A stretch of DNA of 64,000 bases from Microvirga zambiensis WSM3693. GTDB lineage: Bacteria; Pseudomonadota; Alphaproteobacteria; Rhizobiales; Beijerinckiaceae. The notes beneath the pieces were generated by a model, which saw nothing but the letters and a program-made list of their open reading frames with translations, was not told where the DNA came from and searched no databases. Of the stretch, positions 1-64,000 are shown piece by piece. The stretch lies in contig NZ_JAERQD010000012.1 of assembly GCF_016735695.1 (NCBI RefSeq), positions 1-64,000 of the forward strand. Reading direction: 5' to 3'. The position numbers were made by a program, and so were the translations under genes. Every line of letters starts with the position of its first letter. Positions within the stretch are counted from its first letter, which is position 1.

Positions 1-386
1 TCGATATAGGCCGCGTTCGAGAGCACCTCGGCCTTGGCTTCCGAGAGCGGCTTGCCCTGCTCGGTGGTCAGGATCAGAGCGAGATCGTCGGCGTTGGCAA
101 CGATCAGGTCGTACCAGGCTTTCAGGATGCGGCTGCGCTCCTTGGCGGTGCGGCGGGCCCAGTCCTTCTGCACCGTAGCCGCCGTGTCGATCGCCCGCCG
201 CGCCGCCTCGACGCTGAGGGAGGGCACATCGGCGATCGCGGCGCCGTCATAGGGATCGGTGACGGCGAAGCTCTTGCCGTCCGCGGCCGCAACCCACTCG
301 CCCGCCACATAGGCCTTCTCCACCAGCAGCGATGGATCCCGCAGATCAACAACTCGGCGCTCAACAGGCTGCAACTGCGCGGTCAT
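1..386 (-). CDS. gabD: NAD(P)-dependent succinate-semialdehyde dehydrogenase, N-terminal part (cut by window edge)
   Basis: The leftward reading frame opens with ATG at 386 and runs off the window, giving about 128 residues. AGGAG lies 8 bases before the start. The segment shows the aldehyde dehydrogenase N-terminal pattern of GabD: AYVAGEWVAA, then a TDPYDG motif, and TTEQGKPLSEAKAE near the cut. GabD oxidises succinate semialdehyde to succinate in the cytoplasm. The gene is divergent from the ABC importer to its right, so a shared catabolic role is possible but inferred. The catalytic Cys and Glu lie outside the window, so another aldehyde substrate cannot be excluded. Confidence 0.75.
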   Translation of the reverse strand, partial: MTAQLQPVERRVVDLRDPSLLVEKAYVAGEWVAAADGKSFAVTDPYDGAAIADVPSLSVEAARRAIDTAATVQKDWARRTAKERSRILKAWYDLIVANADDLALILTTEQGKPLSEAKAEVLSNAAYI

Positions 387-700
387 GGGTGAGGCTCCTG
401 TCATCATCGAAGGATCAAAAAATGCTGAGAGCGATATAGGTGCTGCGGTCGCTCATGGGAACAGCTGGGGATGCGGATCAGGGTTACCGGAAGAGCGGCC
501 GAGCTCGCCGATTCGAGGGCCTCGCCAATGCCTCAAAATAAGGCAGAAGTTCAAAGATATCTGCGACTTAAGGATGACCTTTTCTCGCATTGCCATGCCC
601 GCCGGTGTCTGTACCTTTCTGACCATTGCCGAGCATGCGCTCATGCCTCGGCCCGAACGACGGCTGGATAAACAGCCTCAGAGCGAAGGGAAGGATGTCG
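387..700. other. intergenic region between gabD-like gene and ABC importer operon
   Basis: This gap of about 310 bases must carry the divergent promoters of the gabD-like gene and of the importer operon. Short open frames on both strands overlap one another and lack convincing ribosome binding sites. I see no RNA gene or strong hairpin here. Confidence 0.5.
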
Positions 701-1909
701 ATGCGAGTTCTCAATAAGATTCTGTTTGCCCTCAGCTGCACCGTGATGGCGCAATCGGCTTATGCGCAACAGGCCTCCGACGGTGTGGTCAAGATCGGCA
801 TCCTGAACGATCAATCCGGCGTCTATGCCGACTTCGGCGGCAAGTCCTCCGTCGAGGCGGCCCGCATGGCCGTGCAGGATTTCGGTGGCAAAGTGCTCGG
901 CGTGCCGGTCGAAATCGTCAGCGCCGATCACCAGAACAAGCCCGACGTCGCCGCCAGCATCGCGCGGCAATGGTACGACACGGAAAAGGTCGATTCCATC
1001 ATGGAACTGACGACCTCCTCGGTGGCGCTCGCGGTGCAGGGTCTGTCGAAGGACAAAAAGAAGATCACCATGACGACCGGCGCAGCGACGACCGATTTGA
1101 CCGGCAAGCAGTGCTCTCCTTTCGGCTTCCATTGGGCCTATGACACCCACGCGCTTGCGGTCGGCACCGGCGGCGCGCTGGTGGAAAACGGCGGCAACAA
1201 GTGGTTCTTCCTCACCGCCGACTACGCCTTCGGCTACTCCCTCGAGGAGCAGACCTCGAAGTTCGTGAAGTCGAAGGGCGGCCAGGTGCTCGGCGCCGTG
1301 CGTCACCCGCTCGCCGCCACCGACTACTCGTCCTTCCTGCTGCAGGCTCAGAGTTCCGGCGCGAACGTAATCGGCATGGCCAATGCCGGCCTCGATACGG
1401 CGAATGCCATCAAGCAGGCTGCCGAGTTCGGCCTGACCCAGGGCGGCACCCGTCTCGCAGCGCTTCTCTTCACGCTTGCCGAGGTGAAGGGCCTCGGCCT
1501 CAAGGCGGCCCAGGGTCTGACCCTGACCGAGGGCTGGTACTGGGATCAGAGCGACGAGAACCGCGCCTTCGCGAAGAAGTTCCAGGAGAAGACCGGCCGC
1601 ATGCCGAACATGATCCATGTCGGCACCTACTCCGCCGTGACGCAGTATCTCAAGGCTGTCCAGAAGGCCGGCACGGATGCGACCGAGCCGGTGGCAAAGC
1701 TCCTGCACGAGATGCCGGTCGAAGACGTCTTCGCCAAGAAGGGCAAGGTGCTCGCCAACGGACGCATGGTCTACGACATGTATCTCTTCCAGGTAAAGAA
1801 GCCGGAAGAGAGCAAGAGCGAGTGGGACATGTACAAGCAGCTCGCCAAGGTCCCCGGCGACCAGGCCTATCTCTCGGTTGCCGACAGCGGCTGCCAGGTC
1901 ACGCAGTAA
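701..1909 (+). CDS. periplasmic substrate-binding protein of branched-chain-type (HAAT) ABC importer
   Basis: The protein of 402 residues starts with a signal peptide (MRVLNKILFALSC through AYAQ, cleavage near residue 22). It continues with the Peripla_BP_6 opening VVKIGILNDQSGVYADFGG. It should bind a small polar ligand in the periplasm and hand it to the LivHM permease encoded downstream. ATG 701 is preferred because AAGG sits 6 bases ahead; ATG 695, two codons earlier, is possible. It is first in the operon, 124 bases before livG. The ligand cannot be read from sequence. The downstream GMC oxidoreductase and divergent aldehyde dehydrogenase suggest a catabolic substrate rather than leucine uptake. 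Confidence 0.85.
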   Translation: MRVLNKILFALSCTVMAQSAYAQQASDGVVKIGILNDQSGVYADFGGKSSVEAARMAVQDFGGKVLGVPVEIVSADHQNKPDVAASIARQWYDTEKVDSIMELTTSSVALAVQGLSKDKKKITMTTGAATTDLTGKQCSPFGFHWAYDTHALAVGTGGALVENGGNKWFFLTADYAFGYSLEEQTSKFVKSKGGQVLGAVRHPLAATDYSSFLLQAQSSGANVIGMANAGLDTANAIKQAAEFGLTQGGTRLAALLFTLAEVKGLGLKAAQGLTLTEGWYWDQSDENRAFAKKFQEKTGRMPNMIHVGTYSAVTQYLKAVQKAGTDATEPVAKLLHEMPVEDVFAKKGKVLANGRMVYDMYLFQVKKPEESKSEWDMYKQLAKVPGDQAYLSVADSGCQVTQ

Positions 1910-2033
1910 TCATTATACCGAGGCAGGGTGGCGCGAGTTGCCCTGTCCCTTCATCCTCTGACAACGGCTGGTATCGAGCATCGCGCCCGAACCGGCCGTT
2001 GCCTCCTCACCAAGAGAGTGTCGGCCGGTTCAT

Positions 2034-2792
2034 ATGGTCAGTACGCAACCAATCCTGAGCGCCACCGGGCTCACCATGGAGTTCCGCGGCTTCCTTGCCG
2101 TGAAGGACGTGACGTTGTCCGTCAACGAGGGCACGATTCACGCCCTGATCGGGCCGAACGGTGCCGGCAAGACGACGGTTTTCAATCTTCTGACGAAATT
2201 CCTGACGCCGACGCGCGGACAGATCACCTTCAAGGGCTCGGATATCACCGGCCTGAAGCCTGCCGAGGTCGCGCGTCTCGGGCTCGTGCGCTCCTTCCAG
2301 ATTTCGGCGGTGTTTCCGCATCTCACCGTGCTCGACAATGTACGCGTCGCCCTGCAGCGCCCCTCCGGTCTCGCAACGCAGTTCTGGCGCTCGTCGAACG
2401 CCCTCTCCGCCCTCGACGAGCGGGCGATGGAGTTGATCGATGCGGTCAACCTCTCATCCTACAGGAATCTGACTGCTTCCGAATTGTCCTACGGCCGCAA
2501 GCGCGCGCTGGAGATCGCTACGACGCTCGCGCTCGATCCGGCCATGCTGCTTCTCGACGAGCCTATGGCCGGCATGGGCCATGAGGATATCGGCCGCATC
2601 TCCGATCTGATCAGGCGCATCGCCAAGAACCGCACGGTGCTGATGGTCGAGCACAACCTGAACGTCGTCGCCGATCTCTGCGACCGCGTCACCGTTCTGG
2701 CGCGCGGCGAGATCCTTTCAGACGGCTCCTACGACAAGGTCAGCCAGGACCCGCGCGTGCGCGAAGCCTATATGGGAACCGAGCATGAGTAG
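2034..2792 (+). CDS. livG: ABC importer ATP-binding protein, LivG type
   Basis: This is a 252-residue ATPase with Walker A GPNGAGKTT at about residues 40-48, a degenerate signature region (ELSYGRKRALEIA) and Walker B LLLDEP. It ends with the short BCA_ABC_TP_C tail (DPRVREAYMG) typical of LivG. It powers the importer from the cytoplasmic side, paired with LivF. The next gene begins inside its last codons (ATGAGTAG overlap at 2785-2792), so the two are translationally coupled. The signature Ser-Gly is replaced by Ser-Tyr-Gly, which is common in this subfamily. Confidence 0.9.
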   Translation: MVSTQPILSATGLTMEFRGFLAVKDVTLSVNEGTIHALIGPNGAGKTTVFNLLTKFLTPTRGQITFKGSDITGLKPAEVARLGLVRSFQISAVFPHLTVLDNVRVALQRPSGLATQFWRSSNALSALDERAMELIDAVNLSSYRNLTASELSYGRKRALEIATTLALDPAMLLLDEPMAGMGHEDIGRISDLIRRIAKNRTVLMVEHNLNVVADLCDRVTVLARGEILSDGSYDKVSQDPRVREAYMGTEHE

Positions 2793-3492
2793 CGCTCCCC
2801 TTCTCGAAGTCCGCGGACTCAATGCCTGGTACGGCGAAAGCCACGTCCTCCATGGCGTCGACCTCGACATCCACGAGGGCGAAACCATCACGCTGCTCGG
2901 CCGCAACGGCGCGGGCAAGACGACAACCCTGCGTGCGATCATGGGCATCCTGCGCCGCCGCGAGGGCGTCATCCGCCTGCGCGGACAGGATATCCTGGGC
3001 CTGCCGCTCCACAAGGTGGCGCAATCCGGTCTCGGCTACGTGCCGGAGGAGCGCGGCATCTTCGCGAGCCTCAACGTTTCCGAGAACCTGATGCTGCCGC
3101 CGACCGTCTCCGAAGGCGGCATGAGCGTGGATGAGATCTACCAGCTCTTCCCCAATCTGCACGAGCGCCGTTCGAGCCAGGGCACGAAGCTGTCGGGCGG
3201 CGAGCAGCAGATGCTTGCCATCGCCCGCGTGCTGCGCACAGGTGCGCGGATCATTCTGCTCGACGAGCCGACCGAGGGTCTCGCACCCGTCATCGTGCAG
3301 CGCATCGGCGACGTGCTGGTGGCGCTGAAGAAGCGCGGCATGACGATCCTGCTCGTGGAGCAGAACTTCCGCTTCGCAAAGAAAGTGGCCGATCGCTTCT
3401 ACCTCATGGAGGACGGGCGTATGGTGAACTCGTTCCCCGGGCATGAGCTCGATGCGCGCATGGACGAACTTCACGAAGTTCTTGGGGTATAG
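2785..3492 (+). CDS. livF: ABC importer ATP-binding protein, LivF type
   Basis: This is the 235-residue second ATPase of the importer. Walker A is GRNGAGKTTT, the signature is LSGGEQQMLAIAR and Walker B is IILLDEPTEGLAP, a typical LivF ending. It overlaps livG by 8 bases and lies 6 bases before livH. It forms the heterodimeric motor with LivG. Confidence 0.92.
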   Translation: MSSAPLLEVRGLNAWYGESHVLHGVDLDIHEGETITLLGRNGAGKTTTLRAIMGILRRREGVIRLRGQDILGLPLHKVAQSGLGYVPEERGIFASLNVSENLMLPPTVSEGGMSVDEIYQLFPNLHERRSSQGTKLSGGEQQMLAIARVLRTGARIILLDEPTEGLAPVIVQRIGDVLVALKKRGMTILLVEQNFRFAKKVADRFYLMEDGRMVNSFPGHELDARMDELHEVLGV

Positions 3493-3498
3493 GGCATC

Positions 3499-4386
3499 AT
3501 GAGTACGATTTTCGGCGTTCCGACCCCTGCCCTCTACGGGCAGATTCTCATCGGCCTGATCAACGGCTCGTTCTACGCCATGCTCAGCCTCGGCCTTGCG
3601 GTGATTTTCGGCCTGTTGCGGGTCATCAACTTCGCCCACGGCGCGCAATACATGCTCGGCGCCTTTGCCGCCTACCTGCTGCTGAGCTATCTGGGCATCG
3701 GCTATTGGCTCGCGCTCATTCTGGCGCCTCTCATCGTCGGCGCGATTGCAGTCGTGATCGAGAAGACGATGCTGAGCCGCCTCTACGGCGTCGACCCGCT
3801 CTACGGCCTTCTCCTGACCTTCGGCCTCGCCCTCATCCTCGAAGGCGCCTTCCGCTACTGGTTCGGCGCGGCCGGCAAGCCTTATGCGCCGCCGGAGCAG
3901 CTGACCGGCGCGATCAACCTCGGCTTCATGTTCATGCCGATCTACCGTGGCTGGGTGGTCATCGCTTCGCTCGTGGTCTGTATCGGCACCTGGCTCCTGA
4001 TCGAGAAGACGCGGCTCGGCGCCTATCTGCGCGCAGCCACCGAAAACGCCACGCTCGTGCAGGCCTTCGGCGTGAACGTGCCTCTGCTGCTCACCCTCAC
4101 CTATGGTCTCGGTGCAGCCCTCGCCGCCCTTGCCGGCGTGCTGGCAGCGCCGATCTACCAGGTCAGCCCGCTGATGGGCTCGAACCTCATCATCATCGTC
4201 TTCGCCGTCGTGGTGGTCGGCGGCATGGGCTCGATCCTGGGCGCCATCGTCACGGGCTACATGCTCGGCGTGCTCGAGGGGCTGACGAAGGTTTTCTACC
4301 CTGAGGCCTCGAGTATCGTTATCTTCGTGATCATGGCCATCGTTCTGCTCGTCAGGCCGGCAGGTCTCTTCGGGCGGGAGGAGTGA
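3499..4386 (+). CDS. livH: branched-chain-type ABC importer permease, LivH type
   Basis: This is a 295-residue polytopic inner-membrane protein with about eight hydrophobic segments. The LivH hallmarks GLINGSFYAMLSLGLAVIFG and RVINFAHG occur near the N-terminus, and the coupling region GAYLRAATENA near residue 175. It forms the translocation path with LivM. ATG 3499 is 6 bases after livF. Confidence 0.92.
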   Translation: MSTIFGVPTPALYGQILIGLINGSFYAMLSLGLAVIFGLLRVINFAHGAQYMLGAFAAYLLLSYLGIGYWLALILAPLIVGAIAVVIEKTMLSRLYGVDPLYGLLLTFGLALILEGAFRYWFGAAGKPYAPPEQLTGAINLGFMFMPIYRGWVVIASLVVCIGTWLLIEKTRLGAYLRAATENATLVQAFGVNVPLLLTLTYGLGAALAALAGVLAAPIYQVSPLMGSNLIIIVFAVVVVGGMGSILGAIVTGYMLGVLEGLTKVFYPEASSIVIFVIMAIVLLVRPAGLFGREE

Positions 4387-4390
4387 TATC

Positions 4391-5365
4391 ATGGCTGTCG
4401 GAACCCAATATCTCGCAGAGCAGCCCAAGCTGCGCACCTCGTCCCTGGTGCTGGGCGCGATCGCCATCGCGGCCATGCTGGCGGCTCCCTTCTTCTTCTA
4501 TCCCGTCATGCTGATGAGCGTGCTCTGCTTCGCGCTCTTCGCCTGCGCCTTCAACCTGCTCATCGGCTATGTCGGGCTTCTCTCCTTCGGTCACGCGGCC
4601 TTCTTCGGAGGAGCGGCCTATTTCACCGCCCATGCCGCCAAGGTGTGGGGCTGGGATCCCCTCGCCGCAATCCTCCTGGGCGTGGCCGGGGCAGCCGTCA
4701 TGGGCCTCATCATCGGCTTCGTGGCGATCCGCCGCCAGGGCATCTATTTCGCCATGATCACGCTCGCCCTGTCGCAGATGTTCGCCTTCATCTGCCTCCA
4801 GGCCCCCTTCACCCATGGCGAGGACGGCATCCAGGGCGTGCCGCGCGGCTATCTGCTCGGCTTCATCGACCTGAACCAGCCGCTCACGATGTATTACGTC
4901 ACGCTGGCGATCTTCCTGTTCGGCTTCTTCGCCATCTGGCGCATCGTGAACTCGCCCTTCGGCAACATCCTCAAGGCGATCCGCGAGAATGAGAAGCGCG
5001 CGGTGTCGCTGGGCTACCGGGTGGACCGCTACAAGCTCGGCGCCTTCGTCATGTCCGCGGCCCTTGCCGGAATGGCCGGCGGCACGAAGGCCATCGTGTT
5101 TCAGTTCGCGACGCTTACCGACGTACAGTGGCAGATGTCGGGCGAGGTGATCCTCATGACGCTGCTCGGAGGAATCGGCACGATGGTCGGCCCCATCGTG
5201 GGTGCAGGCCTGGTCATCGCCCTGCAGAACTATCTCGCGGCGTCCGATTTCCCGGTGACGGTCCTGATCGGCATCATCTTCGTGATCTGCGTGCTGCTGT
5301 TCCGGCGCGGCATCGTGGGAGAGATCCTCGAATTGATGAGGCGCAAGGGCAAAAGCGCCTCGTAG
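4391..5365 (+). CDS. livM: branched-chain-type ABC importer permease, LivM type
   Basis: This is a 324-residue polytopic membrane protein with the LivM signature FNLLIGYVGLLSFGHAAFFG at about residues 55-75 and the coupling motif ILKAIRENEKRA at about residues 195-207. It starts 4 bases after livH and GGGAGGAG precedes the start. It is the second permease subunit. The GMC oxidoreductase gene follows closely and probably shares the transcript. Confidence 0.92.
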   Translation: MAVGTQYLAEQPKLRTSSLVLGAIAIAAMLAAPFFFYPVMLMSVLCFALFACAFNLLIGYVGLLSFGHAAFFGGAAYFTAHAAKVWGWDPLAAILLGVAGAAVMGLIIGFVAIRRQGIYFAMITLALSQMFAFICLQAPFTHGEDGIQGVPRGYLLGFIDLNQPLTMYYVTLAIFLFGFFAIWRIVNSPFGNILKAIRENEKRAVSLGYRVDRYKLGAFVMSAALAGMAGGTKAIVFQFATLTDVQWQMSGEVILMTLLGGIGTMVGPIVGAGLVIALQNYLAASDFPVTVLIGIIFVICVLLFRRGIVGEILELMRRKGKSAS

Positions 5366-5430
5366 GACGTGAACGCATGATTCTGCCGGTGTCGCCGATA
5401 CCGGCACCGGCGCACCAAGTGAGCCATGCC

Positions 5431-7071
5431 ATGTCAGACAGTAATACATTCGACTACGTGATCATCGGGGCAGGTTCGGCGGGATGCGTTCTCGCCAACC
5501 GTCTCTCAAAGGACCCGCGCAACTCGGTCTGCCTTCTCGAGGCCGGCGGCAAGGACAACTGGATCTGGTTTCACATCCCGGTCGGATATCTTTTCGCCAT
5601 CGGCAATCCCCGTGCGGATTGGATGTTCAAGACCGAGGCAGAGCCCGGCCTGAACGGGCGCATCCTCAACTATCCGCGCGGCAAGGTGCTCGGCGGCTGC
5701 TCCGCCATCAATGCGATGATCTACATCAGAGGTCAGCGCGAGGATTACGACAATTGGCGCCAGATGGGCCTCGAGGGCTGGGGTTGGGACGACGTGAAGC
5801 CGATCTTCCGGCAGCATCTCGATCACTACCTCGGCGCTGGCGAGCACCATGGCGCTGGCGGCGAATGGCGGGTCGAGGCGCCTCGCGTGCGGTGGAAGAT
5901 CCTGGACTCGTTTATTGACGCTGCCGTCGAGGCAGGAATTCCCCGGGTCAGCGATTTCAATACGGGCAGCAACGAGGGGATCTCCTACTTCCACGTCAAC
6001 CAGAAGAGCGGACGGCGCTGGTCCTCCGCCCGCGGCTTCCTCAAGCCGGCCCTTTCGCGGCCGAACCTGAAGGTCGAAACCCATGCTCACGCCACGCGGA
6101 TCCTGTTCGAGGGCAGGCGTGCCATCGGTGTGGAGATTCGCCAGAATGGCGCTTTAAGACGCATAATGGCCCGCAAGGAAGTCATCCTTTCAGCGGGCGC
6201 TATCGCCTCGCCGCAGATCCTTCAGCTTTCCGGTATCGGCAACGGGGCGCTGCTTCAGGAGCATGGGATTCCGGTCGTCCATCACCTGCCGGGCGTGGGT
6301 GAGAACCTGCAGGACCATCTGCAGCTTCGCCCGATCTTCAAGGTCAGCGGCGTGCGTACGCTCAATGAGGAATATCGCTCGCTCCTGAAGAAGGGGCAGA
6401 TGGCATTCGAGTACGCCTTTTTCCGCAAGGGGCCGCTCACCATGGCACCCTCGCAGCTCGGAGCCTTTACTCGTTCATCGCCCGACTATGCGACGCCCAA
6501 TCTTCAATTCCATATCCAGCCGCTTTCTCTCGACAAATTCGGAGAGGACCCGCACCCCTTCCCGGCCTTCACGGCGAGCGTCTGCAATCTCAGGCCGACC
6601 AGCCGCGGCAGCGTCAGGCTCCGCAGCGGCGATGCGGCCGATGCACCGTCGATCCGCCCGAACTATCTGTCGGCCGAGGAGGACCAGAGAGTTGCCGTGG
6701 ATGCGTTGCGCCTGGTCCGGCACGTCGTCTCCATGCCAGCGCTCCAAAAATATCGCCCCGAGGAATATAGACCCGGCGCGCAGCTGACCTCTGACGCAGA
6801 ACTCCTGAACGGCGCGCGCGATGTCGGGACCACCATCTTCCACCCGGTCGGCACGGCCAAGATGGGGATCGACAGTGATCCGGCAGCTGTGACCGATTCG
6901 CGGCTGCGCGTTCGCGGCATCGAGGGACTTCGCGTCATCGACGCCTCGGTCATGCCGGCGATTACGAGCGGCAACACGAACTCGCCGACGCTGATGATCG
7001 CCGATAAAGGCGCCGGCATGATCCTTGAGGATCAGTCAGCGCTCTCCCCGGTCATCCTTCGCTCGGCTTGA
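5431..7071 (+). CDS. GMC-family FAD-dependent alcohol/choline dehydrogenase-like oxidoreductase
   Basis: The protein of 546 residues has an N-terminal FAD dinucleotide-binding fold (YVIIGAGSAGCVLANRL, residues 9-25), the second GMC signature (GAIASPQILQLSGIG) and the C-terminal active-site block FHPVGTAKMG followed by NTNSPTLMIA. The family oxidises alcohols such as choline to aldehydes. ATG 5431 gives the usual family N-terminus. ATG 5377, in frame and preceded by AGGA at better spacing, would add 18 residues and cannot be excluded. It is probably the last gene of the importer operon, since a strong hairpin follows at 7094-7120. The substrate is unknown. Confidence 0.87.
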   Translation: MSDSNTFDYVIIGAGSAGCVLANRLSKDPRNSVCLLEAGGKDNWIWFHIPVGYLFAIGNPRADWMFKTEAEPGLNGRILNYPRGKVLGGCSAINAMIYIRGQREDYDNWRQMGLEGWGWDDVKPIFRQHLDHYLGAGEHHGAGGEWRVEAPRVRWKILDSFIDAAVEAGIPRVSDFNTGSNEGISYFHVNQKSGRRWSSARGFLKPALSRPNLKVETHAHATRILFEGRRAIGVEIRQNGALRRIMARKEVILSAGAIASPQILQLSGIGNGALLQEHGIPVVHHLPGVGENLQDHLQLRPIFKVSGVRTLNEEYRSLLKKGQMAFEYAFFRKGPLTMAPSQLGAFTRSSPDYATPNLQFHIQPLSLDKFGEDPHPFPAFTASVCNLRPTSRGSVRLRSGDAADAPSIRPNYLSAEEDQRVAVDALRLVRHVVSMPALQKYRPEEYRPGAQLTSDAELLNGARDVGTTIFHPVGTAKMGIDSDPAAVTDSRLRVRGIEGLRVIDASVMPAITSGNTNSPTLMIADKGAGMILEDQSALSPVILRSA

Positions 7072-7093
7072 GGCGGGAGAGTCCCCTAAAACG

Positions 7094-7120
7094 CCGATGG
7101 GCGCCAGTGGCGCCCATCGG
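7094..7120. terminator. strong hairpin between GMC gene and LuxR-type regulator
   Basis: A perfect 12-base-pair stem (ccgatgggcgcc / ggcgcccatcgg) with a 3-base loop lies between two convergent genes, with a short T-rich stretch at about 7125-7131. It probably terminates the importer operon and possibly the opposing gene too. Confidence 0.75.
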
Positions 7121-7145
7121 AGATGTCTTTTCGGTGCAACAGGGA

Positions 7146-7967
7146 TCAGCTGGCAGGAGCGGTGCGGGCAGCCGTGAGGTGGCTTGCCGCCCAGATCGCG
7201 GCCTGCGTCCGGTTCTTCGCCTGAATCTTACGCAGGATCGCCTTCACGTGCACCTTCACGGTCGCTTCCGTGATATCGAACTTGCGCGCGATGATCTTGT
7301 TCGAATCGCCGTCCATCAGGCAGCGTAGGATGACCGTCTCGCGAACGGACAATCCCTTTGCGAGATGGCTTAGATCCTGAGACTCCTCGGAAACCGGCGC
7401 TTCCTTCGCCCGATCGGAGCGAAGATCCTGCTCGCGCAGCATATCGAGAATGGCACTGGGGAAGATGGCCTCGCCCAGCATCACGAGATCCAGGGACTTC
7501 ACAAGGACTTCATGAGAGATGGATTTCTTGAGATAGGCATCCGCGCCGCCCTGGAAGGCAGAGATCACCTGCTTCAGATCGTATTGCTCGACCAGCATCA
7601 CGACCTTCGCAGTCGGATTGTCGTCCTTCAGCTTGCGGGTCTGAGCGCAGGTCACGTCATGATTGTGGCTCGCATCGACGATCAAAATAATGGAGCTGTT
7701 GTCCAGGTTCGCCGTCGGGCCGAGTTCATCGAGGCTTGCCGCTGCCATCGCGGGCGCATAGACGGTCTCGGACAGAATTCGACGAAGCCCTTCTCTCAAG
7801 AGAGCATTAGGCTCGACGAGAAGCGTCTTGATCGACCGTGCGGCAGCGTGCTCTGTCGACGAGGGCTCTACCGAACGGGCCAGTTCCATATATCTTGAAT
7901 ACGCAACATCCTTCGCCGAAGAGGCGCCAGGATGAGGAAGACTATCAAGATCGTAGGAGTTCCGCAT
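7146..7967 (-). CDS. LuxR/FixJ-type regulator with atypical receiver domain
   Basis: The protein has 273 residues. Residues about 45-165 look like a receiver: LLVEPNALLREGL opens it, IILIVDAS carries a candidate phospho-Asp and AYLKKS a conserved Lys. The usual Asp-Asp pair is reduced to Glu (VEPN) and the Thr/Ser position is not conserved, so phosphorylation is doubtful. The C-terminal LuxR helix-turn-helix is clear: LSVRETVILRCLMDGDSNK, then EATVKVHVKAILRKI. ATG 7967 has AAAGG upstream. It is a paralogue of the next leftward gene at 8267-9004 and likely a transcription factor. Targets are unknown. Confidence 0.8.
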   Translation of the reverse strand: MRNSYDLDSLPHPGASSAKDVAYSRYMELARSVEPSSTEHAAARSIKTLLVEPNALLREGLRRILSETVYAPAMAAASLDELGPTANLDNSSIILIVDASHNHDVTCAQTRKLKDDNPTAKVVMLVEQYDLKQVISAFQGGADAYLKKSISHEVLVKSLDLVMLGEAIFPSAILDMLREQDLRSDRAKEAPVSEESQDLSHLAKGLSVRETVILRCLMDGDSNKIIARKFDITEATVKVHVKAILRKIQAKNRTQAAIWAASHLTAARTAPAS

Positions 7968-8213
7968 CGCAGATGCCTTTCTGGTCTTGATTCGGTAAGA
8001 AAAATAATAAAATTTCCCTAAAGATGTTTAGCTTATAATCTCATTTTAGACAATCATTACCCATTCAAATCATTTTAATAAAATGTTACCGACGCAGCCA
8101 AATACGATACGTAATATCGTATTACAATTCGGATAGACAAGGTCGGGGATGACCTACCGCAAAGGCATACCCGATCTCTACTTCGCTATCCAGTTACATT
8201 GGCTGAAAGTAGA
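7968..8213. other. AT-rich intergenic region between two LuxR-type genes
   Basis: Much of 7985-8120 is A/T-rich and stands out from the GC-rich neighbourhood. It probably holds the promoter of the leftward regulator that starts at 7967. I see no clear operator symmetry. Confidence 0.4.
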
Positions 8214-8240
8214 GAACCCCCGCAACGGTTGCGAGGGTTC
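8214..8240 (-). terminator. hairpin terminator after LuxR-type regulator
   Basis: Inverted arms GAACCC..CGCAA and TTGCG.AGGGTTC form a stem just downstream of the leftward regulator gene ending at 8267. Confidence 0.55.
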
Positions 8241-8266
8241 TGTCAGTCTCGAGGGATCGCTCTCGA

Positions 8267-9004
8267 TTAGGGAGCCCGGGGGCCATCCATCTGATCGGGC
8301 GACAGATGATTCACGGCCCACATGGCGGCTTGCGTGCGATTCGCGACGCGGATCTTGCGGAGGATCGCCTTGATGTGAACTTTGACCGTCGCCTCGGCGA
8401 CATCGAGCTTGCGCGCGATCACCTTGTTCGGCGAACCCTGCATCAGGCAATGCAGGATCTCGGCTTCACGGCTCGACAGCGTCCGGATCGGCGAATCGTG
8501 GCCGTCCAGCGCCTGAGTGGTCCTTGCGGCCGGAACACGGATGGCAGAGACATCCTTCTGGGCATCCGCATCCATTCCGAGGGAGGAAATAGCGGTCAGG
8601 AAGGCGGCCGACGGGAAGACCACCTCTCCCAGCATGACCAGGTCGAGGTATTTGATGAGGGCTTCGCACCCGGTCGTCGCAAGGCAATAGCCGTCCGCCC
8701 CCGCCTGGAAGGCCAGCTTCATTCCGTCCAGGTTGAAGACATCGGCGAGAATGACGACCCGAGCCGGCGGATGCTGAAGCTTCAACGGGCCGATGATGTC
8801 GGCCAGTTCGGACAGGTAAAGATTGGCATCGAGAACGAACAGAAGCGGCTGCTCGGAAGCGGATGCATCGAGCTTGATTTCCCCACGCCCGAAGCTCTCC
8901 GGATGCAGCTTGAAGCGCGTGCTCGAGAGGATATGCCTCAAACCCTCACGAAGCATAGAATTCTTGCAGCCAAGAATAGTGGTGACCGGCAGAAGATGGG
9001 ACAT
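8267..9004 (-). CDS. LuxR-type regulator with degenerate pseudo-receiver domain
   Basis: This is a 245-residue paralogue of the 7146-7967 product. The receiver-like half lacks the acidic pair (TILGCKNSMLREGL) and the conserved Lys (GYCLATT), although an Asp remains in LFVLDAN; it is best read as a pseudo-receiver. The C-terminal LuxR DNA-binding domain is intact (LSSREAEILHCLMQGSPNK, EATVKVHIKAILRKI). ATG 9004 is chosen over the in-frame TTG 9025 because AAAGG lies 9 bases upstream. It probably regulates transcription without classical phosphorylation; the signal is unknown. Confidence 0.78.
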   Translation of the reverse strand: MSHLLPVTTILGCKNSMLREGLRHILSSTRFKLHPESFGRGEIKLDASASEQPLLFVLDANLYLSELADIIGPLKLQHPPARVVILADVFNLDGMKLAFQAGADGYCLATTGCEALIKYLDLVMLGEVVFPSAAFLTAISSLGMDADAQKDVSAIRVPAARTTQALDGHDSPIRTLSSREAEILHCLMQGSPNKVIARKLDVAEATVKVHIKAILRKIRVANRTQAAMWAVNHLSPDQMDGPRAP

Positions 9005-9381
9005 GCGAGAGAGCCTTTTCCGCAAAGATTACCCCGGATTGTACGAATTTACGGTTGGTTAACTATCCCGCATAAAGAGGTAGCAGGTCATGCTTAGGAG
9101 GTAGAAACTTCTATGTTCCTGAGGGGAAATGCATATCTACCTTTGATCATGCACGAAAAGGTATAATATTTCGCCAGAAATTTCGGGTGCAGCATCAGCT
9201 TATTTCAGCACCGCAATTGAAGCACCTCGATGTGGGAACTCGACTGGCACCTGCAAACCCTCTAAGGGCCGCTCCGTCTGCCCAGTTTTACGCAAACCCT
9301 TGCATGAGGCTACGGCCAAGCTGACGTCCAATTGCCACGATTGGCGCCGAGAAAATCCCCTCAACGACAAAGGGGATGCAC
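9005..9381. other. intergenic region, divergent promoters
   Basis: This stretch of about 375 bases separates a leftward regulator from the rightward transglycosylase gene. The first 170 bases are relatively A/T-rich. I see no gene, tRNA or strong hairpin. Confidence 0.4.
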
Positions 9382-9861
9382 ATGATTGCTCGTGTTGTTC
9401 TTGCATGCGCGACGATCGCCTGCACAGTGCCAGCGATAGCGGATGAACGGGCAGCCATCGACGCCCTCGTATCGCAGCATGCGAAAGCCCACGGCATTCC
9501 CGAGACATTGGTACATCGCATCATCAAACGGGAGAGTGGCTACAATCCGCGTGCGGCGAACAGCGGCAATTTCGGCCTGATGCAGATCCGTTACGCGACG
9601 GCACGCGGAATGGGATATCGGGGCGCCGTCTCAGGGCTGTTCGATGCCAATACAAATCTGACCTATGCCGTCCCCTACTTGGCGAACGCCTATAAGGTCG
9701 CCGGCGGCAATCAGGATCGCGCCGTCGCTCTTTATGCCGGCGGCTATTATTACGAAGCGAAGCGAAAGGGTCTGTTAGGCGCCTTGAGAACCGGTGCAAG
9801 CGACCCGTTCATGACCGGTTCGGTGGCTTCCGCAACAACACTTCCCGCAGGAACCCGATAA
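9382..9861 (+). CDS. secreted lytic transglycosylase, SLT domain
   Basis: The protein of 159 residues has a signal peptide ending near AIADERAAI. The SLT fold follows: the catalytic Glu lies in RIIKRESGYNP, then NFGLMQI and the Tyr-rich ALYAGGYYYEAKR. It should cleave peptidoglycan glycan strands in the periplasm. ATG 9382 is preferred over ATG 9376 because AAAGGGG ends 6 bases before 9382 but abuts 9376. It is shorter than housekeeping Slt and has no partner genes nearby, so it is perhaps a specialised wall-opening enzyme. Confidence 0.85.
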   Translation: MIARVVLACATIACTVPAIADERAAIDALVSQHAKAHGIPETLVHRIIKRESGYNPRAANSGNFGLMQIRYATARGMGYRGAVSGLFDANTNLTYAVPYLANAYKVAGGNQDRAVALYAGGYYYEAKRKGLLGALRTGASDPFMTGSVASATTLPAGTR

Positions 9862-10027
9862 CGCTTCCCGTCGCGGATTTGGATATATCTTCGAAGCGGA
9901 CTCGGTAGTGCGCCTCTGTTGCGCCAGTCGTGCGACGCAAGGCTTGCCGCGAGCATTTCCGTTGCAATGTCAGGTAAAAGCCGTTCAAGATCGAACGGCG
10001 ACAGCTTTCGCTCTCTTGTCGGCTCAT

Positions 10028-10606
10028 ATGCACGATCTCCCAAACATCGCGTTCCTCGATTTCGAAGCGTCCTCACTGGGCAAGGAGGGATATCCGATCG
10101 AGATTGCCTGGGTTCTCGTTGGCGGACAGGAGGAGAGCCATCTGATCAGGCCGGATCCGTCATGGACCGATTGGGACGAGGAGGCGGAACGGATACACGG
10201 CATCACGCGCGAGCGTCTCCTTACCGAGGGAAGAACGGTTGAAGATGTGGCGCAAAGAATGATGGCCGCTCTCGTGGGACACTCACTCTATGCAACGGCT
10301 CCATCGTGGGACGGCAAGTGGCTGAGCAAGCTGCTTCGCGCGGCCGGCCTTCCGCGGCATGCATTGCGCATCGAGGATACGGAACTCGCTCACCAGCGTG
10401 TTGTGCAGGACATCTTGTGCGCGGCCAATGTTCCCGACCATCTTCAGGCAGGTGCGACGCGAGATATTATCGCATATGCCGAGAGAGAGGATACCGCGCG
10501 TGGGCCGGCGGAACATCGCGCTCTTGCCGATGCGCGCCGCGAACGCGACCTGTGGCTCGATATCAGGCGTCGGGCAACCGAGATCGCAGCGCGCTTGCGT
10601 CAATAG
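10028..10606 (+). CDS. DEDDh-type 3'-5' exonuclease domain protein
   Basis: The protein has 192 residues. The first exonuclease motif is IAFLDFEASSLG (Asp and Glu of DxE), the second region is EEAERIHGITRERL and the last motif EHRALADARRERD supplies His and Asp, fitting the DnaQ/RNase T superfamily. It probably trims single-stranded DNA or RNA in the cytoplasm. There is no polymerase or helicase domain. ATG 10028 has a weak ribosome binding site but agrees with the start of the fold. Its last bases overlap the convergent gene at 10600. Confidence 0.75.
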   Translation: MHDLPNIAFLDFEASSLGKEGYPIEIAWVLVGGQEESHLIRPDPSWTDWDEEAERIHGITRERLLTEGRTVEDVAQRMMAALVGHSLYATAPSWDGKWLSKLLRAAGLPRHALRIEDTELAHQRVVQDILCAANVPDHLQAGATRDIIAYAEREDTARGPAEHRALADARRERDLWLDIRRRATEIAARLRQ

Positions 10607-11217
10607 CCGTCGATCATGCCGGATGCGATATCCTGATCGGGACGCGTCAGAACGGTGATGTGACGTCCGTCCGGCAATTGAATCGTTCGCAGGCGCATCA
10701 CCTGCAAGCCGGCATCGAGGCCTTCCTGAATCGATCCATAGCGGGTGATGCGGGCACGACGCTCGAATGCATTGCGCGGCTCGGCCTGAGACATCTGGGT
10801 TCTCGCCTCACGCCGCCGCTCGATCTGCGCGTTGCGTTTGGTTCTTGTCGAAGAATTTGCCTGCTGAGACGCACGCGTTTTGCGCTCGACCAATGGCTTT
10901 GGCTTGGCTTGCTCGTCCACCGCCGCACTCTGCTGAGTAGCATCCGGCGGACGCTGCAATTCCGCATCAGCATTGATGGTATCGGATTGTGGCGCAGGCT
11001 TGGCGGCATGCTGTGGTGTAGAGACAGGCTCGGCCGGCTTTGCGGGCGCTGCCATAGGAGCTGGCGATGGCGTGTGGACTGGCCGTGAAGGCAATGCGTC
11101 GGATTCAGCCGGTGGATCGACCCAGGCACGTCCCGACTGCGCATGGGCGAAGAGGGGCGTTACGAGAAAGCCGGCAAGCGAGACAGTCACGAGCCAGCGT
11201 CCGGAGAATCCTGTCAT
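10600..11217 (-). CDS. secreted basic Pro/Ala-rich protein of unknown function
   Basis: This 205-residue protein is not recognised. A signal peptide (SLAGFLVTPLFAHAQ) is followed by a low-complexity Pro/Ala/Gln region to about residue 95 and a strongly basic, Arg-rich stretch (RRREARTQ). A conserved-looking C-terminus follows at about residues 150-205, including DAGLQVMRLRTIQLPDGRHI. ATG 11217 is supported by GGAGG six bases upstream. It is likely periplasmic or envelope-bound. It is convergent with the exonuclease gene, with a small overlap. Confidence 0.6.
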   Translation of the reverse strand: MTGFSGRWLVTVSLAGFLVTPLFAHAQSGRAWVDPPAESDALPSRPVHTPSPAPMAAPAKPAEPVSTPQHAAKPAPQSDTINADAELQRPPDATQQSAAVDEQAKPKPLVERKTRASQQANSSTRTKRNAQIERRREARTQMSQAEPRNAFERRARITRYGSIQEGLDAGLQVMRLRTIQLPDGRHITVLTRPDQDIASGMIDGY

Positions 11218-11643
11218 GACCTGCCTCCATCGCATCCCAAGGGGAACGCTTCTCCCGCAGTGTTTGGTTCCACGGGGCAGATGGAGCTGATGTGGCGCTC
11301 CCGCACATCGTCTTCAACCGCGCGGGGCCTGCAATCAGTCGATTGTGAACGAGAAAAGCCAACATTGTCGAAGCTTGGCTTTTCTTCGGACGCGACCCTT
11401 CCCAAGCGGAATATTCAGCTTTAACCGCGCCACATTCAGAGCAAACGGAGGTCGCCAACACACGACAATAGCAAATCGGCCAGATACGGTAATTTTATTT
11501 CATATATTTACCAGACACTATTGAAATGTTACGTCTGTCCTGCATGCCGCCTCGGTTATGCAAGAGTCTAATTCACCCCTCTATTGTCTATATCTCTTTC
11601 GGTCGACTATAGACATATATTCATTTCAGAGTCCGCCCGCCGA
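11218..11643. other. intergenic region with 8-base inverted repeat before the diguanylate cyclase
   Basis: About 425 bases lie between divergent genes. The part from about 11470 on is A/T-rich. A perfect inverted repeat, TGTCTATA (11585-11592) and TATAGACA (11608-11615) with a 15-base spacer, lies 28 bases before the cyclase start and could be an operator or a leader hairpin. Confidence 0.45.
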
Positions 11644-13158
11644 ATGAAGCGCCTGCTGTCAGACGTCTATCTGCACCTGATTGCCGGCGTGATTGCCTTG
11701 GGCATTCTCGGGATTTCCGCCCATACCCTATGGATGGATCGCCAGAGCCTCTGGCAGGAGGCGGAGAAATCGTCCCGAAACGTGCTGACCACCATCGCAC
11801 GCGATCTCGACGGTAAGATCGAGTTGCTCGACCAGTCGCTGAAAGGAACGATGGAAGGGCTGAGGCACCCGGATTTCCAGCGGCTTCCGCCCGACCTCCA
11901 GTATCGGATGCTGTTCGACCGTGCGACGTCCGCCTCCTTCTTGGGAACGCTGCTTCTCGTCGACAAGGATGGAAACCTTGTTGCGGATGCAGGACCGGTC
12001 ATCGCGTCGCGCGCCCTCAATGTCGCGGACCGCGAATATTTCATCGCCCATCGGGAGAACTCGCATCTCGGGCTCTATGTGAGCCGCCCCTTCACCAACC
12101 GAGCGCCCCGCAGCGAACTGGCCATCGGGATCAGCCGGCGCGTCCAGGACAAGGCCGGAGGGTTCGCCGGCGTCGTGATGGGCTCCATCTCCCTGGCCAC
12201 CATCAACCAGCCCTTCAACAACCTTAGCCTTGGCAAGCAGGGAGCGATCAATCTCTTCCGCGGCGACGGCGTGCTGCTGACCCGCTATCCCTTCCTCGAA
12301 AGCCAAATCAATCAGGATCTCGGCGGCTCTGAGCACGTGCAGCGCCTGATGCAGGCCAAATCGGGCACTTTCGATTCCATTTCGCCGATCGACGGCATCC
12401 GGCGCATCATCTCGTTCGAGCGCCTGGAGAGATATCCTCTCGTCCTAACCGTTGCCTTGTCCGTCGAGGAGATCTTCGCTGCATGGCAGCGCAAGGCCCT
12501 GGTCCTCAGTCTCGCGACGCTGGTCCTGTGCTGCGCCGTCGTCGGGCTGACCGTCCTGTTCCAGCGTGAATTGCGGCGCAGGACAAGGGCGGAGACCAAG
12601 CTCCGGCGGATTGCGCGAACCGACGATCTGACAGGCCTGCCGAACCGCCGCGCATTCCGGGAAACGTTCGAGCGCGAATGGCGCCATGCGATCCGCTCCG
12701 GCTCGTCCCTGTCGCTGCTCTATATCGATGCCGATTTCTTCAAGAGCTTCAACGACCGCTATGGTCATGGACGAGGCGACGAGGTTCTGCGCGCCATTGC
12801 GGACTCCCTGGAAGCGAGCATCCGCCGCCCGCGCGACGTCGCAGCCCGCCATGGCGGCGAGGAATTCGCCATCGTCCTGCCGGAGACGGATCTGGCGGGC
12901 GCTCTCACGATTGCCGAGAACATCCGTCGAGCCGTCGCGTCGATGGAGACCGTGCACGAGGGCAGTCCGTATCTGACAGTCACGATCAGCATCGGCGCTG
13001 CCGACTCGCGACCGTCCCGCGGCAGCGACCGCTCGGTCCTTCTCGACGCGGCCGACCGCGCGCTCTACCGCGCCAAAGCTTCCGGGCGGAACGCAGTCTG
13101 CGGCCCCGACAGCGAAAGCCCGGTCCTGCAACCCCCTCTCCCGCATGCTGCGGCCTGA
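11644..13158 (+). CDS. membrane diguanylate cyclase with periplasmic Cache-like sensor
   Basis: The protein of 504 residues has a transmembrane segment at about 11-30, a periplasmic PDC/Cache-like sensor at about 35-265 and a second membrane segment at about 278-302. A GGDEF domain follows from about residue 325 (DDLTGLPNRRAF). The active-site loop is GGEEF at residues 404-408. RPRD at 395-398, exactly five residues before it, is a canonical product-inhibition site. It should make cyclic di-GMP in response to an extracellular signal. ATG 11644 starts the first membrane helix; an upstream TTG at 11584 is less likely. Confidence 0.85.
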   Translation: MKRLLSDVYLHLIAGVIALGILGISAHTLWMDRQSLWQEAEKSSRNVLTTIARDLDGKIELLDQSLKGTMEGLRHPDFQRLPPDLQYRMLFDRATSASFLGTLLLVDKDGNLVADAGPVIASRALNVADREYFIAHRENSHLGLYVSRPFTNRAPRSELAIGISRRVQDKAGGFAGVVMGSISLATINQPFNNLSLGKQGAINLFRGDGVLLTRYPFLESQINQDLGGSEHVQRLMQAKSGTFDSISPIDGIRRIISFERLERYPLVLTVALSVEEIFAAWQRKALVLSLATLVLCCAVVGLTVLFQRELRRRTRAETKLRRIARTDDLTGLPNRRAFRETFEREWRHAIRSGSSLSLLYIDADFFKSFNDRYGHGRGDEVLRAIADSLEASIRRPRDVAARHGGEEFAIVLPETDLAGALTIAENIRRAVASMETVHEGSPYLTVTISIGAADSRPSRGSDRSVLLDAADRALYRAKASGRNAVCGPDSESPVLQPPLPHAAA

Positions 13159-13176
13159 GGCTCCGCTGCGCGCCTA

Positions 13177-13287
13177 GAGCATCGGACCCAAAAGTGGACC
13201 CACTTTTGGGATCCAATCCGATGCTCCACTCTTTGGAGAGCGCATCGTTGAACGCAGAAAACCGGGTCCACTTTTCTGCACGATGCG
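13177..13287. repeat. dispersed palindromic repeat, family A (two adjacent units)
   Basis: Two neighbouring palindromes lie here. 13177-13226 begins gagcatcggaccc and ends with its complement. 13240-13287 has agcgcatcg / cgatgcgct arms around a gtccactttt core. Related copies occur near 16083, 32791, 49888 and 56437. Confidence 0.75.
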
Positions 13288-13488
13288 CTATCTGCCGCGA
13301 TCGCCGCTATTTCCCGTGTTCCCCTGATCCCCTCGCCCGCCGGAGCCTTGCGACAGGGGCCGGCATTCGCCATCGACGCGCCGCTCTCCCACCATGCACG
13401 GCCTGTCGCGTGGGCCGGGCTCTGCGAAGGCAGACCCAATCCCGGCCAACAGGAACCCGGCGATTGCGGATCCATACATCCTGATCAT
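13288..13488 (-). CDS. small secreted protein with collagen-like glycine repeat tail
   Basis: This 66-residue protein has a signal peptide (MIRMYGSAIAGFLLAGIGS, cleavage near FAEP) and a short Cys-containing middle (RPCMVGERRVDGECRP). Its tail, from about residue 46, has Gly at nearly every third position (GRGDQGNTGNSGDRG). ATG 13488 has GGGGAA 7 bases upstream. The function is unknown. The stop codon abuts a palindromic repeat, so the extreme C-terminus could be repeat-derived. Confidence 0.5.
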   Translation of the reverse strand: MIRMYGSAIAGFLLAGIGSAFAEPGPRDRPCMVGERRVDGECRPLSQGSGGRGDQGNTGNSGDRGR

Positions 13489-13699
13489 GGAAGTTCCCCG
13501 GTCACTGACGACTGGGATGGGACGCATGAGCGCCTGCTAAGTTTCCGGGAACGTCTACACAAGTTCGAGAAGTCGTTCCGGCTGAGGCAGGGCACGCCGG
13601 GAAGCGGCATCTGATCTGCCATGGAAGCAGATCACATCTCGAAGGCTATCATGGAAGCTTTGCGCCCTCATCAGCGAAGCGCTGTGACTATCGGGCTAA

Positions 13700-13776
13700 T
13701 GGTAGCGGAGGAGGGATTTGAACCCCCGACACAAGGATTATGATTCCTCTGCTCTGACCAACTGAGCTACTCCGCC
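13700..13776 (-). tRNA. tRNA-Met (anticodon CAT)
   Basis: The reverse strand folds as a 77-base cloverleaf. The acceptor stem is GGCGGAG / CTCCGCT with a G-T closing pair, the D arm contains AGCTCAGTTGG, the anticodon loop is ATCATAA with CAT, the T arm is GGGGGTTCAAATCCCTC and CCA is encoded. The GGCGGAG-type acceptor fits the elongator rather than the initiator tRNA. Confidence 0.93.
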
Positions 13777-13885
13777 CCGGGAAGCGGGGCGGACCCCGCG
13801 TCAGGCATGCGCGATATAGGGAAGGTTGCCCCCCAGTGTCAAGAAAAGACCCGCGATCGGCGCGCGGAAATATGGGAGCCCCGAT

Positions 13886-14104
13886 TCAGCCTTTGGGCTT
13901 CATGCGCCAGAGCTGAAAACCTTCGGTCGAGATCGACTGCTCGATGGTCTTGCGCGAGAATTTGTGCGGCGGGGTTTCCCGGGAGCCGAGCGTCCCCGTC
14001 AACCCCCATGGGCCGTACTTGGCTGGGAGCTTGGTGCCAGACTCGTCGCCAGCGAAAGCATGCAGATCGTCCTTGGCCTGCGAGGTGAACATGAAGAGGC
14101 GCAT
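13886..14104 (-). CDS. conserved small protein of unknown function
   Basis: This 72-residue soluble protein opens MRLFMFTSQAKDDLHAFAGD and contains KLPAKYGPWGLTGTL and the ending GFQLWRMKPKG. The pattern is familiar from small uncharacterised proteins in related Hyphomicrobiales. ATG 14104 has GGAAAG upstream. No signal peptide or membrane segment is present. An overlapping frame at 13839-14135 is more Arg/His-rich and less protein-like and was not chosen. Confidence 0.6.
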   Translation of the reverse strand: MRLFMFTSQAKDDLHAFAGDESGTKLPAKYGPWGLTGTLGSRETPPHKFSRKTIEQSISTEGFQLWRMKPKG

Positions 14105-14203
14105 GGGAGTGGCTTTCCGTTGAACGGGTTGGCATTAATGCTACAAATAGGGTTCAGGGCCCGAAAGTCATCTTCCGTCCTCGGTGCCTCATGCCCCTAG
14201 GCC

Positions 14204-14845
14204 TCAGCCGATCTTCCTGATCCGCATCAGCTTGAAGAAGCCGACCGGGAAGAGGGAGCGGAGTTCCACCACCTCCATGCGCCCGGTCCCCTTGGCCCAG
14301 TTTTCGACGCGGGCGGCCTTGAAGGCCGAGCTCCAGCCGATCGCCTTGGCGATGGGCGAGGCCAGCTCCTCCAAAGCGGCAACGGGGCCGGAGGGCTGCC
14401 CCCAGTGATTGGCGAGCACGATCTCTCCGCCCGGCTTCAGCACCCGCATGAATTCGTTCAGCGCCGTCTCGGGCTCCGGGACGAGGGTGATGATGAACTG
14501 GGCCGTGACCGCGTCGAAGCTCTCGTCTGGGAATCCAAGGCGGGTGACGTCCATCACCTGCAGGCTCTTCACATGGGAGAGCCCCCTCTTCTCGACCTTG
14601 TCCTGGGCGCGGCGGAGCATGTCCTCCGAGAGATCGACCCCGTAGACCTCGGCATGCCTCGGATAGTAGCCGAGGGAGAGACCGGTGCCGACGCCGGCCT
14701 CCAGGACCTTCGGCCCGCAGGCCACGGCCGCATTCACGGCGGCGCGGGCGGCCGGCTCCGTCAGCTTGTCGTAGACGACATCATAGATCGGCGCCCAACG
14801 CGCATAAGCCTTGCGCATCAGGACGGTGGTCGCTCCATCCGTCAT
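14204..14845 (-). CDS. SAM-dependent methyltransferase, PmtA-like (phosphatidylethanolamine N-methyltransferase family)
   Basis: The protein of 213 residues has the N-terminal YARWAPIYDVVYD block seen in Rhodobacter-type PmtA and UbiE relatives. The SAM motif I is VLEAGVGTGLSLGYYP, with the acidic residue in VYGVDLSEDML and the post-motif VTAQFIITLVPEPE. The likely reaction is stepwise methylation of phosphatidylethanolamine toward phosphatidylcholine at the membrane. A ubiquinone or other small-molecule methylase is the alternative. ATG 14845 is chosen; the longer frame upstream runs into mnmA. It follows mnmA by 22 bases on the same strand. Confidence 0.65.
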   Translation of the reverse strand: MTDGATTVLMRKAYARWAPIYDVVYDKLTEPAARAAVNAAVACGPKVLEAGVGTGLSLGYYPRHAEVYGVDLSEDMLRRAQDKVEKRGLSHVKSLQVMDVTRLGFPDESFDAVTAQFIITLVPEPETALNEFMRVLKPGGEIVLANHWGQPSGPVAALEELASPIAKAIGWSSAFKAARVENWAKGTGRMEVVELRSLFPVGFFKLMRIRKIG

Positions 14846-14867
14846 AAAGGTCCCTTCGGTCGATGCC

Positions 14868-16022
14868 TCACGCCGCGGCAGGGGCGGCTTCGGCGAGAGT
14901 GCGAGCAATGGTGCCGCCGCCAAGCACGCGCGCCCGGGGAGCATCGCTCTCATAGATGACACAAGCTTGACCGGGAGACACCCCGTCTTCCGCCGATAAC
15001 AGCTCGACAATAGTGCCGGTTCCTGTGGATCGAAGGATCGCCGGGCGCGGCTCGCGGGTGGAGCGCACCCGTACGGCTACCTCCATGCCCGTCTCGCTTA
15101 AGGATTCGAGCGGCACGTCGCCGAGCCAGTTCATGTCGGTGACGCGGATCATGCGGGTGGCCAGGGCCTCCCGGGGGCCGACGACCACGCGGGCCTCCTT
15201 GGCATCGAGGCGGACGACATAGAGCGGCTCGCCCACGGAGAGGCCGAGGCCCTTCCGCTGCCCGACGGTGTAATGGATGATGCCCTCATGACGGCCGAGC
15301 ACGCGGCCGTCGATATGGACGATCTCGCCGCCCTGCACGGCTCCTGGCTTCAGGCGCTCGATCACGTCGCTGTAGCGACCCTGCGTGACGAAGCAGATAT
15401 CCTGGCTGTCCGCCTTCTCCGCCACGGTGAGCCCGAATTCGCGCGCCAGCTCGCGGGTCTTCTCCTTGGGCAGCTCGCCCAGAGGAAAACGCAGGATGTC
15501 GAGCTGCGCGGGCGTGGTCGCATAGAGAAAATAGCTCTGGTCCCGGTCCGGATCGGCTGCCCGGTGCAGGGCGCGGCGCCCGTCCGGCAGGCGGCGGCTT
15601 GCCACGTAATGGCCGGTGGCGAGCACGTCCGCGCCGAGTTCCCTGGCGGTTTCCAGCAGGTCGCGGAACTTGATCGAGCGGTTGCATTCGACGCAGGGGA
15701 TCGGCGTCTCGCCGGCCAGATAGCTCTGGGTGAAGCGGTCGATCACAGCCTCGCGGAAACGAGCCTCGTAATCGAGCACGTAATGGGGAATGCCGATGGC
15801 CTCCGCGACCCGGCGGGCATCGTAGATGTCCTGACCGGCGCAGCAGGCGCCCTTGCGGTGGGCGGCGGCGCCATGATCGTAGAGCTGGAGCGTGATGCCG
15901 ATGACGTCGTAGCCCTCGCTCTTGAGCAGGGCCGCGACCACCGACGAATCCACGCCGCCCGACATCGCGACGACGACGCGGGTCTTGGAGGGTTCGGTGG
16001 GAAGATCGAGTGAATTGAGCAT
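14868..16022 (-). CDS. mnmA: tRNA-specific 2-thiouridylase MnmA
   Basis: This is a 384-residue enzyme that thiolates U34 of Lys, Glu and Gln tRNAs using ATP and relayed sulfur. The PP-loop is [18 protein letters not shown] (residues 15-32). The two catalytic cysteines sit in [11 protein letters not shown] and DSQDICFV. The C-terminal part has the expected TVGQRKGLG and PGQACVIYE segments. The length is usual for the family. Confidence 0.95.
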
Positions 16023-16082
16023 TTTTCCGTCCAGAGGCGCCGTTCAAGGCGGCGCACGGGAGGGGGGTGAAAGCCTCTCTAT

Positions 16083-16192
16083 AGCGCATCGTGCGGAAAA
16101 GTGGACCCGGTTTTCACTGACGCAGGTCTCCAGGCCTGCGCCGAACGATGCCCCGGCTCAAAGGATGAGCATCGGAACGGGTCCAAAAGCGC
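16083..16192. repeat. dispersed palindromic repeat, family A
   Basis: The arms agcgcatcgtgcgg, a gtggacccggtttt core, an inner hairpin (gcaggtctccaggcctgc) and atgagcatcggaacgggtcc match other family A copies in the window. It lies between mnmA and sciP. Confidence 0.65.
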
Positions 16193-16385
16193 AGGTCGGC
16201 TTCCGGGTCCGAGGTTCTTTCGCCACAATTCTTAAAGGGAAAGTGCGCCGGAATAAGCCAAAGTTAACGTTTATGGCTAAGCTTAGGCATTCTCGTAACC
16301 GCCTGATCGAGCTTAGGAAAACATTAAGTCCCGTCGCGTAGGTTCGAGATTACCAAAGGTCGTTGAATTTTTGTGTGAGCGTATC
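16193..16385. other. upstream region of sciP
   Basis: This A/T-richer stretch includes gttaacgtttatggctaag near 16263. It contains TTAAC-type half sites but no full TTAA-N7-TTAA CtrA box at correct spacing. It likely contains the sciP promoter. Confidence 0.35.
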
Positions 16386-16661
16386 ATGACCGAACCCCAC
16401 CGCCCAAGGGTCAAGTATGTCATTGGGCCCGATGGCAGTCCCCTGACGATTGCCGACCTTCCTCCCTCCAGCACCCGCCGTTGGGTCATCCGCCGCAAGG
16501 CCGAAGTCGTCGCCGCTGTCCGCGGCGGCCTGCTGAGCCTCGAGGAAGCCTGTCAGCGCTACACGCTGACCACTGAAGAGTTCCTGAGCTGGCAGATGTC
16601 CATCGACCAGCACGGCCTGGCCGGGCTGCGCACCACCCGCATCCAGCAGTATCGGCAGTAA
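16386..16661 (+). CDS. sciP: CtrA inhibitor SciP (DUF1153)
   Basis: The protein of 91 residues matches the SciP/DUF1153 pattern along its length: RPRVKYVIGPDGSPLTIADL, then RWVIRRKAEVVAAVRGGLLS, EEACQRYTLTTEEFLSWQ and a closing GLAGLRTTRIQQYR. In Caulobacter, SciP binds CtrA at promoters and blocks activation of flagellar and cell-cycle genes in G1. ATG 16386 matches the usual start. A strong terminator follows. ctrA (20757) and chpT (21992) lie within 6 kb, which strengthens the call. Confidence 0.92.
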   Translation: MTEPHRPRVKYVIGPDGSPLTIADLPPSSTRRWVIRRKAEVVAAVRGGLLSLEEACQRYTLTTEEFLSWQMSIDQHGLAGLRTTRIQQYRQ

Positions 16662-16684
16662 TCGTCCCGATATCCCAATCGAAG

Positions 16685-16716
16685 GGCGCTGCTCGATCAA
16701 GGCAGCGCCTTTTTTC
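16685..16716 (+). terminator. Rho-independent terminator of sciP
   Basis: The arms GGCGCTGC and GCAGCGCC form an 8-base-pair stem followed by a run of T residues (16710-16715). Confidence 0.88.
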
Positions 16717-16753
16717 ATTCCAGGGCGTAAAACCGCCGTCGCAAGCGTGGCCG

Positions 16754-16772
16754 TTAAGACCTTTCTAACCAT
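16754..16772 (+). promoter_or_regulatory. candidate CtrA binding site upstream of FlbD-like gene
   Basis: TTAA, seven bases, then CTAACCAT. This is one mismatch from the TTAA-N7-TTAA consensus and one mismatch from the TTAACCAT octamer. It ends 49 bases before the GTG start at 16822 of a flagellar-type regulator, the position expected for CtrA control. Confidence 0.55.
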
Positions 16773-16821
16773 AAGATGAGCATAAACTCCTGAATCACTT
16801 CCCTTAAGGCAGGCTCACATC

Positions 16822-17121
16822 GTGCTTGGCGCCCAGGTTTCGTTGGAACAGCAAGGTTCATCTCAGGCTGATGCCCAACTGCCGCCCCTCTCCGAGGCCG
16901 AACAAACCACCGATGCTCTGAGGCGGATCCTCATCGGCCGGACGATCGCCGATGTCGAGCGTCACCTCATCCTGGACACCCTTGCCTTCTGCTTCGGCAA
17001 CCGGACCCATGCGGCGAGAATCCTGGGCATCTCGATCCGCACCCTGCGCAACAAGCTGAACGAATACATGGAAGCCGGCATCGCCGTGCCGGAGCCCGGG
17101 CAGAAGCCCGCCGTGGCCTGA
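16822..17121 (+). CDS. stand-alone FlbD-like Fis-type DNA-binding protein
   Basis: The protein has 99 residues. Residues about 37-83 match the C-terminal DNA-binding domain of FlbD/NtrC-family activators: GRTIADVERHLILDTLAFC, then GNRTHAARILGISIRTLRNK. The receiver and sigma-54 AAA+ domains of FlbD are absent and the N-terminus is a short polar stretch. It cannot activate sigma-54 by itself and may act as an architectural or competing DNA-binding protein at flagellar promoters. The start is GTG 16822. A CtrA-like box lies just upstream and sciP precedes it. Confidence 0.75.
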   Translation: MLGAQVSLEQQGSSQADAQLPPLSEAEQTTDALRRILIGRTIADVERHLILDTLAFCFGNRTHAARILGISIRTLRNKLNEYMEAGIAVPEPGQKPAVA

Positions 17122-17126
17122 CCGCG

Positions 17127-17951
17127 CTACTTCTTGCGCACCCAGATGCTGGTCTCGTGCGCGCCCGGAACGAGCGGCAGCTCCGACAGAATGCCCTTTT
17201 GAAGCGCCTCCGAACGGCCCCGCACGAGGTAATGGCTCGCGAAAATCAGCTCGTAGCCACCCTGCAGGAGTGCGCCGACGAGCAGCTGCTCGTTATAGCC
17301 GCGCCAATCCCAGATCGCCGGATAGGCATAGGGCAGCGCGATGTCGTGGATGTGGATCAAGGCTCCCCTCGCCAGGCGGGGCAGCACGTCGAGGAAGAGG
17401 CGATCCACATCGGTGCCGGGCATGGCGATATGGCTTGAATCGATGAAGAGGACGTCGCCTGCCGCAAGCGCCTCGAACACACCCGCGTCGGCGTCCCGGA
17501 GCAGTGCCTGTAGATGCTCGACCTCGAGCTTCTTCAGGCTCGCCCGTGGCGCGGGATCGATGCAGGTGATGCGGGTGGAAAGCCCTCCGTCCTGCACCGC
17601 CTGGGCCATGAAACGGGTCGAGTGTCCCGACCCGATCTCGACGATGCGCCGCGGCTTCTCCCGACGGACGATGGCATAGGCCGCCGCCGCGTCGAGCCTC
17701 GGGAACCAGCTCTGATCGAAACGGGCGGGTCCCCTTCCCTGCAGAATTGCGCGGAGGTCGTCGGCTTGGCTCTCGATGGCGTCCAGCACCACGGAAAAAC
17801 GCGGCTGCGCTGCTTCGAAAAGAGGTTCGAGTGCCGGGTAATCGAGGGGCTCGACGCTCTCGGCATAGCGATAGGGAATGAAGAAGCCGAGACGTCTGGT
17901 GCCGAGCAGCGTCGAGGCGCCGAAGCGCAGCCTTCGCCAGAAATGGCTCAT
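17127..17951 (-). CDS. class I SAM-dependent methyltransferase (Methyltransf_24 type)
   Basis: The protein of 274 residues has SAM motif I RRIVEIGSGHSTRFMAQAV at about residues 105-123, the Asp-containing ITCIDPAPRASL, the GDVLFIDSSH segment and ALIHIHDIALPYAYP. This arrangement is seen in small-molecule O-methyltransferase-like enzymes. The substrate is unknown. ATG 17951 overlaps the stop of the upstream membrane protein gene by four bases (ATGA), so the two are coupled and may act together in the envelope. Confidence 0.72.
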   Translation of the reverse strand: MSHFWRRLRFGASTLLGTRRLGFFIPYRYAESVEPLDYPALEPLFEAAQPRFSVVLDAIESQADDLRAILQGRGPARFDQSWFPRLDAAAAYAIVRREKPRRIVEIGSGHSTRFMAQAVQDGGLSTRITCIDPAPRASLKKLEVEHLQALLRDADAGVFEALAAGDVLFIDSSHIAMPGTDVDRLFLDVLPRLARGALIHIHDIALPYAYPAIWDWRGYNEQLLVGALLQGGYELIFASHYLVRGRSEALQKGILSELPLVPGAHETSIWVRKK

Positions 17952-18961
17952 TGATCGGACGAGGACAGCGGCGGCGGCGGCACCGTCCCTTCGGGCGCGG
18001 CAACCCGTCCGCGCCAGGCCTGAGCCAGGCGAGCGCGCTCGAACATCAGCACGACCACGAGCGAGAGACCGAATGGGATCAGGAGATAGAACAGGCGGAA
18101 GATGATCAGCGCCGCCAGCACATCGGCTTTCGGGATATCGGGCATCGCAGTCAGGAACACCAGCTCGAATACTCCGAGCCCGCCGGGAGCATGGCTGACG
18201 AGAGCGGCGGAGAAAGAGGCCAGGAAGACGGCCAGCACGATGATGAAGCTCGGCTCCAGATGGGCCGGCAGCACGAAATAGATGATGCCGGCAGCCCCGA
18301 GCAACTCGAGCGGCGCGGCGATCAGCTGGCGCGTCATGACGGCGGGACGGGGATATTCCAGCTTGGCCTTGCGGATGACGAGGGGCGGCAGATGCAGGAT
18401 GGAGCCGACCACATAGAGCGCAACGAAGCCGAGGAGCAGAAAGCCGACGGTGCGGGCCGTGGCCGGGTTGGTCAGCATCGAGGGCAGAAGTTCCTCGAGC
18501 CGGTGCAGCAGGGTCGGATCGGCCACCAGAACGACACCGCCGAGCAGGATGGTGCCGAGGCCGAAGGTGAAGGAGCACAGGGCAACCAGCACGGCGATCT
18601 GGGGGGCGCCCAGCCCTTTCGACGTGTAGGCCCGATACCGGACCACCGCGCCGGAAAAGACCGAGGCGCCGATATTGTGCGACAGGGCATAGGTCGTGAA
18701 CGAGGTGATGGAGACGAACAGCCACGAAATATGATGCACGCCGAGATGCAGCAGGGCGATGCGGTCGTACCAGGCGAGCGCCGCATAGGCGACGAGGGTC
18801 GATAGAGCCGCGAGCCCATAGCGGTGCGCCGGCACGGCGGTCAGGCTGCCCCAGACATCGTCCAGGGACATGCCGCGCAACTCACGGTAAAGAAGCCAGC
18901 CCGATATGACGACTGCCAGCAGCCCGATCACGGGCCAAATGAACTCACGCACATTCTTCAT
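17948..18961 (-). CDS. LPG synthase transmembrane-type membrane protein (UPF0104/YbhN family)
   Basis: This 337-residue polytopic protein has about 8 hydrophobic helices. It carries patterns typical of the flippase-like membrane half of MprF/YbhN: SHNIGASVFSGAVVRYRAYT, GAPQIAVLVALCSFTFGLG and a late SHAPGGLGVFELVFL. The soluble aminoacyl-transferase half of MprF is absent, so lipid lysylation is not implied; lipid transport is possible. ATG 18961 begins the first helix. It is coupled to the methyltransferase downstream. Confidence 0.8.
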   Translation of the reverse strand: MKNVREFIWPVIGLLAVVISGWLLYRELRGMSLDDVWGSLTAVPAHRYGLAALSTLVAYAALAWYDRIALLHLGVHHISWLFVSITSFTTYALSHNIGASVFSGAVVRYRAYTSKGLGAPQIAVLVALCSFTFGLGTILLGGVVLVADPTLLHRLEELLPSMLTNPATARTVGFLLLGFVALYVVGSILHLPPLVIRKAKLEYPRPAVMTRQLIAAPLELLGAAGIIYFVLPAHLEPSFIIVLAVFLASFSAALVSHAPGGLGVFELVFLTAMPDIPKADVLAALIIFRLFYLLIPFGLSLVVVLMFERARLAQAWRGRVAAPEGTVPPPPLSSSDQ

Positions 18962-19179
18962 CGAGCCGGCAGCACTCCCTCGTTCCTTCTTCTGTGCCCA
19001 CAATCCCCTTGGTCCGCAAGGGGATATTGCCCTCTCGCGGCATGACATAAGGTCCAATCCGGAGACGGGCAAAACGGCGAAGCGGCTCAGCTGCAGCCTG
19101 CCGCAACGGGAAGCGTGACGGCGGGCGGCAATCCCCTTATCAAGCGGTCCGTTCTCTCTTGGCATCTGAAAGGTACGCG

Positions 19180-19803
19180 ATGTCGGTACATGTGGCAGCT
19201 GCTCTCAACCTGGACGGCTATACCGACCTGCCGTCGGACAAGATCGCGACGATCGTGACCTATCTCGAGATGCGGGAGCGCCCACCCCTATCCTCCGCCC
19301 AGGCGCCCGCCGGCTGGACGCTCCAGCGCATCGACCCGGATCTCGATCGTTACAGAAAACTGTATCGGATCGTCGGAGAGCCCTGGCTCTGGTTCAGCCG
19401 GGTCGTGATGCCCGATGACGAGCTGGCGGAGATCCTCGGCGCCCCGGAGGTCGAGGCCTATGCCCTCAACGATGGCAGCGCCGATGTCGGCATCCTGGAA
19501 CTCGACTTTCGGTCGGACGGGGAGGCAGAGCTGGCCTTTCTCGGACTCGTCCCCGGCTTCATCGGTCAGGGAGCCGGACGTTTCCTGATGAACGAGGCCG
19601 TCGCCCGCGCCTTCGCACGGCCGATCCGGCGCTTCTTCGTCCATACCTGCACCCTCGATGCCCCGAGCGCCCTCGCCTTCTACATCCGCTCGGGCTTCAC
19701 GCCCTATAAGCGGGCAATCGAGGTGGCGGACGATCCGCGGCTGCTCGGCTTCCTGCCGCGGGAGGCTGCGCCCCATGTTCCGGTCCTTGCACCCGGAGCA
19801 TGA
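19180..19803 (+). CDS. GNAT-family N-acetyltransferase
   Basis: The protein of 207 residues has the core GNAT motif in ELAFLGLVPGFIGQGAGRFLMNEA split around residues 127-150, with the acetyl-CoA loop GQGAGR, and a late TLDAPSALAFYIRSGFTPYK. It transfers an acetyl group to an unknown amine. ATG 19180 has AAAGG 7 bases upstream. It is divergent from the membrane protein gene and ends at a two-way terminator. Confidence 0.8.
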   Translation: MSVHVAAALNLDGYTDLPSDKIATIVTYLEMRERPPLSSAQAPAGWTLQRIDPDLDRYRKLYRIVGEPWLWFSRVVMPDDELAEILGAPEVEAYALNDGSADVGILELDFRSDGEAELAFLGLVPGFIGQGAGRFLMNEAVARAFARPIRRFFVHTCTLDAPSALAFYIRSGFTPYKRAIEVADDPRLLGFLPREAAPHVPVLAPGA

Positions 19804-19804
19804 A

Positions 19805-19834
19805 AAAGGACGCGTCCCGGCGGGCGCGTCCTTT
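19805..19834. terminator. bidirectional terminator between GNAT and fliJ-like genes
   Basis: AAAGGACGCG and CGCGTCCTTT form a perfect 10-base-pair stem with A and T tracts on both sides, between convergent genes. Confidence 0.85.
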
Positions 19835-19857
19835 CAAAATTCGACGAGAGCAGCGGA

Positions 19858-20247
19858 TCAGGCGGTCGCGCGAACGGGGCGTCCCTGCCCGAGCTGGCTG
19901 ATCGCGGCATCCATGGAGCGTTCGCGATCCTCGAGGCTCTCGGCCTTCTTCAGCTCCTCGAAGGCCTCGCCGAGCTCGGCCTTCGCGTCGTCGAGCTGGA
20001 TATGGAGGTTCTGGGCCGAGTGGCGAAGATTGTCCCGCCGCTGGGCAGCGGCGCGTGCATAGGTCGGATAGGCAAAGTGGTTCGGGTCGGAGATGCCGGC
20101 CTTCTGCTCCTCCGCCGCGATTTCCCGGTCGAGGTCAGCCGCCATGCGGTCGAACTCGGCGATCATCATCTCGATCTGCGCGACCCGGCGACGCTTCTCG
20201 TCGACCTGAAAGCGCTTGAGGCGGATGAGCGTATCCCGCGACTTCAT
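19858..20247 (-). CDS. fliJ: FliJ-like flagellar export chaperone
   Basis: This 129-residue, almost wholly helical and charged protein opens MKSRDTLIRLKRFQVDEKRR, which matches the FliJ N-terminus. Coiled-coil heptads run to about residue 115. FliJ docks export substrates to the FliI ATPase at the cell membrane. Its place next to ctrA, which controls flagellar genes, supports the call. No fliI is in the window. It is read away from ctrA. Confidence 0.75.
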   Translation of the reverse strand: MKSRDTLIRLKRFQVDEKRRRVAQIEMMIAEFDRMAADLDREIAAEEQKAGISDPNHFAYPTYARAAAQRRDNLRHSAQNLHIQLDDAKAELGEAFEELKKAESLEDRERSMDAAISQLGQGRPVRATA

Positions 20248-20638
20248 CTTGATTCAACTCCACACGTCGCTGTTGCAGTGCATCTCACGGATCGCTCAGT
20301 TATCCGCCAGACATGGGGTCACCTTCGCCGACGGAAGTTGAGCTTTCCTTACCGGCTGCGACAAAAAATTTCCTATCTCTCCCCGGTTCTTGGGCCCAGG
20401 GCGCCCGCCGGCCGGTCCCGTAAACCTTTCGTTTACCGATTTCGTTAACACTGCCTCGGTCACGGACACGGCTTCCTCGGATCCGCTTCCGGATACAGCT
20501 GAAACGCTTTCGGAATAAGCTTTTTGGATGGAGCAAGGCGGTTCCTCATGGTTGCCCGGAATCCACAGGATAATCGCCTTCGTCGGATGATCCGGCTGCC
20601 AAGCTCGTTAAGCGCTTGCATCCCAGAATCAGGGTTTG
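20248..20638. other. distal upstream region of ctrA and promoter region of fliJ-like gene
   Basis: This is a gene-free stretch. A perfect inverted repeat, GTAAAC (20420-20425) and GTTTAC (20431-20436) with a 5-base spacer, is followed by a TTAAC half site (about 20444). A GAATC methylation-type site lies at 20626-20630. No open frame here looks coding. Confidence 0.4.
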
Positions 20639-20667
20639 TTAACCATTCCGTATTAGCGTTTCGAATC
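20639..20667 (+). promoter_or_regulatory. candidate ctrA control region: TTAACCAT and GANTC sites
   Basis: TTAACCAT at 20639-20646 equals the short CtrA recognition octamer. GAATC sites at 20626-20630 and 20663-20667 match the CcrM methylation sequence GANTC. They sit 90-130 bases before the ctrA start. In Caulobacter, ctrA is controlled by its own product and by GANTC methylation, so the arrangement is suggestive. Confidence 0.5.
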
Positions 20668-20756
20668 AGTTCAAAAGAGCATCCGCCTCAGGCCCGGCGG
20701 CGGATGGGCAGCGACCCGCTGTTCACAAGCTCTCGGGCTAGGGCTGGGGATTGAAC

Positions 20757-21458
20757 ATGCGCGTACTTCTGATTGAAGACGACAGCGCGACTGCGCAAAG
20801 CATCGAACTGATGCTGAAGTCCGAGAACTTCAATATCTATACGACCGATCTCGGCGAAGAGGGCATCGACCTCGGCAAACTCTACGATTACGACATCATC
20901 CTGCTCGACCTGAACCTGCCCGACATGTCGGGCTACGAGGTTCTGCGGACGCTGCGCGTCGCGAAGGTCAAGACGCCGATCCTCATCCTCTCCGGCATGG
21001 CCGGCATTGAGGACAAGGTGAAGGGCCTCGGCTTCGGCGCCGACGATTACCTGACGAAGCCGTTCCACAAGGACGAGATGGTCGCCCGCATCCATGCGAT
21101 CGTCCGCCGTTCGAAGGGTCATGCGCAATCGGTCATCACCACCGGCGACCTGATCGTGAATCTCGACACCAAGACGGTCGAGGTCAGCGGCGCCCGCGTG
21201 CACCTGACCGGCAAGGAATACCAGATGCTGGAGCTCCTCTCCCTGCGCAAGGGCACGACCCTGACCAAGGAGATGTTCCTCAACCACCTCTATGGCGGCA
21301 TGGACGAGCCGGAGCTGAAGATCATCGACGTCTTCATCTGCAAGCTGCGCAAGAAGCTCGCCAACGCCTCGCAGGGCCGCAACTACATCGAGACCGTGTG
21401 GGGCCGCGGCTACGTGCTGCGCGAGCCGAACGACGTGGAAGAGCGCATCGCCATCTAA
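20757..21458 (+). CDS. ctrA: cell-cycle master response regulator CtrA
   Basis: The protein of 233 residues is a textbook CtrA. The receiver starts [20 protein letters not shown], Asp51 is the phosphorylation site in [15 protein letters not shown] and Lys lies in [12 protein letters not shown]. The winged-helix OmpR-type domain has [18 protein letters not shown] and RKKLANAS with [16 protein letters not shown]. It binds TTAA-N7-TTAA sites, represses replication initiation and drives division and motility genes. The C-terminus lacks the Ala-Ala degradation tag and ends ERIAI, as in other Hyphomicrobiales as far as I recall. ATG 20757 is chosen over TTG 20751. Confidence 0.96.
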
Positions 21459-21480
21459 GCGCCGTAACGCGGCGGTTTCA

Positions 21481-21511
21481 AAAGAGCCCGGTCCCAGCCC
21501 GGGCTCTTTTC
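21481..21511. terminator. terminator after ctrA
   Basis: AAAAGAGCCCGG and CCGGGCTCTTTT form a perfect 12-base-pair stem with a 7-base loop and a T-rich end. Confidence 0.88.
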
Positions 21512-21550
21512 GTTTGTCAGGCATTTCGTTCGCAAGGCATGGAGGCTTCG

Positions 21551-21988
21551 ATGAAATCCGTTCTGCTGTCATGGCAATTCTGGGCGCTGCTGTCGGCCGG
21601 GTTCGCAGCTCTCACCGCCATCTTCGCCAAGGTGGGCATCGAGCACATCAATTCGGACTTCGCCACGTTCATCAGAACCATCGTGATTCTGGTCGTGCTC
21701 GGCGGCATCCTGATCGGCAGCGGGCAGTGGCAGCCGCCGTCATCGATTTCCGGAAGGACCTATCTCTTCCTTGTCTTGTCAGGCCTCGCCACCGGCGCAT
21801 CCTGGCTCTGCTATTTCCGTGCCCTGAAGCTCGGCGACGCGGCGCGGGTCGCGCCGCTCGACAAGCTCAGCGTCGTTTTCGTCGCCGTGATGGGCGTGCT
21901 GTTTCTCGGGGAGAAGCTGTCGATGCCGAACTGGATCGGCATCGCGTTGATCGCGTCAGGCGCGGTGCTCGTCGCCTACAAGGCGTGA
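21551..21988 (+). CDS. single-domain EamA-type small-molecule transporter
   Basis: This 145-residue protein has about five membrane helices. The segments VGIEHINSDFATFIRT, GLATGASWLCYFRALKLGD and PLDKLSVVFVAVMGVLFLGE are typical of the half-size EamA (DMT superfamily) transporters, which probably dimerise. The substrate is unknown. ATG 21551 is chosen because GGAGG sits 5 bases upstream, and that motif overlaps the earlier ATG at 21539. Confidence 0.82.
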   Translation: MKSVLLSWQFWALLSAGFAALTAIFAKVGIEHINSDFATFIRTIVILVVLGGILIGSGQWQPPSSISGRTYLFLVLSGLATGASWLCYFRALKLGDAARVAPLDKLSVVFVAVMGVLFLGEKLSMPNWIGIALIASGAVLVAYKA

Positions 21989-21991
21989 CCC

Positions 21992-22633
21992 TCAGGCCGT
22001 CTCCGCTTTGATCGTCACCTCGTCGCCGTCGATGCTGAAGCGGACATCCATGTGCGAGGCACGGGCAATCATTCCGGCATAGTAGGTCTGGATGCCATGG
22101 GCATCGACCGTGCCGTTCTCGGAGTTTCCGGCCAGCAGGGCCTCCGCATGGGCGGGGATGCGGGCATTGAGGCCCTTCGCGAGGATGATGAAGGCGCAGG
22201 CATCCGCGTCCCCCGTGACCGTCACGCTGATCGAACCGCCGCGGGGAATGGCCGACGTGGCGGTCATGATCAGGTTGAGGAGAAGCTTCACCCGGTTTTT
22301 CGGGAACAGCAGACGCGGCGAGGACCAGGAGAAGCTGATCTTGTCATCGAGGAAGAGGCCGCGGGCCACCTGTTCCGCATCGCCGAGATCGATGGACGCG
22401 CCGGCGGATCCGGCCGCACCGAAGGCCAGGCGCGCGAATTGCAGACGGGCGGAGGCCTGCTTGGCGCTTTTCTGAATAAGGTCCAGAGCGAAGTCGCGCA
22501 TGGAAGCATCGCTGTCATCCTCGAGCACTTCGAGCCCATTGACGATCGCGCCGACCGGCGAAATCACGTCATGGCAGACGCGCGAGCAGAGAAGAGCGGC
22601 GAGGTCGAGCGATTCGAGAGAGATCGTGGCCAT
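21992..22633 (-). CDS. chpT: histidine phosphotransferase ChpT
   Basis: The protein of 213 residues begins with the ChpT dimerisation helix SLDLAALLCSRVCHDVISPVG; His21 is the likely phospho-acceptor. A degenerate Bergerat-like fold follows (LLFPKNRVKLLLNLIMTA, AIPRGGSISVTV). ChpT passes phosphate from CckA to CtrA and CpdR. Its end lies 3 bases from the convergent EamA gene and about 0.5 kb from ctrA, its expected partner. ATG 22633 is chosen over upstream in-frame starts because homologues begin this way. Confidence 0.92.
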   Translation of the reverse strand: MATISLESLDLAALLCSRVCHDVISPVGAIVNGLEVLEDDSDASMRDFALDLIQKSAKQASARLQFARLAFGAAGSAGASIDLGDAEQVARGLFLDDKISFSWSSPRLLFPKNRVKLLLNLIMTATSAIPRGGSISVTVTGDADACAFIILAKGLNARIPAHAEALLAGNSENGTVDAHGIQTYYAGMIARASHMDVRFSIDGDEVTIKAETA

Positions 22634-22805
22634 GAGGGCTCCGGAAGCACCGTAAATTCGGCAATGCATTCATGAAATCGAGATTTCGACGATCACCAAT
22701 ACAGCCAAACAGGAAAGAGAACGTGAACCGGGATACCCGGCTACGGGTTGTTTGAAAAGCGGGCAAAAAGTGATCGACACGTCCCGAGGGAACGGGCACA
22801 AAGCC

Positions 22806-23639
22806 ATGATGCGCTTCGCTGGTCAGAGTCCCGACGAGATCGCCATGATACTTGCCGCCATCGCCCGGGAGGCGGGGCGGATCCTGCGCAGCATGGAAAA
22901 CGCCTTGATCGACAAGCGCATCAAGGGCGACGGGAGCCCGACGACAGCCGCCGATCTGGCCGCGGAAGAGCTGATCATCAAACGCTTGGACGAAGCTTGG
23001 CCCGGCGTTCCGGTGGTCGCGGAAGAAACCTGCAGCGCGGCCGAGAAGGGCGATTATTTCTTTCTCGTCGATCCCCTCGACGGCACCGGCGACTTCATTC
23101 ACGGCACGGGCGAGTACAGCGTCAACATCGCCCTGATCCGGGGTGAGAGACCCGTCGCGGCGGTTGTGGCCGCCCCGGCCATGGGCTCGATCTGGATCGC
23201 AGGGACGACAGCCCGGGTGAGCGCGCTCGCAGCCGATGCGGAGACGCCCTTCGCATGGCGCGAAGCGAAGGTCCGGCCGGCGCCCGAAAAGGACCTGATC
23301 GCCCTGGTGAGCCGCCGCCATGGGGACATCGCCACGGAAGCCTGCCTCTCGGTCCTGTCGATCGGCACGCGGCGCATGACCTCCTCGGCTCTGAAATTCT
23401 GCCTCATCGCCTCGGGCGAGGCCGATGTCTACGTACGCTGCGGCCCGACCATGGAATGGGATACGGCAGCGGGCGACCATATCCTGACCTGCGCCGGCGG
23501 CAGCGTCGTCGGTCCGGGCGGCTCCCCCCTCACCTATGGTCACGAGGATCGCGGCTATCGGAACGGCCCCTTCGCCGCCATCGGCGATACCGCCCTCGCT
23601 CCCCGGCTCGACCTGCCCGTCGCGGCCTCGGCGGCCTGA
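22806..23639 (+). CDS. cysQ: 3'(2'),5'-bisphosphate nucleotidase CysQ (inositol monophosphatase family)
   Basis: The protein of 277 residues has the metal-binding motifs VVAEET (Glu), DPLDGTGDFIHG and the late MEWDTAAGDHILTCAGG. These fit CysQ, which removes the 3'-phosphate of PAP made during sulfate assimilation. An inositol or fructose-bisphosphate phosphatase is possible but the motif spacing favours CysQ. ATG 22806 or 22809 is the probable start; a TTG at 22752 would add 18 residues. Confidence 0.85.
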   Translation: MMRFAGQSPDEIAMILAAIAREAGRILRSMENALIDKRIKGDGSPTTAADLAAEELIIKRLDEAWPGVPVVAEETCSAAEKGDYFFLVDPLDGTGDFIHGTGEYSVNIALIRGERPVAAVVAAPAMGSIWIAGTTARVSALAADAETPFAWREAKVRPAPEKDLIALVSRRHGDIATEACLSVLSIGTRRMTSSALKFCLIASGEADVYVRCGPTMEWDTAAGDHILTCAGGSVVGPGGSPLTYGHEDRGYRNGPFAAIGDTALAPRLDLPVAASAA

Positions 23640-23644
23640 GAATC

Positions 23645-23773
23645 TGGCTCGAAAAGGGTTTTTGCCCCCTAGCCCCTCATCCTGAGGAGCGAAGCGTCTC
23701 GAAGGACGAGGGCGTCTCCCGTGCACTCTGGAAGCTCCTTCGAGACGCCACTTCGTGGCTCCTCAGGATGAGG
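23645..23773. repeat. dispersed long palindromic repeat, family B
   Basis: The sequence has tggctc..aagggtttttgcccc at the left. A large imperfect hairpin follows, built from ctcatcctgagg ... cctcaggatgag with an inner gtctcgaaggacgag / ctccttcgagacgcc pair. A second copy is at 53441-53577 with the same order and spacing. Confidence 0.85.
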
Positions 23774-23957
23774 ACAGAGATCTATGAGCCAGCCTCTGCG
23801 GAGCAATATCCGGCATCGGCCCCATCATGCTCCTGCCATGAAAAGGCATGACGTACAGACATTGTTAGGGTTGATGAACTTAAGGTTCGAACCTCGATAG
23901 CAGCCTTTCGGCCGAAAACAGCCGGATTGTCCCCTGTCTCATGCGAGGAGATAGCCC

Positions 23958-24560
23958 ATGCGCTCCCGGTCCAAGATCATTGCCGCGGCCGTCTTTGCCG
24001 CCCTGTTCGGCGCTCTGCCCCTGCAGGCCTCCGCGCAAACCGTCCAGCGTGCCTATGCCGCCAATCCCGGCGGTCCGGAATCGTTCAACTCCAACGAATT
24101 GGTCGAGTCGGGACACCAGTTCTTCGGCTCGGCCTCCCGCGGCCTCGCCCTCGCCCTTCAGGAAGCCATCCGGCGCTGGGGCGAGCCGAACGGCTATATC
24201 CTGGGCCAGGAAGCCTCCGGCGCCTTCTTCGGCGGCTTGCGCTACGGCGAAGGCAAGCTCTTCACCCGCAATGCCGGCGACCGCCGAATCTTCTGGCAGG
24301 GCCCGTCCCTGGGCTTCGACGTGGGCGGCGACGGGGCGCGGACCATGATGCTGGTCTACAACATGCCCTTCACCGAGGCGCTCTATAAGCGCTTCGTCGG
24401 CATCGACGGCTCGGCCTATTTCATCGGCGGCTTCGGCGTAACAGCCGTTGCGGCGGATGAGATGGTCGTGGTGCCGATCCGGGCCGGCGTCGGCGCGCGT
24501 CTCGGCGTCAATGTGGGCTACCTGAAGTTCACCGCCGAGCCGACCTGGAATCCCTTTTAG
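23958..24560 (+). CDS. EipA-like periplasmic envelope integrity protein (DUF1134)
   Basis: The protein of 200 residues has a signal peptide (AAVFAALFGALPLQASAQT) and a DUF1134 core: YILGQEASGAFFGGLRYGEG, then GPSLGFDVGGDGARTMMLVY and a terminal VNVGYLKFTAEPTWNPF. Brucella EipA, of this family, keeps the cell envelope intact and belongs to the CtrA regulon. ATG 23958 has GAGGAGA upstream. There is no full CtrA box in the 100 bases before it. Confidence 0.85.
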   Translation: MRSRSKIIAAAVFAALFGALPLQASAQTVQRAYAANPGGPESFNSNELVESGHQFFGSASRGLALALQEAIRRWGEPNGYILGQEASGAFFGGLRYGEGKLFTRNAGDRRIFWQGPSLGFDVGGDGARTMMLVYNMPFTEALYKRFVGIDGSAYFIGGFGVTAVAADEMVVVPIRAGVGARLGVNVGYLKFTAEPTWNPF

Positions 24561-24700
24561 GACGGCACGTTCAATCTAGCTTCGTTTCCGGCGGTGGAAA
24601 CCGCCCGCGAATGCGCTACAACGGGCCTCTGGAAAGCTGCGCAGGCACGAAGCACGGTGCTTGAGCGTTACCGGTCAAGCACCTTGGAGTTTGCGTCCGC

Positions 24701-25708
24701 GTGGTCGAAACCGTCATGATCTTCGCGCTGGGATTCGTCGTCGCATCCCTGATCGCGCTTCTCATCATCCCTGCCGTGAACGCCCGAGCCGAGCGGCTGG
24801 CGCGGCGCAGGGCCGAAGCCCTGTTTCCCATGTCGATCTCGGAGCTGACGGCGGAGAAGGATCACCTGCGCGCAGAATTCGCCGTGCAGCAGCGCCGGAT
24901 CGAGCGCAAGGCGGAAGAGGCGCTCTCTCTCAAGCATGAGAGCATGGAAGAGCTCGGCCGGCGCGCCATCCGCATCGAAGCGCTCGAGAGCACACTTGCC
25001 GAACGCGACCGGACCTTTCTGGAGCTCGAGACCGCCCTTGCAGCCACCCAGACCCGGCTTGCCGCCGGCGAGACCGACTTGGGTCAGACGCAGACCCATC
25101 TCGCCAGCGCGCGGGAAACGCTCGCCGCCCTCGAGAATGCCCATCGGGCGACCCTGAACGAATTGTCCAACACCCGCATGGAACTCGATCTGGCGCAGAC
25201 CGAGCGCTCCAAGATCAGAACGGAGCTCGTTCAGGCGGAAGAGAGGATCACACGCCTGGAATCGGACCTTGTCGACGCGGAACGGCAGGTGACGAGCGCG
25301 CTGAGCGATCTTGCGACCAAACGCATCACGGTCTCCGATCTCGAAACCCGCCTGATGACGCAGACCGCGCGAAGCAGCGACTTCGAGCGCGCCTTGAACG
25401 AGAGGCAAAGCGAATTGTCGGACGAGCGGCTACGCTTCGCGGAAATGGCAAGGCGCCTTGCGGCAGAACAGGAACGCGGCCTTACTCTCGAGCCGCGGAT
25501 CCGCGAGCTCGAAAGCGAGCGGGACGAGGCCCAGGGCCGTCTTGCGGACCTCAACGGCTCCGAGAGCGGGAACGACGAGCTTCGTCGCCAAATCTCGGAC
25601 GTGGCGGCTCAGATCATGAAGAGCGGCAATGGCCGTCCCGAGAACGGCAAGCCTCGGGAAAACAACGGGTCGCGCGACGGCAAGCGGCGCCGTTCGGCCG
25701 GAAAGTAG
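24701..25708 (+). CDS. membrane-anchored coiled-coil protein of unknown function
   Basis: This 335-residue protein has one N-terminal membrane helix (IFALGFVVASLIALLIIPAV, residues 7-26). A long, nearly unbroken coiled coil of Glu/Arg/Leu heptads runs to about residue 300, and the tail is basic and Asn/Gly-rich. It may be a structural or scaffolding protein facing the cytoplasm. The start may be GTG 24701 (TTGGAG upstream) or ATG 24716. No enzymatic motif is seen. Confidence 0.65.
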   Translation: MVETVMIFALGFVVASLIALLIIPAVNARAERLARRRAEALFPMSISELTAEKDHLRAEFAVQQRRIERKAEEALSLKHESMEELGRRAIRIEALESTLAERDRTFLELETALAATQTRLAAGETDLGQTQTHLASARETLAALENAHRATLNELSNTRMELDLAQTERSKIRTELVQAEERITRLESDLVDAERQVTSALSDLATKRITVSDLETRLMTQTARSSDFERALNERQSELSDERLRFAEMARRLAAEQERGLTLEPRIRELESERDEAQGRLADLNGSESGNDELRRQISDVAAQIMKSGNGRPENGKPRENNGSRDGKRRRSAGK

Positions 25709-25724
25709 CCTTCACAATCTGCGA

Positions 25725-26078
25725 TTACTTCGGCTGGATCTGTGGATTGCCTCCCGGGCTTCCCGGGGGACGGATGACCGGTGTCGAGTTCGGATCCGGC
25801 ACGGGAGGTTTCACGGTGATATCGGGCGTGGCAGTCTCCGGGGGCCGGATCACGCCATCCGAGCGCTCAAGCTTGTCGCTCAGGGTATTGGTGGAGCCCG
25901 TCTCGGACGGGTCCTTGGTGCCGATACCGTTGTTATTGGGCTCCACCTTCTCCGCCGGCATCTGGTTCGGCGCCGGCATATTGGGGGCTCGCTGCTGCAG
26001 AACCTCGGGGTTCTGCGCCAGCGCAGCCGTGCCGAGACCAGCTGCGAAAATCGTGGATAGGATGAGCACGCGCTTCAT
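25725..26078 (-). CDS. small secreted proline-rich protein under a stress-type promoter
   Basis: This 117-residue protein has a signal peptide (MKRVLILSTIFAAGLGTAALAQ, split near residue 22), then a Pro/Asn-rich, disordered-looking chain (VKPPVPDPNSTPVIRPPGSP). ATG 26078 is supported by AAAGGAG 8 bases ahead. A perfect GGAAC-N16-CGTT promoter lies 23-47 bases upstream. It is convergent with the coiled-coil gene. The function is unknown; it is probably a periplasmic stress protein. Confidence 0.65.
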   Translation of the reverse strand: MKRVLILSTIFAAGLGTAALAQNPEVLQQRAPNMPAPNQMPAEKVEPNNNGIGTKDPSETGSTNTLSDKLERSDGVIRPPETATPDITVKPPVPDPNSTPVIRPPGSPGGNPQIQPK

Positions 26079-26100
26079 GGGTCGCTCCTTTGAAAGAGGC

Positions 26101-26125
26101 AACGGGCGACCCGGAAGCGGGTTCC
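26101..26125 (-). promoter_or_regulatory. sigma-EcfG-type promoter of secreted proline-rich protein
   Basis: On the reverse strand GGAAC (26125-26121), 16 bases, then CGTT (26104-26101) match the alphaproteobacterial general-stress promoter exactly. It ends 22 bases before the ATG at 26078. Confidence 0.7.
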
Positions 26126-26132
26126 GGCAAAG

Positions 26133-26996
26133 CTATTCCGCGGCCATGGCCGGCGCGCTCGCCATCTGCAGATAGAGCTGACGCAGCCTCTGCGTGATCG
26201 GGCCCGGCTTGCCGTCGGCGACCGGGCGCCCGTCGATGGACACCACCGGCAGCACGAAGTTCGAGGCGCTGGTCAGGAAGGCCTCGGCCGCCGCATAGGC
26301 CTCATCTACCGTGAAGCGGCGCTCCTCGAGGGCGATCCCGCTTTCCCGTGAGAGCCACAGGAGGGACTTGCGCGTGATCCCTGGCAGGATGGCCTGGGAG
26401 AGCGGGCGCACGACGATGCTCCCCTCCCTCGTGACGATGAAGGCGCTCGACGAGCCGCCCTCGGTCACGAAACCGTCCTCCACCAGCCAGGCTTCCTGGG
26501 CGCCGGCCTCTTTGGCCGCCTGCTTGGAGAGAACCTGGGCGAGCAGGTTGATCGACTTGATGTCCCGCCGCTGCCAGCGCATGTCGGGAACGGTGACCAC
26601 CGCGATCCCCTTCTCCGCCGCCGGAGCATTCGCAATCGCCTTGGCCTGGGTGAACATGGCCACGGTAGGCTCGGCGTTCTCGGGGAAGAAGAAGTCCCGC
26701 TCCGCGACGCCGCGGGTGACCTGGAAGTAGATGAAGCCTTCCGTCATGCCGTTGCGGCGGACAAGCTCTTCTTGGAGATGCGTCCATTCTGCCCGGGAAT
26801 AGGGGTTCGGAATGCGAACCTCTCCGAGCGAGCGCTCCAGGCGCTCGAGATGGGCCTCATTGTCGATCAAGCGCCCGTCGAGCACCCCGACACCCTCGTA
26901 GACGCCGTCTCCGAACAGGAAGCCGCGGTCCATGAAAGGCACCTTGGCCTCTTCGATCGGGAGGAAGGATCCATTCAGGAAGACGATTCGGGACAT
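26133..26996 (-). CDS. D-amino-acid aminotransferase (class IV PLP enzyme)
   Basis: The protein of 287 residues opens IVFLNGSFLPIEEAKVPFMD then RGFLFGDGVYE. The PLP Lys is in DIKSINLLAQVLSKQ, and the cofactor-binding GGSSSAFIV and LPGITRKSLLWL blocks follow. It interconverts D-alanine and D-glutamate with 2-oxo acids and so supplies D-Glu for the cell wall. Branched-chain aminotransferase and ADC lyase are related, but the VYEGVGVLDGRL pattern favours the D-specific branch. Confidence 0.85.
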   Translation of the reverse strand: MSRIVFLNGSFLPIEEAKVPFMDRGFLFGDGVYEGVGVLDGRLIDNEAHLERLERSLGEVRIPNPYSRAEWTHLQEELVRRNGMTEGFIYFQVTRGVAERDFFFPENAEPTVAMFTQAKAIANAPAAEKGIAVVTVPDMRWQRRDIKSINLLAQVLSKQAAKEAGAQEAWLVEDGFVTEGGSSSAFIVTREGSIVVRPLSQAILPGITRKSLLWLSRESGIALEERRFTVDEAYAAAEAFLTSASNFVLPVVSIDGRPVADGKPGPITQRLRQLYLQMASAPAMAAE

Positions 26997-27116
26997 GCCA
27001 ACTCCAAGGGCGTTATGGGGCGTTACGCGATTCGAAGCTTAACCTATGGGCAGCTGAGCCGCTCGACCTATATCCCCGAGGGCACCTGCAGGCTTTCGAG
27101 GATAGGTACCGCCATC

Positions 27117-27731
27117 ATGAGATCGATGCCACTTCTCATTTTGACAGCCCTGCCATTCCTGTTCATGACGGTGCCGGCCCCAGCGGACACCCTGCCCGCC
27201 AAGACCTGGTTCAAACAGCAGGGCTATGTCGGACCGGCGGGAGGGCGGATCATCGCCTGCCACGGCTATGGCTGCGTGCGCCGGATGCAGATTTCCGTCG
27301 ACGGGGCATGGCTCGGCAGGGCCAGGACCATCCTCCAGGCGGGACAGGGGTCTCCGGATGCGGAGCGCCGGGCGCTAGGCGATGTGGTTCGCTCCTATAC
27401 GGCCTATCTGGCGGCGTCCTTCGGCGGAAAACCGGACATACCGGGCTCACCGCCCCAGATGTCGGGCGTCTATGGGCAGATGGATTGTCTGGACGAGACT
27501 ACGAACACGACGAGCCTGCTCCTGGTCCTGCAGGATCAGGGTCTTCTTGCCCATCATGTGGTGGAGTACCCGGAATCGCGCGGCTTCTTCCTCGATGGAC
27601 GCTATCCGCATTTCACCGCCGTGATTGCCGAGAAGCGGACAGGGACGGAATGGGCGGTGGATCCCTGGAAGAAGGCCCCCGGTCAGAGGCCCGATATCCT
27701 GCCGCTCACGAAGTGGCGGCAGGATTCCTGA
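27117..27731 (+). CDS. secreted protein of unknown function with possible Cys-His-Asp site
   Basis: This 204-residue protein has a signal peptide (MPLLILTALPFLFMTVPAPA, cleavage near ADT). The mature part has ACHGYGCVRR, MDCLDETTNTTSLLLVLQD, YPHFTAVIAE and TEWAVDPWKK. The order Cys, His, Asp is that of papain-fold transglutaminase-like proteins; this is an inference only. ATG 27117 or 27126 are both possible starts. It stands alone and its last bases face the SWIB gene. Confidence 0.6.
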   Translation: MRSMPLLILTALPFLFMTVPAPADTLPAKTWFKQQGYVGPAGGRIIACHGYGCVRRMQISVDGAWLGRARTILQAGQGSPDAERRALGDVVRSYTAYLAASFGGKPDIPGSPPQMSGVYGQMDCLDETTNTTSLLLVLQDQGLLAHHVVEYPESRGFFLDGRYPHFTAVIAEKRTGTEWAVDPWKKAPGQRPDILPLTKWRQDS

Positions 27732-27745
27732 TAAGATGAGTGATC

Positions 27746-28066
27746 TTATTTCAGATGCTGGGCGAGGTGCTTGTTCATCTCGAACATCGTCACCTTCGGC
27801 TTGCCGAAAATCGGCTTCAGCTTGTCGTCGGCGAGAATCTCGCGCTTGTTCTCGGGGTTCTGAAGATTGTTCTTCTTGATGTAATCCCAGATCTTGCTCA
27901 CGACCTCGCCGCGCGGCAACGGATCCGAGCCTACGATGGCGGCCAGTTCCTTGGACGGCTGCAAAGGCTTCTGAAGAGCATTGGGCTTGGAGCCGGCTGC
28001 CTTAGCGGCAGGCTTGTCTGCAGCCTTCTTCGCACTGGCTTTTCCGTCTGTAGTCTTGGTCGGCAT
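27746..28066 (-). CDS. SWIB/MDM2-domain protein
   Basis: This 106-residue protein has a Lys/Ala-rich N-terminal tail (residues 1-30), then a SWIB domain: ELAAIVGSDPLPRGEVVSKI, WDYIKKNNLQNPENKREI and DDKLKPIFG. Such small proteins occur in chlamydiae and alphaproteobacteria and probably bind DNA or chromatin-like complexes. There is no obvious operon. Confidence 0.88.
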   Translation of the reverse strand: MPTKTTDGKASAKKAADKPAAKAAGSKPNALQKPLQPSKELAAIVGSDPLPRGEVVSKIWDYIKKNNLQNPENKREILADDKLKPIFGKPKVTMFEMNKHLAQHLK

Positions 28067-28250
28067 GTATTCCTCCGGGAATCGTATGGGAAAGCTTATC
28101 GACAGCTCGAACCTGAGCCCGACAGCTCATTGACCGAACGTCGGTCGGGCACGCCGGAGAGACTTACCGGCGCCCGGCCCCCTGACAGAAGGTCAATTCC
28201 GGCAGAGCTTATGTCCGCACAACGCCGTCAGCAAGCCGCAGTTCAGGAAT

Positions 28251-28703
28251 TTAGGCGGTTTTCGGAAAGGGCAGAACCTTGGCAGGCTGTTCGCTGGAAG
28301 GCCGTGGGGTTTTGGCAACATGCCAAGCCCGCTTCGTCCGCTCCACCGCCGACTGGACATGCGACACGATGGACTCGTTCGGACAGGGCTTTGCCAGAAA
28401 GGCGGCGCCGGGAGGCAGATCGCCCTGCGACGGCCATTGCCGGCCGGACATGATCAGGATCTCCGTATCCGGCCACTCCCGATGGACGCGGTGAGCGAGC
28501 TCGAAGCCGTTGCACCCGAGGGGCATATCCACATCCGTCAGCAGAACCTCGACCTGCAGCCCCGCCTCGAGCAGGACCAGGGCCTCGGCCGAGTTGGCGG
28601 CCTCGACGACCTTGAACCCGACGTCCTCGAGAAGATCTGAGATGAAAAGGCGGATCAGAGGCTCATCTTCGACGAGCAGGATCGTGGAGGGGTCGGCGGA
28701 CAT
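28251..28703 (-). CDS. single-domain response regulator
   Basis: The protein of 150 residues is a receiver with an intact active site: acidic EDE at residues 12-14, Asp57 in LLTDVDMP, Ser in LIMSGRQ and Lys in FLAKPC. A short polar tail follows, with no output domain. It should act by protein contact in a phosphorelay. A perfect sigma-EcfG-type promoter lies about 50 bases upstream. uvsE and a second such regulator are next to it. ATG 28703 opens the fold. Confidence 0.85.
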   Translation of the reverse strand: MSADPSTILLVEDEPLIRLFISDLLEDVGFKVVEAANSAEALVLLEAGLQVEVLLTDVDMPLGCNGFELAHRVHREWPDTEILIMSGRQWPSQGDLPPGAAFLAKPCPNESIVSHVQSAVERTKRAWHVAKTPRPSSEQPAKVLPFPKTA

Positions 28704-28750
28704 CAAATGTCTTGGCTCACTAGAACTGGGCTCACTGAACAATGTTCGAC

Positions 28751-28775
28751 AACGCCGCCCAATCGGTTTGGTTCC
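28751..28775 (-). promoter_or_regulatory. sigma-EcfG-type promoter of single-domain response regulator
   Basis: Reverse strand GGAAC (28775-28771), 16 bases, CGTT (28754-28751). This is an exact match to the general-stress promoter, 48 bases before the ATG at 28703. Confidence 0.72.
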
Positions 28776-28806
28776 GAGAGAAAAGCCGGAATCTTGCAAC
28801 TTTGTC

Positions 28807-29841
28807 TCATGCGCCAACCGCCGCCAGGCGTGTTTCCATATGCCGTGCCAATCCCTCGACGGCGATGTTCTTGAGCTTCGCCTCGATTTCGAAATCGGAC
28901 CAGGACAGGTGGCGCATCACCAGGTCGTTGACTGCCTCGTTCCACATGAGGTCCGAATGGGCGCGTAGGTCCTTCGGCTTGATCCCCCCAGCCACCAACG
29001 CCCCGAAATCGGGCAGCACCGCGATGTCCTGATCGGGCAGGAATTCCTCCCGTGAGACGCTCACGTGACTGACCGGCCTGACGCCACGCCAGGATGCGAC
29101 GATGCGTGCGATCCGGGGATCGTCGGGCTCGATATATTCGCCCCTGCTCATGATCCAGTGATGATGAAGATCGAGAACGAGCGGCACATCGTCGGCGAGA
29201 GGCAGAAGGTCGTCGAGGCCGAAGCTGACCTCGTCGTTCTCCACCGTGATGAGATTTCGCGCGCTCTGCGACAGGTGCTTGAGTCCGCTGCGGATGCCCT
29301 CCGCGCCGACGGCCTTCGCGCCGCCGTGAATGTTGATATGCGCCCCATGCGGGTGCCAGCCTTCGCCGAAGCCCATGAGCGTCATGATCTCGGCATGATA
29401 CTCGAACTCCGCCCGGCCGTTCACCGCGGCCGTGGGATTGGCGGAAGCGATCACGCAGAACTGGCTCGGATGCATGCTGAGACGGACATCGCCGTCGCGG
29501 GCGATCTGCCCCAGGTCCGAGAGCTTCGTTTCGATCAGCCGGCGCAGATCGGGATCGCGATAATGGTCGTGACAGGCCGGATGCGTGTAGCCGGGGAGCA
29601 GGTCGCTGGAGAGGCGGTGAAGCCGCTCGCGCTTCGGCCGGGTCGCGACATGCGCGATCTGAAGCCGAAACGCCTCCAGGTTATGCGCGACGACGGATGC
29701 GAGCTTGTCATAGGCCGCGCTCCGTTCCAGACGGCCGAGATAGGCCATCGTCACCGTGCTCGTGTTCATCTGCCGCGTGGTCTGGGCTGAACCGTCGTCG
29801 GGAATATATTTGCAGCAGAAGCCGAATCGCGAGTCTTGCAT
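28807..29841 (-). CDS. uvsE: UV damage endonuclease UvsE (UVDE)
   Basis: The protein of 344 residues shows the UVDE TIM-barrel pattern: FGFCCKYIP near the start, VRLSMHPSQFCVIASANP, HINIHGGAKAVG, NLITVENDEVSFG and PLVLDLHHHWI with metal-binding His, Glu and Asp residues. It nicks 5' to UV photoproducts and abasic sites. The C-terminal 40 residues form a helical extension. It lies between two single-domain response regulators that have stress-type promoters; its own promoter is not evident. Confidence 0.93.
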   Translation of the reverse strand: MQDSRFGFCCKYIPDDGSAQTTRQMNTSTVTMAYLGRLERSAAYDKLASVVAHNLEAFRLQIAHVATRPKRERLHRLSSDLLPGYTHPACHDHYRDPDLRRLIETKLSDLGQIARDGDVRLSMHPSQFCVIASANPTAAVNGRAEFEYHAEIMTLMGFGEGWHPHGAHINIHGGAKAVGAEGIRSGLKHLSQSARNLITVENDEVSFGLDDLLPLADDVPLVLDLHHHWIMSRGEYIEPDDPRIARIVASWRGVRPVSHVSVSREEFLPDQDIAVLPDFGALVAGGIKPKDLRAHSDLMWNEAVNDLVMRHLSWSDFEIEAKLKNIAVEGLARHMETRLAAVGA

Positions 29842-29871
29842 GGTCAGGACGCCATTTGCGGGACCGATGCT

Positions 29872-30225
29872 CTAGCACGGCAATCGATCGGCGGCGATGT
29901 CTTCGACGGAGGCGACGACAACCCGCTCGTCATAAGGCTTCGCGATGAAGGCGGCCTGCTGGAACTGCCGGGGCACATCGGAAGGCGTCGAGGCGGACAC
30001 GAAGGCGAACGGGATCTGTCGCTCGATGAGCGCCTCGGCCACGCCGAAGCTTTTTCCGCCTATCACATCGATATCGAGCAAGGCGCAATCGAAACCATCG
30101 TCGAGGTGGCGGTAGGCCTCGGACAGCGACGTCACGGCATCGGGAACCTCATGGCCTTCCGCTTCAAGGATCGCCTGCAAATCCAGCGCGATCATCGGAT
30201 CGTCTTCCAGGATCAGAATGCGCAC
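29872..30225 (-). CDS. single-domain response regulator resembling FAT GUY class
   Basis: The protein of 117 residues is a bare receiver: acidic EDD at residues 7-9, Asp51 in CALLDIDVIGG and Lys in AFIAKPYDE. The region PFAFVSASTPSDVPRQFQ resembles the FAT GUY class (MrrA, SdrG) used in alphaproteobacterial general-stress signalling, with VSAS in place of the usual ATGY-like residues. The start is GTG 30225, decided by AGGGGG 5 bases upstream; the longer upstream frame has no better site. A near-consensus sigma-EcfG promoter lies about 90 bases upstream. Confidence 0.8.
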   Translation of the reverse strand: MRILILEDDPMIALDLQAILEAEGHEVPDAVTSLSEAYRHLDDGFDCALLDIDVIGGKSFGVAEALIERQIPFAFVSASTPSDVPRQFQQAAFIAKPYDERVVVASVEDIAADRLPC

Positions 30226-30316
30226 GGCAACCCCCTGTTCGCTGGCCACTCGGCAGTATCGCCAGCGGAGATGAAAGGCTTCTTGAACAGCGGGAATTTT
30301 GTCCCGGCAGACATGC

Positions 30317-30341
30317 AACCGGTTGAACGGGTCGCAGTTCC
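30317..30341 (-). promoter_or_regulatory. candidate sigma-EcfG-type promoter of FAT GUY-like regulator
   Basis: Reverse strand GGAAC (30341-30337), 16 bases, GGTT (30320-30317). There is one mismatch in the -10 block. Confidence 0.5.
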
Positions 30342-30590
30342 TGGGAATCGTCCGGCCCAGACGATCTTTGACGATTCAGGGTTAACGCATGTCACGCTGC
30401 GGAAGGCGATCGATCGCGACCACCTCTTGAATCCGGCCTGCCCCGTTCCTATCTGACGCTGAACCTGGTGGCATCATCGCCCGCCAGATGCGGTCACGTT
30501 GCCGATTTGATGACGCCGGATGTACGCGCATCATTTCGCCGTGGCCGTTGTTGTTTCTGCCTTTATCGATAGGCCTCGGGCATGAAAAAA
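30342..30590. other. intergenic region, nothing recognised
   Basis: This stretch has no convincing open frame. Its right end runs into the terminator of the leftward stress operon. Confidence 0.35.
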
Positions 30591-30610
30591 GCGCCGGCTT
30601 GCACCGGCGC
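30585..30610 (-). terminator. terminator of four-gene stress membrane operon
   Basis: Read on the reverse strand, GCGCCGG and CCGGCGC form a 7-base-pair stem followed by six T residues. Confidence 0.85.
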
Positions 30611-30637
30611 TCTTCATTCTCGATGGGTGATCGGGGC

Positions 30638-31312
30638 TCAATGGCGGTTGGCATCCCGCTGGTTGCCGAACTCGCTGTCATGGCGGCTGAAGCGAGCCTC
30701 GTCGCCACTGAAGGCGTCCTCGACATATTCGCGGCCGCGGTCGGCCGCTTCGCGGGCGTAACGCATGCCTTGATTGCGCACCTCGTCCGCCCACTCCCCG
30801 AACATCTCGTTCTCGCGGCGAGTACGTGGAAGCAACGCACCGAGGAGAAGGCCGGCTGCGAGGCCGACGAGACCGACGACCATCGGGTTCTCGGCTACGT
30901 AGCTCTGAACACCACCACGGGCATGGCCGAAGGCGCGTGCGGAGCGATTGCCTGCGTGCGTCGCGCGACGGCGCTGGTTCTGATAGGTGTCGGACGCCCA
31001 TTCCGAGGCGCGGTCATACGTATCGCGAGCCCATTCCGACGCACCTTCATAAGCGTCTTCGGCGCGGTTGCGCACCTGATCTGCCGCCTGCTGCGCTTTG
31101 CCGGCAAGAGACTCGCCTTGTGGCTGCGACGACTGGCCCTTCTGCTGGCCCTGGCTGCTCTGCGCGGATTTCTGATCCTGCGCATGAGGCATCGGTGCCT
31201 CGCCGATATTCCCGACGGACGTCCCTGCAGACACCTTGCCGGTGGTGCCTGTCTCCGTCCCGCTCTGCTTGTCGTTGCCGGTACTGCCGTTATCGTTCTT
31301 GGTGTTCACCAT
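30638..31312 (-). CDS. stress-type membrane-anchored protein with glycine-zipper helix (nutrient-deprivation-type)
   Basis: This 224-residue protein is hydrophilic and Gln/Ser/Gly-rich to about residue 65. Amphipathic repeats follow (EDAYEGASEWARDTYDRASE, then SDTYQNQ). One glycine-zipper membrane helix (MVVGLVGLAAGLLLGALL) lies at about 143-160, and the tail is charged. The design resembles ElaB/YqjD-type proteins and proteins labelled nutrient-deprivation-induced in rhizobia. It is last in an operon of four small membrane genes read leftward from 32681. Its molecular role is unknown. Confidence 0.65.
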   Translation of the reverse strand: MVNTKNDNGSTGNDKQSGTETGTTGKVSAGTSVGNIGEAPMPHAQDQKSAQSSQGQQKGQSSQPQGESLAGKAQQAADQVRNRAEDAYEGASEWARDTYDRASEWASDTYQNQRRRATHAGNRSARAFGHARGGVQSYVAENPMVVGLVGLAAGLLLGALLPRTRRENEMFGEWADEVRNQGMRYAREAADRGREYVEDAFSGDEARFSRHDSEFGNQRDANRH

Positions 31313-31342
31313 CGAAATCTCCTGTTCAATTCACTGAAATCG

Positions 31343-31756
31343 CTAGAAGCGGGACGTCATGCCGGGACGCTCGTAAAGGTCGTCCGGGCTTTGCAGCGGA
31401 TCCTCCTGCGAGCCGTAGAGACGTGGATCCTCGATCTCCATCATGAGATGCTCTTCGGTGATGAGATCCTCGTCGGCGGCGATCAGCCGCCGGTGATGAC
31501 GCGAGGGCTGCCGGCCGAGCCGGTAAGCAAGAAGGCCGATGCCCATGGCGATCAGCATCACCGGAACCGGATTGCGCTTGACCGTTTCCAGAACCCGGTC
31601 GTAGAGCGGGCCATACTGGCTGCTGCGCGCAGTGCCGAGCATGTCGTCGACGACGCCGGAGACGGACATCTTGTCCTGCAGACGATCGATGGTCCGGTCG
31701 AGCTGGGCGCGGCTGCGTGCGATGTCCTGCTCGAGATCCTGCAAGTCCTGCGTCAT
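31343..31756 (-). CDS. DUF3618 membrane protein
   Basis: The protein of 137 residues opens with the DUF3618 helix LEQDIARSRAQLDRTIDRLQ, has one membrane helix (PVPVMLIAMGIGLLAYRLG) and a polar acidic tail. AAAGGGG upstream serves ATG 31756 or the adjacent ATG 31759. The start overlaps the stop of the preceding gene, so it is translationally coupled. The family is uncharacterised and usually found beside the holin-like DUF1469 gene, as here. Confidence 0.78.
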   Translation of the reverse strand: MTQDLQDLEQDIARSRAQLDRTIDRLQDKMSVSGVVDDMLGTARSSQYGPLYDRVLETVKRNPVPVMLIAMGIGLLAYRLGRQPSRHHRRLIAADEDLITEEHLMMEIEDPRLYGSQEDPLQSPDDLYERPGMTSRF

Positions 31757-32157
31757 CATGCACCCCTTTCTGACAGAACTTCCGCATCGCGCTTGAGCGA
31801 GCGCATCGCTCTTTGCGGCGCAAGCGAGGAGGATGTCATGGTGCTGCGGCCCCACAGCCCGAGTCCGATGGCGATCAGGGCCATGACGCCACCGACGATG
31901 AGTGCTGCCAGCGCCTCGGAATTGACCACGGTCGCCAACCATTTCACGAGCGACTCGGTAAACAGCATCAAGGCCGCGATGGCGAAGATCGCCGCCACCA
32001 CGATCATCGCGAGCCCCATGAACAGGGTTCGGATATTCTGGGTGATCTCCGTCCGGAAGAGGGTGAATTCCTTCTGCGCGAGATCGGTCGACTCGCGCAG
32101 AGCATCACCGACGAGACCTTGGATGGTTTGATTGTTGCCCTGCATGGCGGCCCCCAT
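31756..32157 (-). CDS. holin-like membrane protein (DUF1469, Phage_holin_3_6)
   Basis: The protein of 133 residues begins with an amphipathic helix (LVGDALRESTDLAQKEFTLF). Two membrane helices follow (LFMGLAMIVVAAIFAIAALM and AALIVGGVMALIAIGLGLW), as in DUF1469. The ATG at 32157 overlaps the preceding stop (TGATG); ATG 32145 with GGGGG upstream is an alternative. Despite the holin name, no phage genes are near. Confidence 0.78.
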   Translation of the reverse strand: MGAAMQGNNQTIQGLVGDALRESTDLAQKEFTLFRTEITQNIRTLFMGLAMIVVAAIFAIAALMLFTESLVKWLATVVNSEALAALIVGGVMALIAIGLGLWGRSTMTSSSLAPQRAMRSLKRDAEVLSERGA

Positions 32158-32681
32158 CAGGCGCCGGTTCGGTTGCGCGGGCGCTGCGCCTGTCGGACGG
32201 GGGCGCGTGCAGGACCGGCCGTGCGATGAACAGCGTCATCGTAGCGGAGATCGTCCGCCGTGCTCTTGATGAAACGGGCAGCGAGGAAGCCGACCGCGAC
32301 CGACACCGCCGCCACGGTCGCCGGGCGACGGCGCACCATATCCTCGAACTCGTTGAAGAAATCCGCGAAGGTGCGCTCGCGGATCGATTCCGCCAGTTGC
32401 TCCAGGCCTTCCGCGGCGGTGTCGACGACGGCACGAATGTTGGGGCGCTCGTCGAAGGACCGTGTGGACTCGCGCAGGGAATTCGCGAAATCCGCGACCG
32501 AAGCCGCTACGTCGTCCTTGCGACGGTCGACGTAGTCAGTCGCCTGCTCGCGCGCGGAATCGATGAAGTAACGGCTGCGCTCCACGGCGGCACCAGCGAT
32601 ATCGCCGACATCGCCCTTCAGCGCATCCCAATCCTCATTGCCGTTGTCCTGCTGCCTGTTGGTGTTCTGCTGTCCCACCAT
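32157..32681 (-). CDS. DUF883-like membrane-anchored protein, first gene of stress operon
   Basis: The protein of 174 residues is amphipathic and helical (VERSRYFIDSAREQATDYVD, RESTRSFDERPNIRAVVDTA), with a C-terminal membrane helix RRRPATVAAVSVAVGFLAAR and a basic tail. ATG 32681 has GAGG 6 bases ahead. A GGAAC-N17-GGTT promoter lies 28-53 bases upstream, so the whole operon is probably under the general-stress sigma factor. The function is unknown. Confidence 0.7.
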   Translation of the reverse strand: MVGQQNTNRQQDNGNEDWDALKGDVGDIAGAAVERSRYFIDSAREQATDYVDRRKDDVAASVADFANSLRESTRSFDERPNIRAVVDTAAEGLEQLAESIRERTFADFFNEFEDMVRRRPATVAAVSVAVGFLAARFIKSTADDLRYDDAVHRTAGPARAPVRQAQRPRNRTGA

Positions 32682-32708
32682 GGTGACCTCTCTTAATCGT
32701 GAGTGTCT

Positions 32709-32734
32709 AACCATTTAGAAGCGCGGCAGGTTCC
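32709..32734 (-). promoter_or_regulatory. sigma-EcfG-type promoter of stress membrane operon
   Basis: Reverse strand GGAAC (32734-32730), 17 bases, GGTT (32712-32709). One mismatch to CGTT; 28 bases before the ATG at 32681. Confidence 0.6.
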
Positions 32735-32790
32735 GAACATGCCCAGAGCTCAATGCTTTAGCTCCGGAGAGAGGTCTGAGGCCTCCCCCG

Positions 32791-32886
32791 CTAGAGCTGT
32801 TTCCACTTGCGTGGAACCGGCTCTCTTCTTTGCTTTGCCGCATTTTTTGACGGCGAACCGGATCCACTTCGCCGAAAAGTGCGCTA
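32791..32886. repeat. dispersed palindromic repeat, family A (diverged)
   Basis: It has ctagagctgtttccacttgc at the left, gaaccggatccacttcgccg in the core and aaagtgcgct at the right. The layout matches family A copies elsewhere but the arms are less complete. It abuts the stop of the XRE gene. Confidence 0.5.
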
Positions 32887-33270
32887 GCTCACCGAAGCGA
32901 GCCAATCGACCAGATCGGCGACCTTCCTGCGAGCCTCGTCGTCCTTCAGCTTCAGGAACCCGCGCACGAGACGGTCGCTTTCCGAGCGGGTCAAAAATTC
33001 AGCCACGAGGCTGTCGTCGGAGAAGCCTCCGGCGCGAAGACCGGGAAGGCCTTCGAAGAAGAACTCGATGCTGACATCCAGGATCCCAGCGATATGAAGC
33101 AGACGGCTTGCGCCGATGCGGTTCACGCCTTTCTCGTATTTCTGGACCTGCTGGAAGGTAAGCCCCAAGGCATCGGCAAGTTTCTCCTGGCTCATTGCAA
33201 GCATGATCCGCCGAGCCCTGACCCGGCTGCCGATATGCCTGTCGACCTGGTTGGGTGACTTCTTTTGCAA
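32884..33270 (-). CDS. XRE-family transcriptional regulator
   Basis: The protein of 128 residues has a Cro/C1 helix-turn-helix (VRARRIMLAMSQEKLADALG, FQQVQKYEKGVNRIGASRL), a common type in Hyphomicrobiales. The C-terminal half is a helical region (ARRKVADLVDWLASVS). The start is TTG 33270, decided by AGGAG 6 bases upstream; no ATG precedes the helix-turn-helix. Targets are unknown. It lies beside the insertion sequence but shows native-looking composition. Confidence 0.85.
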   Translation of the reverse strand: MQKKSPNQVDRHIGSRVRARRIMLAMSQEKLADALGLTFQQVQKYEKGVNRIGASRLLHIAGILDVSIEFFFEGLPGLRAGGFSDDSLVAEFLTRSESDRLVRGFLKLKDDEARRKVADLVDWLASVS

Positions 33271-33495
33271 ACGCCCGCTCCTGCTTTGCTCTGGCTTTTC
33301 CTATCTAGGCCATTTTCAAAACTTTTGGTAGTATAGTTGTAATATTTAACTTAAAGTTGCATGTGGAGGAATTTCCGTGAGCGGCAACAACTTCGATTAT
33401 GCAACATGGGGTTATTCCGGGCCTGGTGCCCTTCGACGGCAAACTGAGGTCTGATGCGATCAGGCCCAAACTGGAAGCCAACGGAGAGTATCCTC

Positions 33496-34527
33496 ATGAA
33501 GCAGTATGTCGGGTTGGATGTATCGCTGGAGCAGACAGCCGTCTGCATCATCGACGAGCACGGGAAGGCGCTCTGGCGTGGCAAATGCGCCTCGACGCCG
33601 GAAGCCATTGCGGCAGTCGTCGAAGCGAGAGCACCGCATGTCGAGCGCATTGGCCTGGAAAGCGGCCCGTTGTCGACCTGGCACTGGCATGAGTTGAAGA
33701 AGCGCGGCTTGCCTGTGATTTGCCTGGATGCGCGCCATGCCAAGGCAGCGCTGTCGCTGCAGGTGAACAAGACCGACCCGAATGATGCGCTTGGGCTGGC
33801 TCAGATTGTGCGCACGGGCTGGTACCGGGAGGTCACCGTCAAGAGCCTCGACAGCCAGGTGATCCGCAGCTTCCTCAGCTCCCGCGCTCGCTTGGTGGAG
33901 GTGCGCGTGGATCTGATCAACCAGATCCGAGGCATGCTCAAGCCCTTCGGGTTGGTGGCCGGCAAGGGAGGCCGTCAGCCCTTCATCGACCGCGTGCGCG
34001 AACTGGTCGCCAATGGGCCGCTGAAGGATGCAGTTGAGGCACTCCTGACAGCCTTGCAGGAGGTCAGCCGGCAAATCGGCATCCTCACCCGTCGGCTCAT
34101 GGGGCTGGCACGCCAGGATCAAGCGGCCCGACGCCTGATGACGGCTCCCGGCATCGGCTCTCTGGTCGCGTTGGCCTATATCAGTGTCATCGACGCACCA
34201 GACCGGTTCTCGAGCTCGTCCAGCGTAGGGGCGTACCTTGGCCTGACCCCACGACGGTATCAGTCGGGCGAGATCGACCGAAGCGGTCGGATCTCCAAAT
34301 GCGGCGATCCGTTGCTGCGCACGTATCTGTTTGAGGCGGCCGGGGTCCTGCTGAACCGGGTCTCGCGCTGGTCTGCGCTCAAAGCCTGGGGCACCCGGCT
34401 CGCCAAGAAGGTGGGCAGCAAGAAGGCGACCGTCGCGGTCGCGCGTAAGTTGGCAGTGATTCTGCACCGGATGTGGCGTGACAACACGGACTTCCGGTGG
34501 TCGCGCCAGGAAGGGCAGCCCGCATGA
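33496..34527 (+). CDS. IS110-family transposase (DEDD/serine recombinase)
   Basis: The protein of 343 residues has the RuvC-like DEDD N-terminal domain (YVGLDVSLEQTAVCIIDEHG, ERIGLESGPLSTW, VNKTDPNDALGLAQI). The transposase_20 C-terminal domain follows (MTAPGIGSLVALAYISVID) with the serine-bearing SSSSSVGAYLGLTPRRYQSG. ATG 33496 has GAGAG upstream. It appears intact and could be active. IS110 enzymes recombine without terminal repeats and are guided by an RNA from the element. Confidence 0.93.
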   Translation: MKQYVGLDVSLEQTAVCIIDEHGKALWRGKCASTPEAIAAVVEARAPHVERIGLESGPLSTWHWHELKKRGLPVICLDARHAKAALSLQVNKTDPNDALGLAQIVRTGWYREVTVKSLDSQVIRSFLSSRARLVEVRVDLINQIRGMLKPFGLVAGKGGRQPFIDRVRELVANGPLKDAVEALLTALQEVSRQIGILTRRLMGLARQDQAARRLMTAPGIGSLVALAYISVIDAPDRFSSSSSVGAYLGLTPRRYQSGEIDRSGRISKCGDPLLRTYLFEAAGVLLNRVSRWSALKAWGTRLAKKVGSKKATVAVARKLAVILHRMWRDNTDFRWSRQEGQPA

Positions 34528-34652
34528 GATAGAGACCCCAAGAGATCCGCCAGATCTGGCGGTACGATGTCCCTTGTCGGGACGAGGCAGCAGCCATCGC
34601 GTGGGCTCCGTTGCGGCCTGATACCTGAACCTCAGGGAGCAGATTGACCGCG
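34528..34652 (+). ncRNA. possible bridge-RNA region of the IS110 element
   Basis: The 125 noncoding bases after the transposase hold several hairpins: ccgccagatctggcgg (perfect palindrome, 34549-34564), gtccc-ttgtc-gggac, and cctga..tcagg. IS110 elements encode a structured bridge RNA in a noncoding end. This longer end is the better candidate here; the left end has only about 86 bases. No transcript evidence is available. Confidence 0.3.
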
Positions 34653-34722
34653 TATGCAACATGGCGAGGCTGAGGCTTCCGACCCCATCATGCGGCGGTG
34701 TCTGCCGACCGCGGAGAGAACC

Positions 34723-35512
34723 ATGACCCGACAGGTGATATCAGCCGAACTGACGGAGAGGGCCGCTCAAAGGGCTTGACCAGAATCCCCGGAATAAGAG
34801 AACGGAGTCCTTCGACTTCATCGACGCCCTCGACAGGATGGACAGCGCAGACGAGGTGGTCGAAGCGGTCGCGAAGACTTTCTCCCTGTTCGGGTTCGAG
34901 AATTTCATCATCACCGGCCTGCCGAATCCCAAGGAGCGGTTCGAACAGGTCGTCCTCCTGAAGAAATGGCCTATGGGCTGGTTCGATATTTACGCACGGG
35001 AAGATTACGTGCGGAGCGACCCGATCATCCGTCTGTGCCGGAACACGACCCAGCCGTTCGAATGGTCCGAGGCGCCTTATGATCGAACCCGCGAACCGAG
35101 AGCCGCCGAGATCATGGAGCGGGCAACAGATTTCAGGATGTAGGAAGGCTTCTGCCTGCCCATTCACGGCATCAACGGCTATGAGGCGTGCTTCTCCATG
35201 AGCGGTGTCGACCTCGACCTGTCGTCCCGGACCAAGCCGGCCCTGCATCTGATGGCCATGTACGCCTTCGAGCGGGCCAGGGAACTGCTCGAGCCCAACC
35301 CGCATGTCGGCTCCGGCCTCCTCACTCCGCGGGAGCGGGAGGCTCTGATCTGGGCCGCGGCCGGAAAATCCGCCGCCGACACGGGCGAGATCCTGGGCAT
35401 TACGGAGCGGACGGTGACCGCCCATATCGCGAGCGCGTGCCAGAAGCTCGATGCGGTCAACAAGACCCAGGCCGTGGCGCGCGCCCTGCAGTACAAGCTG
35501 ATCGGCATGTGA
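34723..35512 (+). pseudogene. broken LuxR-type autoinducer-binding regulator
   Basis: A start with GGAGAG upstream at ATG 34723 reads 18 codons and hits TGA at 34777. The +1 frame then gives a LuxR ligand domain (SFDFIDALDRM ... WFDIYAREDYVRSDPIIRLC) that stops at an in-frame TAG, 35141-35143. The same frame continues with EGFCLPIHGINGYEACFS and a good LuxR DNA-binding domain (LTPREREALIWAAAGKS, ITERTVTAHIASACQKLDAV) to 35512. So there is an amber stop and probably a frameshift. An internal ATG could yield only the DNA-binding half. It sits between an IS110 copy and luxI. Confidence 0.8.
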
Positions 35513-35520
35513 TGCAGACC

Positions 35521-35536
35521 CTGTAACTTCCTACAA
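35521..35536 (+). promoter_or_regulatory. lux-box-like palindrome upstream of luxI
   Basis: CTGTA-N6-TACAA, with a perfect TGTA/TACA core, sits 65 bases before the luxI start. This is the usual place and shape for a LuxR-type binding site. The outer bases are imperfect. Confidence 0.45.
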
Positions 35537-35600
35537 TATCCGCCTTCCTGCGGATGCGCGAGAATTGCCCCATCAATCAAAGATAGGGGGACGGCGCATC

Positions 35601-36242
35601 ATGACAAAAATCCACGTTATCGATAGAACAAATCGAGATTCATACCGGGACATCTTGGACGAATACTTCCGCCTTCGATACGAAGTCTTCGTGAACGAGC
35701 GGGGATGGCGCGATCTCAAGCACCGCGATGGGCGGGAGATCGATGCCTACGACAACGACGATGCGATTTACCTGCTCGCCCTCGACGGAGATCGGGTCGT
35801 CGGCGGGCAGCGGCTCTATCCGACCGTCCTGCCCCACATGCTGAGCGAGGTGTTCAGCCACATGGCTCCGCGCGGCCTTCCGAGAGCGCAGCATGTTCTC
35901 GAATGGACGCGGTATTTCGTCGTCAGGGAAAGGCGAATGGGCCGCGCCGATTGCCGCCTTCTCGCAGCGATCCAGCAATTCTGTCTCGAGGAAGGGATCA
36001 CGGAGGTCACGGCGGTGGTCGAGATGTGGTGGCTGCCTCGCTGGCAGCAGGCGGGATTCAAGGTCAAGCCGCTGGGCCTGCCCATCGTGATCGAGGGCCA
36101 GCCATGCATCGCGGCCTCGGTCGGGATCTCGCAGGCCAGTCTCGACCGAGTCTGCGCCCTCGCAGGTTTGCGCAGTTCTGCCCTTGTCCGCAACGCGCCT
36201 CTCAAAGGCCCTCTCAATCGGGTGCCTCATGTCGCTGCCTGA
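35601..36242 (+). CDS. luxI: acyl-homoserine-lactone synthase, LuxI family
   Basis: The protein of 213 residues keeps all key LuxI residues: Arg26, Phe30 and Trp36 in LRYEVFVNERGW, Asp48 and Asp51 in EIDAYD, Arg71 in GGQRLYPT, and Glu101 and Arg104 in LEWTRYFV. It makes acyl-homoserine-lactone signals from SAM and an acyl donor. It looks like the BjaI branch, some of which use acyl-CoA, but the acyl group cannot be read here. GGGGGA precedes ATG 35601. The partner luxR next to it is broken. A small gene overlaps its 3' end. Confidence 0.92.
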   Translation: MTKIHVIDRTNRDSYRDILDEYFRLRYEVFVNERGWRDLKHRDGREIDAYDNDDAIYLLALDGDRVVGGQRLYPTVLPHMLSEVFSHMAPRGLPRAQHVLEWTRYFVVRERRMGRADCRLLAAIQQFCLEEGITEVTAVVEMWWLPRWQQAGFKVKPLGLPIVIEGQPCIAASVGISQASLDRVCALAGLRSSALVRNAPLKGPLNRVPHVAA

Positions 36243-36477
36243 CGAGACTGTTCCCCTCGCCTCCTTCGTGCAGGAGGAGATGATCGACCGCGCATCGCAA
36301 TCGCTGGCACAATGTCTCGCGCGGCTTCCCCCGATCGTGCGCCTGAGGCTTCTCGCGTTCATGCATCTGGTCGAGTTTCCGGACACGATGAAAGCCGCGC
36401 TCGAGATCACGCCGTCGGGCTCCATGCGCCTCGTCCTCGACACGGAAGTTGCGCCGGACAATGCGCATCGCCACTGA
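36229..36477 (+). CDS. small protein overlapping luxI, function unknown
   Basis: This 82-residue soluble protein opens MSLPDETVPLASFVQEEMID. It is mostly helical (ASQSLAQCLARLPPIVRLRL) with a polar C-terminus. ATG 36229 lies inside the last codons of luxI (14-base overlap), so it is translationally coupled. I do not recognise the family. The position suggests a role in the quorum-sensing circuit, but that is inference. Confidence 0.55.
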   Translation: MSLPDETVPLASFVQEEMIDRASQSLAQCLARLPPIVRLRLLAFMHLVEFPDTMKAALEITPSGSMRLVLDTEVAPDNAHRH

Positions 36478-36495
36478 GGCTGCCGGAATAAAAAT

Positions 36496-36528
36496 AAGGC
36501 TCCGCGCCCACGGGAGCGCGGAGCCTTT
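36496..36528. terminator. bidirectional terminator between luxI operon and DUF892 gene
   Basis: AAGGCTCCGCGC and GCGCGGAGCCTT form a perfect 12-base-pair stem between convergent genes, with A/T tracts on either side. Confidence 0.85.
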
Positions 36529-36543
36529 GAATGTTATCCTCGG

Positions 36544-37038
36544 TCAGGCCGCCTTGGTGTTCACGCGGGCCTCGGCGAGCTTGGTCAGGAGCTGATCGGT
36601 CTTCTTTTCCTCTTGAAGGTTCTGATCGAGAAGCTTTGCGGCATCGCGCATGCCAAGCTCCTCGGCCCAGGTCTTCAGCGTGCCGTAGCGGGTGATCTCG
36701 TAATGCTCGACCGCCTGCGCTGCGGAAAGGATGCCGGCATCGAGCGCCTCGCTGTCGGCGAAATCTTCCATGATTCCCTTGCCCTCTTCGATAATGCCGT
36801 TGATCGCCTCGCAGGTCACGCCGCGGGCTGGCTTGCCGAGCATTTCGAAGACCTGCTCGAGCCGCTCTATCTGGCCTTCCGTTTCTTCGAGATGGGTTTC
36901 GAAGGCCTGCCTCAGCTCTTCGGATTCCGCGTTCTTCGCCATCTTCGGCAGCGCCTTCAGGATCTGCTTCTCGGCGTAGAAGATGTCTTTCAGGGTGTGA
37001 AGGAAGAGGTCGTTCAGGGTTTTCTCAGCTGCTGGCAT
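36544..37038 (-). CDS. DUF892 ferritin-like stress protein (YciE/YciF family)
   Basis: The protein of 164 residues is a four-helix bundle. The first helix is LFLHTLKDIFYAEKQILKAL, later helices have THLEETEGQIERLEQVFEML and QAVEHYEITRYGTLKTWAEE. Glu/His pairs fit a di-iron site. ATG 37038 has GGAG 8 bases ahead. A perfect sigma-EcfG-type promoter lies at 37069-37093. A paralogue with the same promoter type is at 48048. Its role is stress protection; the precise reaction is unknown. Confidence 0.88.
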   Translation of the reverse strand: MPAAEKTLNDLFLHTLKDIFYAEKQILKALPKMAKNAESEELRQAFETHLEETEGQIERLEQVFEMLGKPARGVTCEAINGIIEEGKGIMEDFADSEALDAGILSAAQAVEHYEITRYGTLKTWAEELGMRDAAKLLDQNLQEEKKTDQLLTKLAEARVNTKAA

Positions 37039-37068
37039 CGTGACGCTCCGTGGTTGAAGAGTGGACTC

Positions 37069-37093
37069 AACGAAGGTCAAGCTTTGATGTTCC
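37069..37093 (-). promoter_or_regulatory. sigma-EcfG-type promoter of DUF892 gene
   Basis: Reverse strand GGAAC (37093-37089), 16 bases, CGTT (37072-37069). An exact match, 31 bases before the ATG at 37038. Confidence 0.78.
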
Positions 37094-37120
37094 TGCCACC
37101 TGTTCACGACTGCCGCGCAA

Positions 37121-37146
37121 GGAACAACAGCGCTTCGCGTCGCGTT
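37121..37146 (+). promoter_or_regulatory. sigma-EcfG-type promoter of DUF2892 gene
   Basis: GGAAC (37121-37125), 17 bases, CGTT (37143-37146). An exact match, 30 bases before the ATG at 37177, and back to back with the divergent DUF892 promoter. Confidence 0.78.
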
Positions 37147-37176
37147 CGCAAAAGCTAAGCAAGGAGTACCGAAACG

Positions 37177-37401
37177 ATGAATGAAGAGCCCAATCTCAGC
37201 ACCGCGGAACGCGGGATTTATATGCTCGTGGGCCTCGGCCTCGCGGCCGCGGCGGCCAAGCCCCGTCCGAACCCGCTATTGAACGTTCTCGCGCTAGCCG
37301 GTGGCTCCTACCTGGCTTGGCGCGGATATGTGGGCAATTGCCCGATCAAAGCAGCGCTCACCGGCGATCACGACAGCGAACGCCTGGTCTACCGGGGCTG
37401 A
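37177..37401 (+). CDS. DUF2892-like small membrane protein
   Basis: The protein of 74 residues has two hydrophobic helices (IYMLVGLGLAAAAAK and LLNVLALAGGSYLAWRGYVG), then NCPIKAAL and a charged end. This is the YgaP-type DUF2892 membrane hairpin. AAGGAG precedes ATG 37177. The perfect stress-type promoter and divergent DUF892 gene mark it as a stress gene. A hairpin follows. Confidence 0.78.
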   Translation: MNEEPNLSTAERGIYMLVGLGLAAAAAKPRPNPLLNVLALAGGSYLAWRGYVGNCPIKAALTGDHDSERLVYRG

Positions 37402-37410
37402 ACGGGAAAT

Positions 37411-37431
37411 GGCCGCAGCTCAGCTGCGGCC
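37411..37431. terminator. hairpin terminator after DUF2892 gene
   Basis: GGCCGCAGCT and AGCTGCGGCC form a perfect 10-base-pair inverted repeat around one base, 9 bases after the stop, between convergent genes. Confidence 0.65.
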
Positions 37432-37460
37432 CTTCCGTCTCGATAGATGTGCGATCGAAC

Positions 37461-37727
37461 TCAGTAGGACGAGGTCGAGCGGCGACCGGCGATCAGGCCG
37501 TAGATGAACAGCACGACGATGGCTCCGACGATGGCGCCGATGAAGCCTGCTCCCTCATCGGCCCGATACCAGCCCAGCGCCTGGCCGAGATAGGTGGCGA
37601 CGAAGGCACCCACGATACCGAGGATGGTGGTGAGGATGAAGCCGGACGGCTCGTTGCGACCGGGCATGATCCACTTGGCGATCACGCCTGCCACGAAGCC
37701 GATGATGATGGTCCAGAGAATGCTCAT
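37461..37727 (-). CDS. GlsB/YeaQ/YmgE-family stress membrane protein
   Basis: The protein of 88 residues shows the transglycosylase-associated membrane protein pattern: IIIGFVAGVIAKWIMPGR, then GFILTTILGIVGAFVATYLG and AIVGAIVVLFIYGLIAG. It has three short Gly-rich membrane helices. It is commonly stress-induced. No exact sigma-EcfG promoter is visible before it. Confidence 0.88.
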   Translation of the reverse strand: MSILWTIIIGFVAGVIAKWIMPGRNEPSGFILTTILGIVGAFVATYLGQALGWYRADEGAGFIGAIVGAIVVLFIYGLIAGRRSTSSY

Positions 37728-37870
37728 GATGTGGTTCCCGCGAGTGTTGCCTCAACAAAGAACGCGCATCCCCCGGCTAAGGTTGCGGCGGAGAGTTTTC
37801 CCAGGCCCGATTTTTCATCTTCTCGCCTCACTTGAGGCGGACCTTTGCGGCTCAAAACGGAGATGCCGCC

Positions 37871-38038
37871 ATGAATCCTGCCGGAGAACACTGGAATTAT
37901 GAGGCTGTTCAGGCCCTCCTGGCGCTTGCCCGAGAAGGGGTCCCGGTCTCAGTCATCAGCCTGAAGCTGAAACGTTCGGTCACGGACGTGCGAGCCAAGC
38001 TCGACGATCTCGGCATCACCCCGGCCGCAGAGGTTTAG
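37871..38038 (+). CDS. small GcrA-like helix-turn-helix protein
   Basis: The protein of 55 residues reads NYEAVQALLALAREGVPVSV then ISLKLKRSVTDVRAKLDDLG. This Trp-opening trihelical pattern resembles the DNA-binding N-terminus of GcrA, but it is a stand-alone unit. ATG 37871 has CGGAG upstream. The function is unknown. Confidence 0.55.
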   Translation: MNPAGEHWNYEAVQALLALAREGVPVSVISLKLKRSVTDVRAKLDDLGITPAAEV

Positions 38039-38127
38039 AACCGCGATCCTCCGACGCAACCGCGAGAGGCTGCGGCGCACCAGGCCGCGGCCTCGAACCT
38101 TCTTTGCATCATCGATGTAGAGAGAAA

Positions 38128-38204
38128 TGGCGCGCCCGAAAGGATTCGAACCTCTGACCCCCAGATTCGTAGTCTGGTGCTCTATCCAGCTGAGCTACGG
38201 GCGC
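38128..38204 (-). tRNA. tRNA-Arg (anticodon ACG)
   Basis: The reverse strand gives a 77-base cloverleaf. The acceptor stem is GCGCCCG / CGGGCGC, the D arm is AGCTCAGCTGGATAGAGC, the anticodon stem-loop has CTACGAA with ACG, the T arm is AGAGGTTCGAATCCTTT and CCA is encoded. The A34 is expected to be edited to inosine. Confidence 0.95.
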
Positions 38205-38308
38205 TTGGTCGGCTGGTCGCTCTTGGGAAGCAACGTTGGCCGAGGCCGGTGACATAGAGGGATCTGATCCGGTTGGCAAGCCTCTTCGTGCAGAAGAAAT
38301 GAAAAGCC

Positions 38309-39745
38309 TCACTTTGCCGCGACGGATGAAAGCCGGTCCGGAATGGTGATGCGGAAGCAGGTCTTGCCATTGCCTTCGTCGAGCGTGATCGTGCCGCCAT
38401 GGAGCTGGACGAGTTCCGCCGCGATGGGCAGGCCGAGGCCCGTACCGCCCTTCTGGGCCGAACCCTGGAAGGGCGCGAAGAGATTGGCCTTGGCCCGCTC
38501 GGGAATGCCGGGCCCGTTGTCCCGGATCAGGATCACCACGGAGCCTCCCTCCCGGGATGCGGATATGTCGATTCGCGGCGTGCCTTCGGGAGAGCCCGTC
38601 TGGCTGAGGGCCTGGACGGCGTTGCGGACCACGTTGACGAGGACGCGGGAGAGTTGATCAGGATCGGCATCGACCATCAGATCCTCCGGCACCTGGGCCT
38701 CGAGCACGATTCCCACCTCCGGCGCCAGATCCGTCAGGTTCGACAGCTCCTCGATGAGGGGGGCGAGGAGGATCATCCGCCGCTGCGGCAAAGGCTCGGT
38801 CGCCCGGCCGTAGGCGAGGGTCGTCTCGCAGAAGGCGATGGCCCGGTCGAGAGTGCTGACGAGGCGGGGCGCGATGCGCTGCACGCTCTCGTCGCTGACC
38901 CGGTCGAGGCGGTCCGTCAGAAGCTGAGCGGTCGTCAGCATGTTGCGCAGCTCGTGGTTGATCTTGCTCACCGCAAGGCCGAGCTGGGCCAGACGGCGCT
39001 TCTGGCGCAGTTCGTCCGCAAGCGTGGTCTCCATCCGGGCAAGCGCCTGTTCGGCGAGCCCGATCTCGTCGACCCGGTCGGTCGGCTGGATCACCCGCGA
39101 GGCATCCTCCGGATTGCTGGAGAAATCCGCGATGTTGCCGGTGAGCCGCCGCACGGGACGCACGATCACCCATTGCAGCGTGAGATAGACGAGACTCGCC
39201 GTAATGGCGGAGATGAACAGGGAGAGAAGCAGGAGGTTGCGCGAGAACTCGATCATGGCGTGGCGCAGGGGGCGCTGATCGAGAATCAACTCGACGAATT
39301 CCACGCCCATGCCGGAACCGACGACCCGGATCGGCTTGTCGGCAGGATTGAACAGGACATCCATGGCATCCCGCGCCAGGGTCATCCACTGCGCGTCGCG
39401 CAGATCGACCGTCTTGCTCACCTCGGGCGGGACGTCGCCCGTCGCCAGAAGGCTCCTGCGCCCTCCCCCCTTCAGGGCGATGGCCCTCGCGCCGACGCCC
39501 TGAAGCAGGCGCATCTCCAGCTCTTCCGACAGGGATTCCTCGGGTGCCGCATCGAGGACCATGGCGGCGATCTGCGCCGCCGCCAGCCGGTCGTTGAGCC
39601 AGGCCAACCGGAAATTGGCTACGGAGGGCACATAGATGAGCACCTCCGCGATCATCACGAAGAGCACGGTGAGCAGGAGCAGGCGAGCGGAGAGCCCGAA
39701 CTGGCTCAGGATACGCCCTGCAAAGGAGATCTGCTCTTGGCTCAT
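38309..39745 (-). CDS. orphan membrane sensor histidine kinase
   Basis: The protein of 478 residues has an N-terminal membrane helix (LLLLTVLFVMIAEVLIYV), an extracytoplasmic sensor at about 45-170 and a second helix near 172-195. HAMP follows (RPVRRLTGNIADFSSNPEDA), then HisKA with phospho-His in KINHELRNMLTTAQ and HATPase_c (NVVRNAVQALS, IRDNGPGIPE, GGTGLGLPIA). No response regulator gene is adjacent, so its partner is unknown. The ligand cannot be inferred. Confidence 0.9.
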   Translation of the reverse strand: MSQEQISFAGRILSQFGLSARLLLLTVLFVMIAEVLIYVPSVANFRLAWLNDRLAAAQIAAMVLDAAPEESLSEELEMRLLQGVGARAIALKGGGRRSLLATGDVPPEVSKTVDLRDAQWMTLARDAMDVLFNPADKPIRVVGSGMGVEFVELILDQRPLRHAMIEFSRNLLLLSLFISAITASLVYLTLQWVIVRPVRRLTGNIADFSSNPEDASRVIQPTDRVDEIGLAEQALARMETTLADELRQKRRLAQLGLAVSKINHELRNMLTTAQLLTDRLDRVSDESVQRIAPRLVSTLDRAIAFCETTLAYGRATEPLPQRRMILLAPLIEELSNLTDLAPEVGIVLEAQVPEDLMVDADPDQLSRVLVNVVRNAVQALSQTGSPEGTPRIDISASREGGSVVILIRDNGPGIPERAKANLFAPFQGSAQKGGTGLGLPIAAELVQLHGGTITLDEGNGKTCFRITIPDRLSSVAAK

Positions 39746-39852
39746 TCCCGTTTCATCTCAGGCGGCGCGCCATGACACAAGCCATAACATTCCATCGCCA
39801 CACCCTCGTCCCAGGAGAAAGACACGGGAAGACGCCTTCTTCATCCCTCGCT

Positions 39853-40644
39853 TCATCCCTCGGCTCTCCGCTGACGCCAATATCTGAGCGCGACCGGGAC
39901 CAGCGCCAGAACTCCCAGAATGGAAAGAGCGAGCGCCAACTGGGGCGTCAACAGGCTGCCTGCACCGAATTCGATCGTGCAGTCGGTCCGGCCGGCCGCC
40001 AGGCACTGGCTGCGAAGCATCTCGTGTCGGGCAACGACCTCGTCCAGGCCCGACCCTGCGAAGGCAAAGGCGAGGCAGATCGGCAGCATGCCGATCTGGG
40101 TCGCGAGCAGGAAAGGCCGCAATCGCATGCCGAAGAACGCGGCGGCCAGGTTCGTGAGCCAGAACGGGATCACGGGAATCAGACGCAGGGAGAGGAGATA
40201 GAGAAACGCTTCGCCCCGAAAGCCTGCGGCCAAGTTCTGGATCCGAGGGCCTGCCCGCCGCAGCAGGGGCCGACCGATGGCGGTCCGGGCGATCAGGAAG
40301 ATGTTGGCCGCGCCCAATGTCGCCGCAATGGAGGCAGCGAGGCCGCCGACCGCCCAGCCGAAGAGATAGCCGCCGATTGCGCTCAACAAGGCGGAGACCG
40401 GCAAAGACAGGGTCACGGCCGCCACATAGATCGCGATGAAGAGCCCGAGCATCCCCAGGCGATGGGACACAACGAGTTCTCGCAGCCAAGCTTGGGAGCG
40501 GATGAAGGCCTCGAGGGTCAGGGACCGGTGCAGCCCGGTGACGAACACGGCTCCGACCGCCATCAGGAGCAGGATCAGGGGCAAGGCGCGCCAGATCGAC
40601 CCGCTTGCCTTTGCACTGGCGGAATTCGGCTCTGTTGCGACCAC
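39853..40644 (-). CDS. TVP38/TMEM64-family (DedA-like) membrane protein
   Basis: The protein of 263 residues has about six membrane helices and the family core LFIAIYVAAVTLSLPVSALL, then AIGGYLFGWAVGGLAASIAA and LRLIPVIPFWLTNLAAAFFG. A short loop with two cysteines lies near residues 210-220. Members probably scramble or transport lipids. The start is GTG 40644, decided by AGGAG 6 bases upstream. Confidence 0.87.
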   Translation of the reverse strand: MVATEPNSASAKASGSIWRALPLILLLMAVGAVFVTGLHRSLTLEAFIRSQAWLRELVVSHRLGMLGLFIAIYVAAVTLSLPVSALLSAIGGYLFGWAVGGLAASIAATLGAANIFLIARTAIGRPLLRRAGPRIQNLAAGFRGEAFLYLLSLRLIPVIPFWLTNLAAAFFGMRLRPFLLATQIGMLPICLAFAFAGSGLDEVVARHEMLRSQCLAAGRTDCTIEFGAGSLLTPQLALALSILGVLALVPVALRYWRQRRAEG

Positions 40645-40909
40645 GGACTCTCCTGAATGGGCATGCTATGGAGTATTCGATAGCCTAACGCCCACCGCCC
40701 CACTTCGGGCCGACAGGCGCCGGGCCGATTGCCGCATAAAGGCCAGAGCGGCGTTGACTTTGCCCTACCATTCCGTCATAAGCCCGCAAGCTGACAGCGC
40801 TCTTCTGGGGCGCTGATCGTTTTTTCGAAACAGTTTCGGGGGAAACCCCATCAAACCAGACGGGCGCGAGCCATCGAGCACCGCTGCCCCATTCGACCGG
40901 AGATGTGCC

Positions 40910-41044
40910 GTGAAGAGGACGTATCAACCGAGCAAGCTGGTTCGCAAGCGCCGCCACGGCTTCCGTGCGCGCATGGCGACCAAGGGTGGCCGCAAGGTCA
41001 TTGCCGCTCGCCGCGCCCATGGCCGCAAGCGCCTTTCGGCGTAA
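40910..41044 (+). CDS. rpmH: 50S ribosomal protein L34
   Basis: A 44-residue product with the L34 sequence: [20 protein letters not shown] then [20 protein letters not shown]. The start is GTG 40910, with CGGAGA 8 bases upstream. It is first in the conserved rpmH-rnpA-yidC order. Confidence 0.97.
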
Positions 41045-41065
41045 GCAGCCTATTGGGATCGCCCG

Positions 41066-41500
41066 ATGCGCGAGCCTCGCGCAGAGCTGAGCCTCGGGCG
41101 TCTGACGAAAAGACCTGACTTCGTCGCGGCGGCCTCTGGCCGCCGCTTTCATACCGAGCGGATGTCGGTCCAGGCTCGGCTGCGCGAGGGTTCGGGCCTC
41201 GGCCTGCGCTTCGGCCTCACGGTGACGAAGCGGGTCGGCCACGCCACCGAGCGAAACCGGATCAAGCGCCGGCTCCGGGCCGCCATCCCCACGGCCGGCC
41301 GGGATTACGCAACGATCGATGCGGATATCGTCGTCATCGGACGGCGCGACATCCTCTCCGCCGATTTCGACGTGCTCATCGACGATCTTCGGCGCGCCCT
41401 GCGGACGGTCACCAAGCCGAAAAGCGCCGCTCCCGCAGAGCGTACCAAATCCTCCTCACCTCCCTCCAACGGCGAGCGTCGCGGACATTCCCATGCGTGA
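41066..41500 (+). CDS. rnpA: ribonuclease P protein component
   Basis: The protein of 144 residues has the RnpA motif [20 protein letters not shown] then RRLR. It aids the RNase P RNA in maturing tRNA 5' ends. The C-terminal 30 residues are a polar Ser/Pro-rich extension that overlaps the start of yidC by eight bases. Confidence 0.95.
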
Positions 41501-43352
41501 AGACAACAAAAACCTCATCATCGCCATCGCCCTGTCGCTGGCGGTTTTGCTAGGCTGGCAATACTTCTTTGCGGCTCCTCAGGCCGAAAGACAAAGGCAG
41601 GCCGCCCAGCAGGCGCAATCCACGCAGGTCAATCCCAACGCGCCGAACGCGCCCGCGAGCCCGAGCCAGGCCGGCGGGGCCTCGCCCACGGTGCCGGGAA
41701 CGGTCCCGAGCACTCCCTCGGCTCCAACCATCCAGACTCGTGAGGCAGCCCTCGCCGCCTCGCCCCGCGTGGCCATCGACACGCCCTCCATCGCCGGCTC
41801 GATCAATCTGCGCGGCGGCCGCATCGACGACGTGTCCCTGAAGAACTATCGCGAGACGGTCGATCCCAAGAGCCCGATCATCGTGCTTCTGTCGCCCACC
41901 GGCGTCCAGAATCCCTATTACGCGGAATTCGGCTGGCTCGGCACCCAGGCCGGCAGCCTGCCGAACCAGAATACCGTGTGGACGGCCGACAAGACCTCGC
42001 TCTCCTCCGGCAGCCCCGTCACCCTGACCTGGCAGAACGAACAAGGGCTCGTTTTCCGCCGCACGATCTCGGTCGACGACAAGTTCATGTTCACGGTGAA
42101 GGATGCGGTCGAGAACCGCGGCACGGCGCCCGTGACCCTGCAATCCTACAGCCTCGTCTCGCGTCACGGCCGCCCCGTCACGCTCGGCTACTATGTGCTG
42201 CACGAGGGAATGATCGGCGTTCTCGGCGACGAGGGCCTGCAGGAAATCACCTACGCGAACCTGGACAAGAAGGAGCCGATCTCGGGCGGCAACACGGTCG
42301 GCCAGATCTGGAATTCGGTCACCGGCGGCTTCCTCGGCATCACCGACAAGTACTGGGCCGCCGCCGTCATTCCCGACCAGACGCAGCCTTTCCAGGGCTC
42401 CTTCACCTCGCAGCAGGGCCAGACGACCGATCGCACCTACCAGGCCACGATCGCCGGCGCGTCGCAGACGCTCCAGCCCGGCGCGACCACGGAAGTGACC
42501 CAGCGCCTCTTCGCCGGCGCCAAGGAGGTCGCGACCGTCGACAACTATCATGTGACCTACGGCATCAAGAACTTCGATCTCCTGATCGACTGGGGCTGGT
42601 TCTACTTCATCACCAAGCCGCTCTTTAAGGTGCTCGACTTCTTCTTCCGCCTGTTCGGCAATTTCGGCATCGCGATCCTGCTGGTCACGGTGTTGCTGAA
42701 GATCCTGTTCTTCCCGCTCGCCAACAAGTCCTACCGGTCCATGGCGAAGATGAAGGCAGTGCAGCCGGAGATGGCCTCCATCCGCGAGCGCTACGGCGAC
42801 GACAAGATGAAGCAGCAGCAGGCGTTGATGGAGCTCTACCGCAAGGAGAAGATCAATCCGGTCGCGGGCTGCTGGCCGGTGCTGATCCAGATCCCGGTGT
42901 TCTTCGCGCTCTACAAGGTGCTGTTCGTCACCATCGAAATGCGCCATGCGCCGTTCTTCGGCTGGATCCGCGACCTCGCCGCGCCCGATCCGACCACGAT
43001 CTTCAACCTGTTCGGCCTCCTGCCCTACAACCCGGGCGCGGTGCCGGTCATCGGCCACTTCCTGATGCTCGGCGTTTGGCCGATCATCATGGGCATCACC
43101 ATGTGGCTGCAGATGAAGATGAATCCGGAGCCGCCGGACCCGGTTCAGAAGCAGGTCTTCGCCTGGATGCCGGTGATCTTCACCTTCATGCTCGGCTCGT
43201 TCCCTGCCGGCCTCGTGATCTACTGGGCCTGGAACAACCTGCTCTCGGTGACCCAGCAGGGCTTCATCATGAGGCGCAACGGCGTGAAGATCGAACTCTT
43301 CGACAATCTGCGCAAGACTTTCAGCCGCAAGCCAAGCGCTGCCAAGAGCTGA
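41493..43352 (+). CDS. yidC: membrane protein insertase YidC
   Basis: The protein of 619 residues begins with the helix [20 protein letters not shown], has a Pro/Gln/Ala-rich linker (residues about 32-85) and then a large periplasmic beta domain. The conserved insertase core includes [40 protein letters not shown] and [19 protein letters not shown]. It inserts proteins into the inner membrane alone or with Sec. ATG 41493 overlaps rnpA. Confidence 0.96.
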
Positions 43353-43376
43353 AGCGGATAAAGACCGAATGCGATC

Positions 43377-43404
43377 ATCCCCGGGCCTCGTCCCGGGGAT
43401 TTTC
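43377..43404 (+). terminator. terminator of rpmH-rnpA-yidC operon
   Basis: ATCCCCGGG and CCCGGGGAT form a 9-base-pair stem followed by four T residues. Confidence 0.82.
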
Positions 43405-43491
43405 GTTTGGCCCCCTGCCGCCGCTTGTCGCGATTTTCTCTGGCCGCCCCGCCTCTATATTCTCAAGGGTCGAGACGGAGCGTGACAGGCC

Positions 43492-45033
43492 ATGAGTGCC
43501 CCAGAAAGCCGGCTGAAGCGGAGTTCCAAAGCCGATGTTCCGCCCCGTGAGGTCGAGCTGAAGCTCGAACTCGCCTCCGGGACCCTCGACGAGTTGCTTG
43601 CCCATCCGGCCCTGTCTTGTCTCACGCCCCTGGCCGACCAGAGCGGACAGCTCCATGCGATCTATTTCGATACGGACGATCACACCCTTTACCGGGAGGG
43701 CATAAGCCTGCGCATCCGACACCGAGGCGGAACCGCCGTCCAGACCATCAAGGCCGAAGGCTCCAAGGGAAGCCTCGCCATGGACCGCAGCGAATGGGAG
43801 ACCCCGGTCGACGGCGAACTCGACCTGTCCGCCGCGGCCGGGACGGCGCTCGAAGCGCTTCTGACGGATGAGGCGACGCGGGAGAGCCTCAAGCCCGTCT
43901 TCACGGTCGATATGGACCGACAGGCCTTCGAAGCGGAACTCGACGATGCTCTGATCGAGGTGGCGCTCGACCGGGCCAAGGCATCCGGCAAGCACCAGGA
44001 GGTCGCCTTTTCCGAAGTTGAGCTGGAGCTGAGGAAGGGAAGTCCTGCCGCTCTCTTCGCTTTCGCCCGACGCCTCGGCGAGACGATTCCCTTGCGCCTG
44101 TCCACGGTAACGAAATCGGAGCGCGGCTACCGGCTTCTGGAGACCGCATCGCTTCAGCCGTTCCGCGCCGAACCGATCGAGCTGCTGAAGAACGCCACCT
44201 GCGCCGAGGCCTTTCAACGCGTTGCGCGGGCATGCCTGACCCAGATGCTGCGGAACGAAGCTCTCGTGCGGCAGACGCAGGATCCCGCATCCCTGCACCA
44301 GATGCGGGTGGGCCTGCGCCGCCTGCGCGCTGCCATCTCCCTGTTCGGGAAACAGCTGCTGACGGATCCCGAGAGCACGACGATCAAAGGCGATCTGCGC
44401 TGGGCCGGACAGGCGATGGGCTATGCGCGCGACCTCGACGTCCTTCTGGAGCGGATCACCTCCACGAAGGCCGAGTACGACAAATCGCAGATCGGGAAGG
44501 TCAAGCGGCACCGGGCCGGGGCTTACCGCGACCTGCTCCAGACCCTCGAATCGCGCCGCTTCATGGATGTGGTGCTCAAGGCGGCGGCCTGGATCGAAGC
44601 CGGAGACTGGACGACATCCGAGGCGCCCGAATTGAAGCAGGCCCGGGATCGCCTCGCTCGGGATTTCGTCTCGGACGAGTTGTCCCGCCGTTTCAAGCGC
44701 ATCCTCAAGATTGCCAAGCGCCTGAGGAAGCGCAGCGAGGAGGAACGCCACGAGCTGCGGATCCGCATCAAGAAACTGCGCTACGGCTCCGAATTCTTCG
44801 CTGCACTCTTCCCATCCAAGAAAAAGCAGAAGCGCCGCAGGAAGCTCGCTGCCATTCTGGAGGAGCTTCAGGAGAAACTCGGCGAACTGCACGATCTGGC
44901 GGTCAGCGGCTCCCTCGTCCCCTCCCTGGTCGAAACCTCGCCCAAGCAGGCCGAGCGGCGGCGAGAGAAGCTTCTCGACAAGAGCAAGTCTGCTGCGAAA
45001 TCCCTCGCCAAGATCGATCCCTTCTGGCCGTAA
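43492..45033 (+). CDS. CYTH-CHAD domain protein (predicted inorganic triphosphatase)
   Basis: The protein of 513 residues has a CYTH domain at about 18-215 with the metal-binding ExExK motif (EVELKLEL) and IYFDTDDHTLYREGISLRIR. A CHAD domain follows at about 225-500 with repeated His/Arg helices (HQMRVGLRRLRAAISLF, RHELRIRIKKLRYGSEFF). The CYTH part resembles YgiF-type triphosphatases. CHAD is thought to bind polyphosphate. ATG 43492 is 140 bases after yidC and beyond its terminator. Confidence 0.9.
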   Translation: MSAPESRLKRSSKADVPPREVELKLELASGTLDELLAHPALSCLTPLADQSGQLHAIYFDTDDHTLYREGISLRIRHRGGTAVQTIKAEGSKGSLAMDRSEWETPVDGELDLSAAAGTALEALLTDEATRESLKPVFTVDMDRQAFEAELDDALIEVALDRAKASGKHQEVAFSEVELELRKGSPAALFAFARRLGETIPLRLSTVTKSERGYRLLETASLQPFRAEPIELLKNATCAEAFQRVARACLTQMLRNEALVRQTQDPASLHQMRVGLRRLRAAISLFGKQLLTDPESTTIKGDLRWAGQAMGYARDLDVLLERITSTKAEYDKSQIGKVKRHRAGAYRDLLQTLESRRFMDVVLKAAAWIEAGDWTTSEAPELKQARDRLARDFVSDELSRRFKRILKIAKRLRKRSEEERHELRIRIKKLRYGSEFFAALFPSKKKQKRRRKLAAILEELQEKLGELHDLAVSGSLVPSLVETSPKQAERRREKLLDKSKSAAKSLAKIDPFWP

Positions 45034-45084
45034 AGGCGCCCTGGCGCCTTGAACAATGCGAGCCGAGCGCCGATAAGGGCCCCC

Positions 45085-45750
45085 ATGACCGAGACAAGCC
45101 CCCCGAACCAGGACGTCGACCCCTTTCTCGAAATCGGCCGCAAGCTCTTTGCCGGCGAAGCCGATTTCATCTGGGCCGCCAATGCCCTGAACAACCTGCC
45201 GCCCATGAGCAAGGTGGAGATCGCCTTTGCGGGGCGCTCCAACGTGGGCAAGTCGAGCCTCGTCAACGCGCTGACCGGGCGCAACACGCTCGCCCGCACC
45301 TCGCACACGCCGGGTCGCACCCAGCAGCTCAATTTCTTTAATATCAACGACCGCTTCCACCTCGTCGACATGCCCGGCTACGGCTTTGCCGCCGTCGAGA
45401 AGCAGAAAGTGCAGGCCTGGACGCAGCTGATCCACGATTACCTGCGCGGAAGGGCGAGCCTCGCCCGCGTCTACGTGCTGATCGACGCCCGCCACGGCAT
45501 CAAGCCGGTGGACGAGGCTGTGCTAGAGACCCTCGGCACGGCCGCCGTCTCATACCAGATCGTGCTGACCAAGGCGGACGAGCTGAAGCCCGGCGAGCTC
45601 GAAAAGCGCATGGCGGACACCCTGAAGAAGATCGAGAAGCGGGCAGCCGCCTTCCCCGAGATCCTGCCGACCTCGAGCCGGACGGGCTTCGGCATCCCGG
45701 AGCTTCGCGCGGGTATCGCCAGGCTCTTGAGCGAAAGAGGCGCAGTGTGA
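45085..45750 (+). CDS. engB: ribosome biogenesis GTP-binding protein EngB (YihA/YsxC)
   Basis: The protein of 221 residues has G1 [14 protein letters not shown], a [11 protein letters not shown] switch, G3 [10 protein letters not shown] and G4 VLTKADEL. It assists late assembly of the 50S subunit. ATG 45085 agrees with homologues; the upstream in-frame start is less likely. The next gene starts within its stop. Confidence 0.95.
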
Positions 45751-46115
45751 CTCTTGCTGCCCGCCTGCTGCTCGTGCTCGCCTCCCTGGCAGGCCTCCTC
45801 GGCGTCGGCCTCTCCGCCGCCGCGGCCCACGTTACCGGTGGCAACCTCGCCACGGCAGCACAGTTCCTGCTCTTCCACGCCCCTGCCCTCCTCGCCCTCG
45901 TGGCGCTGATCGCAGTGGGCGCCGTGAACCCGATGCTGGGCCAGATTGCCGGCTACGTGCTGGTGCTCGGCCTCGCCCTGTTCTGCGGCGATCTCTCCCG
46001 CCGCGCCTTTTCCGGAGTGGCGCTGTTTCCAAGGGCGGCGCCGACGGGAGGTATCCTCCTCATGCTCGGCTGGGTTCTCATCGGAGCCTCAGCCCTTCTT
46101 CGCCTGAGAGCCTGA
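45747..46115 (+). CDS. DUF423 small membrane protein
   Basis: The protein of 122 residues has four hydrophobic helices ([53 protein letters not shown] and [18 protein letters not shown]), the DUF423 layout. The start is GTG 45747, overlapping the engB stop by four bases. The function is unknown. Confidence 0.85.
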
Positions 46116-46191
46116 AGTCTCTGTTTGCAGCGGCCCATCCTTGGGCTAGAACGCAGGCCGTTTGATCCTTATGTCCGCGCCGGAGCCGTTC

Positions 46192-47097
46192 ATGTCCGAT
46201 CCGTCCACGCCCCTTCCCGACGTTCATGTGCAGGCCGAGGTGCTTGTGCAGGCGCTGCCGCACATGCAGCGCTACGACCAGCAGGTGGTGGTGATCAAGT
46301 ATGGCGGCCATGCCATGGGCGACCGTGCGGCGGCCGAGGATTTCGCCGAGGACGTGGTGCTGCTCGAGCAATCGGGCATCAAGCCCATCGTCGTCCATGG
46401 CGGCGGCCCGCAGATCGGCAAGATGCTGGAAAAGCTCGGCATCAAGTCCGAATTCAAGGGCGGGCTGCGCGTGACGGATTCGGCCACCGTCGAGGTGGTC
46501 GAGATGGTGCTCGCCGGCTCCATCAACAAGCAGATCGTCGGCTGGATCGGGGCCGAGGGCGGCAAGGCGGTGGGCCTGTCCGGGAAGGACGGCAATATGG
46601 TCACCGCCCGCAAGGTGACCCGCACGGCGGTCGATCCCGATTCCAACATCGAGAAGGTGGTGGATCTCGGCTTCGTCGGCGAGCCGGAGCATGTGAACCG
46701 GGCGGTTCTCGACCAGGTGCTCCAGGCCGAGCTGATCCCCGTCCTCGCGCCGGTCGCCACTGGCCACGACGGCCAGACCTACAACGTGAATGCCGACACC
46801 TTCGCCGGCGCCATCGCGGGCGCCCTGACGGCGAAGCGCCTCCTGCTCCTCACCGACGTTCCGGGCGTTCTCGACAAGAACAAGAACCTCATCCCGGAAA
46901 TGACCATCGAGGATTGCCGTCGCCTGATCGCCGACGGCACCATCACGGACGGCATGATCCCGAAGATCGAGACCTGCATCTATGCCCTGGAAAAGGGCGT
47001 CGAGGCGGTGGTCATCCTGGACGGCAAAGTGCCGCATGCGGTGCTGCTGGAACTGTTCACCGACCACGGCGCTGGCACCCTGATCCGCAGGGGGTAG
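46192..47097 (+). CDS. argB: acetylglutamate kinase
   Basis: The protein of 301 residues is ArgB, the second step of arginine synthesis. It shows [13 protein letters not shown], the substrate loop [43 protein letters not shown] and [23 protein letters not shown] 46192 is preferred because CCGGAG lies 7 bases ahead; ATG 46171 would add seven residues. Confidence 0.95.
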
Positions 47098-47181
47098 GGC
47101 TTCGCCCTTCACGAGGGGGCCAATAACGCCTATATTGAAGTCAGTGGGGCCGCACGGCCCCATTGTCGTCTCTGAAGATCC

Positions 47182-47913
47182 ATGAACGCGAAGCCTGCTT
47201 TCGAGAACCATCTGTCTTCCGCCGATTCCCGCCTCTTCTCGCATGTGGAGACGTGGGTCTTCGACCTGGACAACACCCTCTACCCGCACACCTCGCGGGT
47301 CTGGCCGCAGATCGACCAGCGCATCACCCTCTACGTCACGGAATTGTTCGGCATCGACGGGCTGTCCGCGCAGGCGCTGCAGAAATATTTCTACCACAAA
47401 TACGGCACGACCCTTAAGGCGCTGATCGACGAATACGACATCGATCCGATGGACTTTCTCGATTTCGCGCACGACATCGACCACACGGATATCGAGCTGA
47501 ACCACGGCCTCGGCGAGGCGATCCAGAAGCTACCGGGCCGCAAGCTCATTCTCACCAATGGCTCGCGCAAGCATGCGGAGAACGTGGCGAGGAAAATCGG
47601 CATCCTCGACTGTTTCGAGGACGTGTTCGACATCGCCGCTTCCAACTTCGTGCCGAAGCCGGACCGGCGCGCCTATGAGATCTTTCTCGAGAAGCACGGA
47701 GTGGAGCCCGCCCGCTCCGCCATGTTCGAGGATATCGCCAAGAACCTGACCGTGCCGCATGAACTCGGCATGACCACGACCCTGATCGTGCCCAAAACCT
47801 TCGATCCGTTCCGGGAAAGCTTCGAGCAGGAGGCGGTCAAGACGCCGGAAATCGACTACATCACCAACGATCTGGCGGATTTTTTGAAGGCTTATGCGTT
47901 GCCGGTGAAGTAA
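47182..47913 (+). CDS. pyrimidine 5'-nucleotidase (HAD superfamily)
   Basis: The protein of 243 residues has HAD motif I WVFDLDNTLYPHTSRVWPQI, motif II KLILTNGSRKHAE, Lys in VPKPDRRAYE and motif IV MFEDIAKNL. This SDT1-like branch dephosphorylates UMP and CMP. The spacing from argB is about 85 bases, so co-transcription is possible. Confidence 0.85.
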   Translation: MNAKPAFENHLSSADSRLFSHVETWVFDLDNTLYPHTSRVWPQIDQRITLYVTELFGIDGLSAQALQKYFYHKYGTTLKALIDEYDIDPMDFLDFAHDIDHTDIELNHGLGEAIQKLPGRKLILTNGSRKHAENVARKIGILDCFEDVFDIAASNFVPKPDRRAYEIFLEKHGVEPARSAMFEDIAKNLTVPHELGMTTTLIVPKTFDPFRESFEQEAVKTPEIDYITNDLADFLKAYALPVK

Positions 47914-47926
47914 CGGCCAACCGCGA

Positions 47927-48014
47927 CGTCATCCCCGGACTTGTTCCGGGGACCCACGTCTTTGCATGATAGGGCCCTAAGGCGTGGATGGCCGGGACAA
48001 GCCCGGCCATGACG
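47927..48014. repeat. dispersed repeat, family C
   Basis: It has cgtcatccccggacttgttc at the left, gggacccacgtctttgca in the centre and gacaagcccggccatgacg at the right. It forms nested inverted repeats and matches copies at 55696, 60395 and 61129. Confidence 0.8.
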
Positions 48015-48047
48015 AGTATGTTTCGGTCAGTCGGCTGCAGCGCTGAC

Positions 48048-48551
48048 TTAAGCAGCCTTCGTGTTGATCTTGCTCTCGGCGATCCGGTTGAGCTTCTGAT
48101 CCGTGGATTTTTCCTGATCCAGGATCTGGTGCAGGACGCCGGCGCAATCCTCGCGGCCGAGCTGCTTGGCCCAGGCGACGAGCGTGCCGTAGCGGGTGAT
48201 CTCGTAATGCTCCACCGCCTGCGCGGCGGCGAGCAGGGCGGCGTCGAGAACCTGCGGATCGTCGATGTCGCCGGCAATGTCCTGCGCCTCGTCGATGATG
48301 CCGTCGATCGCCGGGCAGGTCACGCCCTTCGGATCGTGGCCGTGCATGCGGAACACCTGCTCGACCATCTGGATCTGCTGCTCGGTTTCGCCGAGATGGG
48401 TCTGGAAGGCCTGCTTCAGCTGCGGATCGCTCACCTTCTCGATCATTTCCGGCAGCGCTTTCGTGATCTGCTGCTCGGCATAGTAAATGTCCTGCAGAGT
48501 ATGGATGAAGAGATCATCCAACGACTTGATGTCTTTCGACAAAAGGCCCAT
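48048..48551 (-). CDS. DUF892 ferritin-like stress protein (paralogue)
   Basis: This 167-residue four-helix protein is closely similar to the product at 36544-37038. Shared blocks include HTLQDIYYAEQQITKALPEM, THLGETEQQIQMVEQVF and AQAVEHYEITRYGTL, and both end NTKAA. ATG 48551 has AAGGA upstream. A perfect sigma-EcfG-type promoter lies at 48629-48653, within the end of the rmuC region. Confidence 0.87.
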   Translation of the reverse strand: MGLLSKDIKSLDDLFIHTLQDIYYAEQQITKALPEMIEKVSDPQLKQAFQTHLGETEQQIQMVEQVFRMHGHDPKGVTCPAIDGIIDEAQDIAGDIDDPQVLDAALLAAAQAVEHYEITRYGTLVAWAKQLGREDCAGVLHQILDQEKSTDQKLNRIAESKINTKAA

Positions 48552-48628
48552 AGCGCAATCCTTCCCGGGTTCTGAGAAAAGCCAACGTGCGAGCGCCATC
48601 AAACTGGCGCCTCGTTCAGCCTGGGAAG

Positions 48629-48653
48629 AACGTTGCGGGCGGATGCCGGTTCC
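48629..48653 (-). promoter_or_regulatory. sigma-EcfG-type promoter of second DUF892 gene
   Basis: Reverse strand GGAAC (48653-48649), 16 bases, CGTT (48632-48629). An exact match, 78 bases before the ATG at 48551 and 3 bases past the rmuC stop. Confidence 0.72.
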
Positions 48654-48656
48654 GGC

Positions 48657-49844
48657 CTAATCCACAGCCCTCAGATTCCGGCCCTGAAGGCGCAGCCACT
48701 CGGCCCTGGCCTCCGTTTCGCTCTCGTCGAATTCGAGGGCTTCGATCCTCTCGCCGCGCTTCGCGATCTTGTCGGCGGAGACCCTGATCTGCGCCACATC
48801 GTCCTGCGCCTGGCGGAAGTGCGCATCGAGCTTCGCCACGCGGGAATCGAGCCGCCCCACATCCTCCAGCAGCTTCTGTACCTCGACCTGGATCACCCGC
48901 GCCTCCTCCCGGATGCGGGCATCGCGCACGAGCGCCTGCATGACCTGGATCGCCAGGGTCAGAAGAGAGGGTGAGACGATGACGATGCGGGCGCGATGAG
49001 CCTTCTGCACCACGTCGTCGAAATGCTCGGCGAGATCCGCATAGATCGATTCCGCCGGCACGAAGAGCATGGCGATGTCCTGGGTCTCGCCCGGGATCAG
49101 GTATTTCTCGGAAATGTCCTTCACATGGACCAGCATGTCGTTGCGCACCCGCGCCGCGGCACGGTTTCTCGCCTCGTCGCCCTTGGCTTCGCGGAACAGG
49201 GTAAAGCCCTCCAGGGGGAACTTGGCGTCGATGACGAGCCCGCGCTCGTCGCCGGGCAGGCGCACGAGGCAGTCGGGCCGGGTGCGGTTCGACAGGGTGG
49301 CCTGGAAGGCGAAGGCATTGGCCGGCAGCCCGTCGCGGACGATCGCCTCCATCCGCCCCTGGCCATAGGCGCCGCGGGTCTGCTTGTTCGAGAGGATGTC
49401 CTTGAGACCCACGATCTCGCCGGTGAGGTTCGTCAGGTTCTGCTGCGCGGCATCGATCACGGCGAGACGCTCGTTGAGCTTGGACAGGTTCTCGCTCTGG
49501 TGGCGGGTCGAGGTCTCGAGCCCCTGGCCGACCCGGTGCTGCAGCCCGTCGATCCGCTCCGAGATCATGCGGGCAAAGTCGCTCTGGCGGGAACCGAACA
49601 CCTCGGCCATGGTCCGCATCCGGCCAGTCATCTCCGACTGGATCCGGGTGAGCTCCGCCACCCTGTCGTCCATCTCCCGCGCCCGCTCGTCGGCGACGGC
49701 GGCCTCCACGGCCCGGTCCCGGCGGGTGCGCAGGAGCAGGAGGGTGACGATGAACAGGAGAACGAGGCTTAACCCCGCCATGCCCATCACGGCCTGCCCC
49801 CAGGTCAAGGAGGTTTTGCCGAGGGTCAGGACGATGTCGTTCAT
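48657..49844 (-). CDS. rmuC: DNA recombination protein RmuC
   Basis: The protein of 395 residues has an N-terminal membrane helix (AGLSLVLLFIVTLLLLRTR), a coiled coil to about residue 140 and then the RmuC nuclease-like core (GAYGQGRMEAIVRDGLPANA, RPDCLVRLPGDERGLVIDAK, DIAMLFVPAESIYADLAEHF). It limits inversions during recombination. ATG 49844 is chosen because an upstream in-frame extension passes through a dispersed repeat. Confidence 0.9.
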   Translation of the reverse strand: MNDIVLTLGKTSLTWGQAVMGMAGLSLVLLFIVTLLLLRTRRDRAVEAAVADERAREMDDRVAELTRIQSEMTGRMRTMAEVFGSRQSDFARMISERIDGLQHRVGQGLETSTRHQSENLSKLNERLAVIDAAQQNLTNLTGEIVGLKDILSNKQTRGAYGQGRMEAIVRDGLPANAFAFQATLSNRTRPDCLVRLPGDERGLVIDAKFPLEGFTLFREAKGDEARNRAAARVRNDMLVHVKDISEKYLIPGETQDIAMLFVPAESIYADLAEHFDDVVQKAHRARIVIVSPSLLTLAIQVMQALVRDARIREEARVIQVEVQKLLEDVGRLDSRVAKLDAHFRQAQDDVAQIRVSADKIAKRGERIEALEFDESETEARAEWLRLQGRNLRAVD

Positions 49845-49887
49845 CGGGCATAGGGTTCCGGTTGACGGGTGCATCCGAACACAAGTG

Positions 49888-49992
49888 CCTCGTGCGGAAA
49901 AGCGGATTCCGCTTTTCCGCGAGAACGATGCACCATGAATGACAGGCATCGGACGAGTCCCAAAAGCGGACCTACTTTTGGGTCCGATGCTG
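49888..49992. repeat. dispersed palindromic repeat, family A (two units)
   Basis: gcggaaaagcggattccgct forms one hairpin. cccaaaagcggacctactttt gives a second element flanked by gcatcggac / gtccgatgc. It lies between divergent rmuC and def. Confidence 0.75.
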
Positions 49993-50041
49993 GAAACGAA
50001 CGATTTGACCATCCTCAGCTAAGCGCTTATCTCCCGCGATC

Positions 50042-50560
50042 ATGAGCATCAAACCCCTCGTCATCCTCCCCGATTCCAAGCTCCGCCTGATCTCCGAGCC
50101 TATCAAGGAGGTCACGGGCGAGATCCGCCGGCTGGCGGATGACATGCTGGAAACCATGTACGACGCCCCCGGCGTGGGCCTTGCCGCGATCCAGATCGGA
50201 ATGCCGGTCCGCATGGTCACCATGGACGTGTCGAAATCCGAGGAGGAACGGCAGCCGCTGGTGCTCATCAATCCGGAGATCACTTGGGTTTCGGAGGAGA
50301 AGCGCGTCTACGAGGAAGGCTGCCTCTCGATCCCGGAATATTACGAGGAGGTCGAGCGGCCTGACCGGGTCCGCTTCCGCTTCATGAACCTGAAGGGCGA
50401 GACCATCGAGCAGGACGCGGATGGGCTGCTCGCCACCTGCGTGCAGCACGAGATCGACCACCTCAACGGCGTCCTCTTCATCGACTACCTGTCGAAGCTC
50501 AAACGCGACCGGGTGATGACCAAGTTCAAGAAGGCCGCCAAGCGCGAGGCCGGGGCATGA
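50042..50560 (+). CDS. def: peptide deformylase
   Basis: The protein of 172 residues has the three metal-site motifs: [18 protein letters not shown] and QHEIDHLNG. It removes the N-formyl group from new proteins. It overlaps fmt by four bases, giving the classic def-fmt pair. Confidence 0.97.
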
Positions 50561-51489
50561 GCCTGCGCGTCGTCTTCATGGGCACGCCCGATTTCGCGGT
50601 GCCCACCCTGTCCGAGATCGTCGGGCAGGGCCATGACGTGGTCGCCGTCTATACCCGCCCGCCGGCCGCCGCCGGGCGCGGCATGGAGTTGAAGCCCTCA
50701 CCCGTCCATAAGATGGCCGATCGGTTTGGGCTCCCCGTGCTGACGCCCAAGACCCTGCGCACGGAGGAGGCCGCCGAGATCTTCCGCAGCCACGATGCCG
50801 ATGTGGCCGTGGTGGTCGCCTACGGCATGCTGCTGCCGAAGACGATCCTCGAGGCGCCTGAACTCGGCTGCCTCAACCTGCATGGCTCGCTGCTGCCGCG
50901 CTGGCGCGGAGCCGCTCCGATCCAGCGGGCGGTCATGGCCGGCGACAGGGAGACCGGCGTCGCCGTCATGAAGATGGAGGAAGGCCTGGATACGGGTCCC
51001 GTCGCCATGGCCGAACGCGTCGCGATCGCGCCCGACATGAATGCGGGCGAGTTGCACGACCGGCTGATGGTTCTCGGTGCCGATCTCATGGTGCGGGCCC
51101 TCGCCGCCTTGTCCCGCGGGGGCTTAAGCTTCACCCCGCAGCCCGAGGATGGAGTGACCTATGCCCACAAGATCAAGAACGAAGAAGCCCTGATCGACTG
51201 GTCGAAGCCTGCCCAGGCGGTGCACGATCATGTTCGCGGCCTCTCGCCCTTCCCCGGCGCCTATTTCACCGCCGATTTCGGCAAGGGCCAGGAGCGCGTG
51301 AAAGTGCTGCGGGCGACACTGGCTTCTGGTTCGGGCGCCCCAGGGACACTCCTCGACAGCAATGGTATAATTTCCTGTGGCGACGGGGCCATCCGCTTGA
51401 TCCAGGTTCAGCGAGCCGGCAAGGGACCCGTATCCTTCGAGGAATTCTTACGCGGGGTGAGGCTTAGTCCGGGCGCCCGCTTCGGGTGA
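50557..51489 (+). CDS. fmt: methionyl-tRNA formyltransferase
   Basis: The protein of 310 residues shows [18 protein letters not shown], the folate/catalytic region [32 protein letters not shown] and a C-terminal tRNA-binding domain ([11 protein letters not shown]). It formylates initiator Met-tRNA. ATG 50557 overlaps def. Confidence 0.97.
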
Positions 51490-51492
51490 GTC

Positions 51493-51990
51493 ATGACCAG
51501 AATCCGTCTGGAGGAATCCATCGACTGGCCGGCGATCTATGCCATCTACGATGCCGCATTCGCGCAAACAGCGGAGGCCGACCTCGTGCGCAACATGGAC
51601 AGAGACGGCGACCTGATCCTCTCGCTCGTGGCGTATGACGGGAAGCCGGCAGGGCATATCGCCTATTCTCACCTGGCCCTGCATGAAACCCCTTCTGTCA
51701 AAGCCTGCGTGCTGGCGCCGCTCGCTGTCTCGCCTTCCTTCCAGCATCAAGGCGTCGGGACGGCTCTGGTCCGGGAGAGCCTGCAGCGCCTGACGGATGA
51801 CGGATTCGATCTCGTCGTGGTTCTCGGCGAGCCATCCTATTACGGGCGGTTTGGTTTCGATCCGAAGCTGGCGCAGAACCTGAAAACGCCCTATGACGGG
51901 CCCTATCTCCAGGCGCTTGCCCTGTCCGACGACGGGAGACGGGCCCATGGTCCGGTCGCCTATGCCCGGGCCTTTGCAGAATTGACGTAG
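51493..51990 (+). CDS. GNAT-family N-acetyltransferase
   Basis: The protein of 165 residues has motif A in [20 protein letters not shown] and [19 protein letters not shown], as in YhbS-type acetyltransferases. The substrate is unknown. It is packed between fmt (3 bases) and truA (2 bases), so it belongs to the def-fmt-truA operon. Confidence 0.88.
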
Positions 51991-51992
51991 AC

Positions 51993-52742
51993 ATGCCTCG
52001 CTACAAGCTTGTCGTCGAGTATGACGGCACGCCCTTCACCGGTTGGCAGCATCAGACCAACGGCCTCTCCGTGCAGCAGGCGGTGGAGGATGCCATCGCG
52101 CGCTTCACCGGCAGCGCCGTGCGGATCCATTGTGCCGGCCGCACCGATTCCGGCGTCCATGCCACCCATCAGGTCGTCCATGTGGACCTCGAGAAGGAAT
52201 GGCGGCCGGACACGGTGCGTGACGCCACCAACGCGCATCTCAAGCCGGCTCCGGTCGCGATCCTCTCGGCACGGATCGTGCCGGAGACCTTCAACGCCCG
52301 CATCTCGGCCTTGAAGCGCCACTACGTCTACCGGATCCTCAACCGCCGGGCACCGCCGACGCTGGACGCGAGCCGGGTCTGGCACGTGGCGTGGAAGCTC
52401 GACGCCGAGGTCATGCACGAGGCCGCGCAGATGCTGATCGGGCGGCACGACTTCACCACGTTCCGCGCTGCCGAATGCCAGGCGAACAGCCCGATCCGCA
52501 CCCTCGACCGGCTCGACGTGGAGCGGATCGGCGAGGAGATCCGCATCTATGCCTCCGCCCGCTCGTTCCTGCACCATCAGGTGCGCTCGATGACGGGGAC
52601 CCTGGAGCGCGCAGGCGCCGGGCGCTGGTCGGTGGAGGATGTTCGCGCGGCCCTGGACGCAAAGGACCGCAAGCGCTGCGGCCCGATGGCGCCGTCGACC
52701 GGGCTCTACCTGATCGGCGTGGATTATCCGGAACTAGCCTAG
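51993..52742 (+). CDS. truA: tRNA pseudouridine synthase A
   Basis: The protein of 249 residues has [18 protein letters not shown], the catalytic Asp in [29 protein letters not shown] and [15 protein letters not shown]. It makes pseudouridine at positions 38-40 of tRNAs. Its last nine bases overlap the convergent membrane gene. Confidence 0.96.
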
Positions 52743-53324
52743 CAGGCTCCGCATCGCGCTCGCCACGGCCGCGTTGAGCACGATCCCGAGGACGACGATG
52801 CCCAGGGCCGGCAGGCTTGAGAGCCCCAGGGTCGCCTTGGTGGCGAACCATTGCATTCTCACGATGATGATCGCGAAGGCGAGGCTGAAGAGACTGGCGA
52901 GGCCCGGAGGCGCCCATCCGAGGAGCATGAGGATCGCCGGCACGGAGAGCACCAGCATGCCGATGACGGAGATCCAATTCGTCACGATGACGAAGGGGAC
53001 ATAGGCCGTCTCCAGCCGCAGCCAGCGCGCGATCCAGATCATCGCCACCGGCAGGGCAATGAAGCCCGCCACATGGCCGAGGGCGACGACCATATCGACC
53101 CATAGATTGTCGAGCAGCGCACGGTCGGGCTGGAGCAGGCCGAGGCGGAGGCGCTCGAAGGCGAGAGAAACCACATAGGCCGGAAGGGTCAGCCAGAGCG
53201 CCGTGAAGGAGCGCCAGAAGCCGTGCTCGCTCATGTCGAAGGATTTCAGGCCCTCCGACCTGCTGTTGAGCAGGTCGAGCGTTCCTCTGAACGAGCGGTT
53301 GACCTCATCAGCCGTGACGATCAT
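52734..53324 (-). CDS. polytopic membrane protein of unknown function
   Basis: This 196-residue protein has a soluble N-terminus ([35 protein letters not shown]) and then about five membrane helices ([54 protein letters not shown]). It resembles Yip1-like proteins. No motif indicates a function. Confidence 0.72.
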
Positions 53325-53440
53325 GAGCGGCCCCTTCGTGGCAGGCGGTTGCCCACGAAAATGGACGGAAGCTTCAAAACGTTCCGGCTATTCTTCGACT
53401 TTAGTCTAAATAGTCAAGGTCTTCGCTCGTCCTCAAAGGC

Positions 53441-53577
53441 TGGCTCATAAGGGGTTTTTGCCCCTAAGCCCTCATCCTGAGGGCCGCCGCAGGCGGCGTC
53501 TCGAAGGACGAGGGCGCCTCCAGTGCGCTCTGGATCCTCCTTCGAGACGCCCGCTCCGCAGGCTCCTCAGGATGAGG
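53441..53577. repeat. dispersed long palindromic repeat, family B
   Basis: This is the second copy of the element at 23645-23773, with the same leading ggggtttttgcccc and outer catcctgagg / cctcaggatg arms. It has a slightly longer inner arm (gccgccgcaggcggc). Confidence 0.85.
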
Positions 53578-53601
53578 TCGAGAGATTGATGAGCAAGACT
53601 T

Positions 53602-54759
53602 TCAGGCGGCGAAATAGGCGTCGAGCACCTTGCGGTAAATCACTGCCAGACGGTCGAGATCCGCGACTGCCACGCGCTCGTCGATCTGGTGCATGGTCTG
53701 GCCGACGAGGCCGAACTCGACAACCGGGCAGTCCTTCACAATGAAGCGAGCGTCCGAGGTGCCACCCGTCGTCGAGAGTTTCGGCTTCGAGCCGGTCTCG
53801 GCTTCGATGGCATCGGCGATGAAGCTCACGAAGGCATTCGGCGGCGTGAGGAAGGCGACCGCATTGGTCGGCTCGACCTTCAGGGTGTAGCGCACTTTGT
53901 TGCCGGCGGCGTCCCTCAGCCGGCGCTCGATCTCCGCCTCCAGGCTGTGCGGCGTCCAGAGGTCGTTGAAGCGGACATTGAAGGTCGCCTTCGCCTCCGC
54001 CGGGATCACATTGGCCGCCGGATTGCCCACATCGACCGTGGTCACTTCCAGGTTGGAGGCGTCGAAATGATCCGTCCCCCGGTCGAGCGGCTCCCGCAGG
54101 AGCCCGTCGAGCAGACGCATCATGCCCGGGATCGGATTGTCCGCGAGATGCGGATAGGCCACGTGCCCCTGCTTGCCTTCGACGACGATCCGGCCCGTGA
54201 GCGACCCGCGCCGCCCGATCTTGATCATGTCGCCGAGCTGGTTCGGGTTCGTCGGCTCGCCGAGGATGCAATGGTCGAAGCGCTCGCCCCGGCCCTTCGC
54301 CCATTCGAGCAGCTTGACCGTGCCGTTGACGGCCGGCCCCTCCTCGTCCCCCGTGATCAGGAAGCCGATGGAGCCCTTGAAGTCCGGATTGTCGCGGATG
54401 AAATCGAGCGCGCCTGCCATCATGCAGGCGATGCCGCCCTTCATGTCGACCGCGCCGCGCCCATAAAGCTCGCCGCCATGGATCTCACCGCCGAACGGAT
54501 CGTATTGCCACCGGCTCACATCGCCCGGCGGCACCACATCCGTATGCCCGGCGAAGAGCAGATACGGCTTGCCCGAGCCGTAGCGGGCATAGAGGTTCTC
54601 CACATCCGGCGTGCCGGGTTCGGAGAAGACCGGGCGATGGACCTCGAACCCCGCTTCCTTCAGCACCCTCTCGATGAAGGCGAGCGCCCCGCCCTCCTCC
54701 GGCGTCACGGAGGGGCAGCGCAGGAGGGATTGGGCGAGAGCGAGGGGGGAAGTGTCCAT
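53602..54759 (-). CDS. dapE: succinyl-diaminopimelate desuccinylase
   Basis: The protein of 385 residues has the M20 metallopeptidase motifs [29 protein letters not shown] and [13 protein letters not shown], and the late [11 protein letters not shown] and [11 protein letters not shown]. It frees LL-diaminopimelate for lysine and cell-wall synthesis. ATG 54759 lies 4 bases after the dapD stop, so the two form an operon. Confidence 0.95.
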
Positions 54760-54763
54760 CGGA

Positions 54764-55600
<837 letters not shown>

Positions 55601-55695
55601 CTGCAACTCGAAGCAAGAATGGTGATGCGGCCTGATTAGCAACGGCGCTCCGGCCTGTCACGTCATCATCTGCCTTTGACCCAATATGCCCCTCA

Positions 55696-55785
55696 CGTCA
55701 TGGCCGGACTTGTTCCGGCCACCCACGTCTTTGCAGCGCTATTGTTCTCAAGACGTGGGTCCCCGGAACAAGTCCGGGGATGACG
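55696..55785. repeat. dispersed repeat, family C
   Basis: cgtcatggccggacttgttc and ggaacaagtccggggatgacg enclose two opposed acccacgtctt / aagacgtgggt blocks. Confidence 0.82.
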
Positions 55786-55812
55786 GCGAGGGTGATGATG
55801 GAGGTGGTCGCC

Positions 55813-56418
55813 TCAGAACGATGTGCGCTGGCGGATCGCGGCGGAGAGCGTGCCCTCGTCGAGATAATCGAGCTCGCCGCCAACGGGCACGCCGTGGGCG
55901 AGCTTCGTCACCTTGATGGGCAGATGGGCGAGAAGCTCGGTGATGTAATGGGCGGTGGTCTGCCCGTCGACGGTGGCGTTCAGCGCCAGGATCGCTTCCG
56001 CGACAACAGGCTCGGAAGCGCGGGCGACGAGGCTGTCAAGGTTCAGGTGCTCGGGCCGCACGCCGTCGAGCGGCGAGAGCACGCCGCCGAGCACGTGATA
56101 TTTCGCGTTGACCGCGCCCGAGCGCTCCAGCGCCCAGAGGTCCGACACGTCCTCGACCACCACGAGGATCGACGGATCGCGCTTGGCATCCCGGCAGATC
56201 GTGCAGGGATCGGACGTATCGACATTGCCGCAGGACGAGCACACGACGATGCGCTCGTTAGCGATGCGCATGGCATCGCTCAACGGGTTGAGCAGCGTCT
56301 CGCGCTTCTTGATGAGATGCAACGCCGCGCGCCGCGCCGAGCGTGGGCCCAAGCCCGGCAGGCGGGCGAGAAGCTGGATCAGGCGCTCGATCTCGGGGCC
56401 GGCAACGTGCTGGGCCAT
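55813..56418 (-). CDS. recR: recombination protein RecR
   Basis: The protein of 201 residues has a helix-hairpin-helix ([19 protein letters not shown]), a Cys4 zinc site ([16 protein letters not shown]) and a Toprim domain ([18 protein letters not shown]). It acts with RecO in loading RecA at gaps. It follows ebfC and dnaX on the same strand, the widely conserved order. Confidence 0.96.
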
Positions 56419-56436
56419 TCAAGTTCTCATTTTATC

Positions 56437-56482
56437 GCATCGCTTCATGCGAAGAACCGGTATCCACTTCTTCGCGCGATGC
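56437..56482. repeat. dispersed palindromic repeat, family A (short copy)
   Basis: gcatcgcttcatgcgaagaa and cttcttcgcgcgatgc flank a ggtatccac core between ebfC and recR. Confidence 0.6.
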
Positions 56483-56803
56483 TCAGAACAGCTTCAGGCC
56501 CGGAGGCAGGGGCAGGCCCTTGGTGATGCTTTCCATGCGCTCCTGAGCGGCGCGCTCGGCCTTGCCCTTGGCGTCGTTCATGGCGGCGACGATGAGATCC
56601 TCGAGGATCTCCTTCTCGTCGGGATTCATGAGCGAGGGGTCGATGTTGATCGACTTGAGGCTGCCCTTGCCGGTCACCTTCACGGTCACCACACCGCCGC
56701 CGGACGAACCGTCGACTTCGAGAGTGTCGAGCTCGGCCTGGGCGTCCTGCAGCTTCTGCTGCATCGCCTGAGCCTGCTTCATCAGTCCCATGATGTCCTT
56801 CAT
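56483..56803 (-). CDS. YbaB/EbfC nucleoid-associated protein
   Basis: The protein of 106 residues opens IMGLMKQAQAMQQKLQDAQA and contains VTVKVTGKGSLKSINIDPSL and EDLIVAAMNDAKGKAE. This is the dimeric DNA-binding fold encoded between dnaX and recR in most bacteria. Confidence 0.94.
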   Translation of the reverse strand: MKDIMGLMKQAQAMQQKLQDAQAELDTLEVDGSSGGGVVTVKVTGKGSLKSINIDPSLMNPDEKEILEDLIVAAMNDAKGKAERAAQERMESITKGLPLPPGLKLF

Positions 56804-56818
56804 GACCGTATCCTTGAA

Positions 56819-58636
56819 TTAAAACAGATCGTCGTCTTCCTCGGCCTCGTGCGCAGCGAGCGCATCCTCTTCGCCGAGGATCTCGGTTTCCGCGTCCTCG
56901 CCGGCCTTCGCGCGCTCGATCACGTTGACGATCTGCGCGCCGGGAAATTTCGAAAGCACCGCCTGCACGAGGGGATGGTTGGCAGCCCCCTCCCTGCGCT
57001 CGCGTTCGGCCGCGACCGCCTTTTCGTGCAGGGTCTGCTGCCCCTCCTGCGTGGAGAGCGCCACCATCCAGCGCTCGCCGGTCCATTGCTGGAGCGCGCG
57101 GGTGAGGTCGTTGGCGATGGTGCGGCTGCCGCCTTCGATGAGGCTGAGCTCGATCCGGCCTTCCTCGAAACGGACGAGGCGCACCTCCCGTTCGAGCTGG
57201 GCCTTCAGCACGATCTCGCGCTTCTCGCCGGCGAGCGCCACCACATCCTCGAAGCGGCGAAGCCGCATGGTCGGCTCGGGCTGCGCGGCCTGAGGGCGTG
57301 GCTGCGGATGCGGTTGCGAGGTCGCAAGTGCCATATTGCCGGAGGTCGCAGGACCGGAGGGTCGCGGCGCCGGCGCGGAAGGACCACCGGATGGCACCGG
57401 AGCGCCGTCCTTCAACGCGCGCAGGGCCTCGTCCGGCGTCGGCAGGTCGGCCGCATAGGCGAGACGCACGATCACCATTTCCGCCGCTGCGATCGGGCGG
57501 TTGGACGATTGGACCTCGGGGATGCCCTTCAGAAGGATCTGCCAGGCGCGGGACAGGGTGCGCACGGAAAGCTTTTGCGCGTAATCGGTGCCGCGGGTGC
57601 GCTCGATCTCGGAGAGAGCAGGATCCCGCGCCGCCTCGGGGATCAGCTTGAGGCGGGTGACGATATGCGAGAAAGCGGCGAGATCGGACAGGATCACGGC
57701 CGGATCGGCGCCGGCATCGTACTGCGCGCGCAAGCTCGCGAAGGCTGCCGGCACGTCGCCGCGCATCACCGTCTCGAACAGGTCGATCACCTGGGTGCGG
57801 TCGGCGAGGCCGAGCATGTCGCGCACGGTGTCGGGGGTCACGAGGCCGGCGCCATGGGCGATGGCCTGGTCCATGAGCGAGAGCGAATCGCGCGCCGAGC
57901 CTTCCGCCGCGCGGGCGATGGCGGCGAGCGCCTCCGGCTCGGCCTGCACGCCTTCAGCCTGGCAGATGCGGCCGAGATGGGCGACGAGCTTGTCGGCCTC
58001 GATGCGGCGCAGGTCGAAGCGCTGGCAGCGCGACAGGATCGTGACCGGAACTTTTCGGATCTCGGTGGTGGCGAAGATGAACTTCGCGTGCGGCGGCGGC
58101 TCCTCCAGCGTCTTCAGGAAGGCGTTGAACGCCTTCTCCGAGAGCATGTGGACCTCGTCGATGATGTAGACCTTGTAGCGGGCCGACACGGGAGAATAGC
58201 GGATACCGTCGATGATCTGGCGGACGTCGTCGATACCCGTATGGGAGGCGGCGTCCATCTCGAGCACGTCCACGTGCCGCGATTCCATGATCGCCTCGCA
58301 ATGGACTCCGAGCTCGGGCATGTGGATGGTCGGCTTACCCGAGCCGTCGGCCTTCTGGTAGTTCAGGCCGCGGGCGAGAATGCGGGCCGTCGTGGTCTTG
58401 CCGACGCCGCGGACGCCGGTGAGCATCCAGGCCTGCGGAATGCGGCCGGTCTCGAAGGCGTTCGAGAGGGTGCGCACCATCGCCTCCTGACCGATCAGAT
58501 CGTCGAAGGTTCTGGGGCGGTATTTTCGGGCAAGGACGCGGTAGGGAGAGGCCGGCGCCGTTGATGCCGGCGCGGCGGGGAAGCCCGGCAGGGCCGGCTC
58601 GTCGTTCAGGGGCGTGCCGGCTGTGGTATCGTCCAT
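56819..58636 (-). CDS. dnaX: DNA polymerase III subunit gamma/tau
   Basis: The protein of 605 residues is a clamp-loader ATPase: RKYRPRTFDDLIGQEAMVRT, Walker A TGVRGVGKTTTARILARG, the DEAD-like box VYIIDEVHMLSEKAFNAFLK and a sensor region KVPVTILSRCQRFDLRRIE. The usual zinc-binding Cys cluster between Walker A and EMDAASHTG is nearly absent; only one Cys remains (ELGVHCEAI). The C-terminal tau-like region is Pro-rich around 405-450. ATG 58636 is chosen over TTG 58645. Confidence 0.95.
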   Translation of the reverse strand: MDDTTAGTPLNDEPALPGFPAAPASTAPASPYRVLARKYRPRTFDDLIGQEAMVRTLSNAFETGRIPQAWMLTGVRGVGKTTTARILARGLNYQKADGSGKPTIHMPELGVHCEAIMESRHVDVLEMDAASHTGIDDVRQIIDGIRYSPVSARYKVYIIDEVHMLSEKAFNAFLKTLEEPPPHAKFIFATTEIRKVPVTILSRCQRFDLRRIEADKLVAHLGRICQAEGVQAEPEALAAIARAAEGSARDSLSLMDQAIAHGAGLVTPDTVRDMLGLADRTQVIDLFETVMRGDVPAAFASLRAQYDAGADPAVILSDLAAFSHIVTRLKLIPEAARDPALSEIERTRGTDYAQKLSVRTLSRAWQILLKGIPEVQSSNRPIAAAEMVIVRLAYAADLPTPDEALRALKDGAPVPSGGPSAPAPRPSGPATSGNMALATSQPHPQPRPQAAQPEPTMRLRRFEDVVALAGEKREIVLKAQLEREVRLVRFEEGRIELSLIEGGSRTIANDLTRALQQWTGERWMVALSTQEGQQTLHEKAVAAERERREGAANHPLVQAVLSKFPGAQIVNVIERAKAGEDAETEILGEEDALAAHEAEEDDDLF

Positions 58637-58666
58637 CGACTGCAAGGCTTTGGAGAAACTTTTTTA

Positions 58667-58766
58667 GGTGGGAGGCTGGACGAAGACCCGTTCGGTCTCG
58701 TTAGGGCTGCTTCCTTCCGGACCTGACCCGGTTGGCGAGTGAGACGTCCCTCGCCAACCTCCCACC
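58667..58766 (-). ncRNA. ffs: signal recognition particle RNA (4.5S type)
   Basis: The reverse strand holds the universal SRP RNA apical loop GGTCAGGTCCGGAAGGAAGC and AGCC. It is enclosed by long pairing arms that end in GGTGGGAGG and CCTCCCACC. About 100 bases is right for a small bacterial SRP RNA. It lies directly upstream of dnaX on the same strand. Confidence 0.92.
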
Positions 58767-58848
58767 GGCTATATGGGCGGTTCGGGCGGGAAACGCAAGT
58801 TGGAAACGAGACGGCTCGATGGTCATCCCCGCTCTCCACTGCCCGCCG

Positions 58849-58948
58849 TGTCATTCCCGGCCGGAGCGCAGCGAAGGGGAAGGGAATCCATCAGCGAAGC
58901 GCTTGATCGTGGATCCCCTTCCCTCGCCTTCGGCTCGCCGGGGATGAC
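58849..58948. repeat. dispersed repeat, family D
   Basis: gtcattcccggccggagcgc, then gaaggggaagggaatcca and ggggatgacatt at the right. It forms inner and outer inverted repeats. Similar copies are at 61296 and 63585. Confidence 0.78.
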
Positions 58949-58997
58949 ATTCGAGGTTCGGGCTGACATTGCGCCGCAGGCTCGGTTACATAGCACC

Positions 58998-59408
58998 ATG
59001 ACATTCCAGCTCGATTCCCGCCTCGAAGCCGACACGATCCCCGTCGGCGACCTCGCCCTCTCATCCGTCCTGCTTCTGAACGACGCACGCTTTCCCTGGT
59101 TCGTGCTGGTGCCGCGCGTCGAGGGGGTGAGCGAGATCACCGATCTGTCGGAGGAGCATTCGGCCCAGCTGATGCAGGAGATCCGCATCGCCACCAAAGT
59201 GATGCTGGAGCTCTCGAAGCCCGACAAGGTGAATGTGGGGGCGCTGGGCAACATCGTGACGCAGCTTCATGTCCACGTGATCGGCCGCTTCCGCTCCGAT
59301 CCGGCCTGGCCCGGTCCCGTCTGGGGCTTTGGTGCCCGGACGCCCTATCCCGACCATGCGGCGAGCTCCCTGATCGAGCGCGCTGCCGCCCTCTTCGCAT
59401 CGGCCTGA
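58998..59408 (+). CDS. HIT-domain nucleotide hydrolase-like protein
   Basis: The protein of 136 residues has the histidine-triad-like core VTQLHVHVIGRF and a preceding KVNVGALGN. HIT proteins cleave nucleotide conjugates. The third His of the triad is replaced (HVHVI rather than HxHxH), as in a common alphaproteobacterial subgroup, so activity is not certain. It lies 4 bases before nudC. Confidence 0.85.
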   Translation: MTFQLDSRLEADTIPVGDLALSSVLLLNDARFPWFVLVPRVEGVSEITDLSEEHSAQLMQEIRIATKVMLELSKPDKVNVGALGNIVTQLHVHVIGRFRSDPAWPGPVWGFGARTPYPDHAASSLIERAAALFASA

Positions 59409-59412
59409 CCCC

Positions 59413-60315
59413 ATGAACCGACCCATCGCCTATATCTCGAACCCGCTCGTGCGCCACAGCGCCGAGCGGGACCCGGAGGCCCTCGCCAAGGCGGCGCAGG
59501 ATCCCCGCACCGCCATGATCGTCCTCGCCGGCGACGTGCCGATCCTGCGGGCCGGCGAGCCTGGAACGAGCCTGCATCCCGCCTCCTTCCTGAGCCGTTT
59601 CCCGGATCATCGCGAGCAGGTTTTCCTCGGGACCCTGGGAGAGCGCCCAGTCGTGGCGACCCTGGCAGCCGCCGAGGCCGCGGAGCAGTTCCAGGACGAT
59701 CCGGCTTTCGCCGTCGTCGACCTGCGCTCGATCGCGGTACGCGGCCTCGTGCCGGCGGATGAGCTGGGGATGCTCGCCATGGCAAAATCGCTGCTCGACT
59801 GGCACCGGCGCCACCGCTTCTGCGCCAATTGCGGCGCGCCCACCACGCTGGCGCAGGCCGGGTTCCGGCGCGACTGCGCGTCCTGCGGCGCCCAGCATTT
59901 CCCGCGCACCGACCCGGTGGTGATCATGCTGATCACCCGCGGCGACAAGTGCCTGATGGGCCGCCAGCCGCGATTCGCGGAAAAGATGTATTCCTGCCTC
60001 GCGGGTTTCCTGGAGCCGGGCGAGACCATCGAGGATGCGGTGCGCCGCGAGACCTTCGAGGAGGCCGGCATCCGGGTCGGCGCGGTGCGCTACATGACCT
60101 CGCAGCCCTGGCCGTTTCCCTCGAACATCATGATCGGCTGCATCGGCGAGGCGCTGACCGACGAGATCACCTTCGACGGCGAGGAGCTGGAGGACGCCCG
60201 CTGGTTCACGAAGGAGGATCTCCGGCAGATGCTGGCGGGCACCCACGCGCATTTCAACTCCCCCGCCCCGATCGCCATCGCGAACCACCTCGTCCGGGAG
60301 TGGGTGAGGGAATAA
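59413..60315 (+). CDS. nudC: NADH pyrophosphatase NudC (NAD-cap decapping type)
   Basis: The protein of 300 residues has a zinc ribbon (FCANCGAPT and CASCGAQHFPRTDP), the Nudix box (GFLEPGETIEDAVRRETFEE then AG) and the NudC-specific SQPWPFPSNIM. It hydrolyses NADH and removes NAD caps from RNA. It is coupled with the HIT gene. Confidence 0.95.
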   Translation: MNRPIAYISNPLVRHSAERDPEALAKAAQDPRTAMIVLAGDVPILRAGEPGTSLHPASFLSRFPDHREQVFLGTLGERPVVATLAAAEAAEQFQDDPAFAVVDLRSIAVRGLVPADELGMLAMAKSLLDWHRRHRFCANCGAPTTLAQAGFRRDCASCGAQHFPRTDPVVIMLITRGDKCLMGRQPRFAEKMYSCLAGFLEPGETIEDAVRRETFEEAGIRVGAVRYMTSQPWPFPSNIMIGCIGEALTDEITFDGEELEDARWFTKEDLRQMLAGTHAHFNSPAPIAIANHLVREWVRE

Positions 60316-60394
60316 GCGTCTGAGAAGCGTCATTTCGGACGAGCGAAGCGAGATCCGGGATTGCGAGACGAGGATGGCGCGTGAACCTCGACGT

Positions 60395-60740
60395 TGTCAT
60401 CCCCGCGGCGGCGGGGATCCAGACCCACGCCGTCTCAGGTCGAGACGATCCGCGTCGTTCTGCAGCGTCAGCGGCTATGGATCCCGGATCTCCGCTCCGC
60501 TTCGTCCGGGATGACAGCGCGTCACTCGTCCCGGGATGATGTTTCCCTCCCGCGTCATCCCGCCCTCCGCCGTCATCCCCGGGCTTGTCCCGGGGACCCA
60601 CGTCTTCGAGACCGGAATCCTCGCCCTCCCATGTCGTCACCTCCCCGGACTTGTTCCGGGGATCAGTGCCGGTGACCTCGATGCGGTGAGGCGCCGCGCC
60701 TCCCAAGACGTGGGTGGCCGCAACAAGTGCGGCCATGACG
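60395..60740. repeat. cluster of family C repeat fragments
   Basis: Several copies or fragments follow one another: gtcatccccgcggcggcggg, gtcatccccgggcttgtccc, acccacgtctt and gacttgttccggggatcagt. The cluster ends in acgtgggtggccgcaacaag. It looks like nested insertion or recombination of the same short element. Confidence 0.75.
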
Positions 60741-61128
60741 GTAGAGGGTGCGACCGGCCGAGGAGCTCAACACTGCTTGTCAAAGCGCCAGCACCTTCAG
60801 GCCCGCAGCTTGCGCTGCGGGCCGTCAAGGTCGAGGGAGGCGTGACGGGCAGCCCGGCTCGCTTTTGTGTGTGAAATGCTCAGAGCCGGATTGCTCGTCG
60901 CACACGGTTTGTTTCAGCGGACCCGGATCAAGCCCGGATCGGCCACCCGCGATCACCGGCTTGCGAGGCCTGCGGCGGGACCGCTCTCCGCCCCGTTCTT
61001 GCGACGCCTCGCGAGCGCGCCCCTCGGCGGGCGGGCGAGGATGGCGAATGATATAGCCGAGCTTCGCATTTCTGTCAAGAACAAAGAAAGAACATAACGT
61101 TGCCCTCATCCCCATCCCCGCCCCTCGC
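60741..61128. other. gene-free GC-rich stretch of unknown role
   Basis: There are no credible genes. A perfect hairpin, gcccgcagc-ttgc-gctgcgggc, lies at about 60803. The right end drops to A/T-rich sequence near 61065-61100. A leftward open frame (60825-61115) is very Arg/Gly/Pro-rich without a family. A structured RNA is possible but I cannot assign one. Confidence 0.35.
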
Positions 61129-61219
61129 CGTCATGGCCGCACTTGGTGCGGCCACCCACGTCTTCAAGAACCGCGACGCTGCCAAGACGTGGATACCCGC
61201 GACAAGCGCGGGCATGACG
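61129..61219. repeat. dispersed repeat, family C
   Basis: gtcatggccgcacttggtgc and gcgacaagcgcgggcatgac surround opposed acccacgtctt / aagacgtgg blocks. Confidence 0.78.
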
Positions 61220-61295
61220 CGGTGGGTATCACGACGGCGGAGGATGGGATGACAGCAGAGGGTCGCATGACGGAGAGGGTGCCGTGAGGGGCGGT

Positions 61296-61400
61296 GTCAT
61301 TCCCGGCCGAAGATGGCGCAGCCATCGCAGGGGAAGGGAATCCATAGCGCTGCGCCTGTTCGTGGATCCCCTTCCCGGCCACCGGCCGCCGGGGATCACA
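61296..61400. repeat. dispersed repeat, family D
   Basis: gtcattcccggccgaagatg, agggaatccata and ttcgtggatccccttccc form the same nested inverted repeats as at 58849. Confidence 0.78.
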
Positions 61401-61416
61401 CGCGGCGAACTCAACC

Positions 61417-61941
61417 CTATGCCGTCAGGTCGAACCGATAGGCGATCTCCACCACGCTCTGGCCGCGCAGGTCGAATGTCTGTTCAGGTCCCGGCGTGCC
61501 GCCGAGCCTTTCGTAGAAGCGGCGGGCCGAATCGTTGTCCTTCAGCACCCACAGTCCGACGGCGCGAAAGCCTTGCTGGTCAAGATGATCGAAGACGCCT
61601 TGCATCAGTCTGCGGCCGACGCCCTGCCGCTTGACTTTATCGAGGAGATAGATCGCGAAAATCTCGGCCTCGGCACCCAGATGATCGGCGTTCTCGCCCC
61701 GGATCGGCCCGCCACGGGCGAAGCCGACGATCTCGCCGCCAGTTTCGGCGACGAGCGTCTTGGCCTGCGGATCCGGCCGGGCGAAAATGCCCTGCCACAT
61801 CCGCCTGCGCTCCTCGACCGAAAGGCCGGCGAGCGCCTCTGGACTGAGAAAATCCTTGTAGGATTCGCGCCAGCCCTGGACATGGACCCGGGCGATGCCC
61901 TCGACATCCGCCTCGACCGCCTCACGGACGAGGATCGTCAC
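61417..61941 (-). CDS. GNAT-family N-acetyltransferase
   Basis: The protein of 174 residues has a GNAT N-terminus (LVREAVEADVEGIARVHVQG), a core EIFAIYLLDKVKRQGVGRRL and VLKDNDSARRFYERLGG. The start is GTG 61941, overlapping the pheA stop by four bases, so it is translationally coupled. The substrate is unknown. Confidence 0.87.
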   Translation of the reverse strand: MTILVREAVEADVEGIARVHVQGWRESYKDFLSPEALAGLSVEERRRMWQGIFARPDPQAKTLVAETGGEIVGFARGGPIRGENADHLGAEAEIFAIYLLDKVKRQGVGRRLMQGVFDHLDQQGFRAVGLWVLKDNDSARRFYERLGGTPGPEQTFDLRGQSVVEIAYRFDLTA

Positions 61942-62792
61942 TCGGCGGCTTCCCTGACCTTTTCCCGGAACGGATCGGCCTCGTAGACTCCGAGAATACG
62001 CAACTCGCGCGAGAAGAACTCGAGCTCCTCCAGCGCTCGCCGCAGACCCGGATCCTCCGGATGCCCGTCGACCTCGGCATAGAACTGCGTGGCGGTGAAG
62101 TCGCCCTCCAGCATGTAGCTTTCGAGCTTGGTCATGTTGACGCCGTTGGTGGCGAAACCGCCGAGCGCCTTGTAGAGCGCTGCCGGCAGGTTGCGGACGC
62201 GGAAGACGAAGGAGGTCACGAGAGGCCCCTGCCCGGCCGGCGCCCAATGGGGCGTCTTCGACAGGATGACGAAGCGGGTGGTGTTGTGGGCCTCGTCCTC
62301 CACATCCTCGGCCAGGATCTTCAGGCCGTAGATGTCGGCCGCCATGCGCGGCGAGAGGGATGCCCGGGTCGGATCCTTCCACTCCGACACCTCGCGCGCG
62401 GAGCCGGCGGTGTCGCCGGCCACGTGGGCTTTGAGCCCGAGCTTGCGGATGATCTTGCGGCACTGGCCGAGCGCATGGACGTGGCTGTAGACGTCCTTGA
62501 CGGTGCCGAGATTGGCCTCGGGGATGGCCATCAGATGAAAATGGATCGGCAGGAAATGCTCGCCGACGATGTGAAGCCCCGAGGTCGGCAGCAGGTGGTG
62601 GATGTCGGCGACGCGGCCCGCGATGGAATTCTCGATCGGGATCATGGCGAGGCCCGCCGGGCCTTCGTTCACGGCGGCGAAGGCGTCCTCGAAGGTCGGA
62701 CAGGGCAAGACTTCCCAGTCAGGACGCGCCTCAGAGCAGGCCGTGTGCGAATTGGCGCCGAGCTCGCCTTGGAACGAAATGATCTTGCTCAT
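61938..62792 (-). CDS. pheA: prephenate dehydratase
   Basis: The protein of 284 residues is a stand-alone dehydratase: [37 protein letters not shown] and the catalytic NTTRFVILS. An ACT regulatory domain follows ([30 protein letters not shown]). It converts prephenate to phenylpyruvate for phenylalanine synthesis. No chorismate mutase domain is fused. It overlaps kdsB by four bases. Confidence 0.95.
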
Positions 62793-63532
62793 GATGTCCT
62801 CCGGGAGGCGATGATCTCGCGCGCCTCCTCCAATTGCTGCGGCGTGTCGACCCCGAAAGGCACGTCGTCGACGACGACCGCGTCGATGCGCATCCCAGCC
62901 TCGACGGCCCTGAGCTGTTCCAGGCGCTCCCGGGTTTCCAGGGGCGAGGCCGGAAGCCCGACGAAGCGCTGCAGGGCGGCACGGCGATAGGCGTAGACGC
63001 CGATGTGATGGTAGAGCGGTCCGTCGCCGGTCGGGGCGGTCGCCCGCGTGAAGTAGAGGGCACGGAAGCGACCGGGCGACAGTTCGGTCCCCACCATCTT
63101 CACGACGTTCGGATTCGCCTTCTCGTCCTCGCGCTCGATCGGATAGACAAGGGTCGCGATGTCGACCGCGGGATCGAGCAGAGGCGCGATGACGGCGGCT
63201 ATCGCACGGGGGTCGATGGTCGGGAAATCCCCCTGAACGTTGACGACCACGTCATGCCGGCCCTCGGGGTCGAGTTTATCCACAGCCTCGGCAATCCGAT
63301 CCGAGCCGGAGCCGTGGTCGGAGCGGGTCATGACGGCTTCTCCGCCGACCGCGCGAACGGCCTCGGCGATTTCGGGAGCATCGGTCGCCACTGCAACGGG
63401 GCCGATGCCGGCTTCCATCGCCCGGCGCCAGACATGGACGATCATGGGCTCTCCCGCGATCTCGGCCAGGGGCTTGTTGGGCAACCGCGTGGCGGCGAGG
63501 CGGGCGGGGATGAGAATGATGGGATCGGACAT
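62789..63532 (-). CDS. kdsB: 3-deoxy-manno-octulosonate cytidylyltransferase
   Basis: The protein of 247 residues opens [20 protein letters not shown] and has [28 protein letters not shown] and [16 protein letters not shown]. It activates KDO as CMP-KDO for lipopolysaccharide. ATG 63532 is preferred over ATG 63544. It is first of the kdsB-pheA-GNAT operon. Confidence 0.95.
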
Positions 63533-63584
63533 GAGGCGGTTCATCTCAGAAAACTGCGCGTGCTTACCAAGGCGGACTCCGTTT

Positions 63585-63677
63585 GTCATTCCCGGGAAGC
63601 CGCGCAGCGGAGGGGAAGGGAAGCCATGGCACCGAGCGCGCGAGGCGCCCCTTCCGACTTCGTGCGCCGGGGATGAC
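63585..63677. repeat. dispersed repeat, family D (diverged)
   Basis: gtcattcccgggaagccgcg, gaaggga and cgccggggatgac keep the family D frame but the middle differs. Confidence 0.65.
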
Positions 63678-63907
63678 GATGAACGTCCAGCCTCAACGCC
63701 GCGGCGACATCGGATCCGGGACCCTGAGAGGCCCGCAGGCGTTGCAAAGCCGTGCTGCGACCACGAGAACGGCGAAAACTCCAGAAAACCCCATTGTCAA
63801 AACCCCTTCTCTACGGCTAAGCAACGCCCCTGTCGCGGGTGCATGCCCGCGGATCCGTTCTGCTGCCTGGTTTCGCCGGTTGTACGAAGGCGAGGAGAGC
63901 TTCACTT
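63678..63907. other. upstream region of cytochrome gene
   Basis: About 230 bases lie between repeat D and the cytochrome start. A leftward frame of 70 codons here has no ribosome binding site or family features. A promoter for the cytochrome gene is expected. Confidence 0.35.
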
Positions 63908-64000
63908 ATGAATATCGAGACCAATAAGATCGCGGGCGCCGTCTTCGCTTCGCTCCTCTTCGTGGTCGGCGTCAACGTTATCGCCGGCGGTATGTTTGCC
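63908..64000 (+). CDS. membrane-anchored cytochrome c family protein, N-terminal fragment
   Basis: ATG 63908 has GAGGAGA upstream. The 31 visible residues (NIETNKIAGAVFASLLFVVG then VNVIAGGMFA) match the signal-anchor of CycM-type cytochromes that pass electrons to terminal oxidases. The haem motif lies beyond the window edge, so this rests on the N-terminus alone. Confidence 0.65.
   Translation, partial: MNIETNKIAGAVFASLLFVVGVNVIAGGMFA

Follow-up and report, generated by a model that had tools for sequence, protein, structure and literature searches.

Within the window (the whole 64-kb stretch of Microvirga DNA analysed here), a motif scan recovered seven elements that combine a GGAAC −35 box with a CGTT or GGTT −10 box, as expected of sigma-EcfG promoters; each of them directly precedes a gene and is correctly oriented toward it (Table 1). 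A preliminary description of the sequence had listed these seven with the same class, strand and place. Five have the form GGAAC-N16/17-CGTT and are the only perfect sites of that form in the window, and two are GGTT-type sites; further GGTT sites at 1559–1583 (−) and 45843–45867 (−), absent from the earlier list, are located inside predicted genes. The distances between site and predicted start are, in coordinate order, 22, 47, 67, 27, 30, 30 and 77 nt; the sites had been placed 22–95 nt before start codons, and while they are indeed upstream and close, the range found here is 22–77 nt and varies with the start chosen. All seven were present, and the set is enlarged by an eighth, degenerate EcfG-type site (AGAAC-N17-GGTT) in front of a gene for a 55-aa protein that is conserved in relatives. 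In those relatives the site reads GGAAC-N16-GGTT at 13 of the 14 loci where the gene was called, and is absent from the other one.

The two DUF892 proteins, A and B, match their family with 218 and 213.7 bits, respectively (cut-off 23.7). The 74-aa membrane protein, described earlier as DUF2892, matches PF11127, which we take to be the same family under its newer name. The 117-aa protein has no Pfam or NCBIfam match, and the 55-aa protein has no family match. RR2 scores 29.5 bits against the Pfam receiver model (cut-off 30.2 bits), and among NCBIfam models it comes closest to PRK13435 and to PhyR receivers, in each case below the cut-off of the model. Assignment of op4 to the YqjD/DUF883 family was rejected: DUF883 was found in 4 of 12 members of the op4 set (E up to 1, best 0.093) and DUF883_C in 3 of 12 (best 0.0049), both below the Pfam cut-off, and the window protein matches neither. 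The UvdE gene has a C/GGTT site of its own in 0 of 16 relatives (a CGTC near-site is found ∼10 nt before its predicted start in five), and it may be co-transcribed with RR2 by read-through from the RR2 promoter.

Table 1. Predicted EcfG promoters and associated genes in the window.
Feature	Coordinates	Strand	Remarks
117-aa protein, signal-peptide-like start	25725..26078	-	start read by eye
Predicted EcfG promoter (CGTT, N16)	26101..26125	-	22 nt before secreted-protein gene; 18/18 orthologs located
RR1, single-domain response regulator	28251..28703	-	PF00072
Predicted EcfG promoter (CGTT, N16)	28751..28775	-	47 nt before RR1; 20/20 orthologs located
UvdE-type UV endonuclease	28807..29748	-	123 nt downstream of RR2, same strand
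RR2, single-domain response regulator	29872..30249	-	receiver matches below cut-offs
Predicted EcfG promoter (GGTT, N16)	30317..30341	-	67 nt before RR2
op4, glycine-rich hydrophobic segment	30638..31312	-	
op3, DUF3618	31343..31759	-	PF12277
op2, Holin-X family	31756..32157	-	PF07332
op1, C-terminal hydrophobic segment	32157..32681	-	segment read by eye
Predicted EcfG promoter (GGTT, N17)	32709..32734	-	before four-gene operon; 20/20 relatives
DUF892 protein A	36544..37038	-	PF05974
Predicted EcfG promoter (CGTT, N16)	37069..37093	-	30 nt before DUF892 gene A; 30/30 loci, window's included
Predicted divergent EcfG promoter (CGTT, N17)	37121..37146	+	before small membrane gene; 29/30 loci, 20/20 orthologs
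74-aa small membrane protein, YgaP-like TM	37177..37401	+	PF11127
Predicted degenerate EcfG-type site (AGAAC-N17-GGTT)	37759..37784	+	86 nt before 37871
55-aa protein, conserved in relatives	37871..38038	+	
DUF892 protein B	48048..48551	-	PF05974
Predicted EcfG promoter (CGTT, N16)	48629..48653	-	77 nt before DUF892 gene B; 14/14 orthologs found in stretches

In 300 sequences simulated with the first-order Markov statistics of the window, perfect sites averaged 0.65 and never exceeded 4; the earlier estimate of about one such site by chance is fair for raw counts. When only C/GGTT sites that precede a start by at most 100 nt were counted, the simulations gave a mean of 0.04 and a maximum of 1 in 300, against seven observed, so that by position the sites are far above chance. 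The spacing is restricted: upstream CGTT sites are present at 16 and 17 nt, and none were found at 14, 15, 18 or 19 nt in the genome itself (0/11) or in its relatives (0/14). The few exceptions at other spacings have different −10 boxes (for example TGTT at N19, in 3 of 5). An N18 site at 11245–11271, immediately ahead of an ORF whose start resembles a signal peptide, was left out of the set, upstream CGTT at that spacing being found in 0 of 2 and 0 of 3 cases. A GGCAC-N16/17-CGTT element before the gene at 24701 (16 relatives) was excluded as its −35 box differs. The idea that the conserved op1 leader folds into an RNA hairpin was also rejected: for 22 distinct leaders, drawn from 35 sequences, the mean z relative to mononucleotide shuffles was −0.2, and no consensus structure emerged.

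Across the whole genome there are 145 perfect sites and 122 matches to the reversed motif, and 9 of 48 congeneric genomes have no excess over that control. Because the margin is so small, raw genome counts are weak evidence alone, and many of the perfect sites elsewhere in the genome are therefore probably due to chance. Positional enrichment had been proposed as a check in the preliminary description. Among the first 30 genome sites listed, 15 precede a predicted start by no more than 150 nt, compared with 2 of 30 matches to the reversed motif; without the five window sites the figure is 10 of 25.

Conservation was assessed within 250 nt upstream of each ortholog, using genomic stretches that came from 21 of the 47 congeneric relatives. 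A GGAAC-N16/17-NGTT site was found for 133 of 133 ortholog–promoter pairs located; GGAAC and GTT are fixed in the pattern searched for, which makes box identity a matter of construction, yet none of the orthologs located was lost for want of a site. The stricter C/GGTT form was found for 120 of the 133 pairs and at 0 of 216 loci of twelve non-target genes from the same stretches (three of the latter at a stretch end, where upstream sequence is lacking), counts that come from related genomes and are not independent events. The total for DUF892 gene B is 14 orthologs after seven cross-matches to gene A were left out. Pairwise identity averages 45–85% in the spacers and 30–67% in the left flanks. 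The −10 box of the DUF892 A promoter is CGTT in 20 of 21 cases and AGTT in one, and that of RR2 is NGTT in 20 of 20 relatives and C/GGTT in 8 of 20. The regulon had been called scattered, a term that does not fit: seven of the eight target genes form a single neighbourhood (25.7 to 38.0 kb) that recurs in the genus, and DUF892 gene B is near it in most, not all, relatives.

The regulators, noted earlier as missing from the window, were found together on another contig (C202), where genes for PhyR, NepR and an ECF sigma factor are grouped, with EcfG sites preceding both phyR and nepR. PhyR matches NF006623 (367.8 bits, cut-off 240); NepR matches PF18557 above the Pfam cut-off (E 4.6e-17) and scores 33.4 against the NCBIfam NepR equivalog, below its cut-off of 100. 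The sigma factor is designated EcfG-type from its place and its relatives, there being no library model so named. The genome holds seven EcfG-like sigma genes at at least 55% identity (query counted) and three weaker matches. NepR-like matches number 2–17 per Microvirga genome and 0–6 in 115 other genomes of the family.

Given their conservation at 133 of 133 pairs and the presence of PhyR, NepR and an EcfG-type sigma factor in the genome, the sites are very probably sigma-EcfG promoters of the general-stress regulon, as first proposed, and we put the probability of this reading, which takes in the eighth site, at roughly 0.93. From motif, spacing, position, conservation and the regulators we infer transcription, EcfG dependence and protective roles: under stress, the sites very probably activate protective genes. 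The PhyR–NepR–EcfG partner switch is an established pathway in other species. By analogy, phosphorylated PhyR would take NepR off EcfG under stress, and EcfG–RNA polymerase would start transcription a few bases past each CGTT or GGTT box. The output would comprise DUF892 proteins A and B, the products of the four-gene operon (small proteins with hydrophobic segments), the two single-domain receivers, further small proteins of membrane and secreted type, and possibly UvdE. The sites belong to an already known control system; what is new is the member promoters, not the kind of system.

That the matches reflect chance, or have been kept because some other sigma factor, or a binding protein, uses them, is most improbable: the modest genome-wide excess would agree with it, while the fixed spacing and orientation, the position just before starts, the drift of spacers between kept boxes and the presence of an EcfG system in the genome all argue against it. 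It is possible, if on the less likely side, that only the five CGTT sites and the op1 promoter are active and that the RR2 and eighth sites have lost some or all of their function in this strain. The first −10 base of RR2 drifts (T 11, C 6, G 3 and A 1 in the genus, window included) and the eighth site departs from the others in its AGAAC box, with a spacer of N17; against this, RR2 retains GGAAC-N16/17-NGTT in 20 of 20 relatives, and AGAAC-N17-GGTT is within the consensus GAAC-N16,17-C/GGTT of Methylobacterium extorquens.

We consider it unlikely that the GGTT promoters (those of the op1 operon and the gene at 37871) form a separate class read by one EcfG paralog, with CGTT left to the main EcfG. 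In favour of such a class, op1 is preceded by GGTT at all 30 loci (counting that of the window), GGTT is also retained before the 37871 gene, and the genome holds several EcfG-like sigma genes. Yet the spacer of the op1 promoter (N17 in the window, N16 in most relatives) is also conserved (0.85), so retention of the G is not separately demonstrated; the first −10 base of RR2 varies among all four nucleotides; CGTT precedes the op1 homolog in Methylobacterium sp. 2A; and PMC4814048 suggests that promoter recognition is similar among the EcfG paralogs of M. extorquens. The first −10 base is C at five promoters (one A seen) and G at two. A layered Microvirga stress response, with expanded EcfG and NepR families (NepR with genome size) and a −10 code that sorts targets through paralogous sigma factors reading the C and G classes differently, would be a quite speculative extension.

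Among the closest known systems are the regulons governed by EcfG-type factors in Sinorhizobium (RpoE2), Caulobacter (SigT), Sphingomonas and Rhizobium etli, which share the partner switch and promoter class. For M. extorquens AM1, PMC4814048 gives a common promoter (GAAC-N16,17-C/GGTT, with GGTT an accepted −10 box) and several EcfG and NepR paralogs; the target neighbourhood differs, and many Microvirga genomes have more NepR-like matches. Single-domain FATGUY response regulators (MrrA, SdrG) are tied to the general stress response (PMC5964349), as RR2 would be through its predicted promoter; RR2 is not one of them, PFxFATG(G/Y) being absent and PFxFVSA or PFxFVTA present in 20 relatives and the window protein. 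No literature joining Microvirga, EcfG and 'general stress response' appeared among the best-ranked matches listed, and the co-mentions of Microvirga with PhyR look incidental from their listing.

Of 50 DUF892 loci outside Microvirga, from several alphaproteobacterial genera, 31 carry an NGTT site, against ∼0.5 expected by simple arithmetic; the other 19, including all six from Methylobacterium/Methylorubrum, have none within 330 nt. We found no literature linking EcfG with DUF892, although reports under other names are possible. The enterobacterial YciE/F proteins are presumably DUF892 members, YciG a KGG protein and YqjE a Holin-X protein; yciGFE(katN) is reportedly a sigma-S (RpoS) target, and PMC10746276 describes yqjCDEK as another. 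DUF892 and Holin-X occur in the window, and KGG and Mn-catalase genes elsewhere in the genome are behind EcfG-type sites; related families would thus be under a general-stress sigma factor in both groups, while the sigma factors and promoters are unrelated and op4 is below the DUF883 (YqjD) cut-off.

The analysis provides a list of predicted Microvirga EcfG targets resting on comparative evidence, in a neighbourhood compact enough to be within reach of deletion tests. That DUF892 genes follow EcfG-type promoters in several genera of Alphaproteobacteria resembles the control of related enterobacterial families by sigma-S; general-stress sigma factors of unrelated kinds may thus have converged on overlapping effectors.

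All seven sites for which the preliminary description had proposed sigma-EcfG-type promoters are present in the window, each on the correct strand and 22–77 nt upstream of a start codon predicted by a simple gene finder. Within 100 nt upstream of starts the window has seven C/GGTT sites, against a mean of 0.04 and never more than 1 in 300 windows simulated with a first-order Markov model. Perfect matches (GGAAC-N16/17-CGTT) in the window are limited to the five CGTT sites; GGTT sites at 1559 and 45843, absent from the preliminary description, lie inside predicted genes. A GGAAC-N18-CGTT element, its spacing off consensus, is found at 11245–11271 (minus strand), directly preceding a proline-rich ORF whose start resembles a signal peptide. 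Upstream of 24701–25708, a nearly invariant GGCAC-N16/17-CGTT element lies 31 nt before the gene in 16 relatives.

Candidate sigma-EcfG promoters in the window, and orthologs with a C/GGTT site upstream
Site (strand)	Gene behind site	Orthologs with site
26101 (-)	secreted protein	18/18
28751 (-)	receiver RR1	20/20
30317 (-)	receiver RR2	8/20
32709 (-)	op1 (operon op1-op4)	20/20
37069 (-)	DUF892 A	20/21
37121 (+)	small membrane gene (PF11127)	20/20
48629 (-)	DUF892 B	14/14 (7 cross-hits taken out)

The named relatives belong to Microvirga, and a DUF892 match was present in 48 of 48 genus genomes (identity at least 79% in 47). We sampled 21 of the 47 relatives as stretches around DUF892 A, picked to favour long contigs and to cover a range of identities; orthologs were placed by tblastn and sites sought up to 250 nt upstream. 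With any first base of the −10 box permitted (NGTT), 133 of 133 ortholog-promoter pairs carried a site, although these are not independent events because the genomes are related. At twelve further genes in these stretches no C/GGTT site was present (0/216, 3 of which lack upstream sequence in the stretch). The box letters are set by the search pattern, yet every located ortholog matched it; pairwise identities around the sites average 45–85% in spacers and 30–67% in left flanks. The site upstream of DUF892 A is perfect in all 30 loci read, including the window's own, and the divergent site of the small membrane gene was found in 29 of 30, the miss (relative G026) having its site just past the 160 nt read. 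The op1 promoter region (32682–32734) has an unusually conserved spacer (identity 0.85) and leader; no RNA structure was supported in that leader.

Raw site counts are insufficient by themselves (145 perfect sites versus 122 reversed-motif matches in the own genome; 6237 versus 4948 across 48 genus genomes, with an excess in 39), and it is position that separates the motif from its reversed control. In the own genome, 15 of the 30 first-listed sites fall no more than 150 nt upstream of a predicted start (10 of 25 without the five window sites); among 30 reversed-motif sites, 2 do so. In the stretches of the own genome and relatives, upstream CGTT sites have spacings of 16 and 17 only. The −10 box also begins with G or A at upstream sites of the own genome and with G or T in relatives; the own-genome CGTT figure is biased because its stretches were picked around CGTT matches.

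Within the genus, the genes at 25.7–38.0 kb, with the secreted protein at one end and the small membrane gene at the other, recur as a group. RR1, RR2 and op1 accompany DUF892 A in 20 of 21 stretches (in the exception, G008, op1 falls outside the stretch taken). The same holds for 23 of 26 named Microvirga loci; of the remaining three, two are short contigs. DUF892 B lies 10–17 kb from DUF892 A in many genomes, and is distant or on another contig in some (e.g. G016, G031, G012). An eighth member is indicated by GGAAC-N16-GGTT before the ortholog of 37871–38038 in 13 of 14 relatives with the gene called; the window has AGAAC-N17-GGTT (37759–37784), which still matches the published GAAC-N16,17-C/GGTT (PMC4814048).

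The suggestion that these would be targets only holds for the window, and regulators were found on another contig of the genome, C202, where PhyR (sigma-like domains plus receiver) and NepR adjoin an ECF sigma factor, taken as EcfG. EcfG sites precede phyR and nepR and surround their neighbours; nine perfect ones, several in divergent pairs, cluster within ∼5.5 kb around the three regulator genes (L039:10947–16393). Each of the own and 47 congeneric genomes has 2–17 NepR-like matches (E up to 0.001; median 6), a count that increases with genome size (Spearman 0.85), compared with 0–6 in 115 sampled other genomes of the family. The own genome has 11, with 8 above cut-off. It also has seven EcfG-like sigma genes at ≥55% identity (query counted) and three at 37–41%, on contigs C202, C203, C187, C110, C194, C246, C248, C180 and C183; four adjoin a NepR-like match.

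The neighbourhood encodes two DUF892 proteins, a UvdE endonuclease, two single-domain receivers, Holin-X, DUF3618, two other operon proteins, the PF11127 protein and small proteins without a family. Elsewhere in the own genome, EcfG-type sites precede KGG, Mn-catalase, CsbD, PRC-barrel, short-chain dehydrogenase, DUF2382, erythromycin-esterase-family, glycogen-synthase-type and further receiver genes; the stretches examined hold 47 candidates, of which 10 were family-scanned and some may be chance. Receiver-like single-domain proteins repeatedly follow such sites (stretches L023, L051, L053 and L054, the last with two; window 28251–28703 and 29872–30249), Pfam having been run on both of the window proteins and on two of the five from elsewhere.

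Among the best 80 of 223 DUF892 relatives, all 30 Microvirga loci have an NGTT site within 330 nt upstream, as do 31 of the 50 others, for which about 0.5 would be expected. The whole neighbourhood was not seen at those 50 loci, read to at most 10 kb on each side; Methylobacterium sp. 2A retains genes resembling op1 and op3, the former behind a CGTT promoter. For Methylobacterium, PMC4814048 already describes this promoter class with either C or G in the −10 box, as well as several EcfG and NepR paralogs, and the window sites are very probably additions to that known class. We found no literature linking EcfG with DUF892. As far as the accessible parts of the sources go, the target set resembles the enterobacterial sigma-S targets yqjCDEK (PMC10746276) and yciGFE(katN), a likeness suggesting that general-stress sigma factors, though unrelated, may govern overlapping protein families.
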